A stretch of 64,000 nucleotides of DNA, from NCBI GenBank assembly GCA_934045075.1, contig OW203727.1:17544861-17608860 (forward strand), read 5' to 3'. The notes beneath the pieces were generated by a model. The model ran no database searches. It saw nothing but the letters and a program-made list of their open reading frames with translations, and was not told the DNA's origin. Positions within the stretch are counted from its first letter, which is position 1; each line of letters starts with the position of its first letter. Position numbers and translations under genes: made by a program. Below are positions 1 to 64,000 of the stretch, in pieces. The DNA comes from Yponomeuta sedellus (taxonomy: Eukaryota > Arthropoda > Insecta > Lepidoptera > Yponomeutidae).

Positions 1-253
1 GCCTCCAAATGCGGAAAAAACGCATATTTCTAGACAAAAGAAAGGACAAAATTGCCCACGAAAGCAAATTTTATTCCTTCACATATTACGTAGATATGTA
101 TCCGACGGGCCTGTCGCTATAAATTCCCAAGTAAAATATTATAATATCCGACATGGCAAAGAAATATTGCCTGAAACGTACTATGCATAATTTTCTCCTC
201 CATCCATGATTACCATCTATCCACTGCCATTAGGTATACTCGTAACTAGAGAT
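1..253. other. AT-rich sequence, nothing recognised
   Basis: No open frame with a recognisable product and no match to other repeats in the window before the S dimer begins at 265. Confidence 0.4.
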
Positions 254-264
254 ATAGAGATAGA

Positions 265-613
265 GAAGCACTCGTGGCCTAGTCGAACCGAGAGAGTGGA
301 ATCAAATCAATCATTTGAGTTAAGCAACAACAGCGGTAGTCCCGTGACTACCGCTAGTGGCATTTTTCCGAGCGCTTCCGTGCTTCGCAAGGCACGTTAA
401 GCCGTTGGTGCTGGTTGTCATGTAATGCCAGTCGTTAAGCCATGTCAGAGGCCTTATGTGCGGCTTGATAACTTCTGACAGTAAGGCCCGCCACTGTCTT
501 ACAATCCTCCACCAACCCGGACTTGACCCCCATGGTGGAGTATGGCCTTACCTTCTTGCGATGCTGAAAGAGACCCATGCCCTAGTAGTGGGGACATACA
601 AGGGTTGATAACG
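265..613 (+). mobile_element. Family S (5S-like SINE), first unit of a dimer
   Basis: Member of a ~370-bp family that recurs about 17 times here. It starts near 'GCACTCGTGGCCTAG' and ends '…AAGGGTTGATAACG'. In this unit the 5S-like block after GTTAAGCAACAACA is replaced by a small hairpin at 332-355 (9-bp arms, 6-nt loop), whereas sister copies read GGCGCGGTCAGG… there. The body contains CTTCCGTGCTTCGCAAGGCACG and ends in a LINE-like tail. A direct repeat ATAGAGATAGA lies at 254-264 and again at 788-798, after the second unit, so both units seem to have inserted together. Confidence 0.75.
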
Positions 614-787
614 AAGCGCTCGTGGCCTAGTCGAACCGAGTGAGTGGAATCATATGAGTTAAGCGTCAACAGGCGCGGTCAGGTGCAAGATGGCCCCCGG
701 GGTGGAGTATGGAGTATGGCCTGACCTTCCTGCGATGCAGGAAGAGATCTGTGCCCAAGCAGTGGTGACATACAAGGGTTGATATCG
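614..787 (+). mobile_element. Family S, second unit of the dimer, internally deleted
   Basis: Begins AAGCGCTCGTGGCCTAG directly after the first unit. It has the 5S-like GGCGCGGTCAGGTGCA block, then jumps to the 3' part (GGTGGAGTATGG…) and ends GGGTTGATATCG. About 200 bp of the middle is missing. The downstream copy of the 11-bp direct repeat is at 788-798. Confidence 0.7.
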
Positions 788-899
788 ATAGAGATAGATA
801 AAGAACGTCCCGCTAGATAACGGGAATGTGTATTCTGTCGATATCATAAACGCGAAAAATCGCATTTTTAGTCGGTATCAATGAATAAATCAGTCACTT

Positions 900-975
900 C
901 CTATGAGCAAATGAATAATTTCATGTACTTTTATGATGTACGGTGTGCAATAAAGAGCCTTAATCTAATCTAAAC
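900..975 (+). mobile_element. LINE 3' end fragment with (AATCT)n tail
   Basis: 'GTGCAATAAAGAG' followed by TTAATCTAATCTAA resembles the polyadenylation signal plus pentamer tail of the Jockey/CR1-type LINE 3' ends seen elsewhere in the window. Only the last ~75 bp are recognisable. Confidence 0.4.
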
Positions 976-987
976 TAATCCTAAATG

Positions 988-1148
988 TACGTAATACAGA
1001 GAATAGTGTAAAGAGGTTCGAAATGTCACTGATGCCGGTGAGTCGCCCATTAGCTAAGTTGGAAAGAGCGCTGGCACGGATAGCCAGAGGTCGCGGGATC
1101 GAATCCCGGCGTGGGTGGAATTTTTAGCCTCTAAATAGGTTTTTAAAA
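988..1148 (+). mobile_element. Family F SINE (tRNA-headed), complete simple copy
   Basis: 161-bp element between perfect 12-bp direct repeats TAATCCTAAATG (976-987 and 1149-1160), the mark of target-primed insertion. It contains a tRNA-like domain: acceptor-like arms 1044-1050 and 1111-1117, A-box-like TAGCTAAGTTGG (1051-1062) and B-box-like GGGATCGAATCC (1095-1106). The 3' end is 'GCCTCTAAATAGGTTTTTAAAA'-type, without the extra GTCCTTAGCACGGG tail of other copies. This is the non-inverted reference for the foldback copies. Confidence 0.85.
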
Positions 1149-1193
1149 TAATCCTAAATGATCAAAAACTTTGCCCTTTGTAGATAGATAGAT

Positions 1194-1353
1194 AAACGTA
1201 GAGTAGGACGCCCTCCGACCAGGTGGGATGACGATCTGCGAAAAACTGCCGGCAGATACTGGATGCGGCAAGCTGAAGACAGGGCGTTATGGCGCTCATT
1301 AGGAGAGGGCTATGTCCAGCAGTGGACTACATAATATAGCCTGAAGAAGAAGA
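1194..1353 (+). mobile_element. RTE LINE 3' fragment
   Basis: Reads as the ORF2 C-terminus of an RTE element (…GRPPTRWDDDLRK…, …GYVQQWTT stop) followed by the short 3' UTR 'ATATAGCCTGAAGAAGAAG'. It is truncated to ~160 bp. A GATA-rich sequence on both sides may be a target duplication. Confidence 0.8.
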
Positions 1354-1357
1354 AGAT

Positions 1358-1530
1358 AGATATGTAGAATATTCTTTGTTGTTCACAGAAATTACGGTAA
1401 AAGAAATTTCAAAATAATATACTACAAATGCGGCCTTATTACTAAAAGCAATTTCTTCCATACAAACCTAAGTAATGAGTTGATTTATTCAGTGTCCAGT
1501 GTCTAGACGATTTATCCAGCGTCCAGCAGT
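1358..1530 (-). mobile_element. LINE-J 3' UTR fragment
   Basis: Reverse complement carries 'AATAAGGCCGC' and a TGTGAACAACAAAGAATATTC-like polyadenylation region ending in (TATC)n. The same 3' UTR recurs at 30732-31130 and 45166-45391, including the GCGTCCAGTGT block. Confidence 0.6.
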
Positions 1531-1631
1531 CCTTCATTTGCTAGATGTTTGCAGGGACCATGTAACTAGATTATAAACTTTCACCATGACATTCTAACAT
1601 GGAAGGTTTCTTATCTGTTGTCTATCTATAT

Positions 1632-1760
1632 GTAATCATCCCATAAACAGAGCCCACTGTTGGGCATAAGCCTCTTCTCTTTCACGCCAAACCATCCGGT
1701 ACTTTGTTAGTCTCGTCCAATGTCTCCCAGCCGCTTTCGCAATGACGTCGGCCCACCGAG
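1632..1760 (-). mobile_element. LINE-K ORF2 C-terminal fragment
   Basis: The minus strand encodes the typical end of a LINE ORF (…KREEAYAQQ…) with 'GCCCAACAGTGGGCTCTGTT'. The same family lies on the plus strand at 46895-47058. Only ~130 bp remain. Confidence 0.55.
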
Positions 1761-2067
1761 TTGGTGGTCTGCCCGCCGACCGTCGATTCGTTCTTGGCTA
1801 CCACTCTGTGACTACTTTAGTCCACCTCTCACCTTTCCACCTAACCAAATGCCCCTGTTGTGTTTTACAATACAAAAATCAATTTAGTAGAACCTACTAC
1901 ATCTCTCTATCTTGCGAGGGTGTCCCTTCTTAACTTTCCTGCCGTACTTAAAATTCCGTTCAGTCGCGGAAACTTGGAGCTAAACTTGATTTGCTGAATT
2001 TCCTACGTGACTATTTACAGATGGTACAGGGACTGGGATATGTATAGCATTAAGCATCTTTTAAGCG
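1761..2067. other. Unassigned sequence between LINE pieces
   Basis: May continue the minus-strand LINE-K fragment upstream, but reading frames are broken and no domain is recognisable. Confidence 0.3.
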
Positions 2068-2070
2068 TCA

Positions 2071-2072
2071 TA

Positions 2073-2131
<59 letters not shown>
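2071..2131. repeat. (TA)n microsatellite
   Basis: About 60 bp of uninterrupted TA after one TATG variant, followed by a GAGAGAGA run. Open frames across it are artefacts of the repeat. Confidence 0.95.
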
Positions 2132-2142
<11 letters not shown>

Positions 2143-2503
2143 TAGCCCAGGCTTTCAGAGAGACAAAGAGAGGGAAACTAATGTGGAATAATAGCAAAGT
2201 ATTCGGCATAGGACTCCGATCCCCGTGAATTACCTGAAACAAAGAAGTAAATAAATAAGTAGAAATGACAGTAAAGCTATCATGTTATGCAATAGTTCTT
2301 AATATACAGGGGACATAATTTGAGGTGAGTTTCTACGCATCTAACCAGCTTCATTGATAACTAAGCTACTCCGCTGCGCTTACTATAAGTAAAGCGAACC
2401 GTAGGTTTATTCATCACTTGTTAAAGTAGTTTACCATTCACTGATCGCGACGCCTCGTATATCTGTGCGCCTGATACACAATTCCAATATCAACTAGACA
2501 AAT

Positions 2504-3388
2504 ATGTCACTAAGAAGAACACCACCGCCCTCTCCTTGCATTCTGAAGGACACTAGATCGGAGCCGATCGTCTTAACCCGTACTGATGATGAGGAATTTA
2601 CAAAAACTTCACGAAATGTTAAACGTAGGAGGGATGAGATGGATAGCCAGGAGGGTGATTCGTCTTTTGAGACGGCTTTTGAAGTCTGGTCTAAATCTCA
2701 AAACTCAAAATTAACTGAAATTCTAGCAACTGTAAATGAGCTTAAAAAACAAAATGACGAGCTCCGCCTATCGTGCGATTTTAACGCAAAACAATACGAA
2801 GCAATATTAAAAGAATTCAAACAAATGGAAGAGGAGCGAAAATCTAATATGAAGTACATACAATTACTTGAGAATAAAGTTGAAACTTTGGAACGCTGTT
2901 CGAGATCTGCCAGCTTCGAAATTCATAATATTTCTACCAACAAATCGGAGACAAAGGACGATTTAATCAACTTGGCTGTGAAAACCTCTAATGCCGTGAA
3001 TAGTCCAATACAACCGTGCGAAATCCGGAATATTTTTCGTGCTAAATCAAAATCTGAAAGCACTAGACCGGTTATTGTGGAGCTTAACTCAGTACTGACC
3101 AGAGACAAAATAATAAAAGCTACAAAGAAATTTAATCAAGAAAACCAAAGAGACAAGCTGAGCACTAAACATCTAGGGTTGAATGGTCCTCAAAAACCAA
3201 TTTACGTCAGCGAGAATCTGACCCCGAAAGCAAGAAGACTATTTTTCCGTGCACGTGACCTACAGAAAACAAAGGGTTATCTTTTCTGTTGGACAAGCAA
3301 CGGCAACGTTTTCCTACGGAAGTCTGAAGGACTGCCGGCCACCCCTATTGAATCGGAAGTCCAGATCGACAACCTATTGCAAAATTGA
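2504..3388 (+). CDS. LINE ORF1 protein (coiled coil, FP25-like C-terminal domain)
   Basis: 294-residue ORF1, expected to bind element RNA and assemble the retrotransposition particle. The start is the first in-frame ATG at 2504. Residues 1-45 are polar and Ser/Thr-rich with a basic patch (VKRRRDE). Residues ~60-125 form a charged heptad-like stretch (LKKQNDELRL, MEEERKSNMK, LLENKVETLE) that looks like a coiled coil. Residues ~135-285 resemble the FP25-like domain common in insect LINE ORF1s, with YVSENLTPKARRLFFRAR and GYLFCWTSNGNVFLR as its most recognisable parts. No CCHC zinc knuckles are visible, unlike classical Jockey ORF1s. The frame is fully open. The domain call is by sequence resemblance only. 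Confidence 0.85.
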   Translation: MSLRRTPPPSPCILKDTRSEPIVLTRTDDEEFTKTSRNVKRRRDEMDSQEGDSSFETAFEVWSKSQNSKLTEILATVNELKKQNDELRLSCDFNAKQYEAILKEFKQMEEERKSNMKYIQLLENKVETLERCSRSASFEIHNISTNKSETKDDLINLAVKTSNAVNSPIQPCEIRNIFRAKSKSESTRPVIVELNSVLTRDKIIKATKKFNQENQRDKLSTKHLGLNGPQKPIYVSENLTPKARRLFFRARDLQKTKGYLFCWTSNGNVFLRKSEGLPATPIESEVQIDNLLQN

Positions 3389-3722
3389 CTAGTTCTAAAA
3401 TTTTTGGCTCTCTTAAAATGTTATTGCATGCTTTTATTGATTCTAAAAATATTCGTTTTTAAGAAACACAATACTTGGTCCATTACAGCCCTAAGTCACA
3501 TACTCATACTTTCAAATCACACACACACGCAAACTATACAAAATATTTATTTTACATTATTGTTACAACCACACATCACTGGCCTACAAATGATACAAAT
3601 AGTTACATTCTCTCGGTATAAAAACATTCCTGGCTCAATTTCAATCCTCAGTGGCATTAATCTCTTTGCTATACAACAGAAATCAATTAAGAGACTCGCC
3701 TACTTTCCCTACTTGCTCTATT
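3389..3722 (+). other. LINE inter-ORF spacer
   Basis: 334 bp between the ORF1 stop and the ORF2 ATG. AT-rich, with a CACACACACG run and no conserved frame. ORF2 would need reinitiation or another unconventional mode of translation, as in other two-ORF LINEs. Confidence 0.6.
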
Positions 3723-4412
3723 ATGGAAAATAACTTAGATAAATTGATTGATTCTATAGATAACTTTCAGATATCTACATCCGTTCTTTGTGACCCAGAA
3801 GATTGTCCCCGTTATCTAAGCCGCTCAAATAAAAACATTAAAATAGTTACCCAGAACATTAGAAGTATTTCATGCAATACCCCTGGTTTTAATACTCTCT
3901 TACAGCGTACTAAGATAGAGCCAGACGTCATAGTTTTTACAGAATGCTGGTTAAATAGTACCACTAACCAAAATCTACCAAGATTCACAAATTTTACCTG
4001 TTTTGCTACAGCAAAAAATTGTAATCAAAATGATGGAGTTGTGGTATATATAAAGGAAGATATAAATGTACAATGTTTTGAACCCGAATTTCATGAAGCA
4101 AATTGCCTTGTCTCGATTCTTAACGATAATATTGCCGTGATTTCTATTTATAGATCACCATCCTATTCATCTATTGAAACCTTTTTAAACTCTCTAGATA
4201 GTTTGCTTAACTCACTAAAGAAATATAAACATTTATTACTGGTTGGTGATATTAATATTGATATTGCTCGAGATAACTCAGAGGCTCGTACTTCCAGCTA
4301 CTTAGAACTCACTGCCAGCCATGGTCTACTTCCAGCTCATACTACACCTACTAGAGAACACTCGTGCCTTGATCATGTGATCTTAAGGTCACCTCACGAA
4401 TCAAAACTTTGA
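3723..4412 (+). pseudogene. LINE ORF2, N-terminal part: AP-type endonuclease (frameshifted)
   Basis: Apurinic-like endonuclease domain that nicks the target DNA for target-primed reverse transcription. The ATG at 3723 (MENNLDKLID) is the best start; the frame is open further upstream but without ATG context. Visible motifs in order: KIVTQNIRSI, the catalytic-acid region FTECWLN, GVVVYIKEDI, VGDINIDI (GDxN) and SCLDHV. The frame stops with TGA at 4410-4412, and the final SDH-type motif (SITDH) is found only in the next frame. One indel around 4400-4410 therefore separates it from the RT part. The reading is otherwise intact. Confidence 0.88.
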
Positions 4413-6691
4413 TCGTAAATAATAGCATTACCGACCATAATACTGTTTGTATTTGCATGGAAATGAGACATCAAAAGTTCTTTGCTAATAGAAAAATAAC
4501 AAAAATTAATTACAATGGTATAGCAAGCGCGTTGGGCAACACGGATTTTGAACCGGTTTTGAAACAAAGTAATTGTGATAAGGCTACCAATTTGTTCGTA
4601 GATACTTTAACTGGGATAATTGAAACAAACTCTACTGATATTGTATTATCTAAACGAAAAACACCACTGAAACCCTGGATAACGCCAGGACTGCTTCGCT
4701 GTGTGAGGAATAGAGACAAGATGAACAAAAAAGTGAAATTAGATCCAGAAAACAGTGTTCTTAGCACTACTTATCGTCGCTACAGAAATTTCTGTAATAA
4801 TATACTAAGACGTCTAAAAAGACAATATGAAAAATCTCAGCTAGAAAAAGCCAGTAAGATTAACTCCAAGCGAACATGGCAAGTCATTAATGACATCACT
4901 CGATTTAAACCTAATAAGACAGTTGCAAAAGACGTACTTTCACTATCCTCAGACCCCATCGAAGCTATAAATATGGCTAATAGTTATTTTGCTCATGTGG
5001 GTGAAAACCTTGCAAATTTGATAATAAAAGATGGACCAAGTGAACTCTCTAATGTAGAGTCAAAATATCAAGCTACTACACATTGCCTTAAATCCTTTGT
5101 TCTTCTAGAAACTGATCTCACACAAGTAATTTCGATTGTTAACTCACTTAAAAACACTTGCTCTACCGGGTGGGATCAAATATCCTCAAAAATTATTAAA
5201 CAGAATATAAAAATCCTAGCTGGCCCAATTACACATATTTGCAACTTATCAATAAACTCTGGTATATTCCCAACTGCATTCAAACAATCAATAATAACTC
5301 CTTTACACAAATCAGGTGAAAAGTCCGTCACAAGCAACTATAGGCCGATATCCTTGCTACCGACACTTTCAAAAATACTAGAAAAAGTTATAAATAATCA
5401 GTTCATAAGCTACGTTGAAACAAACAATCTGTTGTCACCCAGTCAGTTTGGTTTTCGCAGAGGTAAGTCGACCACCGATGCAGTATCTAAAGTGTCAACT
5501 AGCATTGTCAAAAGCCTAGATAAAGGAGAAAAATGCCTGACTATATTTTTGGATTTGCGAAAGGCTTTTGACACAATCCCACCGCACCTATTGCTCAAAA
5601 AACTAGAGTTAGAGTTTGGAGTTCGGGGCCTTCAGTTGCAGTTATTTAAAACTTACCTTTTAGATAGATATCAAAAAACAAGGGTGGGCGACTTATTGAG
5701 CGACTCTCTCCCGATAAGATTCGGAATACCTCAAGGAAGTATTCTCGGCCCGACCCTTTTTTTAATATATATTAATAGCCTTTGTAATATAACCCTACTA
5801 AACGGAGAAATTACCTCTTTTGCCGATGATACAGCTCTGACTTTCAGGGGAAGGAGTTGGAATGACGTCTACAATAATTCCCAAAAGAGCTTAGATATGG
5901 TTATGAAATGGCTCAGTAACAATCTTCTAAGTCTGAACACTGATAAAACTAAATATATTGCGTTTTCAATTGTTGCATCAACTCAACCTAGTCCAGAAAG
6001 CCATTTTATTTTTGCACATTCAGTTTCATGTTTGTTTTCACCGTCTAATAATTGCAAATGTCGAAAACTTGAAAAAGTTAACTCAATTAGATATCTTGGG
6101 GTGATTTTGGATAGACATCTTTCTTTTAAAGAACATATTGCAACTCTCTCAGCTCGTGTTCGTAAACTGATATATGTATTCAAAACTATTCGTCATTTAG
6201 CTGACCCTGCTCTAATAAAAACAATTTACTTCGCTCTGTGCCAATCAATACTAACATATTGTATTATAGTGTGGGGTGGTGCTGCAAAATCACACATAAT
6301 TTGCCTTGAAAGAGCGCAACGTGCTATACTAAAAGTTAGTAATTTCTTGCCGTTTCGTACCCCCACTACAAAAGTTTATCAAATTACAGAGGTGCTCACG
6401 GTTCGCCAACTCTATATCCTGCACGTCATCACTGAACAGCATAAAAGTTTAAAACTTAACTCCTCAGACAGAACAAAAAGACAAAAATCCATAATATTTC
6501 GAGTGAAACGTGTCCGAACAACGTTCGCACAAAGATCTCTATTGTTTATGGCTAATTTCTTGTATAATAGAATTAATAAACAACACAATATATCAGAACT
6601 AACGAAACACGAGTGTAACAAGTGTGTCAAAAACTTTCTTCTTACTCTTTCCTACTCAAAGACAGAAGATCTATTAGGAATAGTTAAATGA
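4409..6691 (+). pseudogene. LINE ORF2, C-terminal part: reverse transcriptase
   Basis: Continuation of ORF2 in the -1 frame, 760 codons open, with no ATG of its own at the join. It begins with the endonuclease's last motif (NSITDHNTV). RT motifs: YRPISLLPTLSKILEKV, PSQFGFRRGKSTTDAV, FLDLRKAFDTI (first catalytic Asp), IPQGSILGPTLFLIYIN, and the catalytic SFADDT with FADD encoded at 5819-5830. YLGVILDRHLSFKEHI and the thumb/C-terminal region up to YSKTEDLLGIVK follow. No RNase H domain is visible. All catalytic residues look intact, so the only visible lesion in ORF2 is the frameshift near 4405. Confidence 0.9.
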
Positions 6692-7182
6692 ATTTACAAT
6701 ACTATATAAATGGTACAAAATATTATCACTCTACATTCACTACACACTACATTTTTCCTTCACACACTCACTACACTTTACAGATACACAATTTTCACAC
6801 TCACACTTTTCACATGCATGCTAGAATAAATATATTTAATACTAATTTCATTAAATTTAAGTACTTAACTGCAGAATGATTCAAATCTTATAGTGTAATA
6901 ATAATTAAAATTAAAGTTTTACCTATGTCACATCATAAGTCAAATAGATAAAATTTACCTTTTGGTACTTCATAATAACTAGTGAATAACAATATGTTGC
7001 TCTATTGTCAATTTTTATAATATAAATATGGAAGGAACACTGATGCTCTATACAACAGGCCCTGCCTAGTTTAGACATCAGGCATTCATTATTAAGTGTA
7101 AGCCCTAGAACCTTATGTGAAAAATGTACTCTACATATGTTATTGTACCATAGCTGTGTTACTCTGATTTTGATGAAATAAA
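6692..7182 (+). other. LINE 3' UTR
   Basis: AT-rich, with ACTACAC/CACTC-rich segments and 'GATGAAATAAAT' just before the tail, which can serve as a polyadenylation signal. No conserved ORF. Confidence 0.7.
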
Positions 7183-7210
7183 TTATCTTATCTTATCTTA
7201 TCTTATCTTA
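7183..7210 (+). repeat. (TTATC)n LINE tail
   Basis: Five to six TTATC units end the LINE. Similar tails end other LINE fragments at 11338-11352 and 41205-41216. Confidence 0.9.
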
Positions 7211-7329
7211 GTTTTGTAGCGACCAATGCAAATAGTAACGAAATTAAAAATTGTAAATGTTCACGTTTTAAGTTAAAAATCATGGACGTTACACCGAAAC
7301 CATGTGAATTTCATGGACGTAGTATAATT

Positions 7330-7590
7330 AGTAAGTCAGACCTCAAATTTCCGAACAAAGCCTCACAGTTGGGCCATTATGCGTATCAAGCGCTGAGGCA
7401 AATAAGTACCTCATACGCTTGGGTTTTCTCACGATATTTTTTATTCACCGTAAGCAAGTAGTATTGACATTACAACTTCACGAATGCACGTAACTTAGAA
7501 AACAAAGTCATTGGTACATGCCGGGATTCGAACCCACGACCCCCCGAATGTGAGGTCGGCTTCCTACCACTGCGCTACCACCGCTGTACA
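7330..7590 (-). mobile_element. Family B SINE (tRNA-headed)
   Basis: On the minus strand the head is 'GCGGTGGTAGCGCAGTGGTA' (A-box-like) followed by GGGTTCGAATCCCGGC (B-box-like). The body contains AACAAAGTCATTGG on the plus strand and a TCACGATA/TTCACCG block. The same body recurs at 32925, 42487, 45385 and 57810 (minus) and at 20822 and 35450 (plus). Confidence 0.75.
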
Positions 7591-7941
7591 TAACAATTTG
7601 AGCGTATGTCGTACGCTTGTTACAAATCAATGTAGACAGAGCGTCGAAAGCAAGTGAATTTCATGGCCCTCTATAGTATTTTAGGACTATTTAGGTCAAT
7701 AAAGCGGAAATTACACAAGGAGAGTTTCTCGCACATGAACGGAAATTAAACGTAGGCGATTCTCCCATGGCAAAACTCGTCATTTCATTCTCGCCTGCGG
7801 TTTTCTTTTAATTCTTATTAATTTATTTATTTTGCAACAGGTGACAAAGAGAAAAGTATAAATAAATTAAACTTGATTTTTGACAAAAACTCGTATTGTT
7901 CATACGATTCTCGAATTTGAGGGCGAGACAAGCGAGACAAA

Positions 7942-8120
7942 TTTCTCTTAATTTTTACACTACAGGCGAGTTATAGTAGATCTATAGAATCATATGTGTC
8001 AACAAACGTCTCTTAATTTTTACACTACAGGCGGCTTATAGTAGATCTATGGAATCATATGTGTCAACAAACGTCTCTTAATTTTTACACTACAGGCGAG
8101 TTATAGTAGATCTATAGAAT
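7942..8120 (+). repeat. Three tandem ~65-bp repeats
   Basis: TCTCTTAATTTTTACAC starts at 7944, 8009 and 8074, an exact 65-bp period. Each unit continues TACAGGCG…TATAGTAGATCTAT. Units differ at only a few positions. Confidence 0.9.
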
Positions 8121-8168
8121 CATTGTTTCAAGACACGAGACAAGTCGTTCTCGTGTCTCAAAACAATG
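8121..8168. repeat. Hairpin, 20-bp stem
   Basis: CATTGTTTCAAGACACGAGA, an 8-nt loop, then its reverse complement with two mismatches. Confidence 0.85.
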
Positions 8169-8472
8169 CTCGGGTGAGAATCGCCAGTGTCGATGCGAGA
8201 TTCGGACTAATCACTCAGTACTGATTTTCACGAGACTCGCTATTCCTGATTTAGGTCACAAGATACACCACCACTGACTCTACTAGACTTAAATAAATAA
8301 TCGTCTTTTTGAGTGACGAAAGTCATAAGAGAAACTCGCATAGTTTGTATACACAACCTTGATCCTAGTAGCCTAGTAGGGTTTCAGTAGTATTAATTGT
8401 TTTCGAAAGGCGAAACTTGGGACATTATTAGAAGAAATCGACACTCGAGTGCGAGAAACTCTCCATGTGTAA

Positions 8473-9400
8473 TAGCTCCTAGAGCGAACGGGGGCCTTTG
8501 GCGGCCTTCAACTTTGTGGGAGCTGATCCGCGGGTACCTTCGTTCGCTTTTTTTATCTAAGTCTGTACGCAAATAAGCGAAGTGCGTCGTGACGGCACAA
8601 CGATACGTACTAAAATAACTATAAATACCATCAAGTTTAGAGACTACATATTGGCTAAATAGGGCTGGGCGCAACGTCGATGAGCCGTCATGGCGACGGC
8701 CTTTCACCGTGAGACATCTTTCAGTTCGGTAGTACATGGTCACTTGCTAAAACCGCTTGCAACGAAAATATGTCGCCGCAGCGAGGGTTGTAAGTCTGTA
8801 ATTACGTGTCGTGTCTCATTCATTTTGATATCGTTGAATAGAACAAAGTAGCCATTATTTAGACCTTGAGTATCACCGCTAGATAGCGCTAATGCTGCGT
8901 AAGACTATGCGCAGTTTGAACTAAAACGCTTACTTACTGACGTCTCACTTTAAAATGGTGGCCGTGTAACCGGACGCATTTTTAGCATTTGTGTTATAGT
9001 CTCTAACTTAGAAAGTATACTTCTCTTTATTCTTTTTAATCGATCCAAAAATCAAACAGTTTTCCATTTGTCTCGGTCAAAGTGTACTACAAATGCCAAT
9101 AAGGCAGCCAGGATTATTTTTGATTAAAATCGTGCTCGCACGTCGCCCGTTCCGTTGCAACGGAAGCTTAAATTGTACCTACCTTTCAGGGATTATGTTA
9201 TACCCTATAAAGCTATACAATAGATATAAATTTGGGGAAGGTGCAATATCGGTAGTTTTCCGCAAAGTGCCTCTCCCAAAGCCCCGCTGGCTTATCACAT
9301 CTCTACGACGACACGTAACGTAACCAAATTTTATCTCGCAACACTTCCGAGCCAAACTTCTCGATACAGACATAGGTACGAACATCGACAGCAGATAAAT
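8473..9400. other. Unassigned, moderately GC sequence
   Basis: No domain in any frame. It contains AGCGAACG / CGTTCGCT as an inverted pair around 8483-8550 and several CG-rich words. It matches nothing else in the window and could be host intergenic DNA. Confidence 0.3.
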
Positions 9401-9411
9401 TTTGCATTTAT

Positions 9412-9777
9412 CATCATCAACCGAACGGAACCACCGAGGGGCACGGGTCTCTTCCTTGAGGGAGGTATAGGCCATACTCCACCACGGGGGCCAAGTCCGG
9501 ATTGGTGGAGGAATGTAAGACAGTGGCGGGCCCTACTGTTAGAAGTCATAAAGCCCAGAGGCTTTATGACTTCTAATCTTTTGACCATGAGCCATGTTCT
9601 GACATGGCTTAACGACTGCCAGCCAGGTATGACAGCCAGTACGGACCGGTTAACGAGCCTTGCGAAGCACGAAAGCGCTCGGAAACAAGCCACTAGCGTT
9701 AATCACGGGTCTGTCACCCATCCTGCACCTGACTGCGCCTTTGCACTCAGTTTGGCTAGACCACGAGCGCTTCGTGG
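9412..9777 (-). mobile_element. Family S copy with internal inverted duplication
   Basis: Minus-strand S element (tail 9412-9480, 5S-like region ~9700-9770). At 9541-9574 a perfect 15-bp hairpin replaces the family sequence. Other copies read through here as GTCAGAAGTTATCAAGCCGC. Confidence 0.75.
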
Positions 9778-9794
9778 GTACATTAACAGGTGAA

Positions 9795-9925
9795 ATTTTA
9801 TGAGAAACCGTGGTTAAATTGTGGTAAAACTGTCTCACTCTCAATGCGTATTCCCTGGAATGCTGAACCAGTATCGACCGGCCGCCGCCTGACCCGCACA
9901 ATGCACTATTTGAATTCGTTATGAA
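9795..9925 (+). repeat. ~125-bp repeat, copy 1
   Basis: Contains CCCTGGAATGCTGA…GTATCGACCGGCC…CGCACAATGCACTATTTGAA. A second copy is at 11353-11478. Family unknown. Confidence 0.7.
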
Positions 9926-9977
9926 CTGCCAGTTTCTCGTATATACCTTATAAGGTATATACGATTGTTATAACAAT

Positions 9978-10166
9978 CTGACAACCTACTCCAATCTGTT
10001 AGTAATTTTTTTTGTATACACTTTCAAAAGTTTTGAACTTTTCGGTCAACAGACTTTTGATAATACCAGTTATCAAAAGTCTGTTGAAAAAGTCTGTCGA
10101 AAAGTTCAAAACTTTTGAAAGTGTATACAAAAAAATTACTACTTACAGATTGGAGTAGGTTGTCAG
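9978..10166. repeat. 189-bp foldback palindrome
   Basis: Left arm starts CTGACAACCTACTCCAATCT and the right arm ends with its complement. The arms are ~85-95 nt, near-perfect except for an ~11-nt indel, and turn around at TTATCAAAAG/CTTTTGATAA with a 6-nt centre (TACCAG). Non-coding. It could be a foldback MITE or a snap-back duplication. Confidence 0.85.
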
Positions 10167-10369
10167 CTACCATTAAGATATTGTTAGTGTACGAGAAACG
10201 GTGGGTAGGTAACAAACTTCCTCATACTAAGACAAGGTTAGCTTCCAGTTCTCATGCATTTAGACAATATGATAAACTACTCCAATATGAACACTCGTAG
10301 TTGTTACATAGCAGTTGTTTGTTAATATTATTATTTTTAATGCCATTCTCTACTATTCTGACTAACGCG

Positions 10370-10712
10370 CTCGTGGCCTAGGCGAACTGATCACTTGGTT
10401 AAGCAACAACAGGCGCGGTCAGGTACGGGATGGGTGAGCGTCCCGTGACTACCGCTAGTGGCATTTTTTCCGAGCGCTTCCGTGCTTCGCAAGGCACGCT
10501 AAGCCGTTGGTGCCGGCTGTCATATAATGGCAGTCGTTAAGCCATGTCAGAGGCCTTATGGGCGGCTTAATAACTTCTGACAGTAAGGCCCGCCACTGTC
10601 TTACAATCCTCCACCAACCCGGACTTGGCCCCCGTGGTGGAGTATGGCCTAACCTTCCTGCGATATAGGAAGAGACCCGTGCCCCAGCAGTGGGAACATA
10701 CGTACAAGGGTT
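10370..10712 (+). mobile_element. Family S copy
   Basis: Near-full unit. Its 5' part reads GATCACTTGGTTAAGC… then GGCGCGGTCAGG and GGGATGGGTGAGCG, the clearest 5S-like segment in the window. It ends GGGTTGATAACG. Confidence 0.8.
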
Positions 10713-10744
10713 GATAACGTATAACTCTACTAATCGCTTATATC

Positions 10745-11352
10745 ATTAATTATTATCCTGTACTACAATTATTATTTAAGTTTTTTTATTTTATCTCTTA
10801 TTTTTTTAATATGTTATGTTTAACATTTGATTTACCATTTAAAATGTTTTACATTTACATTTACATCATATTAATATATGTATGCCTCAGTGACAAAACA
10901 TTCTGAAACTATTATTTTCATATTTTTTTATAACACCAATGTATACTAATGTGTACGTATGTTTTATTATCTCTTATTTTTTAATATGTTATGTTTAACA
11001 TTTGATTTACCATTAAAAATGTTTTACACTTACATTTACATCATATTAATATACTCGTATCTATGCCTCAGTGACAAAACATTCTGAAACTATTATTTTC
11101 ATATTTTTTTATAACACCAATGTATACTAATGTGTACGTATGTTTTATTATCTCTTATTTTTTAATATGTCATGTTTAACATTTGATTTACCATTAAAAA
11201 TGTTTTACACTTACATTTACATCATATTAATATACTCGTATCTATGCCTCAGTGACAAAACATTCTGAAACTATTATTTTCATATTTTTTTATAACACCA
11301 ATGTATACTAATGTGTACGTATGTTTTACAAATAAATCTTATCTTATCTTAC
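10745..11352 (+). repeat. Three tandem ~180-bp units ending in a LINE-type tail
   Basis: CTCTTATTTTT begins at 10795, 10971 and 11152, giving periods of 176 and 181 bp. The array ends AATAAATCTTATCTTATCTTA like LINE 3' ends here, so it is probably a 3' UTR with internal tandem duplication. No ORF. Confidence 0.8.
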
Positions 11353-11478
11353 GTATACTAGAAACCGAGGGTAGGTTGTGGCAAAACTTCCTCACGCTCG
11401 GTCGGTGTCCCCTGGAATGCTGAGCTGGTATCGACCGGCCTGGCTCGCACAATGCACTATTTGAATTCATTATGAACC
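11353..11478 (+). repeat. ~125-bp repeat, copy 2
   Basis: Second copy of the 9795-9925 sequence, with CCCTGGAATGCTGA and CACAATGCACTATTTGAA shared. Confidence 0.7.
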
Positions 11479-11896
11479 GTTTTAATTTAAGTTCAGCGTT
11501 GCTCAGTTGGAATTCACAGAAGTTTTTCTTTGACTTAAGCAAGGAATAATTGCTCCGTTTTGTTAAGAAAAAATATATAACCATACTAGCTGATACGGCA
11601 AATATTGTTTCGCAATATTATTTAACCTTAGGAGTGGGTCTAAGGCCTATGAGTACCAAATGCAGGAAAAAAAATCATAATAATCGGTGGACTCGTTTCG
11701 GAGGAGTTCTTGAACAAACACTGAATGAATAACTGCTAGATTTTTTATTAGATTCAGAACTCGAATAGCGGTATGATTGAAAGTTCTGAGTTCTTTTTAC
11801 TAAATTAGAATTAAAAACAATTATCTGAATTTCAATTACGGATTCAAATAAAAGCAAAGTCGTGATCAATAGTCACATTGGTCCAGGACCGGTCGT
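11479..11896. other. Unassigned AT-rich sequence
   Basis: No recognisable feature. It ends where the gypsy LTR appears to begin. Confidence 0.3.
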
Positions 11897-12190
11897 TGTA
11901 TGTGGCAACATTGTAATTATCGTTCACTCACGGGCACGATGGATTTCCATCGATTGACCGCTCACTCATTCAATTCAATCATTCACTCGGTAACTCGGTC
12001 AATCGTTCTTCTCTCCGCTACGTCTGTGACAGCAGGACGTGCTCGTGGGATTTTTGGTTATAAAGAGACGCTATAACCTCAGGTGAATAGGAAACTATTT
12101 CTGATTGTCATTGTATTTGCTGTTGTGTGCTGGTGTGAAATAAAAGCCTTAATTTTGTAAAGAGACTGACGTTATTGACGCCGCCATCCT
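11897..12190 (+). mobile_element. Putative 5' LTR of a gypsy element
   Basis: Starts TGTATGTGGCAACATTG, has a TATA-like TTATAAAG at 12058 and a polyadenylation signal AATAAA at 12139. It is followed by TGGTGACCCC at 12197-12206, a plausible tRNA primer-binding site. LTR boundaries are approximate, because the 3' LTR is not in the window to compare. Confidence 0.6.
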
Positions 12191-12196
12191 CTAAAG

Positions 12197-12214
12197 TGGT
12201 GACCCCTGACAGAA
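12197..12214 (+). other. Putative primer-binding site
   Basis: TGGTGACCCC directly downstream of the LTR would pair with a tRNA 3' end (…GGGGTCACCA). The tRNA identity cannot be set from this alone. Confidence 0.5.
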
Positions 12215-12232
12215 CACTGTCACGCGAGGTTT

Positions 12233-13150
12233 TTGTTACGCCGCCGCTCCGTCGCACCGCGTTCATACGATGACGCTCATCAGAAAATGGGGCTAATCGG
12301 CCCTGCCCCGCTGCTGCTCCGCTGCCACGCCGCGCCGCCCTGCGCCGCTAGGCGCTTACTTCAGCGCGCCGCCACGCGGCCGCCGCACTGCGCCGCCACG
12401 CGGGCGCCGCCCTGCGCCGCCAAGCGTTCGCTCCATCGCGCCGCCACGCGGCCGCCGCACCGCGCCGCCCACGGCAGCCGCCGCCACGCGCCACCGCGCT
12501 GCCACACGGCGCCCGCGCCACCGCGCTGCCACACGGCGCCCGCTCCGCCGCGCTGCCACGCGGCACCCGCGCTGCCACGCGGCGCCCGCTCCACCGCGCT
12601 GCCACGCAGCCGCCGCCCCGCGCCACCGCGCTGCCACGCGGCGCCCGCGCTGCCACGCGGCGCCTGCTCCACCGCGCTGCCACGCGGCCGCCGCCTCGCG
12701 CCACCGCGCTGCCACGCGCCTGCCGCGCCCGACCTTTCGTGCTGCCCGCCCTGCTAAGCCCACGCTGAGTGCCTGCCGCGCCGACGCGGCGCGCGCCCTC
12801 TGAGCCACGCCGCTTGTGCCCGCCGCGCCCGCCGCATCGGCGACGCTCGCACCGCTTGCGCTGCTCGTGCCTGCGCCGACGTTGCGCGCGCCCTTGTGCC
12901 ACGCTGCTTAAGACCGCGTCCGCCGCACCGGCGCCGCCGCACGTGCCGCTCGTGCCAGCACTTGCCGCGCCGGCGCCGTTTGTGCCGCGCCGGCAGCACT
13001 GGCATCACCTGCACCTACACCTCACGCCGCGCCGCGCTGAGTGGCGCCGTCGACGACTGATCCTCCGCCTACGCGCACCCGGCACCCGTTGCTGCGACGT
13101 GCGACGCGTCCTGCCTGCCATCCGGCCACGCGCGCCCGGATCGATGGCCG
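12233..13150. repeat. CpG-rich minisatellite in the gypsy leader
   Basis: About 900 bp of extremely GC/CpG-rich DNA. Between 12487 and 12720 a ~27-bp unit (CCACCGCGCTGCCACGCGGC…) repeats with 20- and 27-bp variants. Long open frames on both strands (Ala/Arg/Pro-rich) come from the low stop-codon content and are unlikely to be proteins. Confidence 0.8.
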
Positions 13151-13262
13151 GCTGCCACGGGACATCGTGAACCTCGTTTACAACGGACGCGGGGTAACCC
13201 TCACTGTATTTCGCTAACTTTATACTTAGATTATCCTATTTTTAGGTTATTTACCAATCAAA
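13151..13262 (+). other. Gypsy leader before gag
   Basis: Untranslated stretch running into ACCAATCAAAATG. It separates the CpG-rich block from gag and has no repeats. Confidence 0.5.
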
Positions 13263-14072
13263 ATGTTGCCAGTAACGAAATCACTTGACAGTAGTGTGCA
13301 GGACGGTCGGGATAGGTATGAGGGACCGCAGGTTGCCAAGGTGGCATGTAAGCTACCACCATTTTGGTCAGGAAAGCCAACCTCGTGGTTTAGTCAGGCA
13401 GAGGCATGTTTCGCCTTAGCTGGTATCACAGCGGAGGACACTAAATATAACCACATTGTGGCCAGCCTCACCGAGTCCGTGATAGACGTGGTAGAAGAGG
13501 TAGTGAACAACCCACCGGCCGAGAACAAGTACACTCATTTAAAGTCAGAGCTAATAAGTAGGCTCTCATTATCTAAGGAAAAAAGATTAGCACAATTGTT
13601 AGGGGATGAGGAATTGGGTGACCGGAGGCCTACCCAGTTTCTCAGACACCTTCGGACCTTGGCAGGGACTAGCATAGGGGACGACTCCATTGTACGCCAG
13701 CTGTGGCTCCGCCGCCTGCCGGAGCATATCCAGGCCATACTGGCTGCTCAGGCAGACCTACCATTAGATAAGGTGGCCGAGCTTGCAGACCGAATCGCGG
13801 AGGTTTCGCCCTCTACCAGAGTCATCTGCGCGACCACTGCTCCGGACCCTCTTCAGGACCTTGCCCGCCAGGTAAGTGAGCTGACTCGCCAGGTGGCAGC
13901 ACTGCAGAGAAGCAGGTCGCGCAACCGATCTCCATCAGCGACTCCAAACCGATCCAGAGGGGCTACACCAACGCGAAATGGATGGTGTTGGTACCACAAA
14001 CGTTTTAGAACAAAGGCCACAAAGTGCACTGGTAATTGCAGTTTCACGGAAAACACCCGGAGCAGTCAGTAG
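13263..14072 (+). CDS. Gypsy-type gag protein
   Basis: 269-residue Gag-like protein that would form the particle of an LTR retrotransposon. ATG at 13263 sits after the leader. Residues ~28-45 read [19 protein letters not shown], a hallmark opening of arthropod Ty3/gypsy gags. The matrix/capsid-like core continues through [31 protein letters not shown] and [14 protein letters not shown] to about residue 185. The C-terminal third has a long polar [21 protein letters not shown] segment and ends in [19 protein letters not shown], a Cys/His cluster in place of a classical CCHC knuckle. It ends TAG at 14072 and overlaps the pol frame by 37 nt. Confidence 0.88.
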
Positions 14073-15010
14073 TGGCGGCTACTGACTGTCTTCCTGCTGG
14101 CCGCCGCATCTTCGTTACCGAACAACGCACTAAACGTCGGTACCTCATTGATACTGGATCGGACCTCTGCTGCGCACCTCGCAGCTGGTTCCCAGGTCGC
14201 AAGCAGTCGCAGGACTATGGCCTAACAGCTGCGAATGGCAGCAGCATTAGAACATATGGTTTGGTTTCCCTACATCTCAATTTAGGTCTTCGACGCGAGT
14301 TTGTGTGGCAGTTTGTCATAGCGGATGTTGACATTGCCATAATTGGCTCAGATTTCTTGGCTCATTACCATCTTCTGCCGGACTGCCGTACCAAGAGGTT
14401 AGTGGACGCTTCTACTGGACTCTCCTCGCCTGCTACCAGCGCTACAACTGACCAGGCCAGTATTAAGTCCATAATCTCCGGAAACTCGAGTTTCACACAA
14501 TTGCTAGCCGAGTTCCCCGATATAACTCGCCCGCACGGCCTCCCAAGAGTGATCAAACATGAGACTGTACACCACATTAATACTACTAGCGGCCCACCCG
14601 TCTCCTGCCGTCCCCGCCGCCTGGCTCCTCAGAAACTTACTGAGGCCAAGAAGGAGTTCGAGGACATGGTGAGTTCCGGGACAGCGAGGCTCTCCAAGAG
14701 TTCATGGTCCTCTCCATTGCATATGGCCCCTAAGAAGGAAGACGCCTGGCGTCCATGCGGCGATTACCGCGCCCTGAATGCCAGGACCATCCCTGACTGC
14801 TATCCGGTACGGCACATTAATGATTTTTCTCACAATTTAGCCGGAGCCACGATATTCAGCACGATAGATTTAGTTAAAGCCTATCATCAAATCCCTGTGA
14901 GCGACCCTGATATTCCCAAAACAGCTATCACAACCCCCTTTGGGCTTTTTGAATTTCCTTTTATGACATTTGGTCTGCGCAATGCCGGTCACCTTCTTGA
15001 AATCGTTTCT
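14036..15010 (+). pseudogene. Gypsy pol, 5' part: protease and truncated reverse transcriptase
   Basis: Open in the -1 frame relative to gag. A retroviral-type aspartic protease is visible: [11 protein letters not shown] (active site DTGS) and later [12 protein letters not shown]. The RT begins [20 protein letters not shown], then [26 protein letters not shown] and [13 protein letters not shown] (first catalytic Asp), and stops at [11 protein letters not shown]. The sequence then switches in frame to a different element ([16 protein letters not shown]-type). The YxDD motif, RNase H, integrase and 3' LTR are absent, so the element is dead. The gag-pol overlap may be natural -1 frameshifting or a mutation. 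Confidence 0.88.
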
Positions 15011-15545
15011 GAATATACTTACCTCGGGCAGATTTTGCAGTAAGGTAAAAACAATTTCGAGAATGAGACCAAGGGGAGGATCCAGCTGGGCTGAGCAGCG
15101 TTTGGGGAACTACGCCGAGTCTTCTCGTCATCCATACCGCAAAGTTTAAAAACGAAACTTTTCAATCAGTGCGTCCTAACTGTGATGACCTACGCCGAGA
15201 TATGGACACTCACGAAAGGGATGGATGGATCATCGAAGTCACTCAGCGAGCTATGGAGAGAGCTATGCTCGGAGTTTCTCTAAAGGATAGGATTCGTAAC
15301 GAGTACATCCGACAGAGAACCAAATTTATCGACATAGTTCAGAGAATTAGCGAGCTGAAGTGGCAGTGGGCTGGCCATATCTCGCGAAGAACCGACAACT
15401 GTTGGAGTAAACGTGTTCTTGAGTGGAGACCGCGACTCGGCAAACGTAGTGTAGGACGCCCTCCGACCGATATGTAGCTGATTAGGGGAGGGCTATGTCC
15501 AACAGTGGACTACATAATATAGCCTGAAGAAGAAGAAGAAGAAAA
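14994..15545 (+). pseudogene. RTE-type LINE, C-terminal fragment
   Basis: Continues directly from the gypsy RT. Readable pieces are [14 protein letters not shown], then after a stop a RKNNFE-like and RIQLG segment, and from about 15240 the open frame RAMERAMLGVSLKDRIRNEYI, KWQWAGHISRRTDNCWSKRVLEWRPR and SVGRPPT. The last ~40 codons are damaged near 15470 (GACCGATATG then a stop instead of RWDDDLRK). The 3' UTR is 'AATATAGCCTGAAGAAGAAG' with a (GAA)n tail. It is the longest RTE piece here and defines the family that many short copies belong to. Confidence 0.88.
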
Positions 15546-15744
15546 ATTACGGATGTAAATAATATCGAGTATCAAGCTCGCTTCAATACAAATTTGCTTT
15601 TAGATCTTTAAAGAATTTCCGTCTATTTATTCATTAAGTATCTAGTACCTGGAGTGATAATTTCGAATTTTAGAAACTAGGAGGTCTTATGAAAGTGATA
15701 CACTTATTTCCAAAATACAAGAAAGGAGCGAATATTACTAATTT

Positions 15745-15940
15745 ATGATTGTACAATCAGACCGGACGACACAACGTGGACAGACCCTCCATCTACCAGA
15801 TTGTCTGACAACCTTGTTACGGTGGCGGGGAGTCGCATATGCGGATGGCACAAGAACGTGAAACTTGGAAAACCATGAGGGAGGCTTATGTCCTACGTCC
15901 TAGTGGCCGTCAGATGGCAGATGATGATGAGGATGATGTG
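15745..15940 (+). mobile_element. LINE-M ORF2 C-terminal fragment
   Basis: Reads approximately as RMAQERETWKTMREAYVL…, a LINE C-terminus, preceded by GGTGGCGGGGAGTCGCATAT and followed by a (GATGAT)n tail. Single copy in the window. Confidence 0.55.
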
Positions 15941-17504
15941 GTTGTAGAAGAATTTTGTTTTATTTTATTTTTAAAAGGCTGTTGTCATTTGTAACTTTAC
16001 TATTGCCAATATTTCGGACTATGCCGATAGCAAATCCGAATGTGATTCTTGTGTGTGTAATAAATTATGGCCTCAATAATTTTAATTGTTATGTGCTCTG
16101 TACTAAAACTTTATGTCCAAATCCATACGTACTGCGGTACTCAGAGGAATTGGATCTTAAATAATAAAATAATTTATTTTATGTGTTTTCGAAAGTGCAG
16201 CGAAAAGTTATTGCCATTGTCAGCTTATGGAACCGAGGCTGATATTACAGAAGGCTATAGTTTTACCGTCTTATTTATAAAAAAAACACGAGTTTCATTT
16301 AAAACACTCCTCGGAGAGTTTAAATAATTTGTGGTTACTCTTTACCTTGTCTACGCCATAAAATACTATAAAAAACGTTTATCAAACGTATTAGAACTAA
16401 TTGTACGTATTAGGACTATTACTCGCCAGTGAGAGTAGAACAAGATTTCTTTAAACATTTTTTTTAATTAGTTCTACATTTAAACGTTATTGTCTAAATA
16501 GATGACATTTTAAATTAAATAACCGCGGCTTTCATACCAGCCAAATTACAGCTAGTAGGTATATGATACTTCCAGAAGCGTAAAGATTTTTCATGTAAAT
16601 ATGTTAATTTAGTGTTTATCGTGTCCAATAAACCGTTTTGCTCTATCCGAAGCCATTTTAACAGATAGAGTTTTAGATGTCAAACTTCGGTATAAAAGTC
16701 AATATTTCGTAGCGAAACATTTCGTTTCTTGGCAATGTCGCAACACCTGCTCTGAAATTGGATCGCAATAATGTTTCGCAGCGAGACGGTATCATAAGTA
16801 GGGAAATTCCCCTAGCAAAAATATTTACTAACCCGTCCCCCGACTATCTGTAACCGACGACGCATCAGTCGTAACAAAGTAAGAAAGTTACGCTGTCTCC
16901 TCAAGCGACATAATCTTGTTTGCGTCAGCTGACAGTTTTTTGCTGAGGGGCGTCTGTGTTCTCGGTAAGTAACTACGTAAGTATATTTATTTCATTCCAA
17001 CAAAAGGCTGAGAATTAAAGAGGATTGTGCAACTGTAATATAGCTATTTGGCTGCACTGGAATTCACTGGATCTTGCTGTTTGGCTAATATGGCCGTGTT
17101 ATATTATATTGCACATTATTACAATTAAAAAGGTCAATATCAAAGTTCCAAACTTTCACAATATCAGCTATGCCCTAGCCCAAGAAAACTTCATACAATT
17201 CGGGTAAAGATATTTTTTATTTCTTATACTCGGAAAGTAGTGTTGTTTTGATGTGATTATTGAGTGGAAAATGCTGCTTCCCTTCATAGGGAGGGAAAAA
17301 CTCATACTAATTACTTCCCAACTAAGGGCCGTAATGAACTTTAAAAATAGAACTACTGTCAGTTGTGAAGAGTTTTATGTAATAAATAGGCTTTAAAAAA
17401 AAGACGTTGCGAACTTAGCGCAAACTTCTTTTAGCGGAATTAGCCGCAACAATTACGCGGTGAGTTCCATATTTAAAATTTAAAAAGTCGACTTAAATTG
17501 GCGG
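15941..17504. other. Long unassigned AT-rich region
   Basis: No domain in the short open frames and no matches to repeats elsewhere in the window. It contains TTCGTAGCGAAACATTTCG-type small inverted words around 16700-16800. Possibly host intergenic DNA. Confidence 0.35.
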
Positions 17505-18000
17505 GTCGTCGTCGTCAGGCTATACTAGTCCACTGCTGGACATAGCCCTCCTCTAAAGAGCGCCACGTTGTGCTATCATAGGGGGTAATGAAGCGCGAGA
17601 AGCGCTCGTGGCCTAGGCGAACCGAGTGATTGGAATCAATCACTTGGTTAAGCAACAACAGGCGCGGTCAGGTACGGGATGGGTGAGCGTCCCGTGACTA
17701 CCGCTAGTGGCATTTTTCCGAGCGCTTCCGTGCTTCGCAAGGCACGTTAAGCCGTTGGTGCCGGCTGTCATATAATGGCAGTCGTTAAGCCATGTCAGAG
17801 GCCTTATGGGCGGCTTGATAACTTCTGACAGTGAGGCCCGCCACTGTCTCACAATCCTCCACCAACCCGGACTTGGCCCCCGTGGTGGAGTATGGCCTAA
17901 CCTTCCTGCGATGCAGGAAGAGACCCGTGCCCCAGCAGTGGGGACATATAAGGGTTGATAACGAAGGGGGTAATGCCCATAATCCCCACGCTGGCGGGTA
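17505..18000 (-). mobile_element. Family R element split by a family S insertion
   Basis: Minus-strand R: tail (GTC)n-CAGGCTATACTAGTCCACTG at 17505, continuing to 17590, and resuming after the S insertion at about 17965 with GGGGGTAATGCCCATAATCC. The shared AGGGGGTAATG is the target duplication. Confidence 0.8.
17591..17964 (+). mobile_element. Family S full-length copy with 11-bp target duplication
   Basis: 374 bp between AGGGGGTAATG at 17580-17590 and at 17965-17975, inside a family R element. It has the complete order: head CGCTCGTGGCCTAGGCG, 5S-like block (GGTTAAGCAACAACAGGCGC, then GGGATGGGTGAGCG), body, LINE-like tail, and end TTGATAACGA. It is one of the best boundaries for the family. 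Confidence 0.85.
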
Positions 18001-18340
18001 CTAATCTGTTATAGTATCTGTGACGGAATTCAAAAAAATTGGTAACAATCTTTTATGCTAAGATTTGAATATTAAAAATGAGTTTTTATTTTCCTCATAT
18101 TCGAAATGAAAAGTAGAGAGTTTAACACGGGTAAAAGAATCAATTCCTACTCGGACTATAGCCGTCTAAATACGTCGGGAATTGATTCTTATTACCCTCG
18201 CTAAGCAATCTACTATTCCTATGTTTCGTCTCAGTCTCACCCCATGTTCTTTATTAAAACAAGTGTATTTGAGACTTGGCACAAAAATAGAAATTTTACA
18301 TTTTTTTGCACATAGAATAAGATAAGAATATTCTTTGCAT
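18001..18340. other. Unassigned sequence
   Basis: AT-rich with an AATCAATTCC / GGAATTGATT inverted pair around 18137-18185. Nothing coding. Confidence 0.3.
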
Positions 18341-18382
18341 GGTACTTTTTATTATGTCGCTTTTAACATAATAAAAAGTACC
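18341..18382. repeat. Hairpin, 16-bp perfect stem
   Basis: GGTACTTTTTATTATG, 10-nt loop, exact reverse complement. Confidence 0.9.
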
Positions 18383-18526
18383 CAAAACTGGCGTACTCGC
18401 ACGCAGTGACTATCAATGTCGATGAAGAAGAGGTCACGATCCTGGCAAGTGGCAAACCCTAGTCTCCATCTACGTACTCGTAAGTTTATATAATATAACA
18501 TAACATAACATTTACATACAGGCACA

Positions 18527-18698
18527 TACGTTGCTTCTGGCCCGACACTAGGATACCCTGTGTTGCGGGAACCAGAAACAACGACATCACAAACATGTAA
18601 ACATCCAAGACCTGGGGTTTTTTTTTGTCCCCAGCCGGGATTCGAACCCGGGACCTCTTGCATGGTAGGCATATGCTACCGCTACGCCACAGAGGTCG
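18527..18698 (-). mobile_element. Family C SINE (tRNA-headed)
   Basis: The minus strand starts GACCTCTGTGGCGTAGCGGT (A-box-like) with CCGGGTTCGAATCCCGGC (B-box-like) and then a body with ACATGTTTGTGATGTCGTTG and GGTATCCTAGTGT-like words. The plus-strand relative at 45943-46090 shares head and body. The tRNA resemblance is to the head only; it is not a functional tRNA gene. Confidence 0.75.
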
Positions 18699-18800
18699 TC
18701 AATATTTATGTATGTATGTATTTATTTATGTGTGTATTTATCTATGTGTGTATTTATCTATGTGTGTATATGTGTGTATGTATATGTATATACGCATTTA
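18699..18800 (+). repeat. (TATG/TGTATTTATCTA)n simple repeat
   Basis: Imperfect tetranucleotide and 14-bp repeats (TGTGTATTTATCTA) next to the SINE head. Confidence 0.8.
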
Positions 18801-19787
18801 TATTACGTAAACGCTTGCCTGTATCTATGTGGCCTGTCACATGCCACGATTCTCCCTAACCTTTTTTTATTTTTAACTCCATACATAATTTTATAACGTA
18901 ACCTCATGTAAAGGTCCACCTTCTAAAGACTGTTCATTTTATACCCCTACATAAAGTGACCAAATAACTCAAGTGTTGGCAGCCCTTTGACTTATCTCGG
19001 GAGACTTGCAGGCTTGTCCTGACAATTCACACAAAGTCGGCAGGGCGCAAGTTATCTGATATCCCATTTCACCTCGATGCATGCGAATACGTTTCACAAT
19101 GACACTCGGGCCTTGAATATGCAGACTGAATGCATGCATAAACTCTGGCACAGAGCTCAGAACAATAAACAAGCAATTCTACGTCTATGACAATTTAGGT
19201 ATGACATTAGAATGGAGCCAACCTGTTGTCTGCCCTTTCTAATGCTTAGTAGAGTTCAGTAAACCAGAGAATATTGAGAAATAGCAGTTTTAACCGCATT
19301 TTAAGGTTGTTCTATGGGTCGTAGGAAGTTTATATCGGGTTATATCGCAGTGTAAAGTATTTTTATTACTTTTATTAATTATCAGAACATACTCTGTCAT
19401 TATAGGCAAACGCAAATAGATGAGCATTACTTGTGATGTTGTTAAATATAAAATAATATGTCTCACTTTAATTAAATGTATTAAAAAAAGCCAGTTATAA
19501 AATGTCACTAAAATTTAACTGGTAAACAAAGTTAGGTAAGATATATTTAAAAAATGAAGATAATTTAAATTAAATTGAAAATAAATAATAACTTACATAA
19601 AATACGGGTCACTTTTGGGTCAGATAACTTTATTATAGTATGTGAAAATCAATTATTATTCAAGTATAAGTTTGGTTAAATTTAAATTTGAACAATTATG
19701 TTTTTGAGCGAACGAAATACAAGATAAGAAATTATTTCTCTCTACGAGTATATTTTAACGATATATTTATAACGAGGAAAGAGTCGG
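18801..19787. other. Unassigned AT-rich region
   Basis: No repeat from the window and no protein domain. A more GC-balanced stretch at 18965-19175 may be unique host sequence. Confidence 0.3.
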
Positions 19788-19916
19788 AGTTTTTTTTTTT
19801 GTTCATTTTTCTCCAAAATGATCTAGATTTTGAAATGGACACCTAGTTTGAATTGTCACGTTCATTTAGCCGCAGTTTCTGCGCTACTTTGAATAAAACC
19901 TTTTCATTTCATTTCA
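19788..19916 (+). mobile_element. Family T LINE 3' end, (TTTCA)n tail
   Basis: CAAAATGATCTAGATTTTGA, AATGGACACCTAGTTTGAAT and TTGAATAAAACCTTTTCATT then TTCATTTCA. Same sequence at 42291-42435 and 58722-58850 (plus) and 25778-25915 (minus). The AATAAA plus pentamer tail suggests a LINE 3' UTR. Confidence 0.8.
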
Positions 19917-20215
19917 GTCATCTGTGGGCTAATTGTGAGCACCACATCCTGACGGAATCAAAGGCATGCCGCCTACACATGCCATACAAATGCTCAAAAA
20001 ACTAATAAAAACTGGAATGACTTCAACTCTTGTTTTATTTGTAGATATAAGTTACATTCACCTGTTATTTTATAATAGGAACAGAAAAACTGGATAAAAA
20101 CGGATAAGCAGATAAATAGTCAGATCTAGTCGATAGGTAAAGCTGTAATGATGAAAAATGAGGGAAATTTCGAAATGTTTGCATATTTGAAAATGATAGG
20201 AAAAGAAATATAAAA

Positions 20216-20580
20216 AATGGTGTAAAGAGGTTTGCACCGTTACAACCTCACTCCTGTATCCCAGAGGGGTAGACAGAGACCAGGGACTGCCACTTGCCAC
20301 GTTCCTGACAAATCAGTTTCGCTCATAAACGTTCATTAGTCGTTGCATGCACGAACGAGGATACTTTTTTATCTTCCTTTTTGCTGATACATCCTCTATT
20401 TGGTCGAAGTATGCCCACCTGGGACTTCACTTACCGGCCCTTCCACCCACATTCACTACATATATTTGTTTTGTCAATCTTTCTCCTTTATCCTCTTCAT
20501 ATTATGTCAATTCTAGTCACCTTTCATTCCACAACGTCTCCATATGTCACTACATCCTCTTTCATTCCATAACGTTAGAC
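20216..20580 (-). mobile_element. LINE-G C-terminal fragment
   Basis: The minus strand corresponds to the plus-strand LINE at 23375-23715: both share the TCTGTC(T)ACC…TGGGATACAGG 3' region and the block encoding the ADTSS…MPTWD-type reverse reading. Frames are decayed. No tail visible. Confidence 0.65.
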
Positions 20581-20821
20581 TATTGCGTATAATGTCATTT
20601 AAAGTAACACTACACGTACTTCTCAAAATTTTAAATAGTTTCAGCAAAAACCTTTTTGACTTTATTAAGTTTAATAAATCGCAACAAATGGACTGCCACT
20701 TTAGGTCGTAAATAAAACAGATTCTACTTTTACGAACAGCTGTTTAACTTTTGCGTATACACAAAGTTTTCACATTACTTAAATTAAGTTTTTAGATTTA
20801 CTAGGGTCTTAGGACGATAGC

Positions 20822-21040
20822 TAGAATGTGCTTTCGTCTTACAGTGGTATAGTTAAGTTCGATTCCCAGTGCGAGCATATAATAATGACATTGTTTCCTA
20901 AGCTATGTACATTTGTGAATAATAGCGTAATGGTGAAACAAAACATTGTGAGGAAACCTGAGTGTCCGAGATGTTCAAATACCTCAGCGCTTGAAATTGT
21001 CAATACGCTTTGGGCATTGGTAATGAGGTAAGAGGTATTT
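20822..21040 (+). mobile_element. Family B SINE
   Basis: Head decayed (CAGTGGTATAGTTAAGTTCG); body has AACATTGTGAGGAAACCTG and CCTCAGCGCTTGAAATTG…GGGCATTGGTAATGAGG as in other B copies. Confidence 0.65.
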
Positions 21041-21121
21041 GATCACTTCAGACACTCACGGCAACTAAAACTTTACAAATGTAAATAACTTAGGTTAGGA
21101 TGACATAATGTACTTACATAA

Positions 21122-21222
21122 CTTCTTCTTCAGACTATATTAGTCCACTGCTGGACATAGCCCTCCCCTAATGAGCGCCATAGCGCAAGGTTGTACTATC
21201 ATTGGGGAGTAATGTCCATTAC
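21122..21222 (-). mobile_element. Family R partial copy
   Basis: CTTCTTCAGACTATATTAGT…TAGCCCTCCCCTAATGAGCG, then AAGGTTGTACTATCATTGGG. 5' truncated. Confidence 0.75.
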
Positions 21223-21539
21223 TTATTAGTACATTATAATTGTCAGACAAAATGTTTCTTAATTCTTTCAGACTTAATTCTACTGTACGTGTGTACGTCA
21301 CTGAACTCTTCTTAAAGAACTGGACAGATTTGAATGAATTTTTTTGGATGCGTTTTGGTGGCGCCCTGGATGGTTTAGCTTCGCAAATCAGCCCGGCAGA
21401 TGGCGCTGCACGCAAGACAACGTCTGGCCCTGAGGACATTTACAATTTATATTTACTGCCCTTGTTTCGGCCTTGTAACATTAATTTGAAAAGAGAGTCA
21501 ATAAATAATCTATCTAATTATTTATCTATCTTTCTATCG
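21223..21539. other. Unassigned sequence before the 8-bp repeat
   Basis: A frame is open here but shows no domain; TGGCGCTGCACGCAAGACA and neighbouring words are unlike other repeats in the window. Confidence 0.3.
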
Positions 21540-21540
21540 A

Positions 21541-21652
21541 TCTATATATCTATATATCTATATATCTATATATCTATATATCTATATATCTATATATCTA
21601 TATATCTATATATCTATATATCTATATATCTATATATCTATATATCTATATA
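21541..21652 (+). repeat. (TCTATATA)14 microsatellite
   Basis: About 14 perfect 8-bp units, degenerating to TATC at both edges. Confidence 0.95.
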
Positions 21653-21699
21653 TCCGTCTATCTATCTGCTGGGTCCGCTAGAATGTCCGCTAGGGTCGA

Positions 21700-21833
21700 A
21701 ACAGCTACATCAGTTTTAATAAAATTTGCCTTTGAGTTAGCTGACACCTTGGATTAATACATAGGCTAAGTTTTACTGCGGGAAAATATCTTATTCTCTA
21801 ATAAACCGCGGGTAAGTCCCCGGGCACAGCTAG
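21700..21833 (+). mobile_element. Helitron 3' fragment
   Basis: GAGTTAGCTGACACCTTGGA…AATACATAGGCTA…CCCCGGGCACAGCTAG followed by T. The CTAG end and the internal words match the pieces at 31141-31270 and 56237-56553. Confidence 0.7.
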
Positions 21834-21835
21834 TA

Positions 21836-21914
21836 TAGTAATAAGGCCGCCAATTGTACAAATTTTTATGTTACTGTAACTTCTGTGTATAATAAAGAAT
21901 TCTCTATCTATCTA
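21836..21914 (+). mobile_element. LINE-J-like 3' end
   Basis: AATAAGGCCGCCAATTGTAC…GTATAATAAAGAATTCTC then (TATC)n. It abuts the Helitron end. Confidence 0.65.
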
Positions 21915-21955
21915 CCCTTCTTGGGCTTCACCGCAGTCGAGTTAAAAGAAGCTAC

Positions 21956-22093
21956 TTAATACAGAGAATATTGTAAAGAGGTTCGAAATTTCACTGATGC
22001 CGGTGAGTCGCCCATTAGCTCAGTTGAAAAGAGAGCTCTGGCACGGACAGCCAGAGGTCGCGGGTTCGAATCCCGGCATGGGTGGAACTTTTA
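21956..22093 (+). mobile_element. Family F SINE, 3' end replaced by a hairpin
   Basis: Complete head and tRNA-like domain (TTAGCTCAGTTG, GCGGGTTCGAATCCCGGCAT), but after GGTGGAACTTTTAG the family 3' end is missing and a hairpin follows at 22094-22149. Confidence 0.8.
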
Positions 22094-22149
22094 GGCTTTA
22101 TTACAAAACAGCTTCCCGGCATGAGTGGAAGCTGTTTTGTAATAAAGCC
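22094..22149. repeat. Hairpin, 23-bp perfect stem
   Basis: GGCTTTATTACAAAACAGCT plus TCC, a 10-nt loop (CGGCATGAGT), exact complement. The loop and stem base repeat the SINE word CCCGGCATG.GTGGAA. Confidence 0.9.
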
Positions 22150-22202
22150 AAGTGGTTCTCAGCTGGTAGGTACGCAGAATGATATAAAAGGCGCGTACGA
22201 CA

Positions 22203-22323
22203 TGAATGCATAAAAAAGCCACAAGTGGAATACGCGAACGTTTAATATCCATTTTTGGGTCACATTCATCTATTCTGTTTGCACTTAAGGTGCATTGGGG
22301 TGCTAAGTAACGCCACCGATGGA
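22203..22323 (-). repeat. Family N repeat
   Basis: Inverse copy of 24848-24965: shared words are CACAAGTGGAATA, GAACGTTTAA, GGGTCACATTC and TGCACTTAAGG(T/C)GCATTGGGGTGC. Related sequence at 40500-40715. Type unknown. Confidence 0.6.
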
Positions 22324-22337
22324 ACATAAATAATCTC

Positions 22338-22592
22338 AACCCTTTGTCCTAACTGCTTGGGCACGGGTCTCTTTGTTAACAGGAAGGAAGGTTAGGACAT
22401 ATTCCACCACGATGGCCAAGTCCGGGTTGGTAGAGTATTGTAAAACAGTGGCGAGCTTTATTGTCCGAATTTATCAAGTCGCCCTCTTGATAAATTCGGC
22501 TCTGACATGGCTTAAGGCCTCTGACATGGCTTAACGACTACCATTACATAACAGCCGGCACCAACGGCTTAGCGTGCCTTGCGAAACACGAA
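22338..22592 (-). mobile_element. Family S, partial, with inverted duplication
   Basis: Minus strand, missing the 5S-like end. At 22465-22499 a perfect 14-bp hairpin (CCGAATTTATCAAG) is inserted. 'CTCTGACATGGCTTAAGGC' then repeats CTCTGACATGGCTTAACG, a local tandem duplication. Confidence 0.75.
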
Positions 22593-22682
22593 GCCACGAT
22601 AATTGAAATAAGTAATTAAAATTTTACGGGATAATAAACTCATTAAAAGCTATATTTTGAACTATAACTTTCTTGACTTCAC

Positions 22683-22768
22683 TTCCGTGGTATGGCCTAA
22701 CCTTCCAGCGATGCAGAAAAAGACCCGAGCCCCAGCAGTGTCGACACACAAAAGGTTGATACGATACG
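22683..22768 (+). mobile_element. Family S 3' fragment
   Basis: GGTATGGCCTAACCTTCCAG…AAAGACCCGAGCCCCAGCAG…AAAAGGTTGATACGATACG. Confidence 0.7.
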
Positions 22769-23194
22769 ATGTTCACTACGGAACCCTTAAAATCACATAT
22801 CTTTAAACACCCACCCATCCCATCTCCAGCCCTAAAAATACAAATTAAACAAACAGAATACAGAAGAAAAAATGCAAAACTCCATTTCAACACGTATGCT
22901 TCAGACACAAGACAACAAACGCACATATACAAACACACATAAACGCGCACCGAAGCCTTGAATAAGACGTAACGAGGCGAGTAGTATGATGAAAAGGGCC
23001 GGGGTAGAGGCTAATGAATAATAATGTACCCGCAACCTTACTGTGACATGCAAGTTCTCCCTCTGCATCTATATGTTGTTACAAAATCCCAATTACATTC
23101 GAATACGGTGTTCAGAACTTGTTTACGTAACTTTCCACTCTATCGCGTTAAGGCGTTTCGGGGTGGTAATTAGCGCCGCCGAAGTTGAAATAGA
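22769..23194. other. Unassigned sequence
   Basis: Mixed composition with CACACAAAC-type words; no match. Confidence 0.3.
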
Positions 23195-23302
23195 AATAGT
23201 GAAGGAGAAGGGAAAAACATGGCTGGAACTACCATTCCTAGCCATACGTAGAGATAAATGGAAAACCTTTGTGTCAGCCCTAGTCTCCACGGAGGAGTAA
23301 AG
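23195..23302 (+). mobile_element. LINE-H C-terminal fragment
   Basis: Encodes WLELPFLAIRRDKWKTFVSA followed by LVSTEE and a stop, a LINE C-terminus. A relative with a (GAA)n tail is at 58925-59050. Confidence 0.6.
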
Positions 23303-23374
23303 TTTTATAATTATAATAATAGAAGGAAAATATTATGTGTCTAATACGGTGCTTATTTTGGAAGTAGTTTTTAG

Positions 23375-23735
23375 TAGTCTGATTAGAGAGCGGTGTGGAC
23401 TGAAAGAGGATGTAGTGACTAGAATTGAGAAAGGAATGTTGCGTTGGTTTGGACATGTGGACATGATGAAGGAAGAAAGATTGACGAAACAAATATATAT
23501 TGCGAATGTGAGTGGAAGGGTTGGTAAGGGTCGTCCCAGGCGGACATACATCGACCAGATAGGGGATGTATTAGCAAAGGGAAAGATAAAAAGTACCCGG
23601 CGTGCGTGCATGCAACGACTTATGAACCTTGAGAAGCGAAGGTGATCTGTCAGGATCGTGGCAAGTGGCAGTCCCTGGTCTCTGCCTACTCTTCTGGGAT
23701 ACAGGCGTGAGGTTATGTATGTATTTATATATGTA
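23375..23735 (+). pseudogene. LINE-G ORF C-terminal fragment
   Basis: About 85 open codons typical of the C-terminus of a LINE ORF: RCGLKEDVVTRIEKGMLRWF, GHVDMMKEERLTKQIY, GRVGKGRPRRTYIDQIGDVL, TRRACMQRLMN. It then stops and continues into GGATCGTGGCAAGTGGCAGT…TTCTGGGATACAGGCGTGAG and a (TATG)n tail. The RT domain is lost. Same family as 20216-20580. Confidence 0.75.
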
Positions 23736-23918
23736 GTTTTATAACAGGTGTCATATAGACCTAGAACAAGAAATACAAAATATATGTGCCAGTTTACCAG
23801 AAACTCTAACATAAAGGGACTAAAAAAGAAGAACTAGGGCTACCAATGGAAAAACCATTATTTGTTTTGTATGGAATCAGGCGTTACTTGGTGGAAATCC
23901 ATAAGCATTTTTCTTTTT
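23736..23918. other. Unassigned
   Basis: Short AT-rich spacer; CTACCAATGGAAAAACCATT resembles family N edges. Confidence 0.25.
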
Positions 23919-23998
23919 CTTCAGACTATATTTTGTAATCGACTGCTGGACATAGCCCTCCCGTGATGAGCGCCATAGCGCCCTGTCTTCAGCTTAAA
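23919..23998 (-). mobile_element. RTE LINE 3' fragment
   Basis: TTCTTCAGACTATATTTTGT…CATAGCCCTCCCGTGATGAG…AGCGCCCTGTCTTCAGCTT, the reverse complement of the RTE C-terminus and 3' UTR. Confidence 0.75.
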
Positions 23999-24689
23999 GT
24001 GTGACAATTACTTTGCATGGTGCTTGTGGTATTTTTGGCGGAATTTAGCCAAGTAATTCTCACATTTTAATGCTTTAACTTGTTTTATAACATATTTGCT
24101 CGTAAAGTGGTTGTAATTACACCAACTTCAATATCGTAATGTATCTCATTACGTACATGTGCGATAAGGTAATGTAAAAGGCACGTGTTTTTTTTAGTAA
24201 AGTTTTAAGTTACGCCGTCTAAAAATTAACGATACTTTTAAAAATCTTAGCAAAGAGGTTTTATGTCAAGAAAGTGGTCTATATTTTATGAATAAAATTA
24301 ACTTTGGGAAATTAAATATAACAAATAAACATTTAATTCTTTAATTTAATTAATTTTGACAATAAATTACAACCATTTATCTGTAACAAAAGCACAAAAA
24401 TATTAATTTACTTTATTAGTAATACTGGCTGTTTTTGTACCTTTGCCTAAAAAAAAAGTTGATGCGCGCACATCGCTTATTTGTGGACAAGTAAAAATAA
24501 ATCCGCGCGCTTTTTCTTTTCGATGTATTGTTTTTATTTGAAAATGTCGTCAAGTAGTGATCATAACAAAGTCAGAGTTTTATTAATTTCCTCGTAAATA
24601 TGTTATAAAACGTCGTATGACATACGTGCGCTTTGAAAATTACAGCCTCTGCTTCCTTAAAATGTACTTTTATGTATAACCAAGGACTT
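23999..24689. other. Unassigned AT-rich region
   Basis: No domain, no repeat match. Confidence 0.3.
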
Positions 24690-24970
24690 TAATCACTTTC
24701 CGCCAAAAACGTCCGTTTTAGCGGAAACCAATTAAAGTTCTCGTTAACTGATCCTTCTTGAATGTAGGTTCTAAAAATAGTTATCACAGTTGTTAAGGTT
24801 TCTTATGTTCATTTTTAGATAAAAACGTATTATAGAACAAGTTATTCCATCGATGGCGTTACTTAGCACCCCAATGCGCCTTAAGTGCAAACAGTATAGA
24901 CGAATGTGACCCGAAACATTTTAAACGTTCGCATATTCCACTTGTGGTTTTTTTATACATTCTATTTATT
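24690..24970 (+). repeat. Family N repeat, longest copy
   Basis: GCGGAAACCAATTAAAGT, TAGGTTCTAAAAATAG, TTATCACAGTTGTTAAG, then the TTACTTAGCACCCCAATGCG block. It matches 40500-40715 in its first part and 22203-22323 in its second. A third partial copy is at 33388-33470. Possibly a DNA transposon derivative, but no termini were identified. Confidence 0.6.
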
Positions 24971-25039
24971 ATTTTTTTATATTTTTTTCCATTGGTGGTG
25001 CTATTTAGAACCGCTTCGCTTTAATCATTTAGACGCCTC

Positions 25040-25260
25040 CAGAGTGTCGTCGTCGTCGTCAGGTTTTACTAGTCCAGTGCTGGACATAGCCCTCCCCCAA
25101 TGAGCGCCATAGCGCCCTGTCTTCAGCTTGCCGCATCCAGCATCTGCCGGCAGTTTTTGATCATCCCCCCAGCAGATCGTCATCCCACCTGGTCGGAGGG
25201 CGTCCTACACTACGTTTGCCGAGTCGCGGTCTCCACTCAAGAACACGTTTACTCCAATTG
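25040..25260 (-). mobile_element. RTE LINE 3' fragment
   Basis: Minus strand reads WSKRVLEW…SRLGKRSVGRPPTR…, …RALWRSLGEGYVQ…, with a (GAC)n tail variant at 25040-25055. Confidence 0.8.
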
Positions 25261-25777
25261 GTTACATTTTGGTGAAACAAAAATTAACTCCCTTGGAGTT
25301 TCCCCAATCTTCTAACAGAAGCCGAATCGGTGTCCTCTTATTTATTTTATTTATTTTAATTCCTTATTGCACTAATCACGTGAGTAAATGTACAAGGGCG
25401 TGCTTAATGCAAGAAGCAATCTCTTCCAGCAAAACCTTTGGTGCTGAAGAGACTGGCCTCTTGAATTTGCCACATTCATGTCGTAAATTTCCAGTAACTT
25501 TTGTGTATTGTTATCTAATTTTATAAACTTCGCGCATTGACAGACCTCACTGTAGTAGTCGAGGTACATACTAGCCCGAAAGTCAGAGAATTTATCGTAC
25601 ATTTTGTGTTTTACCGGACAAATCTTTAGTGCCGATTACGTAAAGCCCGCAATGAATAATAACCTCGGCTGTCGGGCGAGTCTGAACAGGCATCATAAAG
25701 GAAACGTGATTCTTACGACTTCGTCATCTCAAAAGATCTTCTGTTTTTTCACGATTAAATTTGTATTTTTTTTACCG
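25261..25777. other. Unassigned sequence
   Basis: Short open frames without domains; no matches in the window. Confidence 0.3.
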
Positions 25778-25915
25778 TTGCAATGAAATGAAAAGGTTTT
25801 ATTCAAAGTAGCGCAGAAACTGAGGCTTAATGAACGTTACAAGTCAAACTAGGTGTCTAAACCAAAAATTTAAAATAGACAAAAATACTCCAAACTTAGT
25901 CTTTTCAAAGTCCTT
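25778..25915 (-). mobile_element. Family T LINE 3' end
   Basis: Reverse complement of the 19788 copy: TGAAATGAAAAGGTTTTATT…GTAGCGCAGAAACTG…ACTAGGTGTC. Confidence 0.75.
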
Positions 25916-25967
25916 AATTAACAGAGTTTACATAATTATTATAAAACATAGCACTCTTGCATTGTAC

Positions 25968-26055
25968 TGGCTGGCAAGCTGAAAACAGGGCGCTATGGCG
26001 CTCATTAGGGGAGGGCTATGTCTAGCAGTGGACTAGTATAGCCTGATGATGAAGA
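25968..26055 (+). mobile_element. RTE LINE 3' fragment
   Basis: GGCAAGCTGAAAACAGGGCG…ATTAGGGGAGGGCTATGTCT…AGTATAGCCTGATGATGAAG. Confidence 0.75.
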
Positions 26056-26321
26056 TTGTACTGGCTATGATTCCAGACATCATTCTCATCTAAATAATTC
26101 TTTATGTTATAGTAGCCCCTTTGGCACAAAGTGTACTTAACACATATTTTTAAGCGCGTTTCAGGCAAGCTTAAGCTTTGCCTGTATTGGTAGCCTGCAT
26201 CGGAAACTCAACTAAATTCAGTCTTGGTGAGAATTTTCATTTTGCTTGTCTAAGCAGTATCACGTCCAATAAAACGGTCCATTCTCACGGGCTAGATAGA
26301 GGTCAGTTGTAAGCCCATTCG
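26056..26321. other. Unassigned
   Basis: No recognisable feature. Confidence 0.25.
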
Positions 26322-26682
26322 CGATAGAAGCACCCGTTGCCTAGCTGAACCGAGTAATTGGAATCAATCACTGGAGTTAAGCAACAACAGGCGCTGTCAG
26401 GTGCAGGATGGGTGATTACCGCAAGTGGTATTTTTTTCGAGCGCTTCCGTGCTTCGTAGGGCACGTTAAGCCGCTGGTGCCGGCTGTCATGTAATGGCAG
26501 TCGTTAAGCCATGTCAGAGGCCTTATGGGCGGCTTGATAGCTTCTGACAGTAAGGCTCGCCACTGTCTTACAATCCTCCACCAACCCGGACTTGGCCCCC
26601 GTGGTGGAGTACGGCCTAACCTTCCTGCGATACAGGAAGAGACCCATGCCCCAACAGTGGGGACATACAAGGGTTGATATCG
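26322..26682 (+). mobile_element. Family S, first unit of a second dimer
   Basis: Head AAGCACCCGTTGCCTAGCTG, 5S-like GGAGTTAAGCAACAACAGGC and GTGCAGGATGGGTGA; full body; ends GGGTTGATATCG. Confidence 0.8.
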
Positions 26683-26990
26683 AGGCGCGGTCAGGTGCAG
26701 GATGGGTGACCGTCCCGTGAATACCGCAAGTGGCATTTTTTTCGAGCGCTTCCGAGCTTCGCAAGGCACGTTAAGCCGTTGGTGTCAGCTGTCATGTAAT
26801 GGCAGTCGTTAAGCCGTGTCAGAGGCCTTATGGGCGGCTTGATACCTTCTGACAGTAAGGCTCGCCACTGTCTTACAATCCTCCACCAACCCGGACTTCG
26901 CCCCCTTGGGGGAGTATGGCCTAACCTTCCTGCGATGCAGGAAGAGACCCGTGCCCCAGCAGTGGCGACATACGAGGGTTGATATCGATA
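26683..26990 (+). mobile_element. Family S, second unit, starting in the 5S-like box
   Basis: Starts AGGCGCGGTCAGGTGCAGGA directly after the first unit, without the ~60-bp head, then GTGACCGTCCCGTGA and the full remainder to GGGTTGATATCGATA. Confidence 0.8.
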
Positions 26991-27540
26991 TTTAATTGCA
27001 CACGAAACATTGAACAGGACATTACAGAAGAAATAACATGTACAAATATTTTTCGCAGGTCAAATCAGTTTATTTCAACTTAAAGAATTAGATTCTGTTC
27101 GCTGAACTGCACTTACTATATACTAAAACATATTATGTTCTACTAGATTTATTGGCGTTATCATGACGTAATAATATAAAATATAATTTAACACCTTTCT
27201 CGGAACTTGTGACTAGGAAGTTAAGTACATACTCGTACCTAATGTTTGATAATACGAAACACCAAAACCGCTCAGTTGGCTTGTGCCGCTTCGCAAATAG
27301 AGATCATAATCCACTGTGGCAGCAGCAACATTCGATCGTAAATCCGAGGAATACCCCAGATACCGTTGGATGTGTTAGCTAGTAGAATTTGAGTTAGACA
27401 AAGCTTCTACGCGAGAACGTAGTGTTATTGTTTGCGATAAGTTTCGCGTTAGATATTCTGGCTTCGGTATGACAAATGACTGGATTGGATAGTTTTAGCT
27501 TCGTGAATTTAGTTTATGCTTTGTTATGTGGTCCAACTAT
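26991..27540. other. Unassigned
   Basis: AT-rich, no match. Confidence 0.3.
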
Positions 27541-27850
27541 GAAGCGCTCGTAACCTAGTCGAACCAAGTGATTGGGATCAATCACTTTAGTTAAGCAACA
27601 ACAGGGGCGGTCAGGTGTGACTACCGCTAGTGGCTATTTTTCCGAGCGCTTCCGTGCTTCGCAAGGCACGTTAAGCCATGTCAGAGGCCTCATGGGTGGC
27701 TTGATAACTTCTCACAGTAAGGCCCGCCACTGTCTTACAATCCTCCACCAACCCGGACTTGGCCCCCGTGGTGGAGTATGGCCTAACCTTCCTGCGATGC
27801 AGGAAGACACCCGTGCCCTAACAGTTGGGACACACAAGGGTTGATATCGT
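27541..27850 (+). mobile_element. Family S copy
   Basis: Head GAAGCGCTCGTAACCTAGTC; partial 5S-like block (GGGGCGGTCAGGTGTGA), with the GGATGGGTGACC part deleted; ends GGGTTGATATCG. Confidence 0.8.
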
Positions 27851-28235
27851 ATCGAATTGTATAAATGAAAACCGTGTATCAACAAAAAAACACATCACAA
27901 GGAGAGAAAATAGACAGCTTCCAAAATTGTTATTTATGCGATAACACAACAGAAACACATAAAATCACGCCACGGACAAGCGAACAAAAACAACGCTTTT
28001 CACTTGAATTAAACCCATAAATCGGCGCAGGGTCAGGCAGACAAAACGTCCACGCAGCGGCATACCAGATTTACAGCAACTTGATTAAGGAAATGTATTG
28101 TCTGTCGGAATGTAAATTCGGGACGGGCGGACTGGAGCCATAGCGCAACGCCGGAGGGGATTCGAATTAAGACATGATTAGTTACCCACAATCTACGGCG
28201 GCTAATTACATTTCTATTAAAGTAGGTATTAGTGA
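27851..28235. other. Unassigned
   Basis: No match; GGCGCAGGGTCAGGCAGACA-type mixed sequence. Confidence 0.25.
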
Positions 28236-28335
28236 TCACTTTTAGTGATAAGGCCGCCGTCTGTACTGTGAGGTTAAGAAATTTCTGTGTAATTTCCTTT
28301 TTTTATGTACAATAAAGTGTTCTCTATCTATCTGC
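28236..28335 (+). mobile_element. LINE-J-like 3' end
   Basis: TTTTAGTGATAAGGCCGCCG…ATGTACAATAAAGTGTTCTC then TATCTATC. Confidence 0.65.
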
Positions 28336-28619
28336 ATATTATTAGTGAAGTAGCTGATATTTTCATTTAAGCTATGAGAATCATAAAAGACGAAAAAGTA
28401 ATCAGCGTGCTGGTCTTAATCTATTGCGACAAAACAAGTGATAGCTATGTCGGTTACCTATTTTTAAGTTAGGTACCTAGTAGAGGAGACTATACTCCTT
28501 TATTTTTCTAGAAAACTATCATCACCAACGATTACCAACGTTACAGAATCCTTTGGAATGCCATAGAAACATAAAAAAAAACTGACGAAACTAATAATAA
28601 TACCTCATACACACCTACT

Positions 28620-28815
28620 GTTTCGTTGGCCTAGTGGTTAGCACTGGTTAACGTTGGTTTGACTATCAGAACAAAAATACCACTGAGAACCAGATATCAT
28701 GTGATCACCGAGGTTCGATCATTATGGAAGGCGCTGGACGCAGTCTGGGTGTATTTTCATACTTGTAATGTCCTTTCCTACTTACTATAGCACAAGATAT
28801 CCCAGTGTGGGACCA
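28620..28815 (+). mobile_element. Family C-like SINE, diverged
   Basis: TTCGTTGGCCTAGTGGTTAG (A-box-like) and GAGGTTCGATCATTATGG (B-box-like), then GTGTATTTTCATACTTGTAA and TATCCCAGTGTGGGACCAGA as in family C. Confidence 0.6.
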
Positions 28816-28901
28816 GAAACATTGATTGTGCAGTTTTAATTATTGCTATAAGTTTATTATGTGTGTTTTTTATCATTATTATTATGTTTGGTGAATATAT
28901 T

Positions 28902-28997
28902 ATCATATAATTTTTAATGCACTAACCCGTGCTAAGGATAATTTTAAAAACCTATTTAGAGGCTAAAAATTGCACCCATGCCGGGACTCAAACCAAA
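28902..28997 (-). mobile_element. Family F SINE, 5'-truncated
   Basis: Long-tail isoform on the minus strand: TTTTTAATGCACTAACCCGT, GCTAAGGA, AAAACCTATTTAGAGGCTAA, ATGCCGGGACTCAAACC, then stops. Confidence 0.75.
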
Positions 28998-29970
28998 TGT
29001 TTAAAGATGTAATGTAAGGCCTCCTTAGTTACGAAATCGTTGCCAAACGGCTGATCAGCCCTTATTTTTAAGTTCAGGCAGTCTTAATTGCCCATAATAT
29101 ATACCCAGGCACATTTTTCACTGACACAAAAAAAAACTGTGAAGGAAAACATCCCAGGAAAATCTTGCTCTATGCAGCGAGACGTATAATTGAGACTATC
29201 TCGAAAAATCTCATCACCCTGCAGTGTTACCTATTTACGAAGCTTATGTTTTTGAGAATACGCAAATAAATCACTATCAAGAAAAACTGAAAAGTGCTGA
29301 AAGACTTGACGAGTTCCTTCCCGTGCTACTTTACAGACCAACCCTAATAAGCGTGTCGGTGATTATGATGTAGAAATGCCTACGTCACGGGTGGCCGCAC
29401 TTAGCGCCGTGATGTGGGTAAGGTGTAACATGGGCGTCTGTGGCAAAGAGGTTGTATCTAATGAGAAACTCGTAAAACGTCCTTGCTTTGGGATACCCTT
29501 CGGGTCTTAAAACTACAGCAGTATTATGTAGGTACTACGAAATAGAGGAGACAGTTCAAACAAACAATTTTCCTCCAAATATTTCTGACGGCTACAGAGT
29601 TTTCTACCCGGTTGCGAAAGTGAAGGAAGGTCGTTCATTCGACAAGTTTGTACCAAATATTTCATGGTTCTGGATGACCTGTTTTATTCAAGTTGTAACT
29701 GTGCGCTTATCATCAAGCGTTTAAACACTTTAAGAGCAGAGTATTTTAAGAGCAAAATATTTTTCCTTAATGTGAGTTTGTTATTTTTATTTGTGAAATC
29801 CCTTTCTAGTATTATGAGGGTATATTTTACATTCGTGTCTTATGTTTTTTTCCCATGTTTATTTCAAATTTTTTTATATTTATATACCGTTTATGTAGGT
29901 GTATCAACTATAAAAATATCTTGTCTAATATTGTTTAGTTGCGCCGACTATCCGTCTTTGAGTTTCAATT
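28998..29970. other. Unassigned
   Basis: Short frames only, no domain or repeat match. Confidence 0.3.
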
Positions 29971-30045
29971 TCTTTTTTTCCATCAATGGTTGTCTAGAAG
30001 AAATGCAATAACGAATATTCTATCCATCTATTTATCTATCTCTTT
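29971..30045 (+). mobile_element. LINE-J-like 3' end fragment
   Basis: ATCAATGGTTGTCTAGAAGA then TATTCTATCCATCTATTTAT; its reverse relative is at 41540-41660. Confidence 0.45.
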
Positions 30046-30380
30046 AACATCCATTTCAATTGACTTTTTTAAGGATGAATTTTGGGTCGTAGAAGTTTTG
30101 GCCGTAGGAGAACTCACTGGCTTCAATTTTGCTGAATAGTTTCAGATAGGCACATAGATTTGTTCCAAGACGCCACTTCACGGGTTACAGTGGCCACAAT
30201 AATAGCCGACCTCCGTTAGGAGATGGCACAGCAAGAACAAACGGAACTGAAACTCCAGAAAAGATCATGCCTAAAGTAACGAATAAGGTAAGGTTCATGG
30301 CTGACGGTGGGCGGGGAAAAATATTCTCGCATGATGAGAACTTAAAATTGGATAGAATGTAAAATACTGACATTGTCACA

Positions 30381-30415
30381 TCACACATTATAAAGGCGAA
30401 AGTTTGTGAGTGTCC
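30381..30415 (+). mobile_element. Helitron 5' end fragment
   Basis: A|TCACACATTATAAAGGCGAA followed by AGTTTGTGAGTGT, matching the start of the element at 30631. Confidence 0.5.
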
Positions 30416-30420
30416 CTATC

Positions 30421-30590
30421 TCAGCATCACGGAAAGGTACCTATGCATTTTCGATCGATTTTCGCATTTATACTAGTCGCGATACGAGCTAGAATGTCAT
30501 TATGTGTCGTCCAATATGTGTCCGTTTCGCCGAAAGCCAATTTAACAAAATAAACCTCGTTTCAATCAAACTAGGAAAATTGGAATGTTG
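30421..30590 (+). repeat. Family E repeat, copy 1
   Basis: CACGGAAAGGTACCTATGCA, CGATCGATTTTCGCATTTAT, GTCCGTTTCGCCGAAAGCCA and CTCGTTTCAATCAAACTAGG. Inverse copy at 60466-60638, where it interrupts a decayed LINE. Confidence 0.7.
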
Positions 30591-30630
30591 AAATTGTAAA
30601 ATGTTGTTGTATGCCTTACCGGTTATTTTA

Positions 30631-31270
30631 TCACACTAATATTATAAAGTTTGTGAGTGTGTATGTTTGTGACTTCTTCACGTCCAAACGGCTGGAGCGA
30701 TTTTAATAAAATTTGGTATGGAGTTAGCTGATGATGATAGATAGATAGAATATTCTTTATTGTACACAGAAATTACAGTAACAGAAATTATATAAAAAAA
30801 TACAATACAAATGGCGGCCTTATTACTAAAAGCAATTTCTTCCAGGCAACCGTAGACGGTAATACCCGTAATAATAATAATAATAATTACGGTAATAACC
30901 GTAGATGATAATTGGCCTTTTTGGATCTACGTAATGAGATGATTTATACAGCGTCCAGTGGTATCCTCACTCACACTAAATGGGTTAAGGGACCACTTTG
31001 ACGCTGTAGTGCCTGGGACATGGTTTTATAGATGGTGTAGGCTTGCCCAGCATCTATACCATCCTGACAGCTTAGCCGGCCTAGCCCACAGGAAATACTT
31101 GTCAATACGTGCGGAGCAAACCAAGCCGCAAGTTAGCTGACAACGTAAATTAACACATAGGCTACGTTTTGCCGCGGGAAAATATCTTATTCTCGTGAGA
31201 AATTCGATAAGTCTTCGTTACTTTCGTCGAAAAAGTTGACAAAAGTAACGCCGCGGGGCACAGTTAGTTA
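30631..31270 (+). mobile_element. Non-autonomous Helitron interrupted by a LINE-J insertion
   Basis: 5' end A|TCACACTAATATTATAAAG, interior CGTCCAAACGGCTGGAGCGA, then interrupted at 30732-31130; it resumes CAACGTAAATTAACACATAG and ends GCCGCGGGGCACAGTTAG|T (a one-base variant of CTAG). Helitron-style termini and insertion between A and T are seen; no Rep/helicase is encoded. Confidence 0.75.
30732..31130 (-). mobile_element. LINE-J 3' UTR insertion with 10-bp target duplication
   Basis: Flanked by AGTTAGCTGA at 30722-30731 and 31131-31140, inside a Helitron. On the minus strand it ends in (TATC)n after GTACAATAAAGAATATTC. Contains GGCGGCCTTATTACTAAAAG and the GCGTCCAGTGGTATC block shared with 45166-45391. 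Includes an (AATAAT)n stretch near 30870. Confidence 0.85.
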
Positions 31271-31737
31271 ACAACAAACTCAGCATATTTGTAAATTAAA
31301 GTGAATAACCGATCGGAATTAATTGCATGAATTATTAGCACATTTACAAAAAGGGCAAAAAAGCGTATTACCTATTATGTTTAATCAGTGAACATTTCCA
31401 CTGCACAACTCAGCAATTTTAGAAACAAATTGTAAACCAAACGCCACTCTCAGACCCTGGGTGAACGTAGTATAAAGAAACACGCATTTCTCTTCTACAG
31501 CTGACGTTTCAGATGACACACTACTGTTACCACAGAATTTGTGATCTAGAATCATGCTTATAATCCTACGCAACAGGTCGCAACTAATAATATGAACTTT
31601 GTCTTACAAATCAAATGAAAAAATACTTGGAAAAAGACAATCTTAAATTAAATTTTCCTATAAACAATTCCGCTAATGTGGAAAGTGGTAGATATGTTCC
31701 AGAGATAACAAAGAAACAATTCCTTACTCTGTAAATC
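31271..31737. other. Unassigned
   Basis: No match or domain. Confidence 0.3.
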
Positions 31738-31880
31738 CAGGCATTTTTCGCAAAGCACGCTCAGCCGTTGGCGCCGGCTGTCATGCAATGGCAGTTGTTA
31801 AGCCATGTCAGACGCCTTATGGGTGGCTTGATAACTTCTGACAGTTTCTGACAGTAAGGCCCGCCGTCCTAACCTTCCGT
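31738..31880 (+). mobile_element. Family S internal fragment
   Basis: GCATTTTTCGCAAAGCACGC…GCCGGCTGTCATGCAATGGC…; TTTCTGACAG is locally duplicated (31840-31857). Confidence 0.7.
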
Positions 31881-31909
31881 ACAGTAGTTAAGTGCTAATA
31901 AAATAATTT

Positions 31910-32176
31910 GCTGCTGTGTGGTGTCGGCCTTGAGAATAGCACCAACCCAAATTCTTCCCGCGGGTGTCGAAAGGCGACTAAGGGACACAAACCGGGGGGT
32001 GGGCAGCAGCGCCCCCTGCAGTACAATTCCACCAAACAGCGATCCCCAACCCGCATGCCCAGCGTGGGGATCATGGGCATTACCCTCCAATGATGGCATA
32101 ACCTTGCGCTATGGCGCTCATTAGGGGAGGGCTATGTCCAGCAGTGGACTAATATAGCCTGAAGAAGAAGAAGAAG
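31910..32176 (+). mobile_element. Family R element, complete, with 10-bp target duplication
   Basis: 267 bp between AAAATAATTT at 31900-31909 and 32177-32186. 5' end GCTGCTGTGTGGTGTCGGCC; middle CCCGCGGGTGTCG, GGGGGTGGGCAGCAGCGCCC, ATGCCCAGCGTGGGGAT; 3' end GCGCTCATTAGGGGAGGGCT…AATATAGCCTGAAGAAGAAG. The last ~75 bp are almost identical to the RTE LINE 3' end. No coding capacity and no clear tRNA-type promoter. Confidence 0.85.
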
Positions 32177-32186
32177 AAAATAATTT

Positions 32187-32924
32187 TAAATGATAATTAA
32201 TTGAAGTAAATTGAGTAAGTAACAAACAAACATATATTTAGGCAATCTTGTTTTTTCCTAAACCAAGAGTAGTGGTCTTTCGGGGGAGGTGTAGTACAAT
32301 AAGTTTTACTTTATGTTAAGCCATTAATATAGTATAAGCTTAACATATAATATAAGCAAATATTATTTAAGTTCACTTTATACATTATACATGATCACAA
32401 CCACTAAGATGTGATTTCTATTCTCCAGCCAACTCCTGATAGCACAGACTAAGAATGAGAATAGATTAGAAATCGTTTATTAGCAAAACACAAAATAATT
32501 AATACAAATAGTAGACTGTTGTAAATTAATACAACACTGACTTAGTTACAATTTCAGAAAGAAAATACCCTATTTAAAACTACTTAAAGGGAAGCCAGGT
32601 GAACTGCGTCGGTAGCAGCACCCTACTGGCCGTTTTAATTATAGCTAACGAATCCGGACGGAGACTAACTTGGTTACCAAACGAACGGCGACTGAAACGG
32701 CACTTATTAGTTCGAGAATTTAAAATGTTTTTACTTAAACTGAATAAATGAATATGCATAAGAATGTGTAGTGTAAGACATGTAACCTAGTTTAAGCTAC
32801 TTATAAACATCAGTCCTTTGACATTATAGTCAGTCTTGATTGAGCACTACTCGTTTCATTCATCTCCCAGAATTCTCCACCCTACATGGCGACCCTACAT
32901 GGCGGTAAAGTATTCGACCTGAGA
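32187..32924. other. Unassigned AT-rich region
   Basis: No recognisable feature. Confidence 0.3.
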
Positions 32925-33165
32925 TTTTCGTACTAAGCCTCATAGTTTGGCCATTCTACGTAGTAAGCGGTGAGGTATGTTCAGACACTAGGGTTTGCTC
33001 ACGATGTTTTCCTTCACTTCAGCAAGTAGAAATGCTACACTATAACTTCACAAATGTACATAACTTCCCAAACAAAGTCATTGGTATATGTCGGGATTCG
33101 AACTCACGACCTCCCGATTAAGAAGCCAGCGTTCCACAGTTCCGGTACCACCAGCGTTGGATCAT
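32925..33165 (-). mobile_element. Family B SINE
   Basis: GTCGGGATTCGAACTCACGA head on the minus strand; body CACGATGTTTTCCTTCAC and AACAAAGTCATTGGTA. Confidence 0.75.
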
Positions 33166-33387
33166 GAATTTGTCGTAGACGAGAGATTTGAGAAGTCAGT
33201 TCGGAACAACATTTTTGTAATCAAACTATGTCACTTCGATAAGCAATGCTCGCACGCTATATTTGGCAGATCTCATCAGGAATCGGAAAGTATCTGCCAA
33301 AACGACTGGAATTAAGGTTTAATTCCGAAACTAAGTATACAACGTCCCAAATAGACCACTTCGAAGATTATGAATAAATACTCTGCA

Positions 33388-33665
33388 GTAGGTTCTAAAA
33401 ATAGCTATCACCATTATTGAATTTTATGATGATATTTTAAAAAAACGCAAAAAACGTATTACAAAAGAAGATTCTTGGCAACGTACCTAGTCAAGTACCT
33501 ACGTAGTTCAAAATATCTAAAAAAATACGAAAATCTTTAGCGGCAGAGTTTCCTATCGGATTGTTCTGGATTTCTTATCGGATTGAAATGTTTGTTGTAT
33601 ATTTAGGTCTTAGAATAAGTCCTAGGGTAATTGATATAGCAAAACGCGTCTGCGGGGTCAGCTAG
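33388..33665. repeat. Family N fragment and Helitron 3' remnant
   Basis: TAGGTTCTAAAAATAGCTAT (33388) matches family N; ACGCGTCTGCGGGGTCAGCTAG|T (33645-33665) is a Helitron-like 3' end. Confidence 0.45.
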
Positions 33666-33802
33666 TAATAAATATCATGTATAAAAATTGGGCAATTGGC
33701 ACTTCAAAACTACTGAACTAAAAGAATTGTAGGGCATTACAGAAAACTAAAGTGGTCTCAGTAGTATTTCTTAATGATTTGCGGTACTTATATCTACATA
33801 GT

Positions 33803-34448
33803 TATATATTAAACGGGTCTAATTGCAAATAAACGTCGGGACATAAGGTAATTAAGTTTTGCCCGATAATATATCTCAATAATCAGAAAAAATGTGAAAA
33901 TGGACTATTAATTATTTGCTCATAATTACCTAGGTACCTACTTAGCCACATTTTCATCTAAGTGCATCTATTATTTATATTATTTAATTTTTATCTCATG
34001 GAGTTTATTTGTTTTTTGTTTAATTTGTTTTTTTTTTATAAATAGTATAAGTATACATAGATGCTTGTGTATTGTTTTGTATCTTTTTAAGTAACAAGAG
34101 ATCGTCTTAATGAATTTTATGTATTCTACTCTTATCGCATACTAAGCTCTTATCTAGCGGTAAGGAAAGCTTCGGAATTAACAAATTTTAATAAGCTAAG
34201 TCGTTGACTGTATTTAAGTGCTTGTTTTTGTTTCTGTTTTTCCTCCTTTATGCAATAAATTAAAATAAATAAAAATATTCGCAATTAGCCAGCCCTGAAT
34301 TAGGTAAGAAAAAAAATTTACGCCAACAATATATCATTATTGAATTAACCATCTGCTTTTTTTCACTTAAGGAGAATTATTTATTAGGTAAAACGTAATT
34401 ACCTTATTTCCCGACGTTTAATTGTGATTAGACCCATTTAATATATGA
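33803..34448. repeat. Inverted repeat pair ~645 bp across
   Basis: ATATATTAAACGGGTCTAAT…CGTCGGGACATAAGGTAATT (33803-33861) is mirrored at 34386-34448 with a few mismatches. A third partial occurrence is at 55345-55378. The interior is AT-rich and non-coding and includes GCAATAAATT at 34253. May be a DNA element or two inverted LINE ends. Confidence 0.55.
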
Positions 34449-34497
34449 CCATGTCTCATTCATCACAAAAAACGTGAAAATTGACTATTCCCAAGTA

Positions 34498-34980
34498 TTT
34501 TTAAAAACCTATTTAGAGGCTAAAAATTCCACTCATGCCGGGATTTGAACCCGCGACCTCTGTCTATCCGTGCCAACTGAGCTAATGGGCGACTCACCAG
34601 TATCAGTGAAATTTCGAACCCCTTTACATTATTCTCTGTATTACGTACGTACAGGCAGCGACATCTGGCTTAAGTAAATTGCATCACTTACAGCTCCGAC
34701 TACCTACTTTGCAGTTAGGTTTTTACATCGGAATGATATCACTGTACCCACATGATTATACTATTTCGCTGCCTGTACGTAATACAGAGAATAGTGTAAA
34801 GAGGTTCGAAATTTCACTGATGCCGGTGAGTCTCCCATTAGCTCAGTTGGAAAGAGCGCTGGCACGGATAGCCAGAGGTCGCGGGTTCGAATCCCGGCAT
34901 TGGTGGAATTTTTAGCCTCTATATAGGTTTTTAAAAATTGTCCTTAGCACGGGTTAGTGCATTAAAAATTAAAATAAAAA
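34498..34980. mobile_element. Family F SINE, inverted pair with 94-bp spacer, perfect 12-bp target duplication
   Basis: Flanked by TATTCCCAAGTA at 34486-34497 and 34981-34992. Left half is an inverted F copy (from TTTTTAAAAACC to about 34672), the centre is ~94 bp of other sequence, and the right half is a direct F copy (34767-34980) with the long tail GTCCTTAGCACGGGTTAGTG. Because one target duplication encloses both halves they arrived as one event. tRNA-like boxes are intact in the right half. Confidence 0.9.
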
Positions 34981-34992
34981 TATTCCCAAGTA

Positions 34993-35440
34993 GCCAGCCC
35001 TGAAATCGGTAAGAAAAAAAATCGCGCTAACAATATAGCTATAGTTATTGCACGAAACATCTGCTCATTTTTCACGTAAAGAGAACAAGTCTATTTTGAA
35101 ATAACACTATTATCATCAAAAGATTAATGCCATTCTATTCCACAAGCACAAACAGTCACACGTGCAGAAATTCCTTCAGTCACAATGTAGCAACAACATC
35201 TTTGATGAACTCCTATACGTTTTAATGTTCATAGTTTACTGCGCTCTAAAAGCGTAATGATCAATCTATTACAGGACAAACTAGTTAGGTACGAAACGCA
35301 AACTTTTGGAGGCGAGAAATACAAAATATGTACAAAGAACCTTACTGCCACAAATTTAAAGTCGCTTTAAGACAATGGAAATCATAAAGGCTTTACCACA
35401 AACCTTACTATTTTGCACACTGAACAAAATTGTTTTACTG
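34993..35440. other. Unassigned
   Basis: AT-rich, no match. Confidence 0.3.
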
Positions 35441-35449
35441 CAATTTAAT

Positions 35450-35694
35450 AACTTCATGAAGGAAAACATCGTGAGGAAATCTCAGTGTCTGAGGTGTGTT
35501 AATCCCTCAACGCGTGAAATTCCCAATCCGCGGTGGGCACGCGAGGTAATTTATCCCATGCTCTCTGTTCTTGAGTAGAGGTGTATGAAATGTGACAACT
35601 CAGGCAACTGAGCGCCTTACGTGGTCAAATACCTCAGCGCTTGACATTGCCAATCCGCGGTGGGCACCCGTGGTAATTAAGCCCGTAAATTCCA
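35450..35694 (+). mobile_element. Family B SINE, partly duplicated
   Basis: GAAGGAAAACATCGTGAGGA…CAATCCGCGGTGGGCAC occurs at 35458-35540 and its 3' part again at 35620-35670. Confidence 0.65.
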
Positions 35695-35797
35695 TATCAA
35701 CCGTTTGTATGTCCCCATTTCTGAGGCATGGGTCTCTTCCTGTATTGCAGGAAGGTTAGGCCATACTCCACCACGGGGGCCAAGTCCGGGTTGGTAC
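35695..35797 (-). mobile_element. Family S 3' fragment
   Basis: ATATCAACCGTTTGTATGTC…CTGTATTGCAGGAAGGTTAG…CGGGGGCCAAGTCCGGGTTG. Confidence 0.75.
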
Positions 35798-36491
35798 ATA
35801 TATACAGCAAAAATGATCTCTAAATAAATAACTCTCTATAACCTCTTGACTTAATATTAGCTAGTTGAAGTGACATGACCTAAGCGGTGAGTCTCTAAAG
35901 TGCATAGTTGTTCAATAGAATCATAATAGTCCGGTAATGTTCGTTTCATTCACACTATCCGTAGTCTAGTAACCAATCGCATTGCAATGGTATAACCCGT
36001 GCTACTTAACTCGCCGCCTTTCACGATTCGATCTTCTTCGCGAGAGATGCCTATTTAATTTGCGCGGGTTATACCCCTGGAATGACATTGCACTGCTATT
36101 GCTTTGTAGACTACCAAATTGAGGCAAATAACAACCACTATCGTGCTTATATAATTCTATTGACAAACTATGTAAGTATTAGACTCTAGGGCCTGGTCAC
36201 GTGTGCCGAAGAACCGATAGGCGATCGGGTACGATACGAAGATCCACGAAGACCACAAACGCAGACGTCCGCGAGCTCGATGAACCGACGGTCTGAGCTA
36301 TTACTGGCCATACCTCTCTGTCCTTGGACATCCTCATGTGGCTAGATGCCGAGAAGATACCCCTGCTTAGCTCGATATACTACAAAAGTTTGGGTAGTGT
36401 CAAACAAGTAGTGTCAAATAAAAATGTATTTTGGTGATTACTGACAAAGGATACGCGGGACCGAAATTAAACTTTGCTATACGTTAAGAGT
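35798..36491. other. Unassigned, with a GC-balanced block at 36180-36400
   Basis: The block (GGGCCTGGTCACGTGTGCCG…) matches nothing else here and shows no ORF; it may be host sequence or the edge of a DNA element. Confidence 0.3.
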
Positions 36492-36502
36492 ACACAAATA
36501 GA

Positions 36503-36876
36503 AGCGCTCGTGGCCTAGGCGAACCCAGTGATTGGAATCAATCACTTGAGTTAAGCAAGAACAGGCATGGTCAGGTACAGGATGGATGACCGTCCCGTGA
36601 CTACTGCTAGTGGCATTTTTCCGGGCGCTTCCGTGCTTCGCAAGGCACGTTAAGCCGTTGGTGCCGGCTGTCATATAATGGCAGTTGTTAAGCCATGTCA
36701 GAGGCCTTATGGGCGGCTAGATAACTTCTGACAGTAAGGCCAGCCACTGTCTTACATTCCTCCGCCAACCCGGACTTGGCCCCCGTGGTGGAGTATGGCC
36801 TAACCTTCCTGCGATGCAGGAAGAGACCCGTGCTCCAACAGTGGGGACATACAAGGGTTGATAACGAACGATAACG
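36503..36876 (+). mobile_element. Family S full-length copy with 11-bp target duplication
   Basis: 374 bp between ACACAAATAGA at 36492-36502 and 36877-36887. Head AGCGCTCGTGGCCTAGGCG, 5S-like block with GTACAGGATGGATGACCG, ends GGGTTGATAACGAACGATAACG (tail repeat). Confidence 0.85.
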
Positions 36877-36887
36877 ACACAAATAGA

Positions 36888-37080
36888 GGTTTCGTCGCGG
36901 TGAAAAGTGAGAATAACGAAATAAAAAATATATTGCCTTATAAGACTTTACATAGAAACCATTCGCAGGCTATAGTTTATTTTTAAATAAGTTTTTTTAC
37001 TGTACGATTTGTGTATCTCCTCAATGTCATATGTAAATAATGATAGCCTCCTCCTTTTTGGAAGTCGGTTAAAAACAAAA
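36888..37080. other. Unassigned
   Basis: AT-rich spacer. Confidence 0.25.
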
Positions 37081-37089
37081 CGAAGTTTG

Positions 37090-37125
37090 ATCCTCAAGGA
37101 GTAATGGAAATTACTCCTTGAGGAT
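37090..37125. repeat. Hairpin, 16-bp perfect stem
   Basis: ATCCTCAAGGAGTAAT, loop GGAA, exact complement; beside a decayed family B fragment (37130-37310). Confidence 0.9.
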
Positions 37126-37129
37126 GAGG

Positions 37130-37310
37130 ACTAAGGTTTCCCCATAACGTTTTCCTTCACTGTTAGCAATAGTAACCATTTGGTTACGTAAAGAATTAAA
37201 GAATTTACATTCTGTGAATCGTGAATGTCAATGTATAATGTAAGCTCTTGCCTTCGGGCTGTAGTGTAGTGCTACTATCATAACTTAGAAAACAAAGTAA
37301 AATGTAAGTG
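37130..37310 (-). mobile_element. Family B SINE remnant
   Basis: CCATAACGTTTTCCTTCACT and AACTTAGAAAACAAAGT match B, with the middle replaced. Confidence 0.45.
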
Positions 37311-37796
37311 GGTACGTACAGTGCTACACAAGAAATAAGTCTCGCGGATGTACCTGCGCAGATGACCAAATTTTGGATGTGCGGCAAGTTGATCGACCAA
37401 TCAGATGGTTTCATTTTATGGCATTCCGCGCGCCTTTGTTGCTATTGGTTGATTCAATGTCATCGATGCAGGTGACTATTAGTCTGGCATTATTAGCGTG
37501 AGCGAAATAGGTAGCGCTACTGCGGCAATCAATTCTGCACCTTAACCGTATCGGTTAAAGATCATGTTGAATGTACTTATAGCTTCGGGCACTTTCGTTA
37601 CACTTCTTCCTTTTATGATGTGTAGTACTGTACCTTATTACCTACCTATGCAATATCTAGTAAACTAGTGCTAGTGTTATACGTCACATCAACATAAAGT
37701 CAAGTTCATAATAATGAAAAATAAGTACATCGCCATAATATCCAACAAATAACTTGAACAAATGACTTTAACTTCGCATGAATGTATTTCGGCTCT

Positions 37797-37842
37797 GTCG
37801 CATCCTGTGCGAAGAGGGCGACCTCTTCGCACAGGATGCGAC
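37797..37842. repeat. Hairpin, 20-bp perfect stem
   Basis: GTCGCATCCTGTGCGAAGAG, loop GGCGAC, exact complement. Confidence 0.92.
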
Positions 37843-38069
37843 ATTGGACTTTAGTTTAGCCACACTTAAAACTTTATTGAAAAAAAAAAGTTCTTACATA
37901 TCCATCGGCAGCTCATTTCGCCTGCCTGTTTTTTGTTCACGTTGTCTGTCGGGAATTATACCTGGCATACCATCTGCATAAATTACACAAAATAATTTAC
38001 GTAAGTTATGTCTGTGTTTACGCAAAGCCTGGCCCAGGCGGAAATTCAAATTACTCGGTAACTAGTTTG

Positions 38070-38394
38070 ATATCAACCCTTGTAAGTCCTCACTGTCGGG
38101 GCACGGCTCTCGTCCTGCATTGCAGGAAGGTTACGTCATACTCCACCACGGGGCCAAGTCCGGATAGGTGGAGACTTGTAAGACCAGTGGTTAATCTTAC
38201 TGTCAGAAATGTTCAAGCCGCCCTGAGGCATCTGGCTTAATGCCTGCCATCTATCGACGGCATCCGGCACCAACTGCTTAACGTGCCTCGCGAAGCACTG
38301 AACTGCTCGGAAAATGCCACTAGCGTTAGTCATAGATGGTCACCCATCATGCTCTGAACCCGCCCTGTGTTGCTTAACCTTCGATCGATCGATT
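38070..38394 (-). mobile_element. Family S copy
   Basis: TATCAACCCTTGTAAGTCCT…GCATTGCAGGAAGGTTACGT…CGAAGCACTGAACTGCTCGG, and the 5S-like end at ~38335-38390. Confidence 0.75.
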
Positions 38395-38439
38395 CCTCGT
38401 AGCCCCGTGAATGTTTGTGACTCTTTACTAGCTAAGTAA

Positions 38440-38500
38440 ACATTGTTTACTTGTTTTTACTTGTGTGTACAATAAAGAGTTGTAATCTTATCTAATCTAA
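38440..38500 (+). mobile_element. LINE 3' end, (AATCT)n tail
   Basis: TGTGTACAATAAAGAGTTGT followed by AATCTTATCTAATCTAA. Confidence 0.5.
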
Positions 38501-38514
38501 TTCAATAATAATAT

Positions 38515-38756
38515 GTTTTTTTAATATATTTAGAGGCTAAGAATTCCACCTATGCCGGGATTCGAACCCGCGACCTCTGGTTATCCGTTCCAGCGCTCTT
38601 TCCAACTGAGCTAATGGGCGACGCACCGGCATCAGTGAAATTTCGAACCTCTTTACACTATTCTCTGTATAACGTATACCTTTAGCCTCTAAATATGTTT
38701 TTAAAAAAAATGTCCTTAGCACGGGTTATTGCATTAAAAATAAAAATAGTATAATT
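38515..38756. mobile_element. Family F SINE with 5' inversion, 11-bp target duplication
   Basis: AATAATAATAT at 38504-38514 and 38757-38767. From the left: a complete inverted F copy up to its 5' end (…CTCTGTATAACGTATACC), then directly the 3' part in plus orientation (TTTAGCCTCTAAATATGTTT…) with the long tail. Only ~30 bp are present twice, as expected of a twin-priming product. Confidence 0.85.
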
Positions 38757-38770
38757 AATAATAATATATC

Positions 38771-38816
38771 CTGGTCTAAAATAGGATACGCTGTGACATA
38801 TCCTATTTTAGACCAG
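38771..38816. repeat. Hairpin, 18-bp perfect stem
   Basis: CTGGTCTAAAATAGGATA, 10-nt loop, exact complement; immediately after the F insertion's duplication. Confidence 0.9.
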
Positions 38817-39075
38817 AACAAGTTATTGTGTTGTGTGAAAGCTCTTATTATTACTGAATTAGATTAGATAAGATTAGAAATCTTTCCCGGTTACCATAGT
38901 AACCGGGCAATGACATCACAAACATGGAAAAACACCCAGTCTGAGGCTTTTTATACTAATTTGCTCTGGCTGACTACTAAAGGTTCTGATTCGAGTTGGC
39001 ATCGAATTATTTATGAAAAGTGCCCTTAAAGAAAGACAAACTAGGAAAGTCAGAGTCAAAAGAATTGTATTCACT

Positions 39076-39135
39076 ATGCCGGCAGTTTTTCGCAGATCGT
39101 CATCTCACCTGGTCGGAGGGCGTCCCACACTACGT
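39076..39135 (-). mobile_element. RTE LINE fragment
   Basis: GCCGGCAGTTTTTCGCAGAT…CACCTGGTCGGAGGGCGTCC. Confidence 0.7.
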
Positions 39136-39569
39136 TACATAACATTACATAACTTTGCAAAATAGTGAAGAAAAGTTATATACAGAGCAGGGAGTAGTAT
39201 TACACTCGTGTGCTTTCTGCGAAAACCGAAACCTAATCTAGAGCCCGAGGTATATTCTAAAGGCTAACCGACTGTATTTAGCGTATTTGATAGCTATTAT
39301 GGCACGTTGATTTTACTATGGCTATCAAACCACCCAAAATTCACGAAGTACACACACAGTGACACACATACATACACACCGACCGATTTGAACCCTCTAT
39401 GACCCCCTTTGTCCTCAAAGCTAGTTCTAAAGATTAACTTATCTAAGTATGCTCATAAACTTGGGAATGTAATCAACAGCATATTATGACTAAAGAGGGT
39501 TGCATTCTGATGAAGTTTAATAGATGCCATTGTTACACCAGTACTAGACAGTATAATTATGTATAGATA
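39136..39569. other. Unassigned
   Basis: Contains a CACACA-rich stretch at 39350-39380; otherwise no feature. Confidence 0.3.
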
Positions 39570-39578
39570 GATAGATAT

Positions 39579-39839
39579 TGCTGTGTGGTGTCGGCCTAGA
39601 GAATAGCACCAACCCAAATTCTTCCCGCGGGTGTCGTAAAAGGCGACTAAGGGACTCAAACAGGGGGGTGGGCAGCAGCGCCCCCTGCAGTACAAATTCA
39701 CCAAACTGCGATCCCAACCCGCATGCCCAGCGTGGGGATTATGGGCATTACCCCCCAACGATGGCACAACCTTGCGCTATGGCGCTCATTAGGGGAGGGC
39801 TATATGTCCAGCAGTGGACTTATATAGCCTGAAGAAGAA
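39579..39839 (+). mobile_element. Family R element, complete, 9-bp target duplication
   Basis: GATAGATAT at 39570-39578 and 39840-39848. Same order as 31910-32176; ends TATATAGCCTGAAGAAGAAG. Confidence 0.82.
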
Positions 39840-40189
39840 GATAGATATAGAATACACTTATTTGTTCATAAATATGGAATAATATTAAAGCGCTAATTAC
39901 TTCACAGACATCACTTTTAGTAATAAGGCTGCTGTCTGTATTATTAGAATAAGAAATATTAAGATGCTTAGGGGCGCTAACTAGCGCCACCAATGGAAAA
40001 ACAATCATAACTTGTTTTATGCCACACCTGGCCATAAAGTGTAGACATAAAAAGATGTACACAACACGGGAGGTAATAAAGAAAGCTCTCGATCGCATAT
40101 TGTCGTCCCTCGCTTGCAGCTCGGGCCGCAAACTTCTGCGATCTCGGCCTTTCTTTGTATTACCACCCTAGTTTTGTAATGTACTATTA

Positions 40190-40385
40190 AAAACCTATTT
40201 AGACTCTAAAAATTTCACCCATGCCGGGATTCGAACCCGCAACCTCTGGCTATCCGTGCCAGGCACGGATACGGTTAGCCAGAGGTTGCGGGTTCGAATC
40301 CCGGCATGGGTGAAATTTTTAGCCTCTAAATAGGTTTTTAAATTTGTCCTTAGCACGGGTTAGTGCATTAAAAATAAAAATAGTA
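40190..40385. mobile_element. Family F SINE, palindromic, 13-bp target duplication
   Basis: TAATGTACTATTA at 40177-40189 and 40386-40398. Arms 40190-40260 (inverted) and 40262-40385 (direct) turn around on one base (A at 40261) inside GTGCC-A-GGCAC. The right arm has a 5-bp insertion (ACGGT); only the right arm has the long 3' tail. Confidence 0.9.
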
Positions 40386-40499
40386 TAATGTACTATTATA
40401 ATACGGTTTTTCAAAACAAACATGAGAAATCTTAATACCTGTGGTAACAATTTTTAGAACATATGCCTAGCCTAGAATGTAGTATAAATATCCTACCGA

Positions 40500-40715
40500 C
40501 TTAAATCGATTTCCGCTATAAACGGCCATTTTGGCGGAAACCAATTAAAGTCCTAGATTGTTGATCCTAGGTTCTAGACTGTAGGTTCTATATATAGTTA
40601 GGTATCACAGTTCTTAAGATTTCTCATTTTCACTTTTAGATAAAAACGAAATATAAAACAAGTTAGATTTTTAATATTATGATATATATTTAGCGCCCCC
40701 TTAAGAAAAGTTTCC
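40500..40715 (+). repeat. Family N repeat
   Basis: TTTGGCGGAAACCAATTAAAG, GTAGGTTCTATATATAGTTA, ATCACAGTTCTTAAGATTTC as at 24690. Confidence 0.6.
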
Positions 40716-41089
40716 ATTTTTATGTGCAATAAACTGTTCTTTCTCTATCACTAATAACATGATTAACAAAAAGAGGGTTTGTTTTCTAATAACACAGATT
40801 AAGTTTATTTTTTTAATTTAACATGGTTGTTTTCATACAGCCAAAAAAAATTAATGTAGTCTGCATCCTACATCATGCGTTTAAGGGTTAAGAGATTGTA
40901 CTTACCATTTTTGCAAATACGATTTCTAAGATAGTTTTTTAAGTTACCTATGATTTTTTTATTGGCTCTAGTTAGATCACTGGATCACTTTCGTTAATAG
41001 AAAAATTTCTATTTTTATATCATAATTTAATATCTTATTATATTATCTTATTGCATTATAATATAATTATACTTTCCTTTAGCAACTTT

Positions 41090-41216
41090 CCATCGTAAGG
41101 TTGTCTGGAAGAATTGCTTTTAGCAATAAGGCCGCCAATTGTACTATGTATATTTGTAATCATTTTCTATTTGTGGTTTTTCCAGTGTACAATAAAAAAT
41201 ATTCTTATCTTATCTT
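41090..41216 (+). mobile_element. LINE-J-like 3' end
   Basis: GGTTGTCTGGAAGAATTGCT, TTTAGCAATAAGGCCGCCAA, CAGTGTACAATAAAAAATAT, then TTATCTTATCTTA. Confidence 0.7.
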
Positions 41217-41539
41217 AATATTAATAAAATATTAATGAAATTATACAAACGATTTCTACATGTTAAATCTAAACCAAAACGGCTTATTATTAGTATGCCT
41301 ATTGGTAAAAATTGGTGAAAAACAAATGTATTTTTTTCTTTGTAGCGCTAGTGTAAGCCCCTTAAGGATTAATTACTTAATCTTAGTTAATCGTGCCTTA
41401 CTAAGTTAATTTAATGATTGATGAGGGATTATCCCTAAGTAACATGTGTTGGTGGCTTACGACGGATTTACACAACCATTTAATTTAATGCTTTCAAGTA
41501 CAGCAGACAGAAAATCAAGCACAACACGCAGATACGCCA
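41217..41539. other. Unassigned
   Basis: AT-rich, no feature. Confidence 0.3.
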
Positions 41540-41660
41540 TAATAGATAGAATATTTTCTATTGCATGTAAACCAGGAATTACATAAGAGACTTAAAACAT
41601 AACAGTACAGTACAATTGGCGACCTTATTCCTAAAAGTTACTTCTTCCAGACAACTATTG
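41540..41660 (-). mobile_element. LINE-J-like 3' end
   Basis: ATAGATAGAATATTTTCTAT…GGCGACCTTATTCCTAAAAG…TTCTTCCAGACAACTATTGA. Confidence 0.6.
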
Positions 41661-42046
41661 ATAGAAAAAAAGAAACGGAAACTGAATGACTGGTAGTCGG
41701 CGCATCTAAACAATATTAGACAAGACATTGTATAGTTGATACACATATATAAAAGGTCCATAAATATGAAATAAATAAAAATACAAAAAAATATAGGACG
41801 AAAAATATACCCAGATAATACTAGAAACGGATTTCACAAATAAAAATAAATATAGCTTATAATAATATAATTATAGTAGGTATAGCCTTTAATTTCACAA
41901 ATTATTTTACATTTCATAAAATATCTCTAAAGTACTTAATCTTCTATTTACGTGCATAAGTTAAACATAATTATAATAATTTGGAAGAAATCACCAAGTT
42001 AATTTTCGTCACAATAAAAAAAAAATAAGTTAGTTATTAAACTTAC

Positions 42047-42274
42047 TTAAAAACCTATTTAGAGGCTAAAAATTTCACCCATGCCGGGATTCGAACCCGC
42101 AACCTCTGGCTATCCGTGCCAGCGCTCTACCAATTGAGCTCAATTGGTAGAGCGCTGGCACCGATAGCCAGAGGTTGCGGGTTCGAATCCCGGCATGGGT
42201 GAAATTTTTAGCCTCTAAATAGGTTTTTAAATTTGTCCTTAGCACGGGTTAGTGCATTAAAAATAAAAATAGTA
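42047..42274. mobile_element. Family F SINE forming a 184-bp spacer-less palindrome
   Basis: TATTAAACTTAC at 42035-42046 and 42275-42286 (12-bp perfect duplication). Arms 42047-42138 and 42139-42230 are exact complements apart from one mismatched pair (…CTATCCGTGCC / GGCACCGATAG…); the centre is GAGCTC. The long tail (TTGTCCTTAGCACGGG… to 42274) follows the right arm only. Both arms keep B-box-like GGGTTCGAATCC. Confidence 0.93.
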
Positions 42275-42290
42275 TATTAAACTTACATCA

Positions 42291-42435
42291 AGGAAAGACT
42301 AAGTTTGGAGTTTTTTTGTCCTTTTTTTCTCCAAAATGATCTAGATTTTGAAATGGACACCTAGTTTGAATTGTAACGTTCATTAAGCCGCAGTTTCTGT
42401 GCTACTTTGAATAAAACCTTTTCATTTCATTTCGA
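42291..42435 (+). mobile_element. Family T LINE 3' end
   Basis: AGTTTGGAGTTTTTTTGTCC, CCAAAATGATCTAGATTTTG, TTGAATAAAACCTTTTCATT then TTCATTTC. Confidence 0.8.
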
Positions 42436-42486
42436 AAAATTGTGATTTTGCACTCTGCTCAGATAATAAAACATATCTTTTTTATG

Positions 42487-42780
42487 TAGCCCCTATACGT
42501 CCCACTGCAGGGCACAGGCCTTCTCTCAGAGAGAAAATATGGGCTTCATTACCACGCGTGCCCACCGCGGCTTGGCGATTTCCAACGCTGAGGTATTTGA
42601 ACACCTTACACACTTAAGTTTCCTCACGATGTTTTCCTTCACAGCTAGCTAGTGGTACCGCTGCTATAACTTGATATAACTTAGAAAACATATTCATTAG
42701 TACATGTCTGCACTGAGAATCGCACCTGGGTCACTCGCTTCCGAGTCCATTGTTCTACGTACTGGGCTACCGCTGATCTA
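42487..42780 (-). mobile_element. Family B SINE, longest copy
   Basis: Carries the 3' segment (GTCCCACTGCAGGGCACAGG…CCCACCGCGGCTTGGC), body (CACGATGTTTTCCTTCAC) and a decayed tRNA-like head (42700-42778). Confidence 0.75.
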
Positions 42781-43224
42781 TCTTGTGACATGTAGACAAT
42801 TTATTAATAATTATCAAAGTTGTTTATTTCGGACGTAGTAAACTTCGTTACCTTTATTCCCGTCGTTTACTTCCCGTCGCATGTCTATTAAAAAGAAAAA
42901 CCAACCATGAAGATTTTACTAAAAAAATTCATATAAATTTTTATGATTCATGCAAATACGTGTACCTATTTCTAAAAAGAAGCTACTAATTTGTTTCAAT
43001 ATCAGATTTAATGATTTGATTGAATGAGTTAGATTAGGTTTCATTTCATTTCAACTCATTAAATTTCATTTTCATTTCATATCAATAAAAAAATTCTACT
43101 GAAAACTTGGCTGTATGGGCATAGTTCCTTTGCCTACCAGAATGGGTGAAGAAAAAAAAAATCTCTGCTTATATTCTTTAACGGTTGGCGCTATTTTCCA
43201 AATATTTTTTCTTTATTAAATTGC
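42781..43224. other. Unassigned
   Basis: Includes TTTCATTTCATTTCAACTCA near 43037, a lone family-T-like tail. Confidence 0.3.
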
Positions 43225-43410
43225 TTATTTTTTCGCAACTGTATTAAAAATAGTCGTTCAGTACACGTGCGGAACCGTCATTGCAACTTGTTCCGACTGT
43301 CAACCCTCGCCTTCGGCTGCGCCTCGGCTCGGGTAGACATTTGACGGAACTCTTTGCAATGACAGCCTTTGCGCACTTGTAATGAAATATACTATTTCTA
43401 ATTTGTCTCG
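43225..43410. mobile_element. Possible MITE with weak inverted ends
   Basis: GTACACGTGCGGAACCGTCA…TTGCAA is roughly mirrored by TTGCAATGACAGCC…GCGCACTTGTA, with a CG-rich centre (CTTCGGCTGCGCCTCGGCTC). Arms imperfect; no target duplication defined. Confidence 0.4.
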
Positions 43411-43990
43411 GGTCTTGGATGTCATCTATGTATTTAGTGTATTAAATCTATCGTCGAGTTAGCATCTGTAACACAAGTCATTTAGTTGTACAAAGTATGG
43501 GGCTATAAAGATCTGTGTAATATGTCCATGATTATTTATTTATTATTACTTTGCGAAGTGACATAGTGTAATTGCGAGAATATTTGTTGAACTTAATTAA
43601 GACCTCAGACTCTCGATGTACGGGACCTTAAAAGAACCAAATATGATCAAGCCTTGTAATTCCGTGCATATTTTCCGCCCTCCATTAAATTCCACACTGA
43701 CTCGTGCGGCCGGCAGCTTTATTTTCTACCCCAGAAATTTTATAATGTAAGCTCTGCAGTCACCGGGCTTGCAGCATAAACTGCGAATGAGAAATTGTTG
43801 GTTTTTTGCCACGTAACACGCTATTCCACTTTGCTGTGGTAAAAATAAGGAGAAGATGGGCTGAGTGTAGCTAGTTACGAAGCCGTTAATTTGTTAAGAG
43901 TATTTTAAACATTTTCTGAGGCCTTCTTCTTTCAACGTAGCTCAAAATAAACTTGTTTAATTTAAATCCCATAGTATGTAAACTCGTGGA
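43411..43990. other. Unassigned
   Basis: No feature. Confidence 0.3.
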
Positions 43991-43991
43991 A

Positions 43992-44312
43992 GCCTTCGTA
44001 GTCTAGTCGAACCGAATGATTGGAATCTATATATCGATAGGCAACAACAGGCCCGTGACTATCGCCAGTGGCATTTTTCCGAGTGCGTCCATGCTTCGCA
44101 AGGCACGTTAAGCCGTTGGTGCGGGCTGTCATGCCGTTGAGCCGCATCAGAGAGCTTATGGGCGGCTTCATATCTTCTGACAGTAAGCCCCACCACTGTC
44201 TTACAATCCTCCACCAACCCGGACTTGGACCCCGTGGTGGAGTATGGCCTATCTTTCCTGCGACGCAGAAAGAGACCCGTGCCCCAGCAGTGGGGACATA
44301 CAAGGGTTTATA
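43992..44312 (+). mobile_element. Family S copy
   Basis: Head AGCCTTCGTAGTCTAGTCGA; 5S-like block mostly lost (…GGCAACAACAGGCCCGTGAC…); tail GCCCCAGCAGTGGGGACATA. The minus strand is open for 120 codons here. Confidence 0.75.
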
Positions 44313-45165
44313 GAAAATATGCAACCTAAGATTTTTCCGTACTAATTTTACGTGATATAAAGTAACAATTTATATGATGAACGTACTGTAAATGAAAGTT
44401 GTTAATTGACGCGAAAGCCTGCAGCCTGATCAATAAATTGTAGCACGTGTTTTAATACCTGTTTACATTTTTATCGACACGACAGGTCATGTGTATTCAA
44501 CTCACTCATTCATTTGTTTTGTCAAGTTTGACAACTCAAATCCAATGCAATGTATAGACTGTTAACTTTTGTCCCTTGGGGACAACAGTGTCTGAATCGT
44601 GAAAAATATCCTCCGAGTACTTGTTGCGGACTCAACGCCTACGGAGTGTGGTCATTTGTTCCGCGAAAATTGAGTGAAGCGTATATTCTGAGATTACATT
44701 GTGTTGTACACATTACATGAAGTTGAAAAAGAAAAGGCGTTTTAAAAGAAAACACCGAACTTTTGTCCACTCCGGTCTCTTTGTGTCCTCGGTAACTTGA
44801 TGTACTTTTTGTGCGGTGTACTTTTAGTATATTGTGTGCGTTATTCGATACAATTTATAAAAGATCTATATCGATGGACAAAAAAGTACCCGGGGGATAG
44901 TCCCTCGTCTGCGCAGGCCTTTAGAATGTAACTCGGCTACTATCGGATAGAATAGGATATATTCGGTTAGGTAAGGTTTATTTTGTGTTGTTATTTATAA
45001 CTTTACATAACTTTTCAAAGTAGTGAAGAAAAGTTTTATACAAAGCAGAAAGTATTACACTAGTGTGCTTTCGGCGAGAACCGAAGCCTACTCTAGAGCC
45101 CGAGTTATATTCTTAAGGCTAACAGACTATATAAAAGTGCCTAGTAAACTTTAATAATAATAATA
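44313..45165. other. Unassigned
   Basis: The stretch at 45005-45130 (AGTGAAGAAAAGTTTTATAC…GAACCGAAGCCTA) recurs at 39160-39260, so it is another low-copy repeat of unknown type. Confidence 0.35.
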
Positions 45166-45391
45166 TTGGCCTTTTTGCATCTACTTAATGAGATGATTTA
45201 TACAGCGTCCAGTGTCATCTTCACTCACATTAGATGGGTGAAGGGACCTCTCCGACGCTGTAGTGCCTGGGACATGGTTTTTATAGATGGTGTAGGCTTG
45301 CCCAGCACCTATACCACCCTGACAGCTTAGTCGGCCTAGCCCACAGGAAAGACTAGTCAATACGTGCGGAGCCAACCAAGCCGCCGGTTTC
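45166..45391 (-). mobile_element. LINE-J 3' UTR fragment
   Basis: GCGTCCAGTGTCATCTTCAC, GGGACATGGTTTTTATAGAT, CTGACAGCTTAGTCGGCCTA, as at 30935-31130. Fused directly to a B SINE. Confidence 0.7.
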
Positions 45392-45560
45392 CTCACGATG
45401 TTTTCCTTCACCGTTAGCGTGTGGTATTGAGACTACAAATTCGCAAATATACGTAACTTTGAAATTAAACAAAGTCATTGGTACATGCCTGCACTCAGGA
45501 TCGAACCTGGGGCTCTCGCTTGCGAGTCCATGGTTCTACCCACTGAGCTACCACCGCTTC
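45392..45560 (-). mobile_element. Family B SINE
   Basis: Minus-strand head GCGGTGGTAGCTCAGTGGGT with GGTTCGATCCTGAGTGC; body CACGATGTTTTCCTTCACCG. Confidence 0.8.
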
Positions 45561-45942
45561 CAACTAAACAAGTAAACTTTATTTTCCGTGATATCGGGCA
45601 AGATTCATAGATAAATAGATTAGTTTTCCATTTCCCGTTGTCCAAGTGAAAAAAGAATAACTACACAGTTGTTTTGCCGTAAAAGGAATAATAAAAGGGT
45701 TACGTGATTTACAAAAATAAAAACTTTTTCTAAGGGACACTTTAATGCACAGACTAGCCGACCCTGTGCCCAGCCAAAGGACGTGCGTCAATACTATAAG
45801 ATTACGCCCGAAATCCTTACAAATGCCCGCAAAGACGTAATAAAGACAATTGACTTGAGTATCGGCTACCACCGACACTAATAAAAGTCAGTCTCGTATT
45901 GCATTGTTTTTCTACTGGACAGTTCCTCGTAATTTGACAACC

Positions 45943-46090
45943 TTCGTAGCGCAGCGGTAGCGCATCTGCCTACCATGCGAGAGGTCCCAAAAAACCCCAC
46001 ATCTTGGATGTTTACAATATGTTTATGATGTCGCTGTTTCTGGTACCCACGACACAGGGTATCCTAGTGTGGGGCCAGAAGCAATTTATT
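45943..46090 (+). mobile_element. Family C SINE
   Basis: CCTTCGTAGCGCAGCGGTAG (A-box-like), CCATGCGAGAGGTCCC, then GATGTTTACAATATGTTTAT and GGTATCCTAGTGTGGGGCCA. The B-box portion is deleted. Confidence 0.7.
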
Positions 46091-46302
46091 ATATTACTAG
46101 AAGAAAAAGGGTATCAAACTCAACAGCACCCGGTTGTCACATCTGCGAATAGCCGACTACCTGAATGATATTTAAGTCGGCATATTGATAAACAGACACC
46201 TGCCGTTATGGTAAGCGACTCTGTGATAAAAGCAGTTGACGGATACGTCTATCGTGGACATACCTACTCTCTTCCCTTTGGAGATTGACCAATAAATTCA
46301 GC

Positions 46303-46636
46303 TGGGATGGGTTGATCCTTTGTTATCAAGCCCACTGCTGGGGCATGGATCTCTTCCTGCATCGCAGGTTGGTGGAGGATTGTAAGGCAGTGGTGGATCT
46401 TATTGCCAGTAATTATCAAGCCACCCATAAGGCCTCTGACATGGTTGAACGACTGCCACAATATGAAAGCCAGCATTGACGGCTTAGCGTGCCTTGCGAA
46501 GCACGGAAGCGCTCGGAAAAATGCTACTGGCGGTTGTCACGAAACGGTAACCTATCCGGTACATCACCGCGCCTGTTGATCTTAACCCAAGTGATTGATT
46601 ACAATCACTCAGTTCCACTAGGCTACGAGCGCTTTT
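46303..46636 (-). mobile_element. Family S copy with deletion
   Basis: GCTGGGGCATGGATCTCTTC…GCATCGCAGG joins directly to TTGGTGGAGG, omitting the CCATACTCCACCACGGGGGC segment; head end CACTAGGCTACGAGCGC. Confidence 0.75.
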
Positions 46637-46894
46637 ACGCTTCAACGAGGGATGGGTTGCCTTCAAGAAACTGGACAAGTTCTAGAGCAAAAATTTCACA
46701 ACCTAAAAACAAAATCCTTCAATACTCAATAATTTATTCCATTCCACAAGTATATACATATGACATAACTAAAAAAATGGATCTTTGTGGACGCTGTAGG
46801 AGACGTCACATTATAAATTATACGAGGCCTTTAGAAATTAAGCCGATGACATTTTAATTCTCACCTACAGCGCCACAACATGGACACTCAAAGC

Positions 46895-47058
46895 CAATAC
46901 GGAGAAAATCCAATGCTATGAGGGCCACGTTAGGATCTCACTTATTGATTGCGACGTTGTGAAAGTTACTGGGAAACATTGGACGAGGCTAGCAAAGTAC
47001 CGGATGAGTTGGAGTAAAAGAGAAGAGGCCTATGCCCAACAGTGAGCTCTGTTAAAAA
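46895..47058 (+). mobile_element. LINE-K C-terminal fragment
   Basis: Encodes approximately …WTRLAKYRMSWSKREEAYAQQ; then GTGAGCTCTGTTAAAAAC. Counterpart of 1632-1760. Confidence 0.6.
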
Positions 47059-47084
47059 CAATAATAACTTCCACACAACACAAT

Positions 47085-47262
47085 CGCTTGACCTGGTCCC
47101 AAACTAGGTTACCCTGTATGGACGTCACAAACATGAGAATACACCCAGACTAAGGTCACTTGTACAGTACAAACGTACGGCGGCCTTCAGTCGGAAACGA
47201 ACTCTTGACCTCTGTCTTGGTACCCAAGCGCCTTAAGCGCTAGACCAACGAGGCAGACAAAC
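47085..47262 (-). mobile_element. Family C-like SINE, diverged
   Basis: Minus-strand head TGCCTCGTTGGTCTAGCGCT; body CCCAAACTAGGTTACCCTGT and CGTCACAAACATGAGAA. Confidence 0.55.
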
Positions 47263-47273
47263 ATGATTTCATA

Positions 47274-47310
47274 GACGACAGATCTAATCACATAGATTAG
47301 ATCTGTCGTC
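47274..47310. repeat. Hairpin, 16-bp perfect stem
   Basis: GACGACAGATCTAATC, loop ACATA, exact complement, next to the family C head. Confidence 0.9.
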
Positions 47311-48965
47311 CATCTACTCAGCCAAAAGTGAACCTTTCATATGCTTTGCAACTCGCTTAAATCCAATTTTTTCAATGAAATTTTGACGTATATCGTATCG
47401 AAGTATACCACAAACTTGCCGTAAACTCCTAAAAAACTAAAATGAACAAAAGAAGAAAAGGTACGACGGTAACAATTGAGCTGTCAATCGTCGCACGGCT
47501 TCGAACAGCGACCCAATTAGTCCGGAGACATTTAAAGGGCACCAAACTTGACTTCAGTAACGAAAATATTAAAGAAACTCCCGGCTGTGAGATGGAAAAT
47601 AACTGAGTGAAACCTTTCAAGATTTATGTATTTGTGGCAAATTGACCCGTTATATAACTGAGTAGAGTGCAAGCTTGTAAAAGTTTAAAAGAGAAAATGT
47701 ACAACATCGTCTGAGTATATATTTTACGTCAATGTTGGTTAGTCTTTAGTTTACCAAGCAAACGTTTGAGTGATGATTTTGTTAAGGCCTAACCCTCATC
47801 CCCTCTGAAAGCTCCTTGTCGGTCAGACAGACAAATAAACAAACGTCGTAGGAATACCTACGAGTATATAGAGTATCACTGGCACCCTTCTACAGAGTTC
47901 TAACAAGCAAAATTTAGTTCATAGTTCCCTAAACATAGTTCATAGTTTATTACTTAGAATCTTTATATTATCATCGAAAAAATTGAAAACAAATTGTCTA
48001 ACTTTAAACCACACTAACAGACTGTTGTTCATAGTAATGAGATATTATTAGAATATATAGATACTATACCATTACTTACCTGTATAATATCCTATTTTAT
48101 GTACAATTAAGTTTTTTCTATCTATCTATAGATACAATTTCCAAGATTTAGGCTTGCAAAAGTTAATACATCCTTTATGGGCGCTATATAAGGTTTTAGG
48201 ATAAGATTCCTCATAATATTATATGTCCTAACATGGTTTAAATGGTTGACACGGTTTAAAAATGTGTTAAGCACACTCTGTGCAAAAAATCTTACTCAGA
48301 CGGGTGGATGGATGAATCCCACTTCTGACACCATGTTAGATGGGTAGTTGTGATAAAGAACACTCTATTCTATTAATTAGTCTTTATTTAGATTAAAGAA
48401 ATACATAGTGCGTGCGTGCCAGGCGGCGGCCACAGGAGTTAGTAATTTAGAAGACAAAGATGTCAGGTATTAAACAGCAGAATAATATTAAAACGCATTT
48501 AACGTACGATTTTATCTAGTGTTCAACAGATTAACGAGTAATATTTTTTAAGTTTAATCTTAAGTTAAAATTTTTTTCGAAAAGAATGAATGTGGAGTTT
48601 TTTTATTAGTTTTTCTTTGACAATTAATCGTATATTAGGCGAGCTTCGTCAAAGGCAACCAACCTTTCTACAACCTTCTCATCGACTTTCTGTCCTCTTG
48701 TTTTATTAAAAACGACGTTTGTCTATAAATAAGCACACGGCAGCTAATCGATCGGGGTCACATTCACGAATAAGTGATTCGTGGAAATGCACCGGTCGAT
48801 GGTCGCGCTAGTACTTTTCTTTTAATGAAGCAGACCGTGTGGTAACAAACTTTATTTATTTTTCAAGAGTTTCGGTGCATGCGCAAGGCTTTGCGACGTA
48901 GGTAGTTTACGTCTAAATTATAATTAAAGGTCCTCCATTAGACGATTTCCACAGGCTAGAGACTT
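47311..48965. other. Long unassigned AT-rich region
   Basis: Holds a small LINE-type 3' end at 48090-48131 (TATTTTATGTACAATTAAGT then CTATCTATC). Otherwise no domain or repeat. Confidence 0.35.
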
Positions 48966-49015
48966 ATACTAGAGTAGTTTTCTTCTACTTGTACTATGGT
49001 CCTTTAAATGCTTCC

Positions 49016-49090
49016 ATAGGGCGGTGGTGGAGTATAGCCTAACCTTCCTGCGATGCAGGAAGAGACTCGCGCCCCAGTAGTGGGGGTCGA
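49016..49090 (+). mobile_element. Family S 3' fragment
   Basis: GGTGGTGGAGTATAGCCTAA…GCGATGCAGGAAGAGACTCG…CCCCAGTAGTGGGGGTCGAT. Confidence 0.65.
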
Positions 49091-49263
49091 TAGCATAGGG
49101 CATTAACCCCAAATTTTTACTTCTGACGGTGGTTCGTGGTAGCTTCGAAATCAAGCTAGCTAGTACCGATCGACTTGACCTCTTTGACTAAAAATATTTT
49201 TCCATACTACAGTACCCATACTAAAGTAGTATCTGGAACACACTTTAGATAGAGTAAGCTTGA

Positions 49264-49264
<1 letters not shown>

Positions 49265-49322
<58 letters not shown>
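49265..49322. repeat. (TA)n microsatellite
   Basis: Uninterrupted TA run flanked by AAGCTTGAGAA and AAGCTTA. Confidence 0.95.
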
Positions 49323-49324
<2 letters not shown>

Positions 49325-49740
49325 CTTATATAGGGAAGAGCGGGTGATCATGCTCTTCCACTATAAAGGGAAATTTCCCGCCAGGCAGATCGTATGCCTG
49401 GGGACGGCCGGTCAACTATTGTTAGTCGGACGTTATATTTATGGTGTGTCATTGAAACGCTTTAATTGCGCGATGCGGGAATGTTGGAGTTTGTAGTGCA
49501 CGCGCATAGTTGACATATGCTCGCCACACTTACTTTGCAGAAAAATAATAAGATCGCTTGAAACAGGGGTGTATAAAAGCAGCCTCCTCGAACGAGATAC
49601 TCACTGAACCCGTGTGTCTGGCGCACCCTGTGCAACAATCAGCGAGTCCCTTACCCTGATTGGCAAATCATTTCCCCGAGATAGCTTGCCATCGACTCAG
49701 TCACGCTAAGAAGAAAGAAAACCACTTATCCCCCACTAAA
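49323..49740. other. Unassigned, GC-balanced
   Basis: The frame MLFHYKGKFPARQIVCLGTA… is open but shows no domain. TATAAAAGCAGCCTC at 49572 is TATA-like with no gene behind it. Confidence 0.3.
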
Positions 49741-49925
49741 CAAAAACCGGGGGGTGGGCAGCAGCGCCCCCTGCAGTACAATTCCACCGAACTGCGATCC
49801 TCAACCCGCATGCCCAGCGTGGGGATTATGGGCATTACCCCCTATGATATCACAACGTGGCGCTCTTTAGGGGAGGGCTATGTCCAGCAAAGGACTAGTA
49901 AAGTAGTATAGCCTGACGTCGACGA
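49741..49925 (+). mobile_element. Family R, 5'-truncated
   Basis: GGGGGGTGGGCAGCAGCGCC…GCGTGGGGATTATGGGCATT…AGTATAGCCTGACGTCGACG; tail is GAC-type, not GAA. Confidence 0.8.
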
Positions 49926-50303
49926 CGACTACGTGAAATAAACAAATGTACATAGCTTACAAAACCCAAGTGTACAAGAATTCGAATCAACAATCTCTCT
50001 TAGACGTGGCAAATGTTCTACCAATACAAGTCGATGCAAAAACCATAGTTTTTCCAACCAATTAACGTTACAGGCCGTTTTCATCGACCGCTAACCAAAG
50101 TTAGTTTTAATTTCGTTTGCTCCAACAATAGGAAAATGATCAGGTAACCAAATATTTTAATCAGCAACAAATGTCCAAAAAGTATGCCGCTCAGCCCACA
50201 AGTGTGTGACTAATTCGACCTTCGCTTCACAGGTGAAAAGTTGATATGTTTGAATAAGAACCACAAGTTTTGACGTCTCGTGCACATTCGTGAGTATTCC
50301 GTA
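49926..50303. other. Unassigned
   Basis: No feature. Confidence 0.3.
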
Positions 50304-50350
50304 AAAAACAAATACCTACCTATCTCTTTCATAGGTAGGTATTTGTTTTT
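50304..50350. repeat. Hairpin, 20-bp perfect stem
   Basis: AAAAACAAATACCTACCTAT, 7-nt loop, exact complement. Confidence 0.92.
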
Positions 50351-50504
50351 ATAAGTTTGTAAGATAAGTTTTTTTAGCTTTGTTCGTTCTTGTATAGAAT
50401 CATCGTATCACTAGAAACTGACAGCTTGTGGGATCTCAGTTGCTAACTTATTTAATTCTTTATCCACACTTTACTGCACATGAAAATCACAAAAAAGAAA
50501 TTAA

Positions 50505-50825
50505 TTATACTATTTTTATTTTTTTAATGCACTAACCCGTGCTAAGGACAAATTTAAAAACCTATTTAGAGGCCAAATATTTCACCCATGCCGGAATTCG
50601 AACCCGCAACCTCTGGCTATCCGTGCCAGCGCTCTACCAAATGAGCCAGTGGGCGACTCAACTGTACGTAATAAAGAGGATAGTGTAAAGAGGTTCGAAA
50701 TTTCACTGATGCCGGTGAGTCGCCCATTGGCTCAATTGGTAGAGCGCTGGCACGGGTAGCCAGAGGTTGCGGGTTCGAGTCCCGGCATGGGTGAAATTTT
50801 TAGCCTCTAAATAGGTTTTTAAAAG
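50505..50825. mobile_element. Family F SINE, inverted pair, minus polarity
   Basis: AGAAATTAA at 50496-50504 and 50826-50834. Long tail on the left (TTTTTTTAATGCACTAACCC), inverted copy to about 50663, then a direct copy with complete 5' end (TAATAAAGAGGATAGTGTAA…) to AATAGGTTTTTAAAAG. The two copies differ at several bases (for example CCGGAATTC versus CGAGTCCCGG). Confidence 0.85.
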
Positions 50826-51029
50826 AGAAATTAAATTAAAGAAAATACATGTGCAAAGGTGAACTTATCCCCGTGAGAGATTTCTTCAGCAAACCTTGGA
50901 GAGTCGGAGAAGCGAGAGAAACGCGTTTATGCAAGTGCACAACATATACTACATACTCAATACACTTATATAATTACATAGATGACAAAATCCTTCCAAT
51001 ATAAATATCTACCCAATTTTTTTTTATTT

Positions 51030-53292
<2,263 letters not shown>

Positions 53293-53523
53293 TATTCATG
53301 GACATATTACACAGATCTCGTTAGCCCTATACTAAGTACAACTAAATGACTTGTGTTATAGGTGCTAACTAGACGATAGATTTAATACAATAAATACATA
53401 GATAACATCCAAGACCCGAGACAAACTAGAAAAGTTCGTTTCCTAGTTTGACCCGGCCGGAGATCGAACCCGAGACCTTCGGTTTTACAGTCAGCGTGCC
53501 AAACCGCTGCGCCACCGAGGCCG
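53293..53523 (-). mobile_element. Family D SINE (tRNA-headed)
   Basis: Minus-strand head GGCCTCGGTGGCGCAGCGGT (A-box-like), TCGGGTTCGATCTCCGGCC (B-box-like); body AACTAGGAAACGAAC…GTCTCGGGTCTTGGATG; 3' end GAGATCTGTGTAATATGTCC joining the (AAAT)n array. Confidence 0.82.
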
Positions 53524-54040
53524 TAATTTGGTCCAATAATGTATAATAATAACGTACAACCGAGCATGACGTGCTTTCGGTTAAGTAGACTGCTTGTTCT
53601 TTTTCGCTTTAAACGTATGTTAAATCCGCCTAAGTTCGACTTGGGCCGATTTAATAATTTAATTTACAACACAGGTTCTCAAAATGAACTATTTTTCAAA
53701 AAATTATATAACTCAACAGAACTTATTTTTTTAGGGCATTGCCCATTGGGATTTTCCCGCGTAAGCGTTGATTTTTTTATTCTAAAGAAACTATTGAATA
53801 GTTTTCGACGATATGAAATTGTAATGTATGTAATTATTGTGTAATATTTTATTATGTAATTATTCTATAATATTTAAGTAAACTAACGGAACTACCCACG
53901 GCAAATGAAAACGCTAGTTTGTGGGCAAACGAATTAAAAAATAGAAAGACATTTAGACAGCACTATGATTTGTCTCTTCATGTGTCAACTATCGAAAATT
54001 TAATGACGTTGTAAATTTAAATCCTTTTCCCAATTCAAGA
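53524..54040. other. Unassigned
   Basis: An open frame (FRLSRLLVLFRFKRM…) shows no domain. Confidence 0.3.
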
Positions 54041-54180
54041 TAACATAAGATAAGATAAGAACAAGATTTTCTTTTCTGTACACACCAGAAAATAATTACA
54101 GAGACAACAGTTACAAAATAGCAGGTAAAATTAGCGACCTTATTGCTGATAGCAATTTCTTCTAGGCAACCTTATATATG
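54041..54180 (-). mobile_element. LINE-J-like 3' end
   Basis: AAGATAAGATAAGAACAAGA tail, GCGACCTTATTGCTGATAGC and TTCTTCTAGGCAACCTTATA. Confidence 0.6.
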
Positions 54181-54654
54181 AAAAAATCCAGGAGAAATTG
54201 AGACGGGTGGTTCAAGCTTCTTTGTCATTACAAAGCACCTTTGCTTTTTTACGTGAACTACAAATAAACACCTTCCGATTAAAATTGCATTGCTGATTGG
54301 CTATCTTTCGGTTTGATCACGAACTAATTTCCTTTGTTTCTGCAAAGTAGATTTGAAGTCGATGGCGGCTAATGACAAACGCGTAGAATGTTAATGGCCC
54401 TCGGAGATTGACAATAACAAGTGTCTGTCTAGTGCAAGCTTGTTATTGGCCACGTGAGTCTTGGCACAAATATAAACAGTGGATCCATACTCACCGGGTG
54501 ATGTCGAATGACGAGAAGGAAGGAATGCAAAGTATCTCCACTCGAGTTGCGCATTTTGACTCAGCCTTACACAAAACTTAGCAAAAAGAAAATAAAAATA
54601 AAAAAATCAGATCATTTATACACAAATTTAACAGACAAAAAGTTCTAATGCAGC
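54181..54654. other. Unassigned
   Basis: No feature. Confidence 0.3.
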
Positions 54655-54740
54655 CTATGTATACGTCTCTAAGAAAGGACACTATTCTCTTTCTCTTGGA
54701 AAGAGAGTATGGGCTTAATCACCACTCGTGCCCGCCAGGA
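54655..54740 (-). mobile_element. Family B SINE 3' fragment
   Basis: CTTGGAAAGAGAGTATGGGC then TTAATCACCACTCGTGCCCG. Confidence 0.45.
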
Positions 54741-55310
54741 ATTTATTTATTGTAAACATATGAATAAATATTATATCCTTTTTATATTTATATTTAGTCT
54801 TATGTTAGTACGTGTTTTGTTTCTCTTGTGTAATAAAGAATATTATATATATTTTACTTTGTTATCTGTGAAATTAGGTGCCATTTTAACTACTTTTTAA
54901 AAATAACGACAAAACTGCCGATTTAAGTTATCGAACAAGGTAGTGAAGTAAAAAATTAAAACATAGCTGTTAAAACAGACCCAATGAAGGACTGTTCTGG
55001 TAATTTGCGCTATTGGCCTACTGCAACTAATCACCTTACCAAATGGAACATCTGGTCTCTTACTTTTCATATAAATCGTACGACATTGGGGGTCACCATT
55101 GGGAGAAGAAGCAAGATTTGCTGCAGGTGTATTTTTAAAAGCACATAAATAAACGACCGTGCGCTTGCATCCGGCGACGCGGTGACATTCGACTATGAAA
55201 ACAGATAGTTTTAGAGGTTTTCGGGTCAACATAAACAATGTAGAAGAGGCACTGTATTGATTTATCTACGATGGATTTATTTATCTATTTCTCTATGTCC
55301 AGCAGTGGAC
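54741..55310. other. Unassigned
   Basis: No feature apart from short frames. Confidence 0.3.
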
Positions 55311-55380
55311 GAGTACAAGAGTTGAGTAATTACGTGTTACCTAATGAATAATCGCGATTAGACCCGTTAAATATATAACT

Positions 55381-55536
55381 GCAGTACACTTCCACCAAAC
55401 TGTTATCCCCAATCCGATTGCCCAGCGTGGGGATTATGGGCATTACACCCCAATGATGGCACAACCTAGTGCTATGGCGCTTATTAGGGGAGGGCTATGT
55501 CCAGCAGTGGACTAATATAGCCTGAAGAAGAAGAAG
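55381..55536 (+). mobile_element. Family R, 5'-truncated, 11-bp target duplication
   Basis: AATATATAACT at 55370-55380 and 55537-55547. Begins at GCAGTACACTTCCACCAAAC; ends AATATAGCCTGAAGAAGAAG. A truncated copy with a clean duplication shows that truncation happened at insertion. Confidence 0.85.
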
Positions 55537-55638
55537 AATATATAACTATGTACAAGAGTTGAATAATGTTTTTCAATTTCAATTTAAGTAAAGCGTCGTA
55601 ATGTGGGCAAGCAGTGAACGGATTTGGGTTTGGTTAAT

Positions 55639-55708
55639 GATATTGATGATAGTCATTTCTGGATTATTTCGGATTCGAAATAATCCGGAAATGACTATCA
55701 TCAATATC
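55639..55708. repeat. Hairpin, 32-bp stem
   Basis: GATATTGATGATAGTCATTT…, loop GGATTC, complement with one mismatch. Confidence 0.92.
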
Positions 55709-55969
55709 TTCGGTAATATTCGGTAGATTTACCGAAATTAGTCGAGGTCTTTGGCTCTTAAATAAATAATAGTACTTTACATGAATGGAAACCTCTATGA
55801 GCTTATCAATAGATTATTGATGATTTATTAAAATAATCAGCTGCAGCTAGGGCAGCACAACATCACGATAAGGTTTATCCTCTTATCGGTTAGCGCCATC
55901 TTGCTAAGTTTTACCGCATAAAGCAAGATGCCGTGATTTGTCTTCAGTCATCATTTTCACACCTAATTT

Positions 55970-56075
55970 CAATATTATTAAGACCGCCAATTGTATAACA
56001 TTACTTAGATTTAAAAAATAATGGTTGTATTCTTTTTTCTGGTTGTGCAATAAAATGTTCTCTGTCTATCTATTA
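55970..56075 (+). mobile_element. LINE-J-like 3' end
   Basis: ATTAAGACCGCCAATTGTAT…TGGTTGTGCAATAAAATGTT then CTCTGTCTATCTATT. Confidence 0.6.
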
Positions 56076-56236
56076 TGTTTTTTTGATTTTATTTTCTTTT
56101 TTTCTGTTTAGAGTTTGTAAACGATAATGCCTGTCTCCAAGTTATGTTCATATAAAGTAAGCCCGTATTTGGCCTGAGATTAATTATATTTATAACTGCG
56201 TTAATGTTAATTTACTACTGCTATGGGTTTTGTAAA

Positions 56237-56553
56237 TCCTACTAATATGATAATCGCAAAAACTAGTAAGTATGGACGGATGTTTGTTACTCTTTCACGT
56301 AAAAACTACTGAATATATTTTAATGAAACTATACAATAATATAGCTTATACGTCAAAGTAATACATAGGCTACAATTTATGAGGATATTGTTTGAATTGT
56401 CCAAAATATCAAGTAAGTAGGAAAATAAAAACCTGCGAGCAATTCTGACGTGCGCTGCCAAAACTGCGCTGCCAAAAGGTTTTGTACGCAACGCTATATA
56501 TAAGCTATTTGAAATAATAATCCTGCGCAGACAAAGTCGCGGGCTCCAGCTAG
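56237..56553 (+). mobile_element. Non-autonomous Helitron, complete
   Basis: 317 bp: A|TCCTACTAATATGATAATCG at the 5' side; interior TTGTTACTCTTTCACGTAAA, TAATACATAGGCTACAATTT; 3' end AAGTCGCGGGCTCCAGCTAG|T. TC start, CTAG end and A/T insertion site fit Helitrons. No protein. Confidence 0.8.
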
Positions 56554-56584
56554 TAAATGAAATAAATAAATGCTGCTACTCAAT

Positions 56585-56836
56585 CTTCTTCTTCAAGCTA
56601 TATTAGTCCACTGCTGGACATAGCCCTCCCCTAATGAGCGCACGGTTGTGCCATCACTGGGGGGTAGTACCCATAATCCCCACGCTGGGCATGCGGGTTG
56701 GGGATCGCAGTTTAGTGGAATTAAACTGCAGGGGGTGCTGCTGCTCACCCCCTGGTTTGTATCCCTTAGTCACCTTTTAAGAAACCCGCGGGAAGAATTA
56801 GGGTTGGTGCTATTCTTTAGACTGACACGACACAGC
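56585..56836 (-). mobile_element. Family R element, complete, 7-bp target duplication
   Basis: ACTCAAT at 56578-56584 and 56837-56843. CTTCTTCTTCAAGCTATATT at the tail side, GACACGACACAGC at the head side. Confidence 0.8.
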
Positions 56837-56843
56837 ACTCAAT

Positions 56844-57384
56844 AGTAGGATAAAATTTTAATCTTAACCTAGTGCTCCCCTAATAGGCCCGACTGTATTT
56901 TATTATACCCTTATCAGAGATTTTGCTACAGTAATTTAGTTCAAAGCCAGCTTATAGGTAAGAATTTACGGCATGTGTGTTTAGATCGTAAAAACGTGGC
57001 AAACTTGTTTCATGTAGGATTATATCGTAAGGAAAGCGTATTTTCATTGAATCAGTTATGATAATCTTGTATTCCGAAACCATAAAAACTACTTAACAGT
57101 CTGTATGTTTAAAAACATTATAAAAAAAGGAACGCTTTTTACCTCGCTAGGTTATTAAACGCATTATTAGCCGGTGACCAGCCCACGGCCAATTCAATTT
57201 GCTAATCGAAGTATTGTCAAGCCAACAGTTTAATCATATGTTAAGTCACCGAGTATTGCTAATATAGATCGGCAAATGACAATTCTATGAGAATATTTGC
57301 ATATGCTTTGGTGAGCGGTCAATAGAGCTTCGGTATGATTCAATTATCCTATACCTTTTTTATGTAGTCTATATGCGTCACACT
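56844..57384. other. Unassigned AT-rich region
   Basis: No feature. Confidence 0.3.
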
Positions 57385-57808
57385 TCATAACAAATGCATC
57401 CGACAGAGAACCAAAGTTATCGACATAGCTCAGAGTATCAGCAAGCTGAAGTGGCAGTGGGCTGGCCATATCTCGCGAAGAATCGACAACCGTTGGAGTA
57501 AACGTGTTCTTGAGTGGAGACCGCGACTCGCGAAACGATAGCCGCAGGGTGCGATAGCATAGCAGGGTGTCATGTACCTACTTTTAAAATTACAAATACG
57601 AACTGTAATGAGACATGACAATGCAATAAATGAATATGAATATGAACGTAGTGTAGGACGCCCTCCGACCAGGTGGGATGACGATCTGCGAAAAACTGCC
57701 GGCAGATGCTGGATGCGGCAAGCTGAAGACAGGGCGCTATGGAGCTCATTAGGGGAGGGCTATGACCAGCAGTGGACTACATAATATAGCCTGAAGAAGA
57801 AGAAGAAA
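57385..57808 (+). pseudogene. RTE LINE C-terminal fragment, interrupted
   Basis: Reads RQRTKVIDIAQ…, KWQWAGHISRRIDNRWSKRV, LEWRPRL to 57540; after ~100 bp of foreign sequence it resumes RSVGRPPTRWDDDLRKTAGR, CWMRQAEDRALW, GEGY…QQWTT stop, then ATAATATAGCCTGAAGAAGA. The best view of the intact RTE C-terminus. Confidence 0.85.
57541..57644 (+). mobile_element. Short LINE 3' end inserted in the RTE fragment
   Basis: ATAGCCGCAGGGTGCGATAG…GAGACATGACAATGCAATAA, then ATGAATATGAATATG tail. It splits CGAAACG from AACGTAGTGTAGG, leaving at most a 4-bp duplication (AACG). Confidence 0.6.
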
Positions 57809-57809
57809 A

Positions 57810-57985
57810 ATGCGTCACACTGTAGGGCACAGTCCTTCTCCTTAGAGAGAGGTTATGGGCTTAATAACTACGCGTACCTCCGCAGACTGGCAATTTCTAG
57901 CGCAGAGGTATATGAACACGACACGGGATCCCTCACGACGTTTTCCTTCGACGTTAGCGAGTGGCATTGCTAACTGTACTATCGA
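57810..57985 (-). mobile_element. Family B SINE, 5'-truncated
   Basis: TGCGTCACACTGTAGGGCAC…CCCTCACGACGTTTTCCTTC…GTTAGCGAGTGGCATTGC. Confidence 0.65.
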
Positions 57986-58344
57986 ATATTTATACTTTAA
58001 GGCCTACCTCGAATAAATACAACAGTGCGGGGCTAAATTAACCAAAATCGTGATGTACCACTTACAAGGTTATAAGAATTTCATGATTTAGCCAGCCTTC
58101 CCTCACAGTATCTGGTTGTTTTTTTCAGATAATATACGTATGCAAAACGAAGAAGAAAACTCTGGAATTATTTTGACACGTCATAGAGTAGTTCCAAAAG
58201 AGTGTTCCAAAGAGAGTGGTTTTGCATTAACTTATTGCACTTTTGTTTAAGTAAAATTGTTTTGTAACTCCTGCTAGCTCAACGGGCTTGATTTACAAAC
58301 TTCTCTGATTTATCATAAAATATACTATACTATAACATTATATA
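57986..58344. other. Unassigned
   Basis: No feature. Confidence 0.3.
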
Positions 58345-58452
58345 CTCCTCAACGCTTAAAATTGCCAGCCCGCGGTGGGCACGTATGGTAATTAAGCCAA
58401 TATTATGTCTCTAGGAGAAGATCTATACCCTGCAATGGGACGTATATAGAAA
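58345..58452 (+). mobile_element. Family B SINE 3' fragment
   Basis: CTCAACGCTTAAAATTGCCA, CGCGGTGGGCACGTATGG, CCCTGCAATGGGACGTATAT. Confidence 0.55.
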
Positions 58453-58721
58453 ACACGGAAAAAAATTCAAACAATTTTTATTGTGTTCACAACATCTGAT
58501 ATATCAATACTATGGTTCTTCAAAAATTTGTCGCTAGCAAATTTTCTGTCGCATTCCGGTAATAAAATATTATGTGTTCATAACTTATCCTATTTGTGGG
58601 TCTAGAGGCATGAAATACTGCAAAGGAATTTATTACGAATGAGGTCTGGAATTAAAGCCATTACAATGTATGAGTTTTATGTTTTATAATAATTATGTAA
58701 GCTATGTTAATTAAGGACTTT

Positions 58722-58850
58722 GAAAAGACTAAGTTTGGAGTTTTTTTGTCCATTTTTTCTCCAAAATGATCTAGATTTTGAAATGGACACCTAGTTACAC
58801 CTAGCCGCAGTTTCTGTAATACTTTGAATAAAACCTTTTCATTTCATTTC
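58722..58850 (+). mobile_element. Family T LINE 3' end
   Basis: AAGACTAAGTTTGGAGTTTT…GAATAAAACCTTTTCATTTC; lacks ~15 bp (the GTAACGTTCATTA segment) relative to other copies. Confidence 0.8.
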
Positions 58851-58924
58851 ATTACACAAAGTAGTTTATAACATCGAAACCTACTTTGAAATTTTCTAAA
58901 ATAATTTATGGTTCCTAAAGGTAT

Positions 58925-59055
58925 TGGGCAAAGGAGAAGGGAAAAAATTGACTGAAGCTACCATCCCTAGCCATGAACAGAAATAAATGGAAAGCCTTTG
59001 TATCAGCCCCAGACTGTACGAGGAGTAAATACGAAGAAGAAGAAAGGTATTATAT
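58925..59055 (+). mobile_element. LINE-H C-terminal fragment with (GAA)n tail
   Basis: Encodes a decayed LTEATIPSHEQK… and KWKAFVSAPDC… relative of 23195-23302, then CGAAGAAGAAGAAAGG. Confidence 0.55.
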
Positions 59056-59339
59056 AACAGACGAAACTTTGTGTGGATCGTCATTTTCTAAGTTCGAAAT
59101 GTGGAAGTTGGGCTTACCTAAAACTCTCAATTTTAGAAAAAGGCACATGTCTTCTGATATATTTTATTTTATTTATTAGGCACACCAACATCATACATAC
59201 AGAACATGGTACAAAAGAGTTACAGGAAGATAACATTACGTGTATGTACACCACTTATAGGTAAGCACAGCATTTATATAAATTGAGCTTACATCGTTAA
59301 AGAGTTAATGTTACAGAAATGATAATTAAATAAATAATA

Positions 59340-60440
59340 GATCAACTAAACTGCCTTTGTATATACCAATTTTTTGAAAGCTTGGAATGTTTGATGGGTA
59401 ATGTCAAAGTCATTGCTCAGATCATTGTAGAAACGACACATTCGAGAGATGGGTCCATTGTAAGACACATTATTGTTAGATGTTGGAACTTGGAATAAGC
59501 GAAAGAATCTTTGAGGGCGGTTGCTGGCTCTAAGGTTAAAGAGTGATATCCCATTGGTGTCAAGCGATCCATTTATGAGTTTATGCAGCAGCATAAGGTC
59601 AGCTGAATGTCTTCTGGACTCGAGGCTCTGAAAATCGAAGTGCTACAGGCGCTGAGTGTATTCAGGGAGCACACGCCGTTTGCCTGTCATCGCAGATAAG
59701 TGCCTAATGAAACGGCATTGGATTGATTCGATTTTTTTATGTGACAAGCATAGTATGGTGACCAAATGGACGAGCAGTATTCGAGAATAGATCTGACCAG
59801 TGACTTGTACAGAATGACCTTGTTGGAAATTTGTTTAAAGGGTTTGGTCATGCGCAGCATGAAAGCTAATGTGCTGTTGGCCTTACGAACCATGGCGTTA
59901 ATATGAGGCCTAAAAGACATTTGTGAATCAAATAACACGCCCAAATCCCTTATCACATGTACACGATCAAGAGGAATACTACTGATGGTGTATTTGTAGT
60001 CGATATATTTATTAATTTTAGTGAATGTAATAAACTGGCACTTTTTAACATTGAGGGACATATCGTTGGTTAAGCACCAATTTTGTATAGTATCCAAATC
60101 ATTCTGAAGCCTAAGACAGTCTTCCACACAGCCAATAGATTCAAAATTTTTAATGTCGTCTGCATATGCTAGACTAGTAGTTTAAGTAAGAGATCGTTTA
60201 AAAATATGATAAAAAGTAACGGTCCTAAATTGGAACTCCAGAACACGCCGAAAATGGCTGCGATCTGTATCCATAAACTGCGACAAACTGGCTACGGTTA
60301 TGGAGATATGATTCTATCCACCTAAGTAGAGACCCGTGAATGCCGATGTGACAAAGCTTCGTAATCAGTATGGAGTGACTTACTCGATCGAAAGCCTTAG
60401 CAAAATATATATGTATAAAATAGCCGTTAAAGTGCACGAT
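59340..60440 (-). pseudogene. Jockey/CR1-type LINE reverse transcriptase, decayed
   Basis: Minus-strand fragments of one RT in order: FAKAFDRVSHSILITKL and SLLRWIESYLHNRSQFV (about 60420-60225, first catalytic-Asp region changed to FAKAFD), GPLLFIIFLNDL near 60210, YADD-like remains near 60165, NDLDTIQNWCLTNDMSLNVK and DLGVLFDSQMSFRPHINAMV (60127-59687), and the C-terminus RASNRPQRFFRLFQVP, RMCRFYNDLS, TFQAFKKLVYTKAV stop (59594-59346). Several frameshifts and stops, no endonuclease. Different family from the 2.3-7.2 kb LINE. Upstream it is cut by the family E repeat. Confidence 0.8.
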
Positions 60441-60465
60441 AAGGATTCATATAGAACCTGCAAAT

Positions 60466-60638
60466 CAAGTCAACATTCCAATTTTCCTAGTTTGATTGAA
60501 ACGAGGTTTGTTATTTTGTTAAAGTGGCTTTCGCCGAAACGGACACACGACAGTGACATTCTAACTCGTATCGCGACTGGTATAAATGCGAAAATCGATC
60601 GGAAATGGATAGGTACCTTTCCGTGGCGCTGACGTTAT
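60466..60638 (-). repeat. Family E repeat, copy 2
   Basis: Inverse of 30421-30590, with TTTCGGCGAAAGCC and GATCGATTTTCGCATTTATA-type words; sits where the LINE RT is cut off. Confidence 0.7.
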
Positions 60639-60845
60639 ACTATCCCACAAGCCACGGGTCACTCTGGCCACATGTTTGCTTACATCCGTCAGTTTACCGC
60701 ACCGCGTTTACCGTTTGCTCAACCGCAATCAATGAAATGAAAATGACAATAAAGTTATCAACAAATACAAGTAGCTAGCTACGACACTAGCAATAGCCAC
60801 CACAAAAGGTCGGGCCTGAATCGTGGAGGCCTAAGTTTTTTTTAT

Positions 60846-61079
60846 CTTGGACAGATTATTACACAGATCTCGTTAACCCTATACTAAAAACAACTAAATG
60901 ACTTGCGTTACTGGTACTAACTCTACGATAGATTTAACACAATAAATACATTGATAACATCCAAGACCCGAGACAAACTAGAAAAAAAAAACGTTTCCTA
61001 GTTTGACCCGGCCGGGGGACCGAACCCGAGACCTTCGCTTTTTAGTCAGCGTGCCAATCCGCTGCGCCACTGAGGCCGT
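60846..61079 (-). mobile_element. Family D SINE
   Basis: Second full copy: head GGCCTCAGTGGCGCAGCGGA, TCGGGTTCGGTCCCCCGGCC; body as at 53293; 3' end GTCCAAGATAAAAAAAAC, an A-rich tail without the AAAT expansion. Confidence 0.82.
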
Positions 61080-61330
61080 CAATTGTAGGCTGTTTGTGTA
61101 AATTGTAGGGATTGTTAGGTTACAGGAGTGTGATAAATTAAGTATCAAAAATTAATTTACGTAACAAAGATAAAAGAGAAGGATTGAAAGAAAGAAAACA
61201 TTTATTGCAACAACAGTTACACACAAATAAATTAAAGTACAAAGACAAAGAAAGTATTAACCGTAAAAATAACTAAAAGACACATTACAAACTTTGTCGC
61301 GGTGTGTCTCTGCTGCTGCAAATGGCAACT

Positions 61331-61637
61331 GAGTGCTTAGTGCGAGTTTTTTAACTACTCGATCGCGTTAACGTAAACTCATATTTCTATGGCATCGAGG
61401 AAGCGCCACCTAGCGACAAGTATGGAAATTAAAATTGCTGAGTGCGAGTTGTAATGGCTTACGTTGAGAAGTGAACACGTTTACCTGCCAAAACACGAAT
61501 AAACGCGAGTGCGAGTTGTACTGTGACAGCGTTTTGCCAGTTCGACCGGTTAACTTACTCATACACACTACTCAATGCTCGATTAACGCGGCATTAAAGT
61601 TATTCGATTGGATCTGTCAAACTCGCACTAAGCACTC
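61331..61637. mobile_element. Candidate MITE with perfect 19-bp inverted ends
   Basis: GAGTGCTTAGTGCGAGTTT (61331-61349) and its exact complement (61619-61637), 307 bp in all. The interior repeats GAGTGCGAGTTGTA twice (61438, 61508). No ORF; no clear target duplication. Confidence 0.5.
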
Positions 61638-63379
61638 TGACTCAGCATAGTGCTGGGGGCGTGAACCCTCAGCGCTGATTTTCAGTCAGTACCGAAAGCC
61701 CTAAGTGCTCTAGAGCGCGGCGTGGCCTGTTGCAAAGTAATAAATAAAACAATATAATAAATACATTCAACATAACAAAAAAAACAGTCAACAGAATAAT
61801 AAACGTGTGTAAACAAAATAAAAATATTGCTTTATAGTCAGGCCAACTTAGCGAAATATGTCAATAAATAAATAATACATATCTGTGCATATTCATATAA
61901 AAGAAAAAGATTGTGGTGCAAAATGTGTAATTAGTGAAGGTTGTGGGTGTGTGTGTGTGTGTACTCTGCACTGTATAAGGTCTCTAAAAGTTCAGAATAA
62001 TATAATGTGGCGCTAAAATAACACCACTGCTATAAAATTGTGCAAAAAATTGAGATGAGAGGGAGAGGCAAATATTGCGTCTTCTTCTTCTTTCACATGC
62101 CTTTTCACCATCGTGCAATAAGCTTAGTTTGGCCGGAATATAAGTTGAAGGAAAATGCTCGTTTCTTTTCCTACAATATCGACTTTCAGACAGATTTTTT
62201 TTGTGTTTTTACGTTGTGGCAATTTAGTTCTATCCAATAATATTTACAGTGTTCGTTTGGTCAGTTTAAATCGTTGACGAAAACACTGAAGACGAAAATA
62301 TTAAAACATAGTTTTTTTAATTACAATGTTGCTTATAACGTTATTTATTATCACACCAATGAGCGAACGGTAAGGAGATGCGGTGGGTCGATATACGTAG
62401 AGATAATTTAAGGACAATTTAAAAAAAATATTGTAATATACTGTTGTGTCAGTGTTGTGTCTCATAACAACATTAATAAAAACTTTGTTAAAAGATTTTT
62501 TATGTTATTTTTGTCAGTCCTAATATACAGAGCAGAGTGGTAAGTAACTCATTACCTACGTATATCAAAGTTAGTTGCTTCCGCGCCATAATAATATGCT
62601 ACGTGACTCCGCAGCAGAGGCTACGAAACTCGTAGCGGCGCTACGTGATTGCTACGCGCGGTAAGCCTACGGTAAGCCTACGCTTTGATCACTTTAGATA
62701 TAAACATGGCATAAAATGATAACAATTTTTAATTTTGAAATAACAACTCCATGCCCAGACAACAAAACGTTTTTAATTAAACTTTCACTCCATGTATTTA
62801 CCTAGTGGGATTTTATTTGTTTTTCGAAATTAAATGAGAAACAGATTTTCTTAACGCTAACTTTTAAAATAGTCACGGAATAGCTCGTCTTTGTACAAAT
62901 TCGCTTATTGTGAAACAAATATTTTTCTATTCCATGATGATAAGAACCACTCTGATAATAATATAAATTTAATATTTACAGTGCTTAAAATAGGCACTTT
63001 TGGGGGTTTTTTTTTAAATTTAATTTAATCTTTGCAATCGTAAAAAGAAAAAGAATTGCTTAAGTGACATAGAGAACCTACATCAAACTTAGACTGGAGT
63101 GCCATTGTTTCAATACCCAAGGCAATATAGATAAAGTCAAAAATTGACACAAAAAAAAAATTTGTTTGGGATTTTTACAGGTTTAAAAAAATGCAAAACT
63201 CAGCTTTGGACAGAGTAAGAGTAATTAATTTTAGTAACTAAAAACTAAGACGATGGCGTACACACGTCTTCACGTGAGTCAAGATTTTTGCTTGAGTTTA
63301 AATGCGTTTCATCGCCCCGAAAATTGCCAAAAACTTACAGCTACGATAGATAGAACCATACAAAGAAAAGAAAATAAAT
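61638..63379. other. Unassigned region
   Basis: Contains a short (GT)n run at 61944-61962 and a 12-bp tandem CGGTAAGCCTA at ~62659-62682. No domain or repeat match. Confidence 0.35.
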
Positions 63380-63391
63380 AGTTTGTTCACA

Positions 63392-63537
63392 TGATTACAT
63401 TATTTTTAATGCACTAACCCGTGCTAAGGACAATTTTTAAAAACCTATTTAGAGGCTAAAAATTCCACCCATGCCGGGATACGAACCCGCGACCTCTGGC
63501 TATTCATGTTTTTAGCCTCTAAATAGGTTTTAAAAAA
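63392..63537. mobile_element. Family F SINE, minus, with short inverted cap, 12-bp target duplication
   Basis: AGTTTGTTCACA at 63380-63391 and 63538-63549. Long tail on the left, minus copy to …GGCTATTCATG, then only the last ~30 bp (TTTTTAGCCTCTAAATAGGT) in inverse orientation. Confidence 0.88.
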
Positions 63538-63661
63538 AGTTTGTTCACAGCTATGGAAACCAAAAATCTTAAAACACTTTCACAGCTTCATAAAACTCCC
63601 TAACATCAATATTCATTTCAATCATTTATTACCTAAGATTAAGTTAGGTAAGGTGATACAT

Positions 63662-63842
63662 ACTATTTTTATTTTTAATGCACTAACCCGTGCTAAGGAC
63701 AATTTTAAAAAAACCTATTTAGAGGCTAAAAATTCCACCCATGCCGGGATTCGAACCCGCAACCTCTGGCACAGAGAGCCAGAGGTTGCGGGTTTGAATC
63801 CCGGCATGGGTGGAATTTTTAGCCTCTAAATAGGTTTTTTCT
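63662..63842. mobile_element. Family F SINE, foldback, 13-bp target duplication
   Basis: TAAGGTGATACAT at 63649-63661 and TAAGGTAATACAT at 63843-63855 (one mismatch). Arms from AAAACCTATTTAG… to CTCTGGC and back from GCCAGAG; 7-nt centre ACAGAGA. Long tail on the left only. Confidence 0.88.
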
Positions 63843-63855
63843 TAAGGTAATACAT

Positions 63856-64000
63856 TTTGATATTTATAGTACAGTGTAATTTTACCGGCAGGTAAACGGC
63901 ACGCAACTTAGTAGATAGAGTAAAAAATTATATAATCACTAAATAGTATGAATACATTACAATTCAATATCTCTGACTCTTCACTTTTTCTTTAAAAAAA
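63856..64000. other. AT-rich end of window
   Basis: Nothing recognised. Confidence 0.3.

Follow-up and report, generated by a model that had tools for sequence, protein, structure and literature searches.

The window analysed here, a stretch of 64,000 nucleotides from the lepidopteran Yponomeuta sedellus (contig OW203727.1, positions 17,544,861 to 17,608,860), contains ten insertions of a short repeat, family F, as detected by BLAST; a few short hits confined to the tRNA part are not counted. Seven of the ten are foldbacks, i.e., an inverted and a direct copy joined head to head, as a previous sequence-only reading of the window had counted. The family has two 3' ends. One, referred to here as S, is a T5A4 end near position 265 of the unit, with GGTTTTTAAAA at unit 261-267, and the other, L, is found near position 308, about 40 nt beyond S, with a small hairpin between the two. 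The insertions, with their target site duplications (TSDs), are the following:

986..1148, forward strand: simple copy covering unit 103-265, 3' end at S, TSD present
21953..22100, forward strand: simple copy covering unit 105-250, with a 3' end that matches neither S nor L
28910..28994, reverse strand: simple copy covering unit 213-298, 3' end at L
34497..34976: S x L foldback with unit 1-267 in the inverted S arm and 92-305 in the direct L arm, TSD TATTCCCAAGTA at 34486-34497 and 34981-34992
38518..38751: S x L foldback, S arm inverted (105-266), L arm direct (240-308), TSD AATAATAATAT
40187..40385: S x L foldback, S arm 188-263, L arm 193-308, TSD TAATGTACTATTA, arms concordant
42047..42274: S x L foldback, S arm 169-263, L arm 169-308, TSD TATTAAACTTAC, palindromic turn-around, Rfam tRNA match on each strand
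50508..50824: L x S foldback, L arm inverted (156-308), S arm direct (102-265), TSD score 11 with non-identical copies
63400..63537: L x S foldback, L arm 197-300, S arm 238-266, TSD AGTTTGTTCACA
63661..63839: L x S foldback, L arm 200-308, S arm 188-261, TSD TAAGGTGATACAT (one mismatch)

The S edge is on the left in four of the foldbacks (34497, 38518, 40187 and 42047) and on the right in the other three (50508, 63400 and 63661), and the opposite outer edge is L in all seven, so that which arm is called inverted and which direct is a matter of orientation. The fixed outer edge at T5A4 that had been described is present near GGTTTTTAAAA in every foldback (in 38518 with diverged letters, in 63661 without the A run), but it is not unique, this site being one of two fixed starts ca. 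40 nt apart that are used in pairs. That the same site forms the 3' end of the simple copy given as 988-1148, and that the turn-around point varies (it is different in all seven), was correctly recognized. Each head-to-head pair lies inside one direct repeat, with scores of 10-13. When flanks of different copies were paired randomly, a score of at least 10 was reached in only 1.8% of 600 pairs, so the single direct repeats are not due to chance. Each foldback is a single insertion, as had been proposed. Over 37 TSDs the AT content was 81%, against 62% for the window, i.e., the AT-rich targets typical of Penelope-like elements (PLEs).

The unit of family F is ca. 308 bp long and extends ca. 105 bp further 5' than the version described before. 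Units occur head to tail, often as the partial tandems that are also known from PLEs, with the recurrent junction AAAAATAGTATA-ATCATG. The tRNA-derived region gave Rfam tRNA matches above the gathering score, and F thus appears to carry an internal promoter of the Pol III type, as SINEs do, from which Pol III would transcribe it. However, this region starts at unit position 162, many copies reach upstream of it, and the promoter is therefore not at the 5' end as in a SINE. F has no ORF; a unit of this size is too small for the RT plus GIY-YIG ORF of PLEs, so F could at most be a non-autonomous member of that group. Rfam detected no hammerhead ribozyme in five loci with F copies, and the pattern of the F ends had no match among viral contigs.

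To describe the family outside the window we used 18 random 10-kb stretches (20 were drawn, two falling on contigs that were too short) and a second set, which is biased toward copies resembling 988-1148. The window's own copy (L001) and L027 are excluded from the copy set, and clusters at stretch edges (one in the random sample, six in the second set) were dropped. Copy ends were classified from script labels and reading by eye, with four labels set by eye: L013:5521 and L012:773 are spurious weak matches, L005:1320 consists of two separate S x L foldbacks, and the first part of L034 is S x L. Most simple copies terminate at S or L, which would correspond to the two adjacent start sites that are seen in PLEs as an optional tail of 30-40 bp. 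Of the 34 foldbacks whose two outer ends both fall at S or L, 31 were S x L as read by eye (binomial p 3.8e-7 against one half); L004 and L055, in which S is combined with a shortened L tail, are not among these 34. L037, an exception, is L x L and has an 8-bp TSD, and the other two exceptions have no clear TSD: L013:1527 is L x L and L053 is S x S. Eight more foldbacks, outside the 34, have an outer end at neither site. Together with the TSD control, this is the arrangement described for PLEs, i.e., inverted head-to-head ends with a tail on one of them, inside a single TSD. Pol III termination was considered as the cause of S and rejected: the upstream T5 run GGAATTTTTAGCC is near the end of just one copy (L013:7802, at 238), and S ends mostly bear one to five A after the T5.

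S x L foldbacks make up 7/10 insertions in the window vs. 7/30 in the random stretches (Fisher p = 0.018), and insertions with any inversion 7/10 vs. 11/30 (p = 0.14), the 30 having been classed by eye, with the edge cluster mentioned above dropped. Foldbacks are therefore common outside the window without being the majority, and the window is enriched in them; the statement that the family mostly inserts in this way does not hold.

The two arms of a foldback resemble each other. Of 103 diagnostic comparisons between adjacent opposite arms (18 pairs), 90 matched; shuffling gave a share of 0.63, and none of 2000 shuffles was as high, which indicates that both arms derive from one source. Some tandem neighbours clearly differ at these sites (L004 agrees at 6/21). 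Placed on the unit, the arms of 27 of the 31 S x L foldbacks overlap (median 64 bp, up to 176 bp), which means that part of the same stretch was copied twice. The S arm has body sequence (>3 nt) that is absent from the L arm in 22 of the 31; the reverse is true in eight and one is equal. In 20 of the 31 the S arm has 5' sequence absent from the L arm while the L arm has a tail absent from the S arm, so that neither can be a copy of the other. Turn-arounds vary among copies, with overlap or filler at the junctions.

The same pairing was found in an autonomous element of this genome. PLE-A is abundant, with an ORF of 783 aa and tandem units of 2.7 kb (for example in L066), and has relatives in Euphydryas, Colias and Loxostege. 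The ORF contains an RT domain by Pfam; its GIY-YIG domain was assigned by motif only and is not reported by Pfam. A search with an RT query gave 742 candidates, and the best 150, which were scored, formed 109 clusters, with 29 head-to-head, none tail-to-tail, and 12 tandem neighbours with a period of ca. 2704. Seven of the nine head-to-head inserts whose ends were read are S x L, with TSDs of 12-13 bp; of the other two, one is S x (+12) and one has no clear end call. A further S x L insert, again with a TSD of that size, was found in a random stretch (L018:5371-5513). The S of PLE-A is located just upstream of the ATG of the ORF and its L 33-39 nt inside the ORF, i.e., a tail of 33-39 nt. No hammerhead was matched by Rfam in PLE-A (L066), no relative of the ORF was found in the PDB at E <= 0.01, and no PLE relative among viral contigs. 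A Pfam search for GIY-YIG (21 candidates) gave only one gene, read as SLX1-like and not as a PLE.

Homology between F and the PLE appears weak at the level of sequence. The score of the local alignment of the S-to-L segments was matched by 112 of 2000 shuffles, that of the tail alone by 116 of 2000 shuffles and 770 of 5000 random 43-mers of the window, and that of the start-site windows by 91 of 20000 random and 91 of 5000 AT-rich windows. The one start-codon pattern used revealed no PLE with an F-like leader; it gave 17 places, the 15 listed ones being F-like. At C10 ~701242 (L081, L088, L090) the S end of PLE-A directly abuts F from about unit 245, followed by further units; this junction may be taken as a lead, not as proof.

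How were the foldbacks formed? The sequence-only reading had suggested twin priming at the T5A4 site, or reverse transcription primed from both nicks with the two cDNAs joined 5' to 5'. The anatomy does fit priming at both nicks and 5'-to-5' joining, with one start fixed at T5A4. The LINE/SINE setting that this implied is not supported; the pairing is shared with an autonomous PLE and fits the behaviour of PLEs in vitro (PMC11167929). If F were a SINE driven by a LINE, the enzyme would have one start at the long 3' end and another, primed by the second nick, at the internal T5A4 of the same RNA. The tRNA-derived promoter, the TSDs, the common source of the arms and the fact that one 3' end is paired with an internal site would all agree with this. 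However, S also serves as the 3' end of simple copies, the 3' ends of two LINEs in the window, compared by eye, are unlike that of F, and the S x L rule recurs in PLE-A. Classical twin priming of one RNA is not known to copy long stretches twice, nor are the inverted and direct parts of L1-type insertions known to repeat them, whereas 27 of 31 foldbacks of F have overlapping arms. We consider this explanation unlikely.

If two different RNAs were primed, one at each nick, as independent events at one target, and then joined 5' to 5', this would account for the twice-copied stretches and for arms with different 5' ends. However, S and L should then pair freely, but 31 of the 34 are S x L, and the agreement of the arms far exceeds that of shuffles, while certain tandem neighbours are clearly unlike (6/21 in L004). 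Two RNAs from one source locus would agree too. Free pairing was rejected on the S x L counts and the arm agreement, and the explanation as a whole seems to us decidedly improbable. Still less credible is a foldback master transcribed and copied as a unit, with later deletions altering the turn-arounds: arms within a copy would be alike, but the turn-arounds vary by copy, with overlap or filler at the junction, for which this origin was rejected, and arm lengths are very unequal in either direction. Equally little credence is due, as a general explanation, to self-priming, in which one cDNA or an antisense RNA snaps back on itself, a mechanism that has been suggested for Penelope (PMC3846280); it would produce head-to-head inverted repeats and the palindromic junctions of some copies (42047), and 11 of the 31 foldbacks are compatible with it, but it is excluded in the 20 in which neither arm can be a copy of the other. 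An assembly artefact or chance neighbours can practically be dismissed, given one TSD around many pairs, at many loci on many contigs, and the unequal arms.

The foldback pattern of F is a signature of PLEs and not of a LINE-driven SINE. A purified PLE starts reverse transcription at two neighbouring internal positions, one on each side of the genomic "tail," and both strands are cleaved and extended by it (PMC11167929), while the typical Penelope insert has an inverted pLTR, with an optional 31-bp tail at one inverted pLTR (PMC3846280). Hence, F is probably a non-autonomous element with a tRNA promoter that is mobilised by a PLE whose subunits start at S on one strand and at L on the other. 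We also favour, with less assurance, the fuller view that F is a SINE-like element dependent on a PLE rather than a LINE, which has spread to the order of 100,000 insertions, and that its foldbacks show the S and L starts divided between the two strands of one target by one enzyme dimer on one RNA, one subunit each. A PLE enzyme of the same genome would mobilise F RNA in trans, cutting both strands of an AT-rich target ca. 12 bp apart. Two RT subunits would sit on the 3' region of one RNA, each extending one of the nicked strands. Synthesis would begin at S (T5A4) for one subunit and at L for the other, with the small hairpin between these sites, and each subunit would copy toward the 5' end and stop at a variable point. 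If the 3' ends of the two cDNAs were then joined through short microhomology or filler, an S x L foldback in one TSD would result; extension of only one strand would give a simple S or L copy, and a jump of the enzyme to a second RNA a head-to-tail dimer.

PLEs of the Penelope/Poseidon clade (Poseidon_Ac, PMC11167929; A. vaga Penelope, PMC3846280) resemble F in the two starts 30-40 nt apart, extension of both strands, tandem units, inverted ends of which one may bear the tail, short TSDs and AT-rich targets; unlike them, F has no ORF and has a tRNA-derived region, and S x L is counted here per insertion. PLE-A shares with F the S x L rule, the head-to-head arrangement (29 of the 109 clusters from the best 150 of 742 candidates) and the tandem units, but is autonomous and only weakly similar in sequence. 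Metazoan non-LTR retrozymes (PMC7229834) are likewise non-autonomous tandem units of ca. 300 bp with TSDs, and some genomes that hold them are reported there to have PLEs with minimal hammerheads; in F no hammerhead was found. The lepidopteran tRNA-derived SINEs HaSE, PxSE and Metulj (PMC3272025, PMC8010984, PMC6685494), set beside F by description, also have a tRNA-derived region and thousands of copies or more. They are discussed as LINE-dependent and no inverted insertions are described in the excerpted texts; the tRNA part of F is internal and it has two 3' ends. In the system discussed in PMC4476161, the second nick primes internally on the RNA and the inversion is inside one TSD, as in F, but in F the second start is fixed and stretches are copied twice.

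The way PLEs insert is largely open, the steps after the two-site, both-strand starts being described as awaiting validation (PMC11167929). In bulk in vitro reactions start sites were alike on both strands (PMC11167929), so the pairing per insertion is not shown there, and in the partial texts covered by our literature search neither a PLE-mobilised SINE nor a count of start-site pairing surfaced. The rule of one S arm and one L arm, from the same source and within one TSD, is a direct prediction for the PLE insertion reaction. If F is a passenger of a PLE, SINE-PLE partnerships join the SINE-LINE ones, and a new classification may be needed for other insect "SINEs" that have two 3' ends and foldbacks.

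The unit of family F, a short tRNA-containing mobile repeat, is ca. 308 bp long, with the F sequence as first described forming its 3' part and ca. 105 bp more on the 5' side. The units are often arranged in head-to-tail series with a recurrent junction. The tRNA-derived stretch runs from unit position 162, and several copies exceed the Rfam tRNA gathering score. The sequence-only reading had placed the outer edge of the inverted arms at a single fixed T5A4 site. This end (S, near 265, inside the run GGTTTTTAAAA) is indeed sharp, but there is a second 3' end (L, near 308, ...AAAAATAG(TA)), and the hairpin GCAC-GGGTTA-GTGC lies between the two. Sharp S ends have T5 followed mostly by one to five A, next to varied target sequence; the L end occasionally extends beyond 308 into the following unit (by eye, in the copy at 63392). 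The 5' ends are over-represented at unit 102–106, within CTGTACGTAATACAG (5 of 71 in an unbiased set, 9 of 92 in a biased one), a position that may mark the RNA's own 5' terminus or a pause in copying.

The window, G000:C6:17544861-17608860, contains ten F insertions, seven of them foldbacks, i.e., head-to-head inverted pairs of arms. Each of the seven is enclosed by one target site duplication (TSD), confirming the proposal that these pairs are single insertions. TSD scores of at least 10 were obtained for 31 of 77 clusters with real flanks, all seven window foldbacks among them, and by chance for 1.8% of 600 randomly paired flanks. The idea that the family inserts mostly as foldbacks did not extend to the rest of the genome (657.5 Mb in 57 contigs for the assembly around the window). 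In 18 random 10-kb stretches we found 30 F insertions, with 18 simple copies (11 L, 7 S), 7 S x L foldbacks (one arm ending at S, the other at L), 4 otherwise inverted and one other, classes being script labels, some corrected by eye. Pooling window and random stretches, S x L foldbacks make up 14 of 40 insertions. A density of 30 in 180 kb would extrapolate to ca. 110,000 F insertions genome-wide.

For the pairing count we added 39 places picked for similarity to window positions 988–1148 (L002–L008, L028–L059). Both outer ends were at S or L in 34 foldbacks, of which 31 were S x L, two L x L (L037, whose TSD is 8 bp long, and L013:1527, without TSD) and one S x S (L053, no TSD). Under free combination of ends at one half, at least 31 of 34 has p = 3.8e-7. 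Eight further foldbacks had an end outside S and L (L004, L017:1810, L021, L022, L029, L038, L040 and L055). Nearly every two-armed insertion uses both start sites, one on each strand.

More complex arrangements were also seen. At L017:1810-2255 foldbacks are nested and the flanks inverted too, with multiple inversions at one site; at L040:1-400 the host sequence flanking F copies is inverted as well. An inverted repeat (CCTGGTCTAAAATAGGATA ... TATCCTATTTTAGACCAG, window ~38765-38820) directly adjoins the 38515 foldback.

Adjacent opposite arms match at 90 of 103 comparisons (21 informative sites; 18 pairs, L037, L053 and L034's second part among them), as against 63% for shuffled partners, and none of 2000 shuffles reached the observed value. 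Agreement so far above the shuffles indicates that both arms of a foldback go back to a single RNA or a single source locus; subsequent gene conversion between them may likewise have increased the agreement. Tandem neighbours agreed at 110 of 140 comparisons (16 pairs; equally high in 28 of 2000 shuffles), and clear mixtures among them (only 6 of 21 in L004) indicate that tandem units in some cases come from different RNAs.

In 27 of the 31 S x L foldbacks the two arms cover overlapping unit positions (median overlap 64 bp). The longer body sequence belonged to the S arm in 22, to the L arm in 8 and to neither in one; the S-side strand was perhaps extended first or faster. In the accessible part of PMC3846280, typical Penelope inserts have an inverted pLTR and an optional 31-bp tail, and self-priming is put forward for them. 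In 20 of the 31 foldbacks, however, the S arm lacks the tail yet has 5' sequence missing from the L arm, so neither arm was copied from the other, which contradicts self-priming for two thirds of them. Overlaps of at least 4 bp occurred at 8 of 43 junctions (1.5% expected) and filler sequence at 18, the set of 43 including some junctions other than S x L.

Those lepidopteran SINEs that the literature portions consulted cover are treated there as LINE-dependent, and these portions do not describe inverted insertions; the comparison with F is by description only. Besides F, the window contains:

2498-6691: a LINE's reverse transcriptase and endonuclease frames, recognised by Pfam; TTATC repeats close the element near 7210
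13230-15043: retrotransposon-like frames with partial reverse transcriptase, partly within a GC-rich stretch
51024-53320: tetranucleotide array of >2 kb; several minus-strand frames open as YLFI repeats

By eye, the 3' end of this LINE shows no likeness to the ends of F.

Penelope-like elements (PLEs) were searched with a reverse transcriptase query. The best 150 of 742 candidates were scored, all 53–56% identical to the query and many with 791-codon open frames. The L066 copy of PLE-A, an abundant autonomous element, has a 783-aa frame (MSTARV... to ...PPC) with RVT_1 (Pfam, E 8.3e-9), a YVDD motif and, by eye, a GIY-YIG-like end (VYKLDCECGSSYIGQTKRTIAERVKEH). Among 7990 scored candidates, 2925 protein relatives had E <= 1e-10, the best named ones from butterflies and moths, by which the genome is taken as lepidopteran; identity was 65% in Euphydryas editha and 40% across 99% for an Anolis carolinensis protein. 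The monarch genome paper, in its available part, reports abundant PLEs in a butterfly. The 150 hits formed 109 clusters, 29 head-to-head and none tail-to-tail (an arm counted only with the RT region, both arms required), with 12 tandem neighbours of period ~2704 bp among these best 150 of 742. Outer ends were examined in 9 of the 29 head-to-head inserts: seven were S x L with 12–13-bp TSDs (including C9:18034210, whose S end the script overran into the TSD), one was S x (+12) with a 13-bp TSD, and the ninth was left unclassed. In PLE-A, S is immediately 5' of the ATG and L 33–39 nt into the ORF. Among the random stretches, L018 has a 142-bp PLE-A foldback (S x L, TSD AAATTTGTTCCA) and L012 a simple L copy.

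The common anatomy and the same S x L rule in autonomous PLE-A (7 of 9 inserts) suggest that F is moved by PLE-type chemistry. The start regions of F and PLE-A are only weakly similar (112 of 2000 shuffles score as high); the tail score alone is equalled by 770 of 5000 random window 43-mers. The two start-site windows fare better jointly, with scores as high in 91 of 20000 random windows and in 91 of 5000 AT-rich ones. On visual comparison the two share similar-looking motifs, AAAATA-C/G-TATA at the L end and AG-T4/5-AA at the S end; these and the possible reading of the F tail as LSLARV next to MSTARV serve as leads only. One start-codon pattern (17 places, the 15 listed F-like) revealed no PLE with F's own leader. 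At G000:C10:701204-701720 (L081, L088, L090), F from ~unit 245 directly abuts a PLE-A S end, followed by more F units, an arrangement that may stem from template jumping between the RNAs of the PLE and of F.

According to the accessible part of PMC11167929, a purified PLE, predicted to be dimeric, cleaves and extends both DNA strands, with reverse transcription beginning at two adjacent internal sites that bracket the 'tail' and, in bulk, alike on both strands. The F foldback counts agree with this behaviour. What they add to that account, as far as its available text goes, is that both start sites are used in nearly every two-armed insertion, one per strand.
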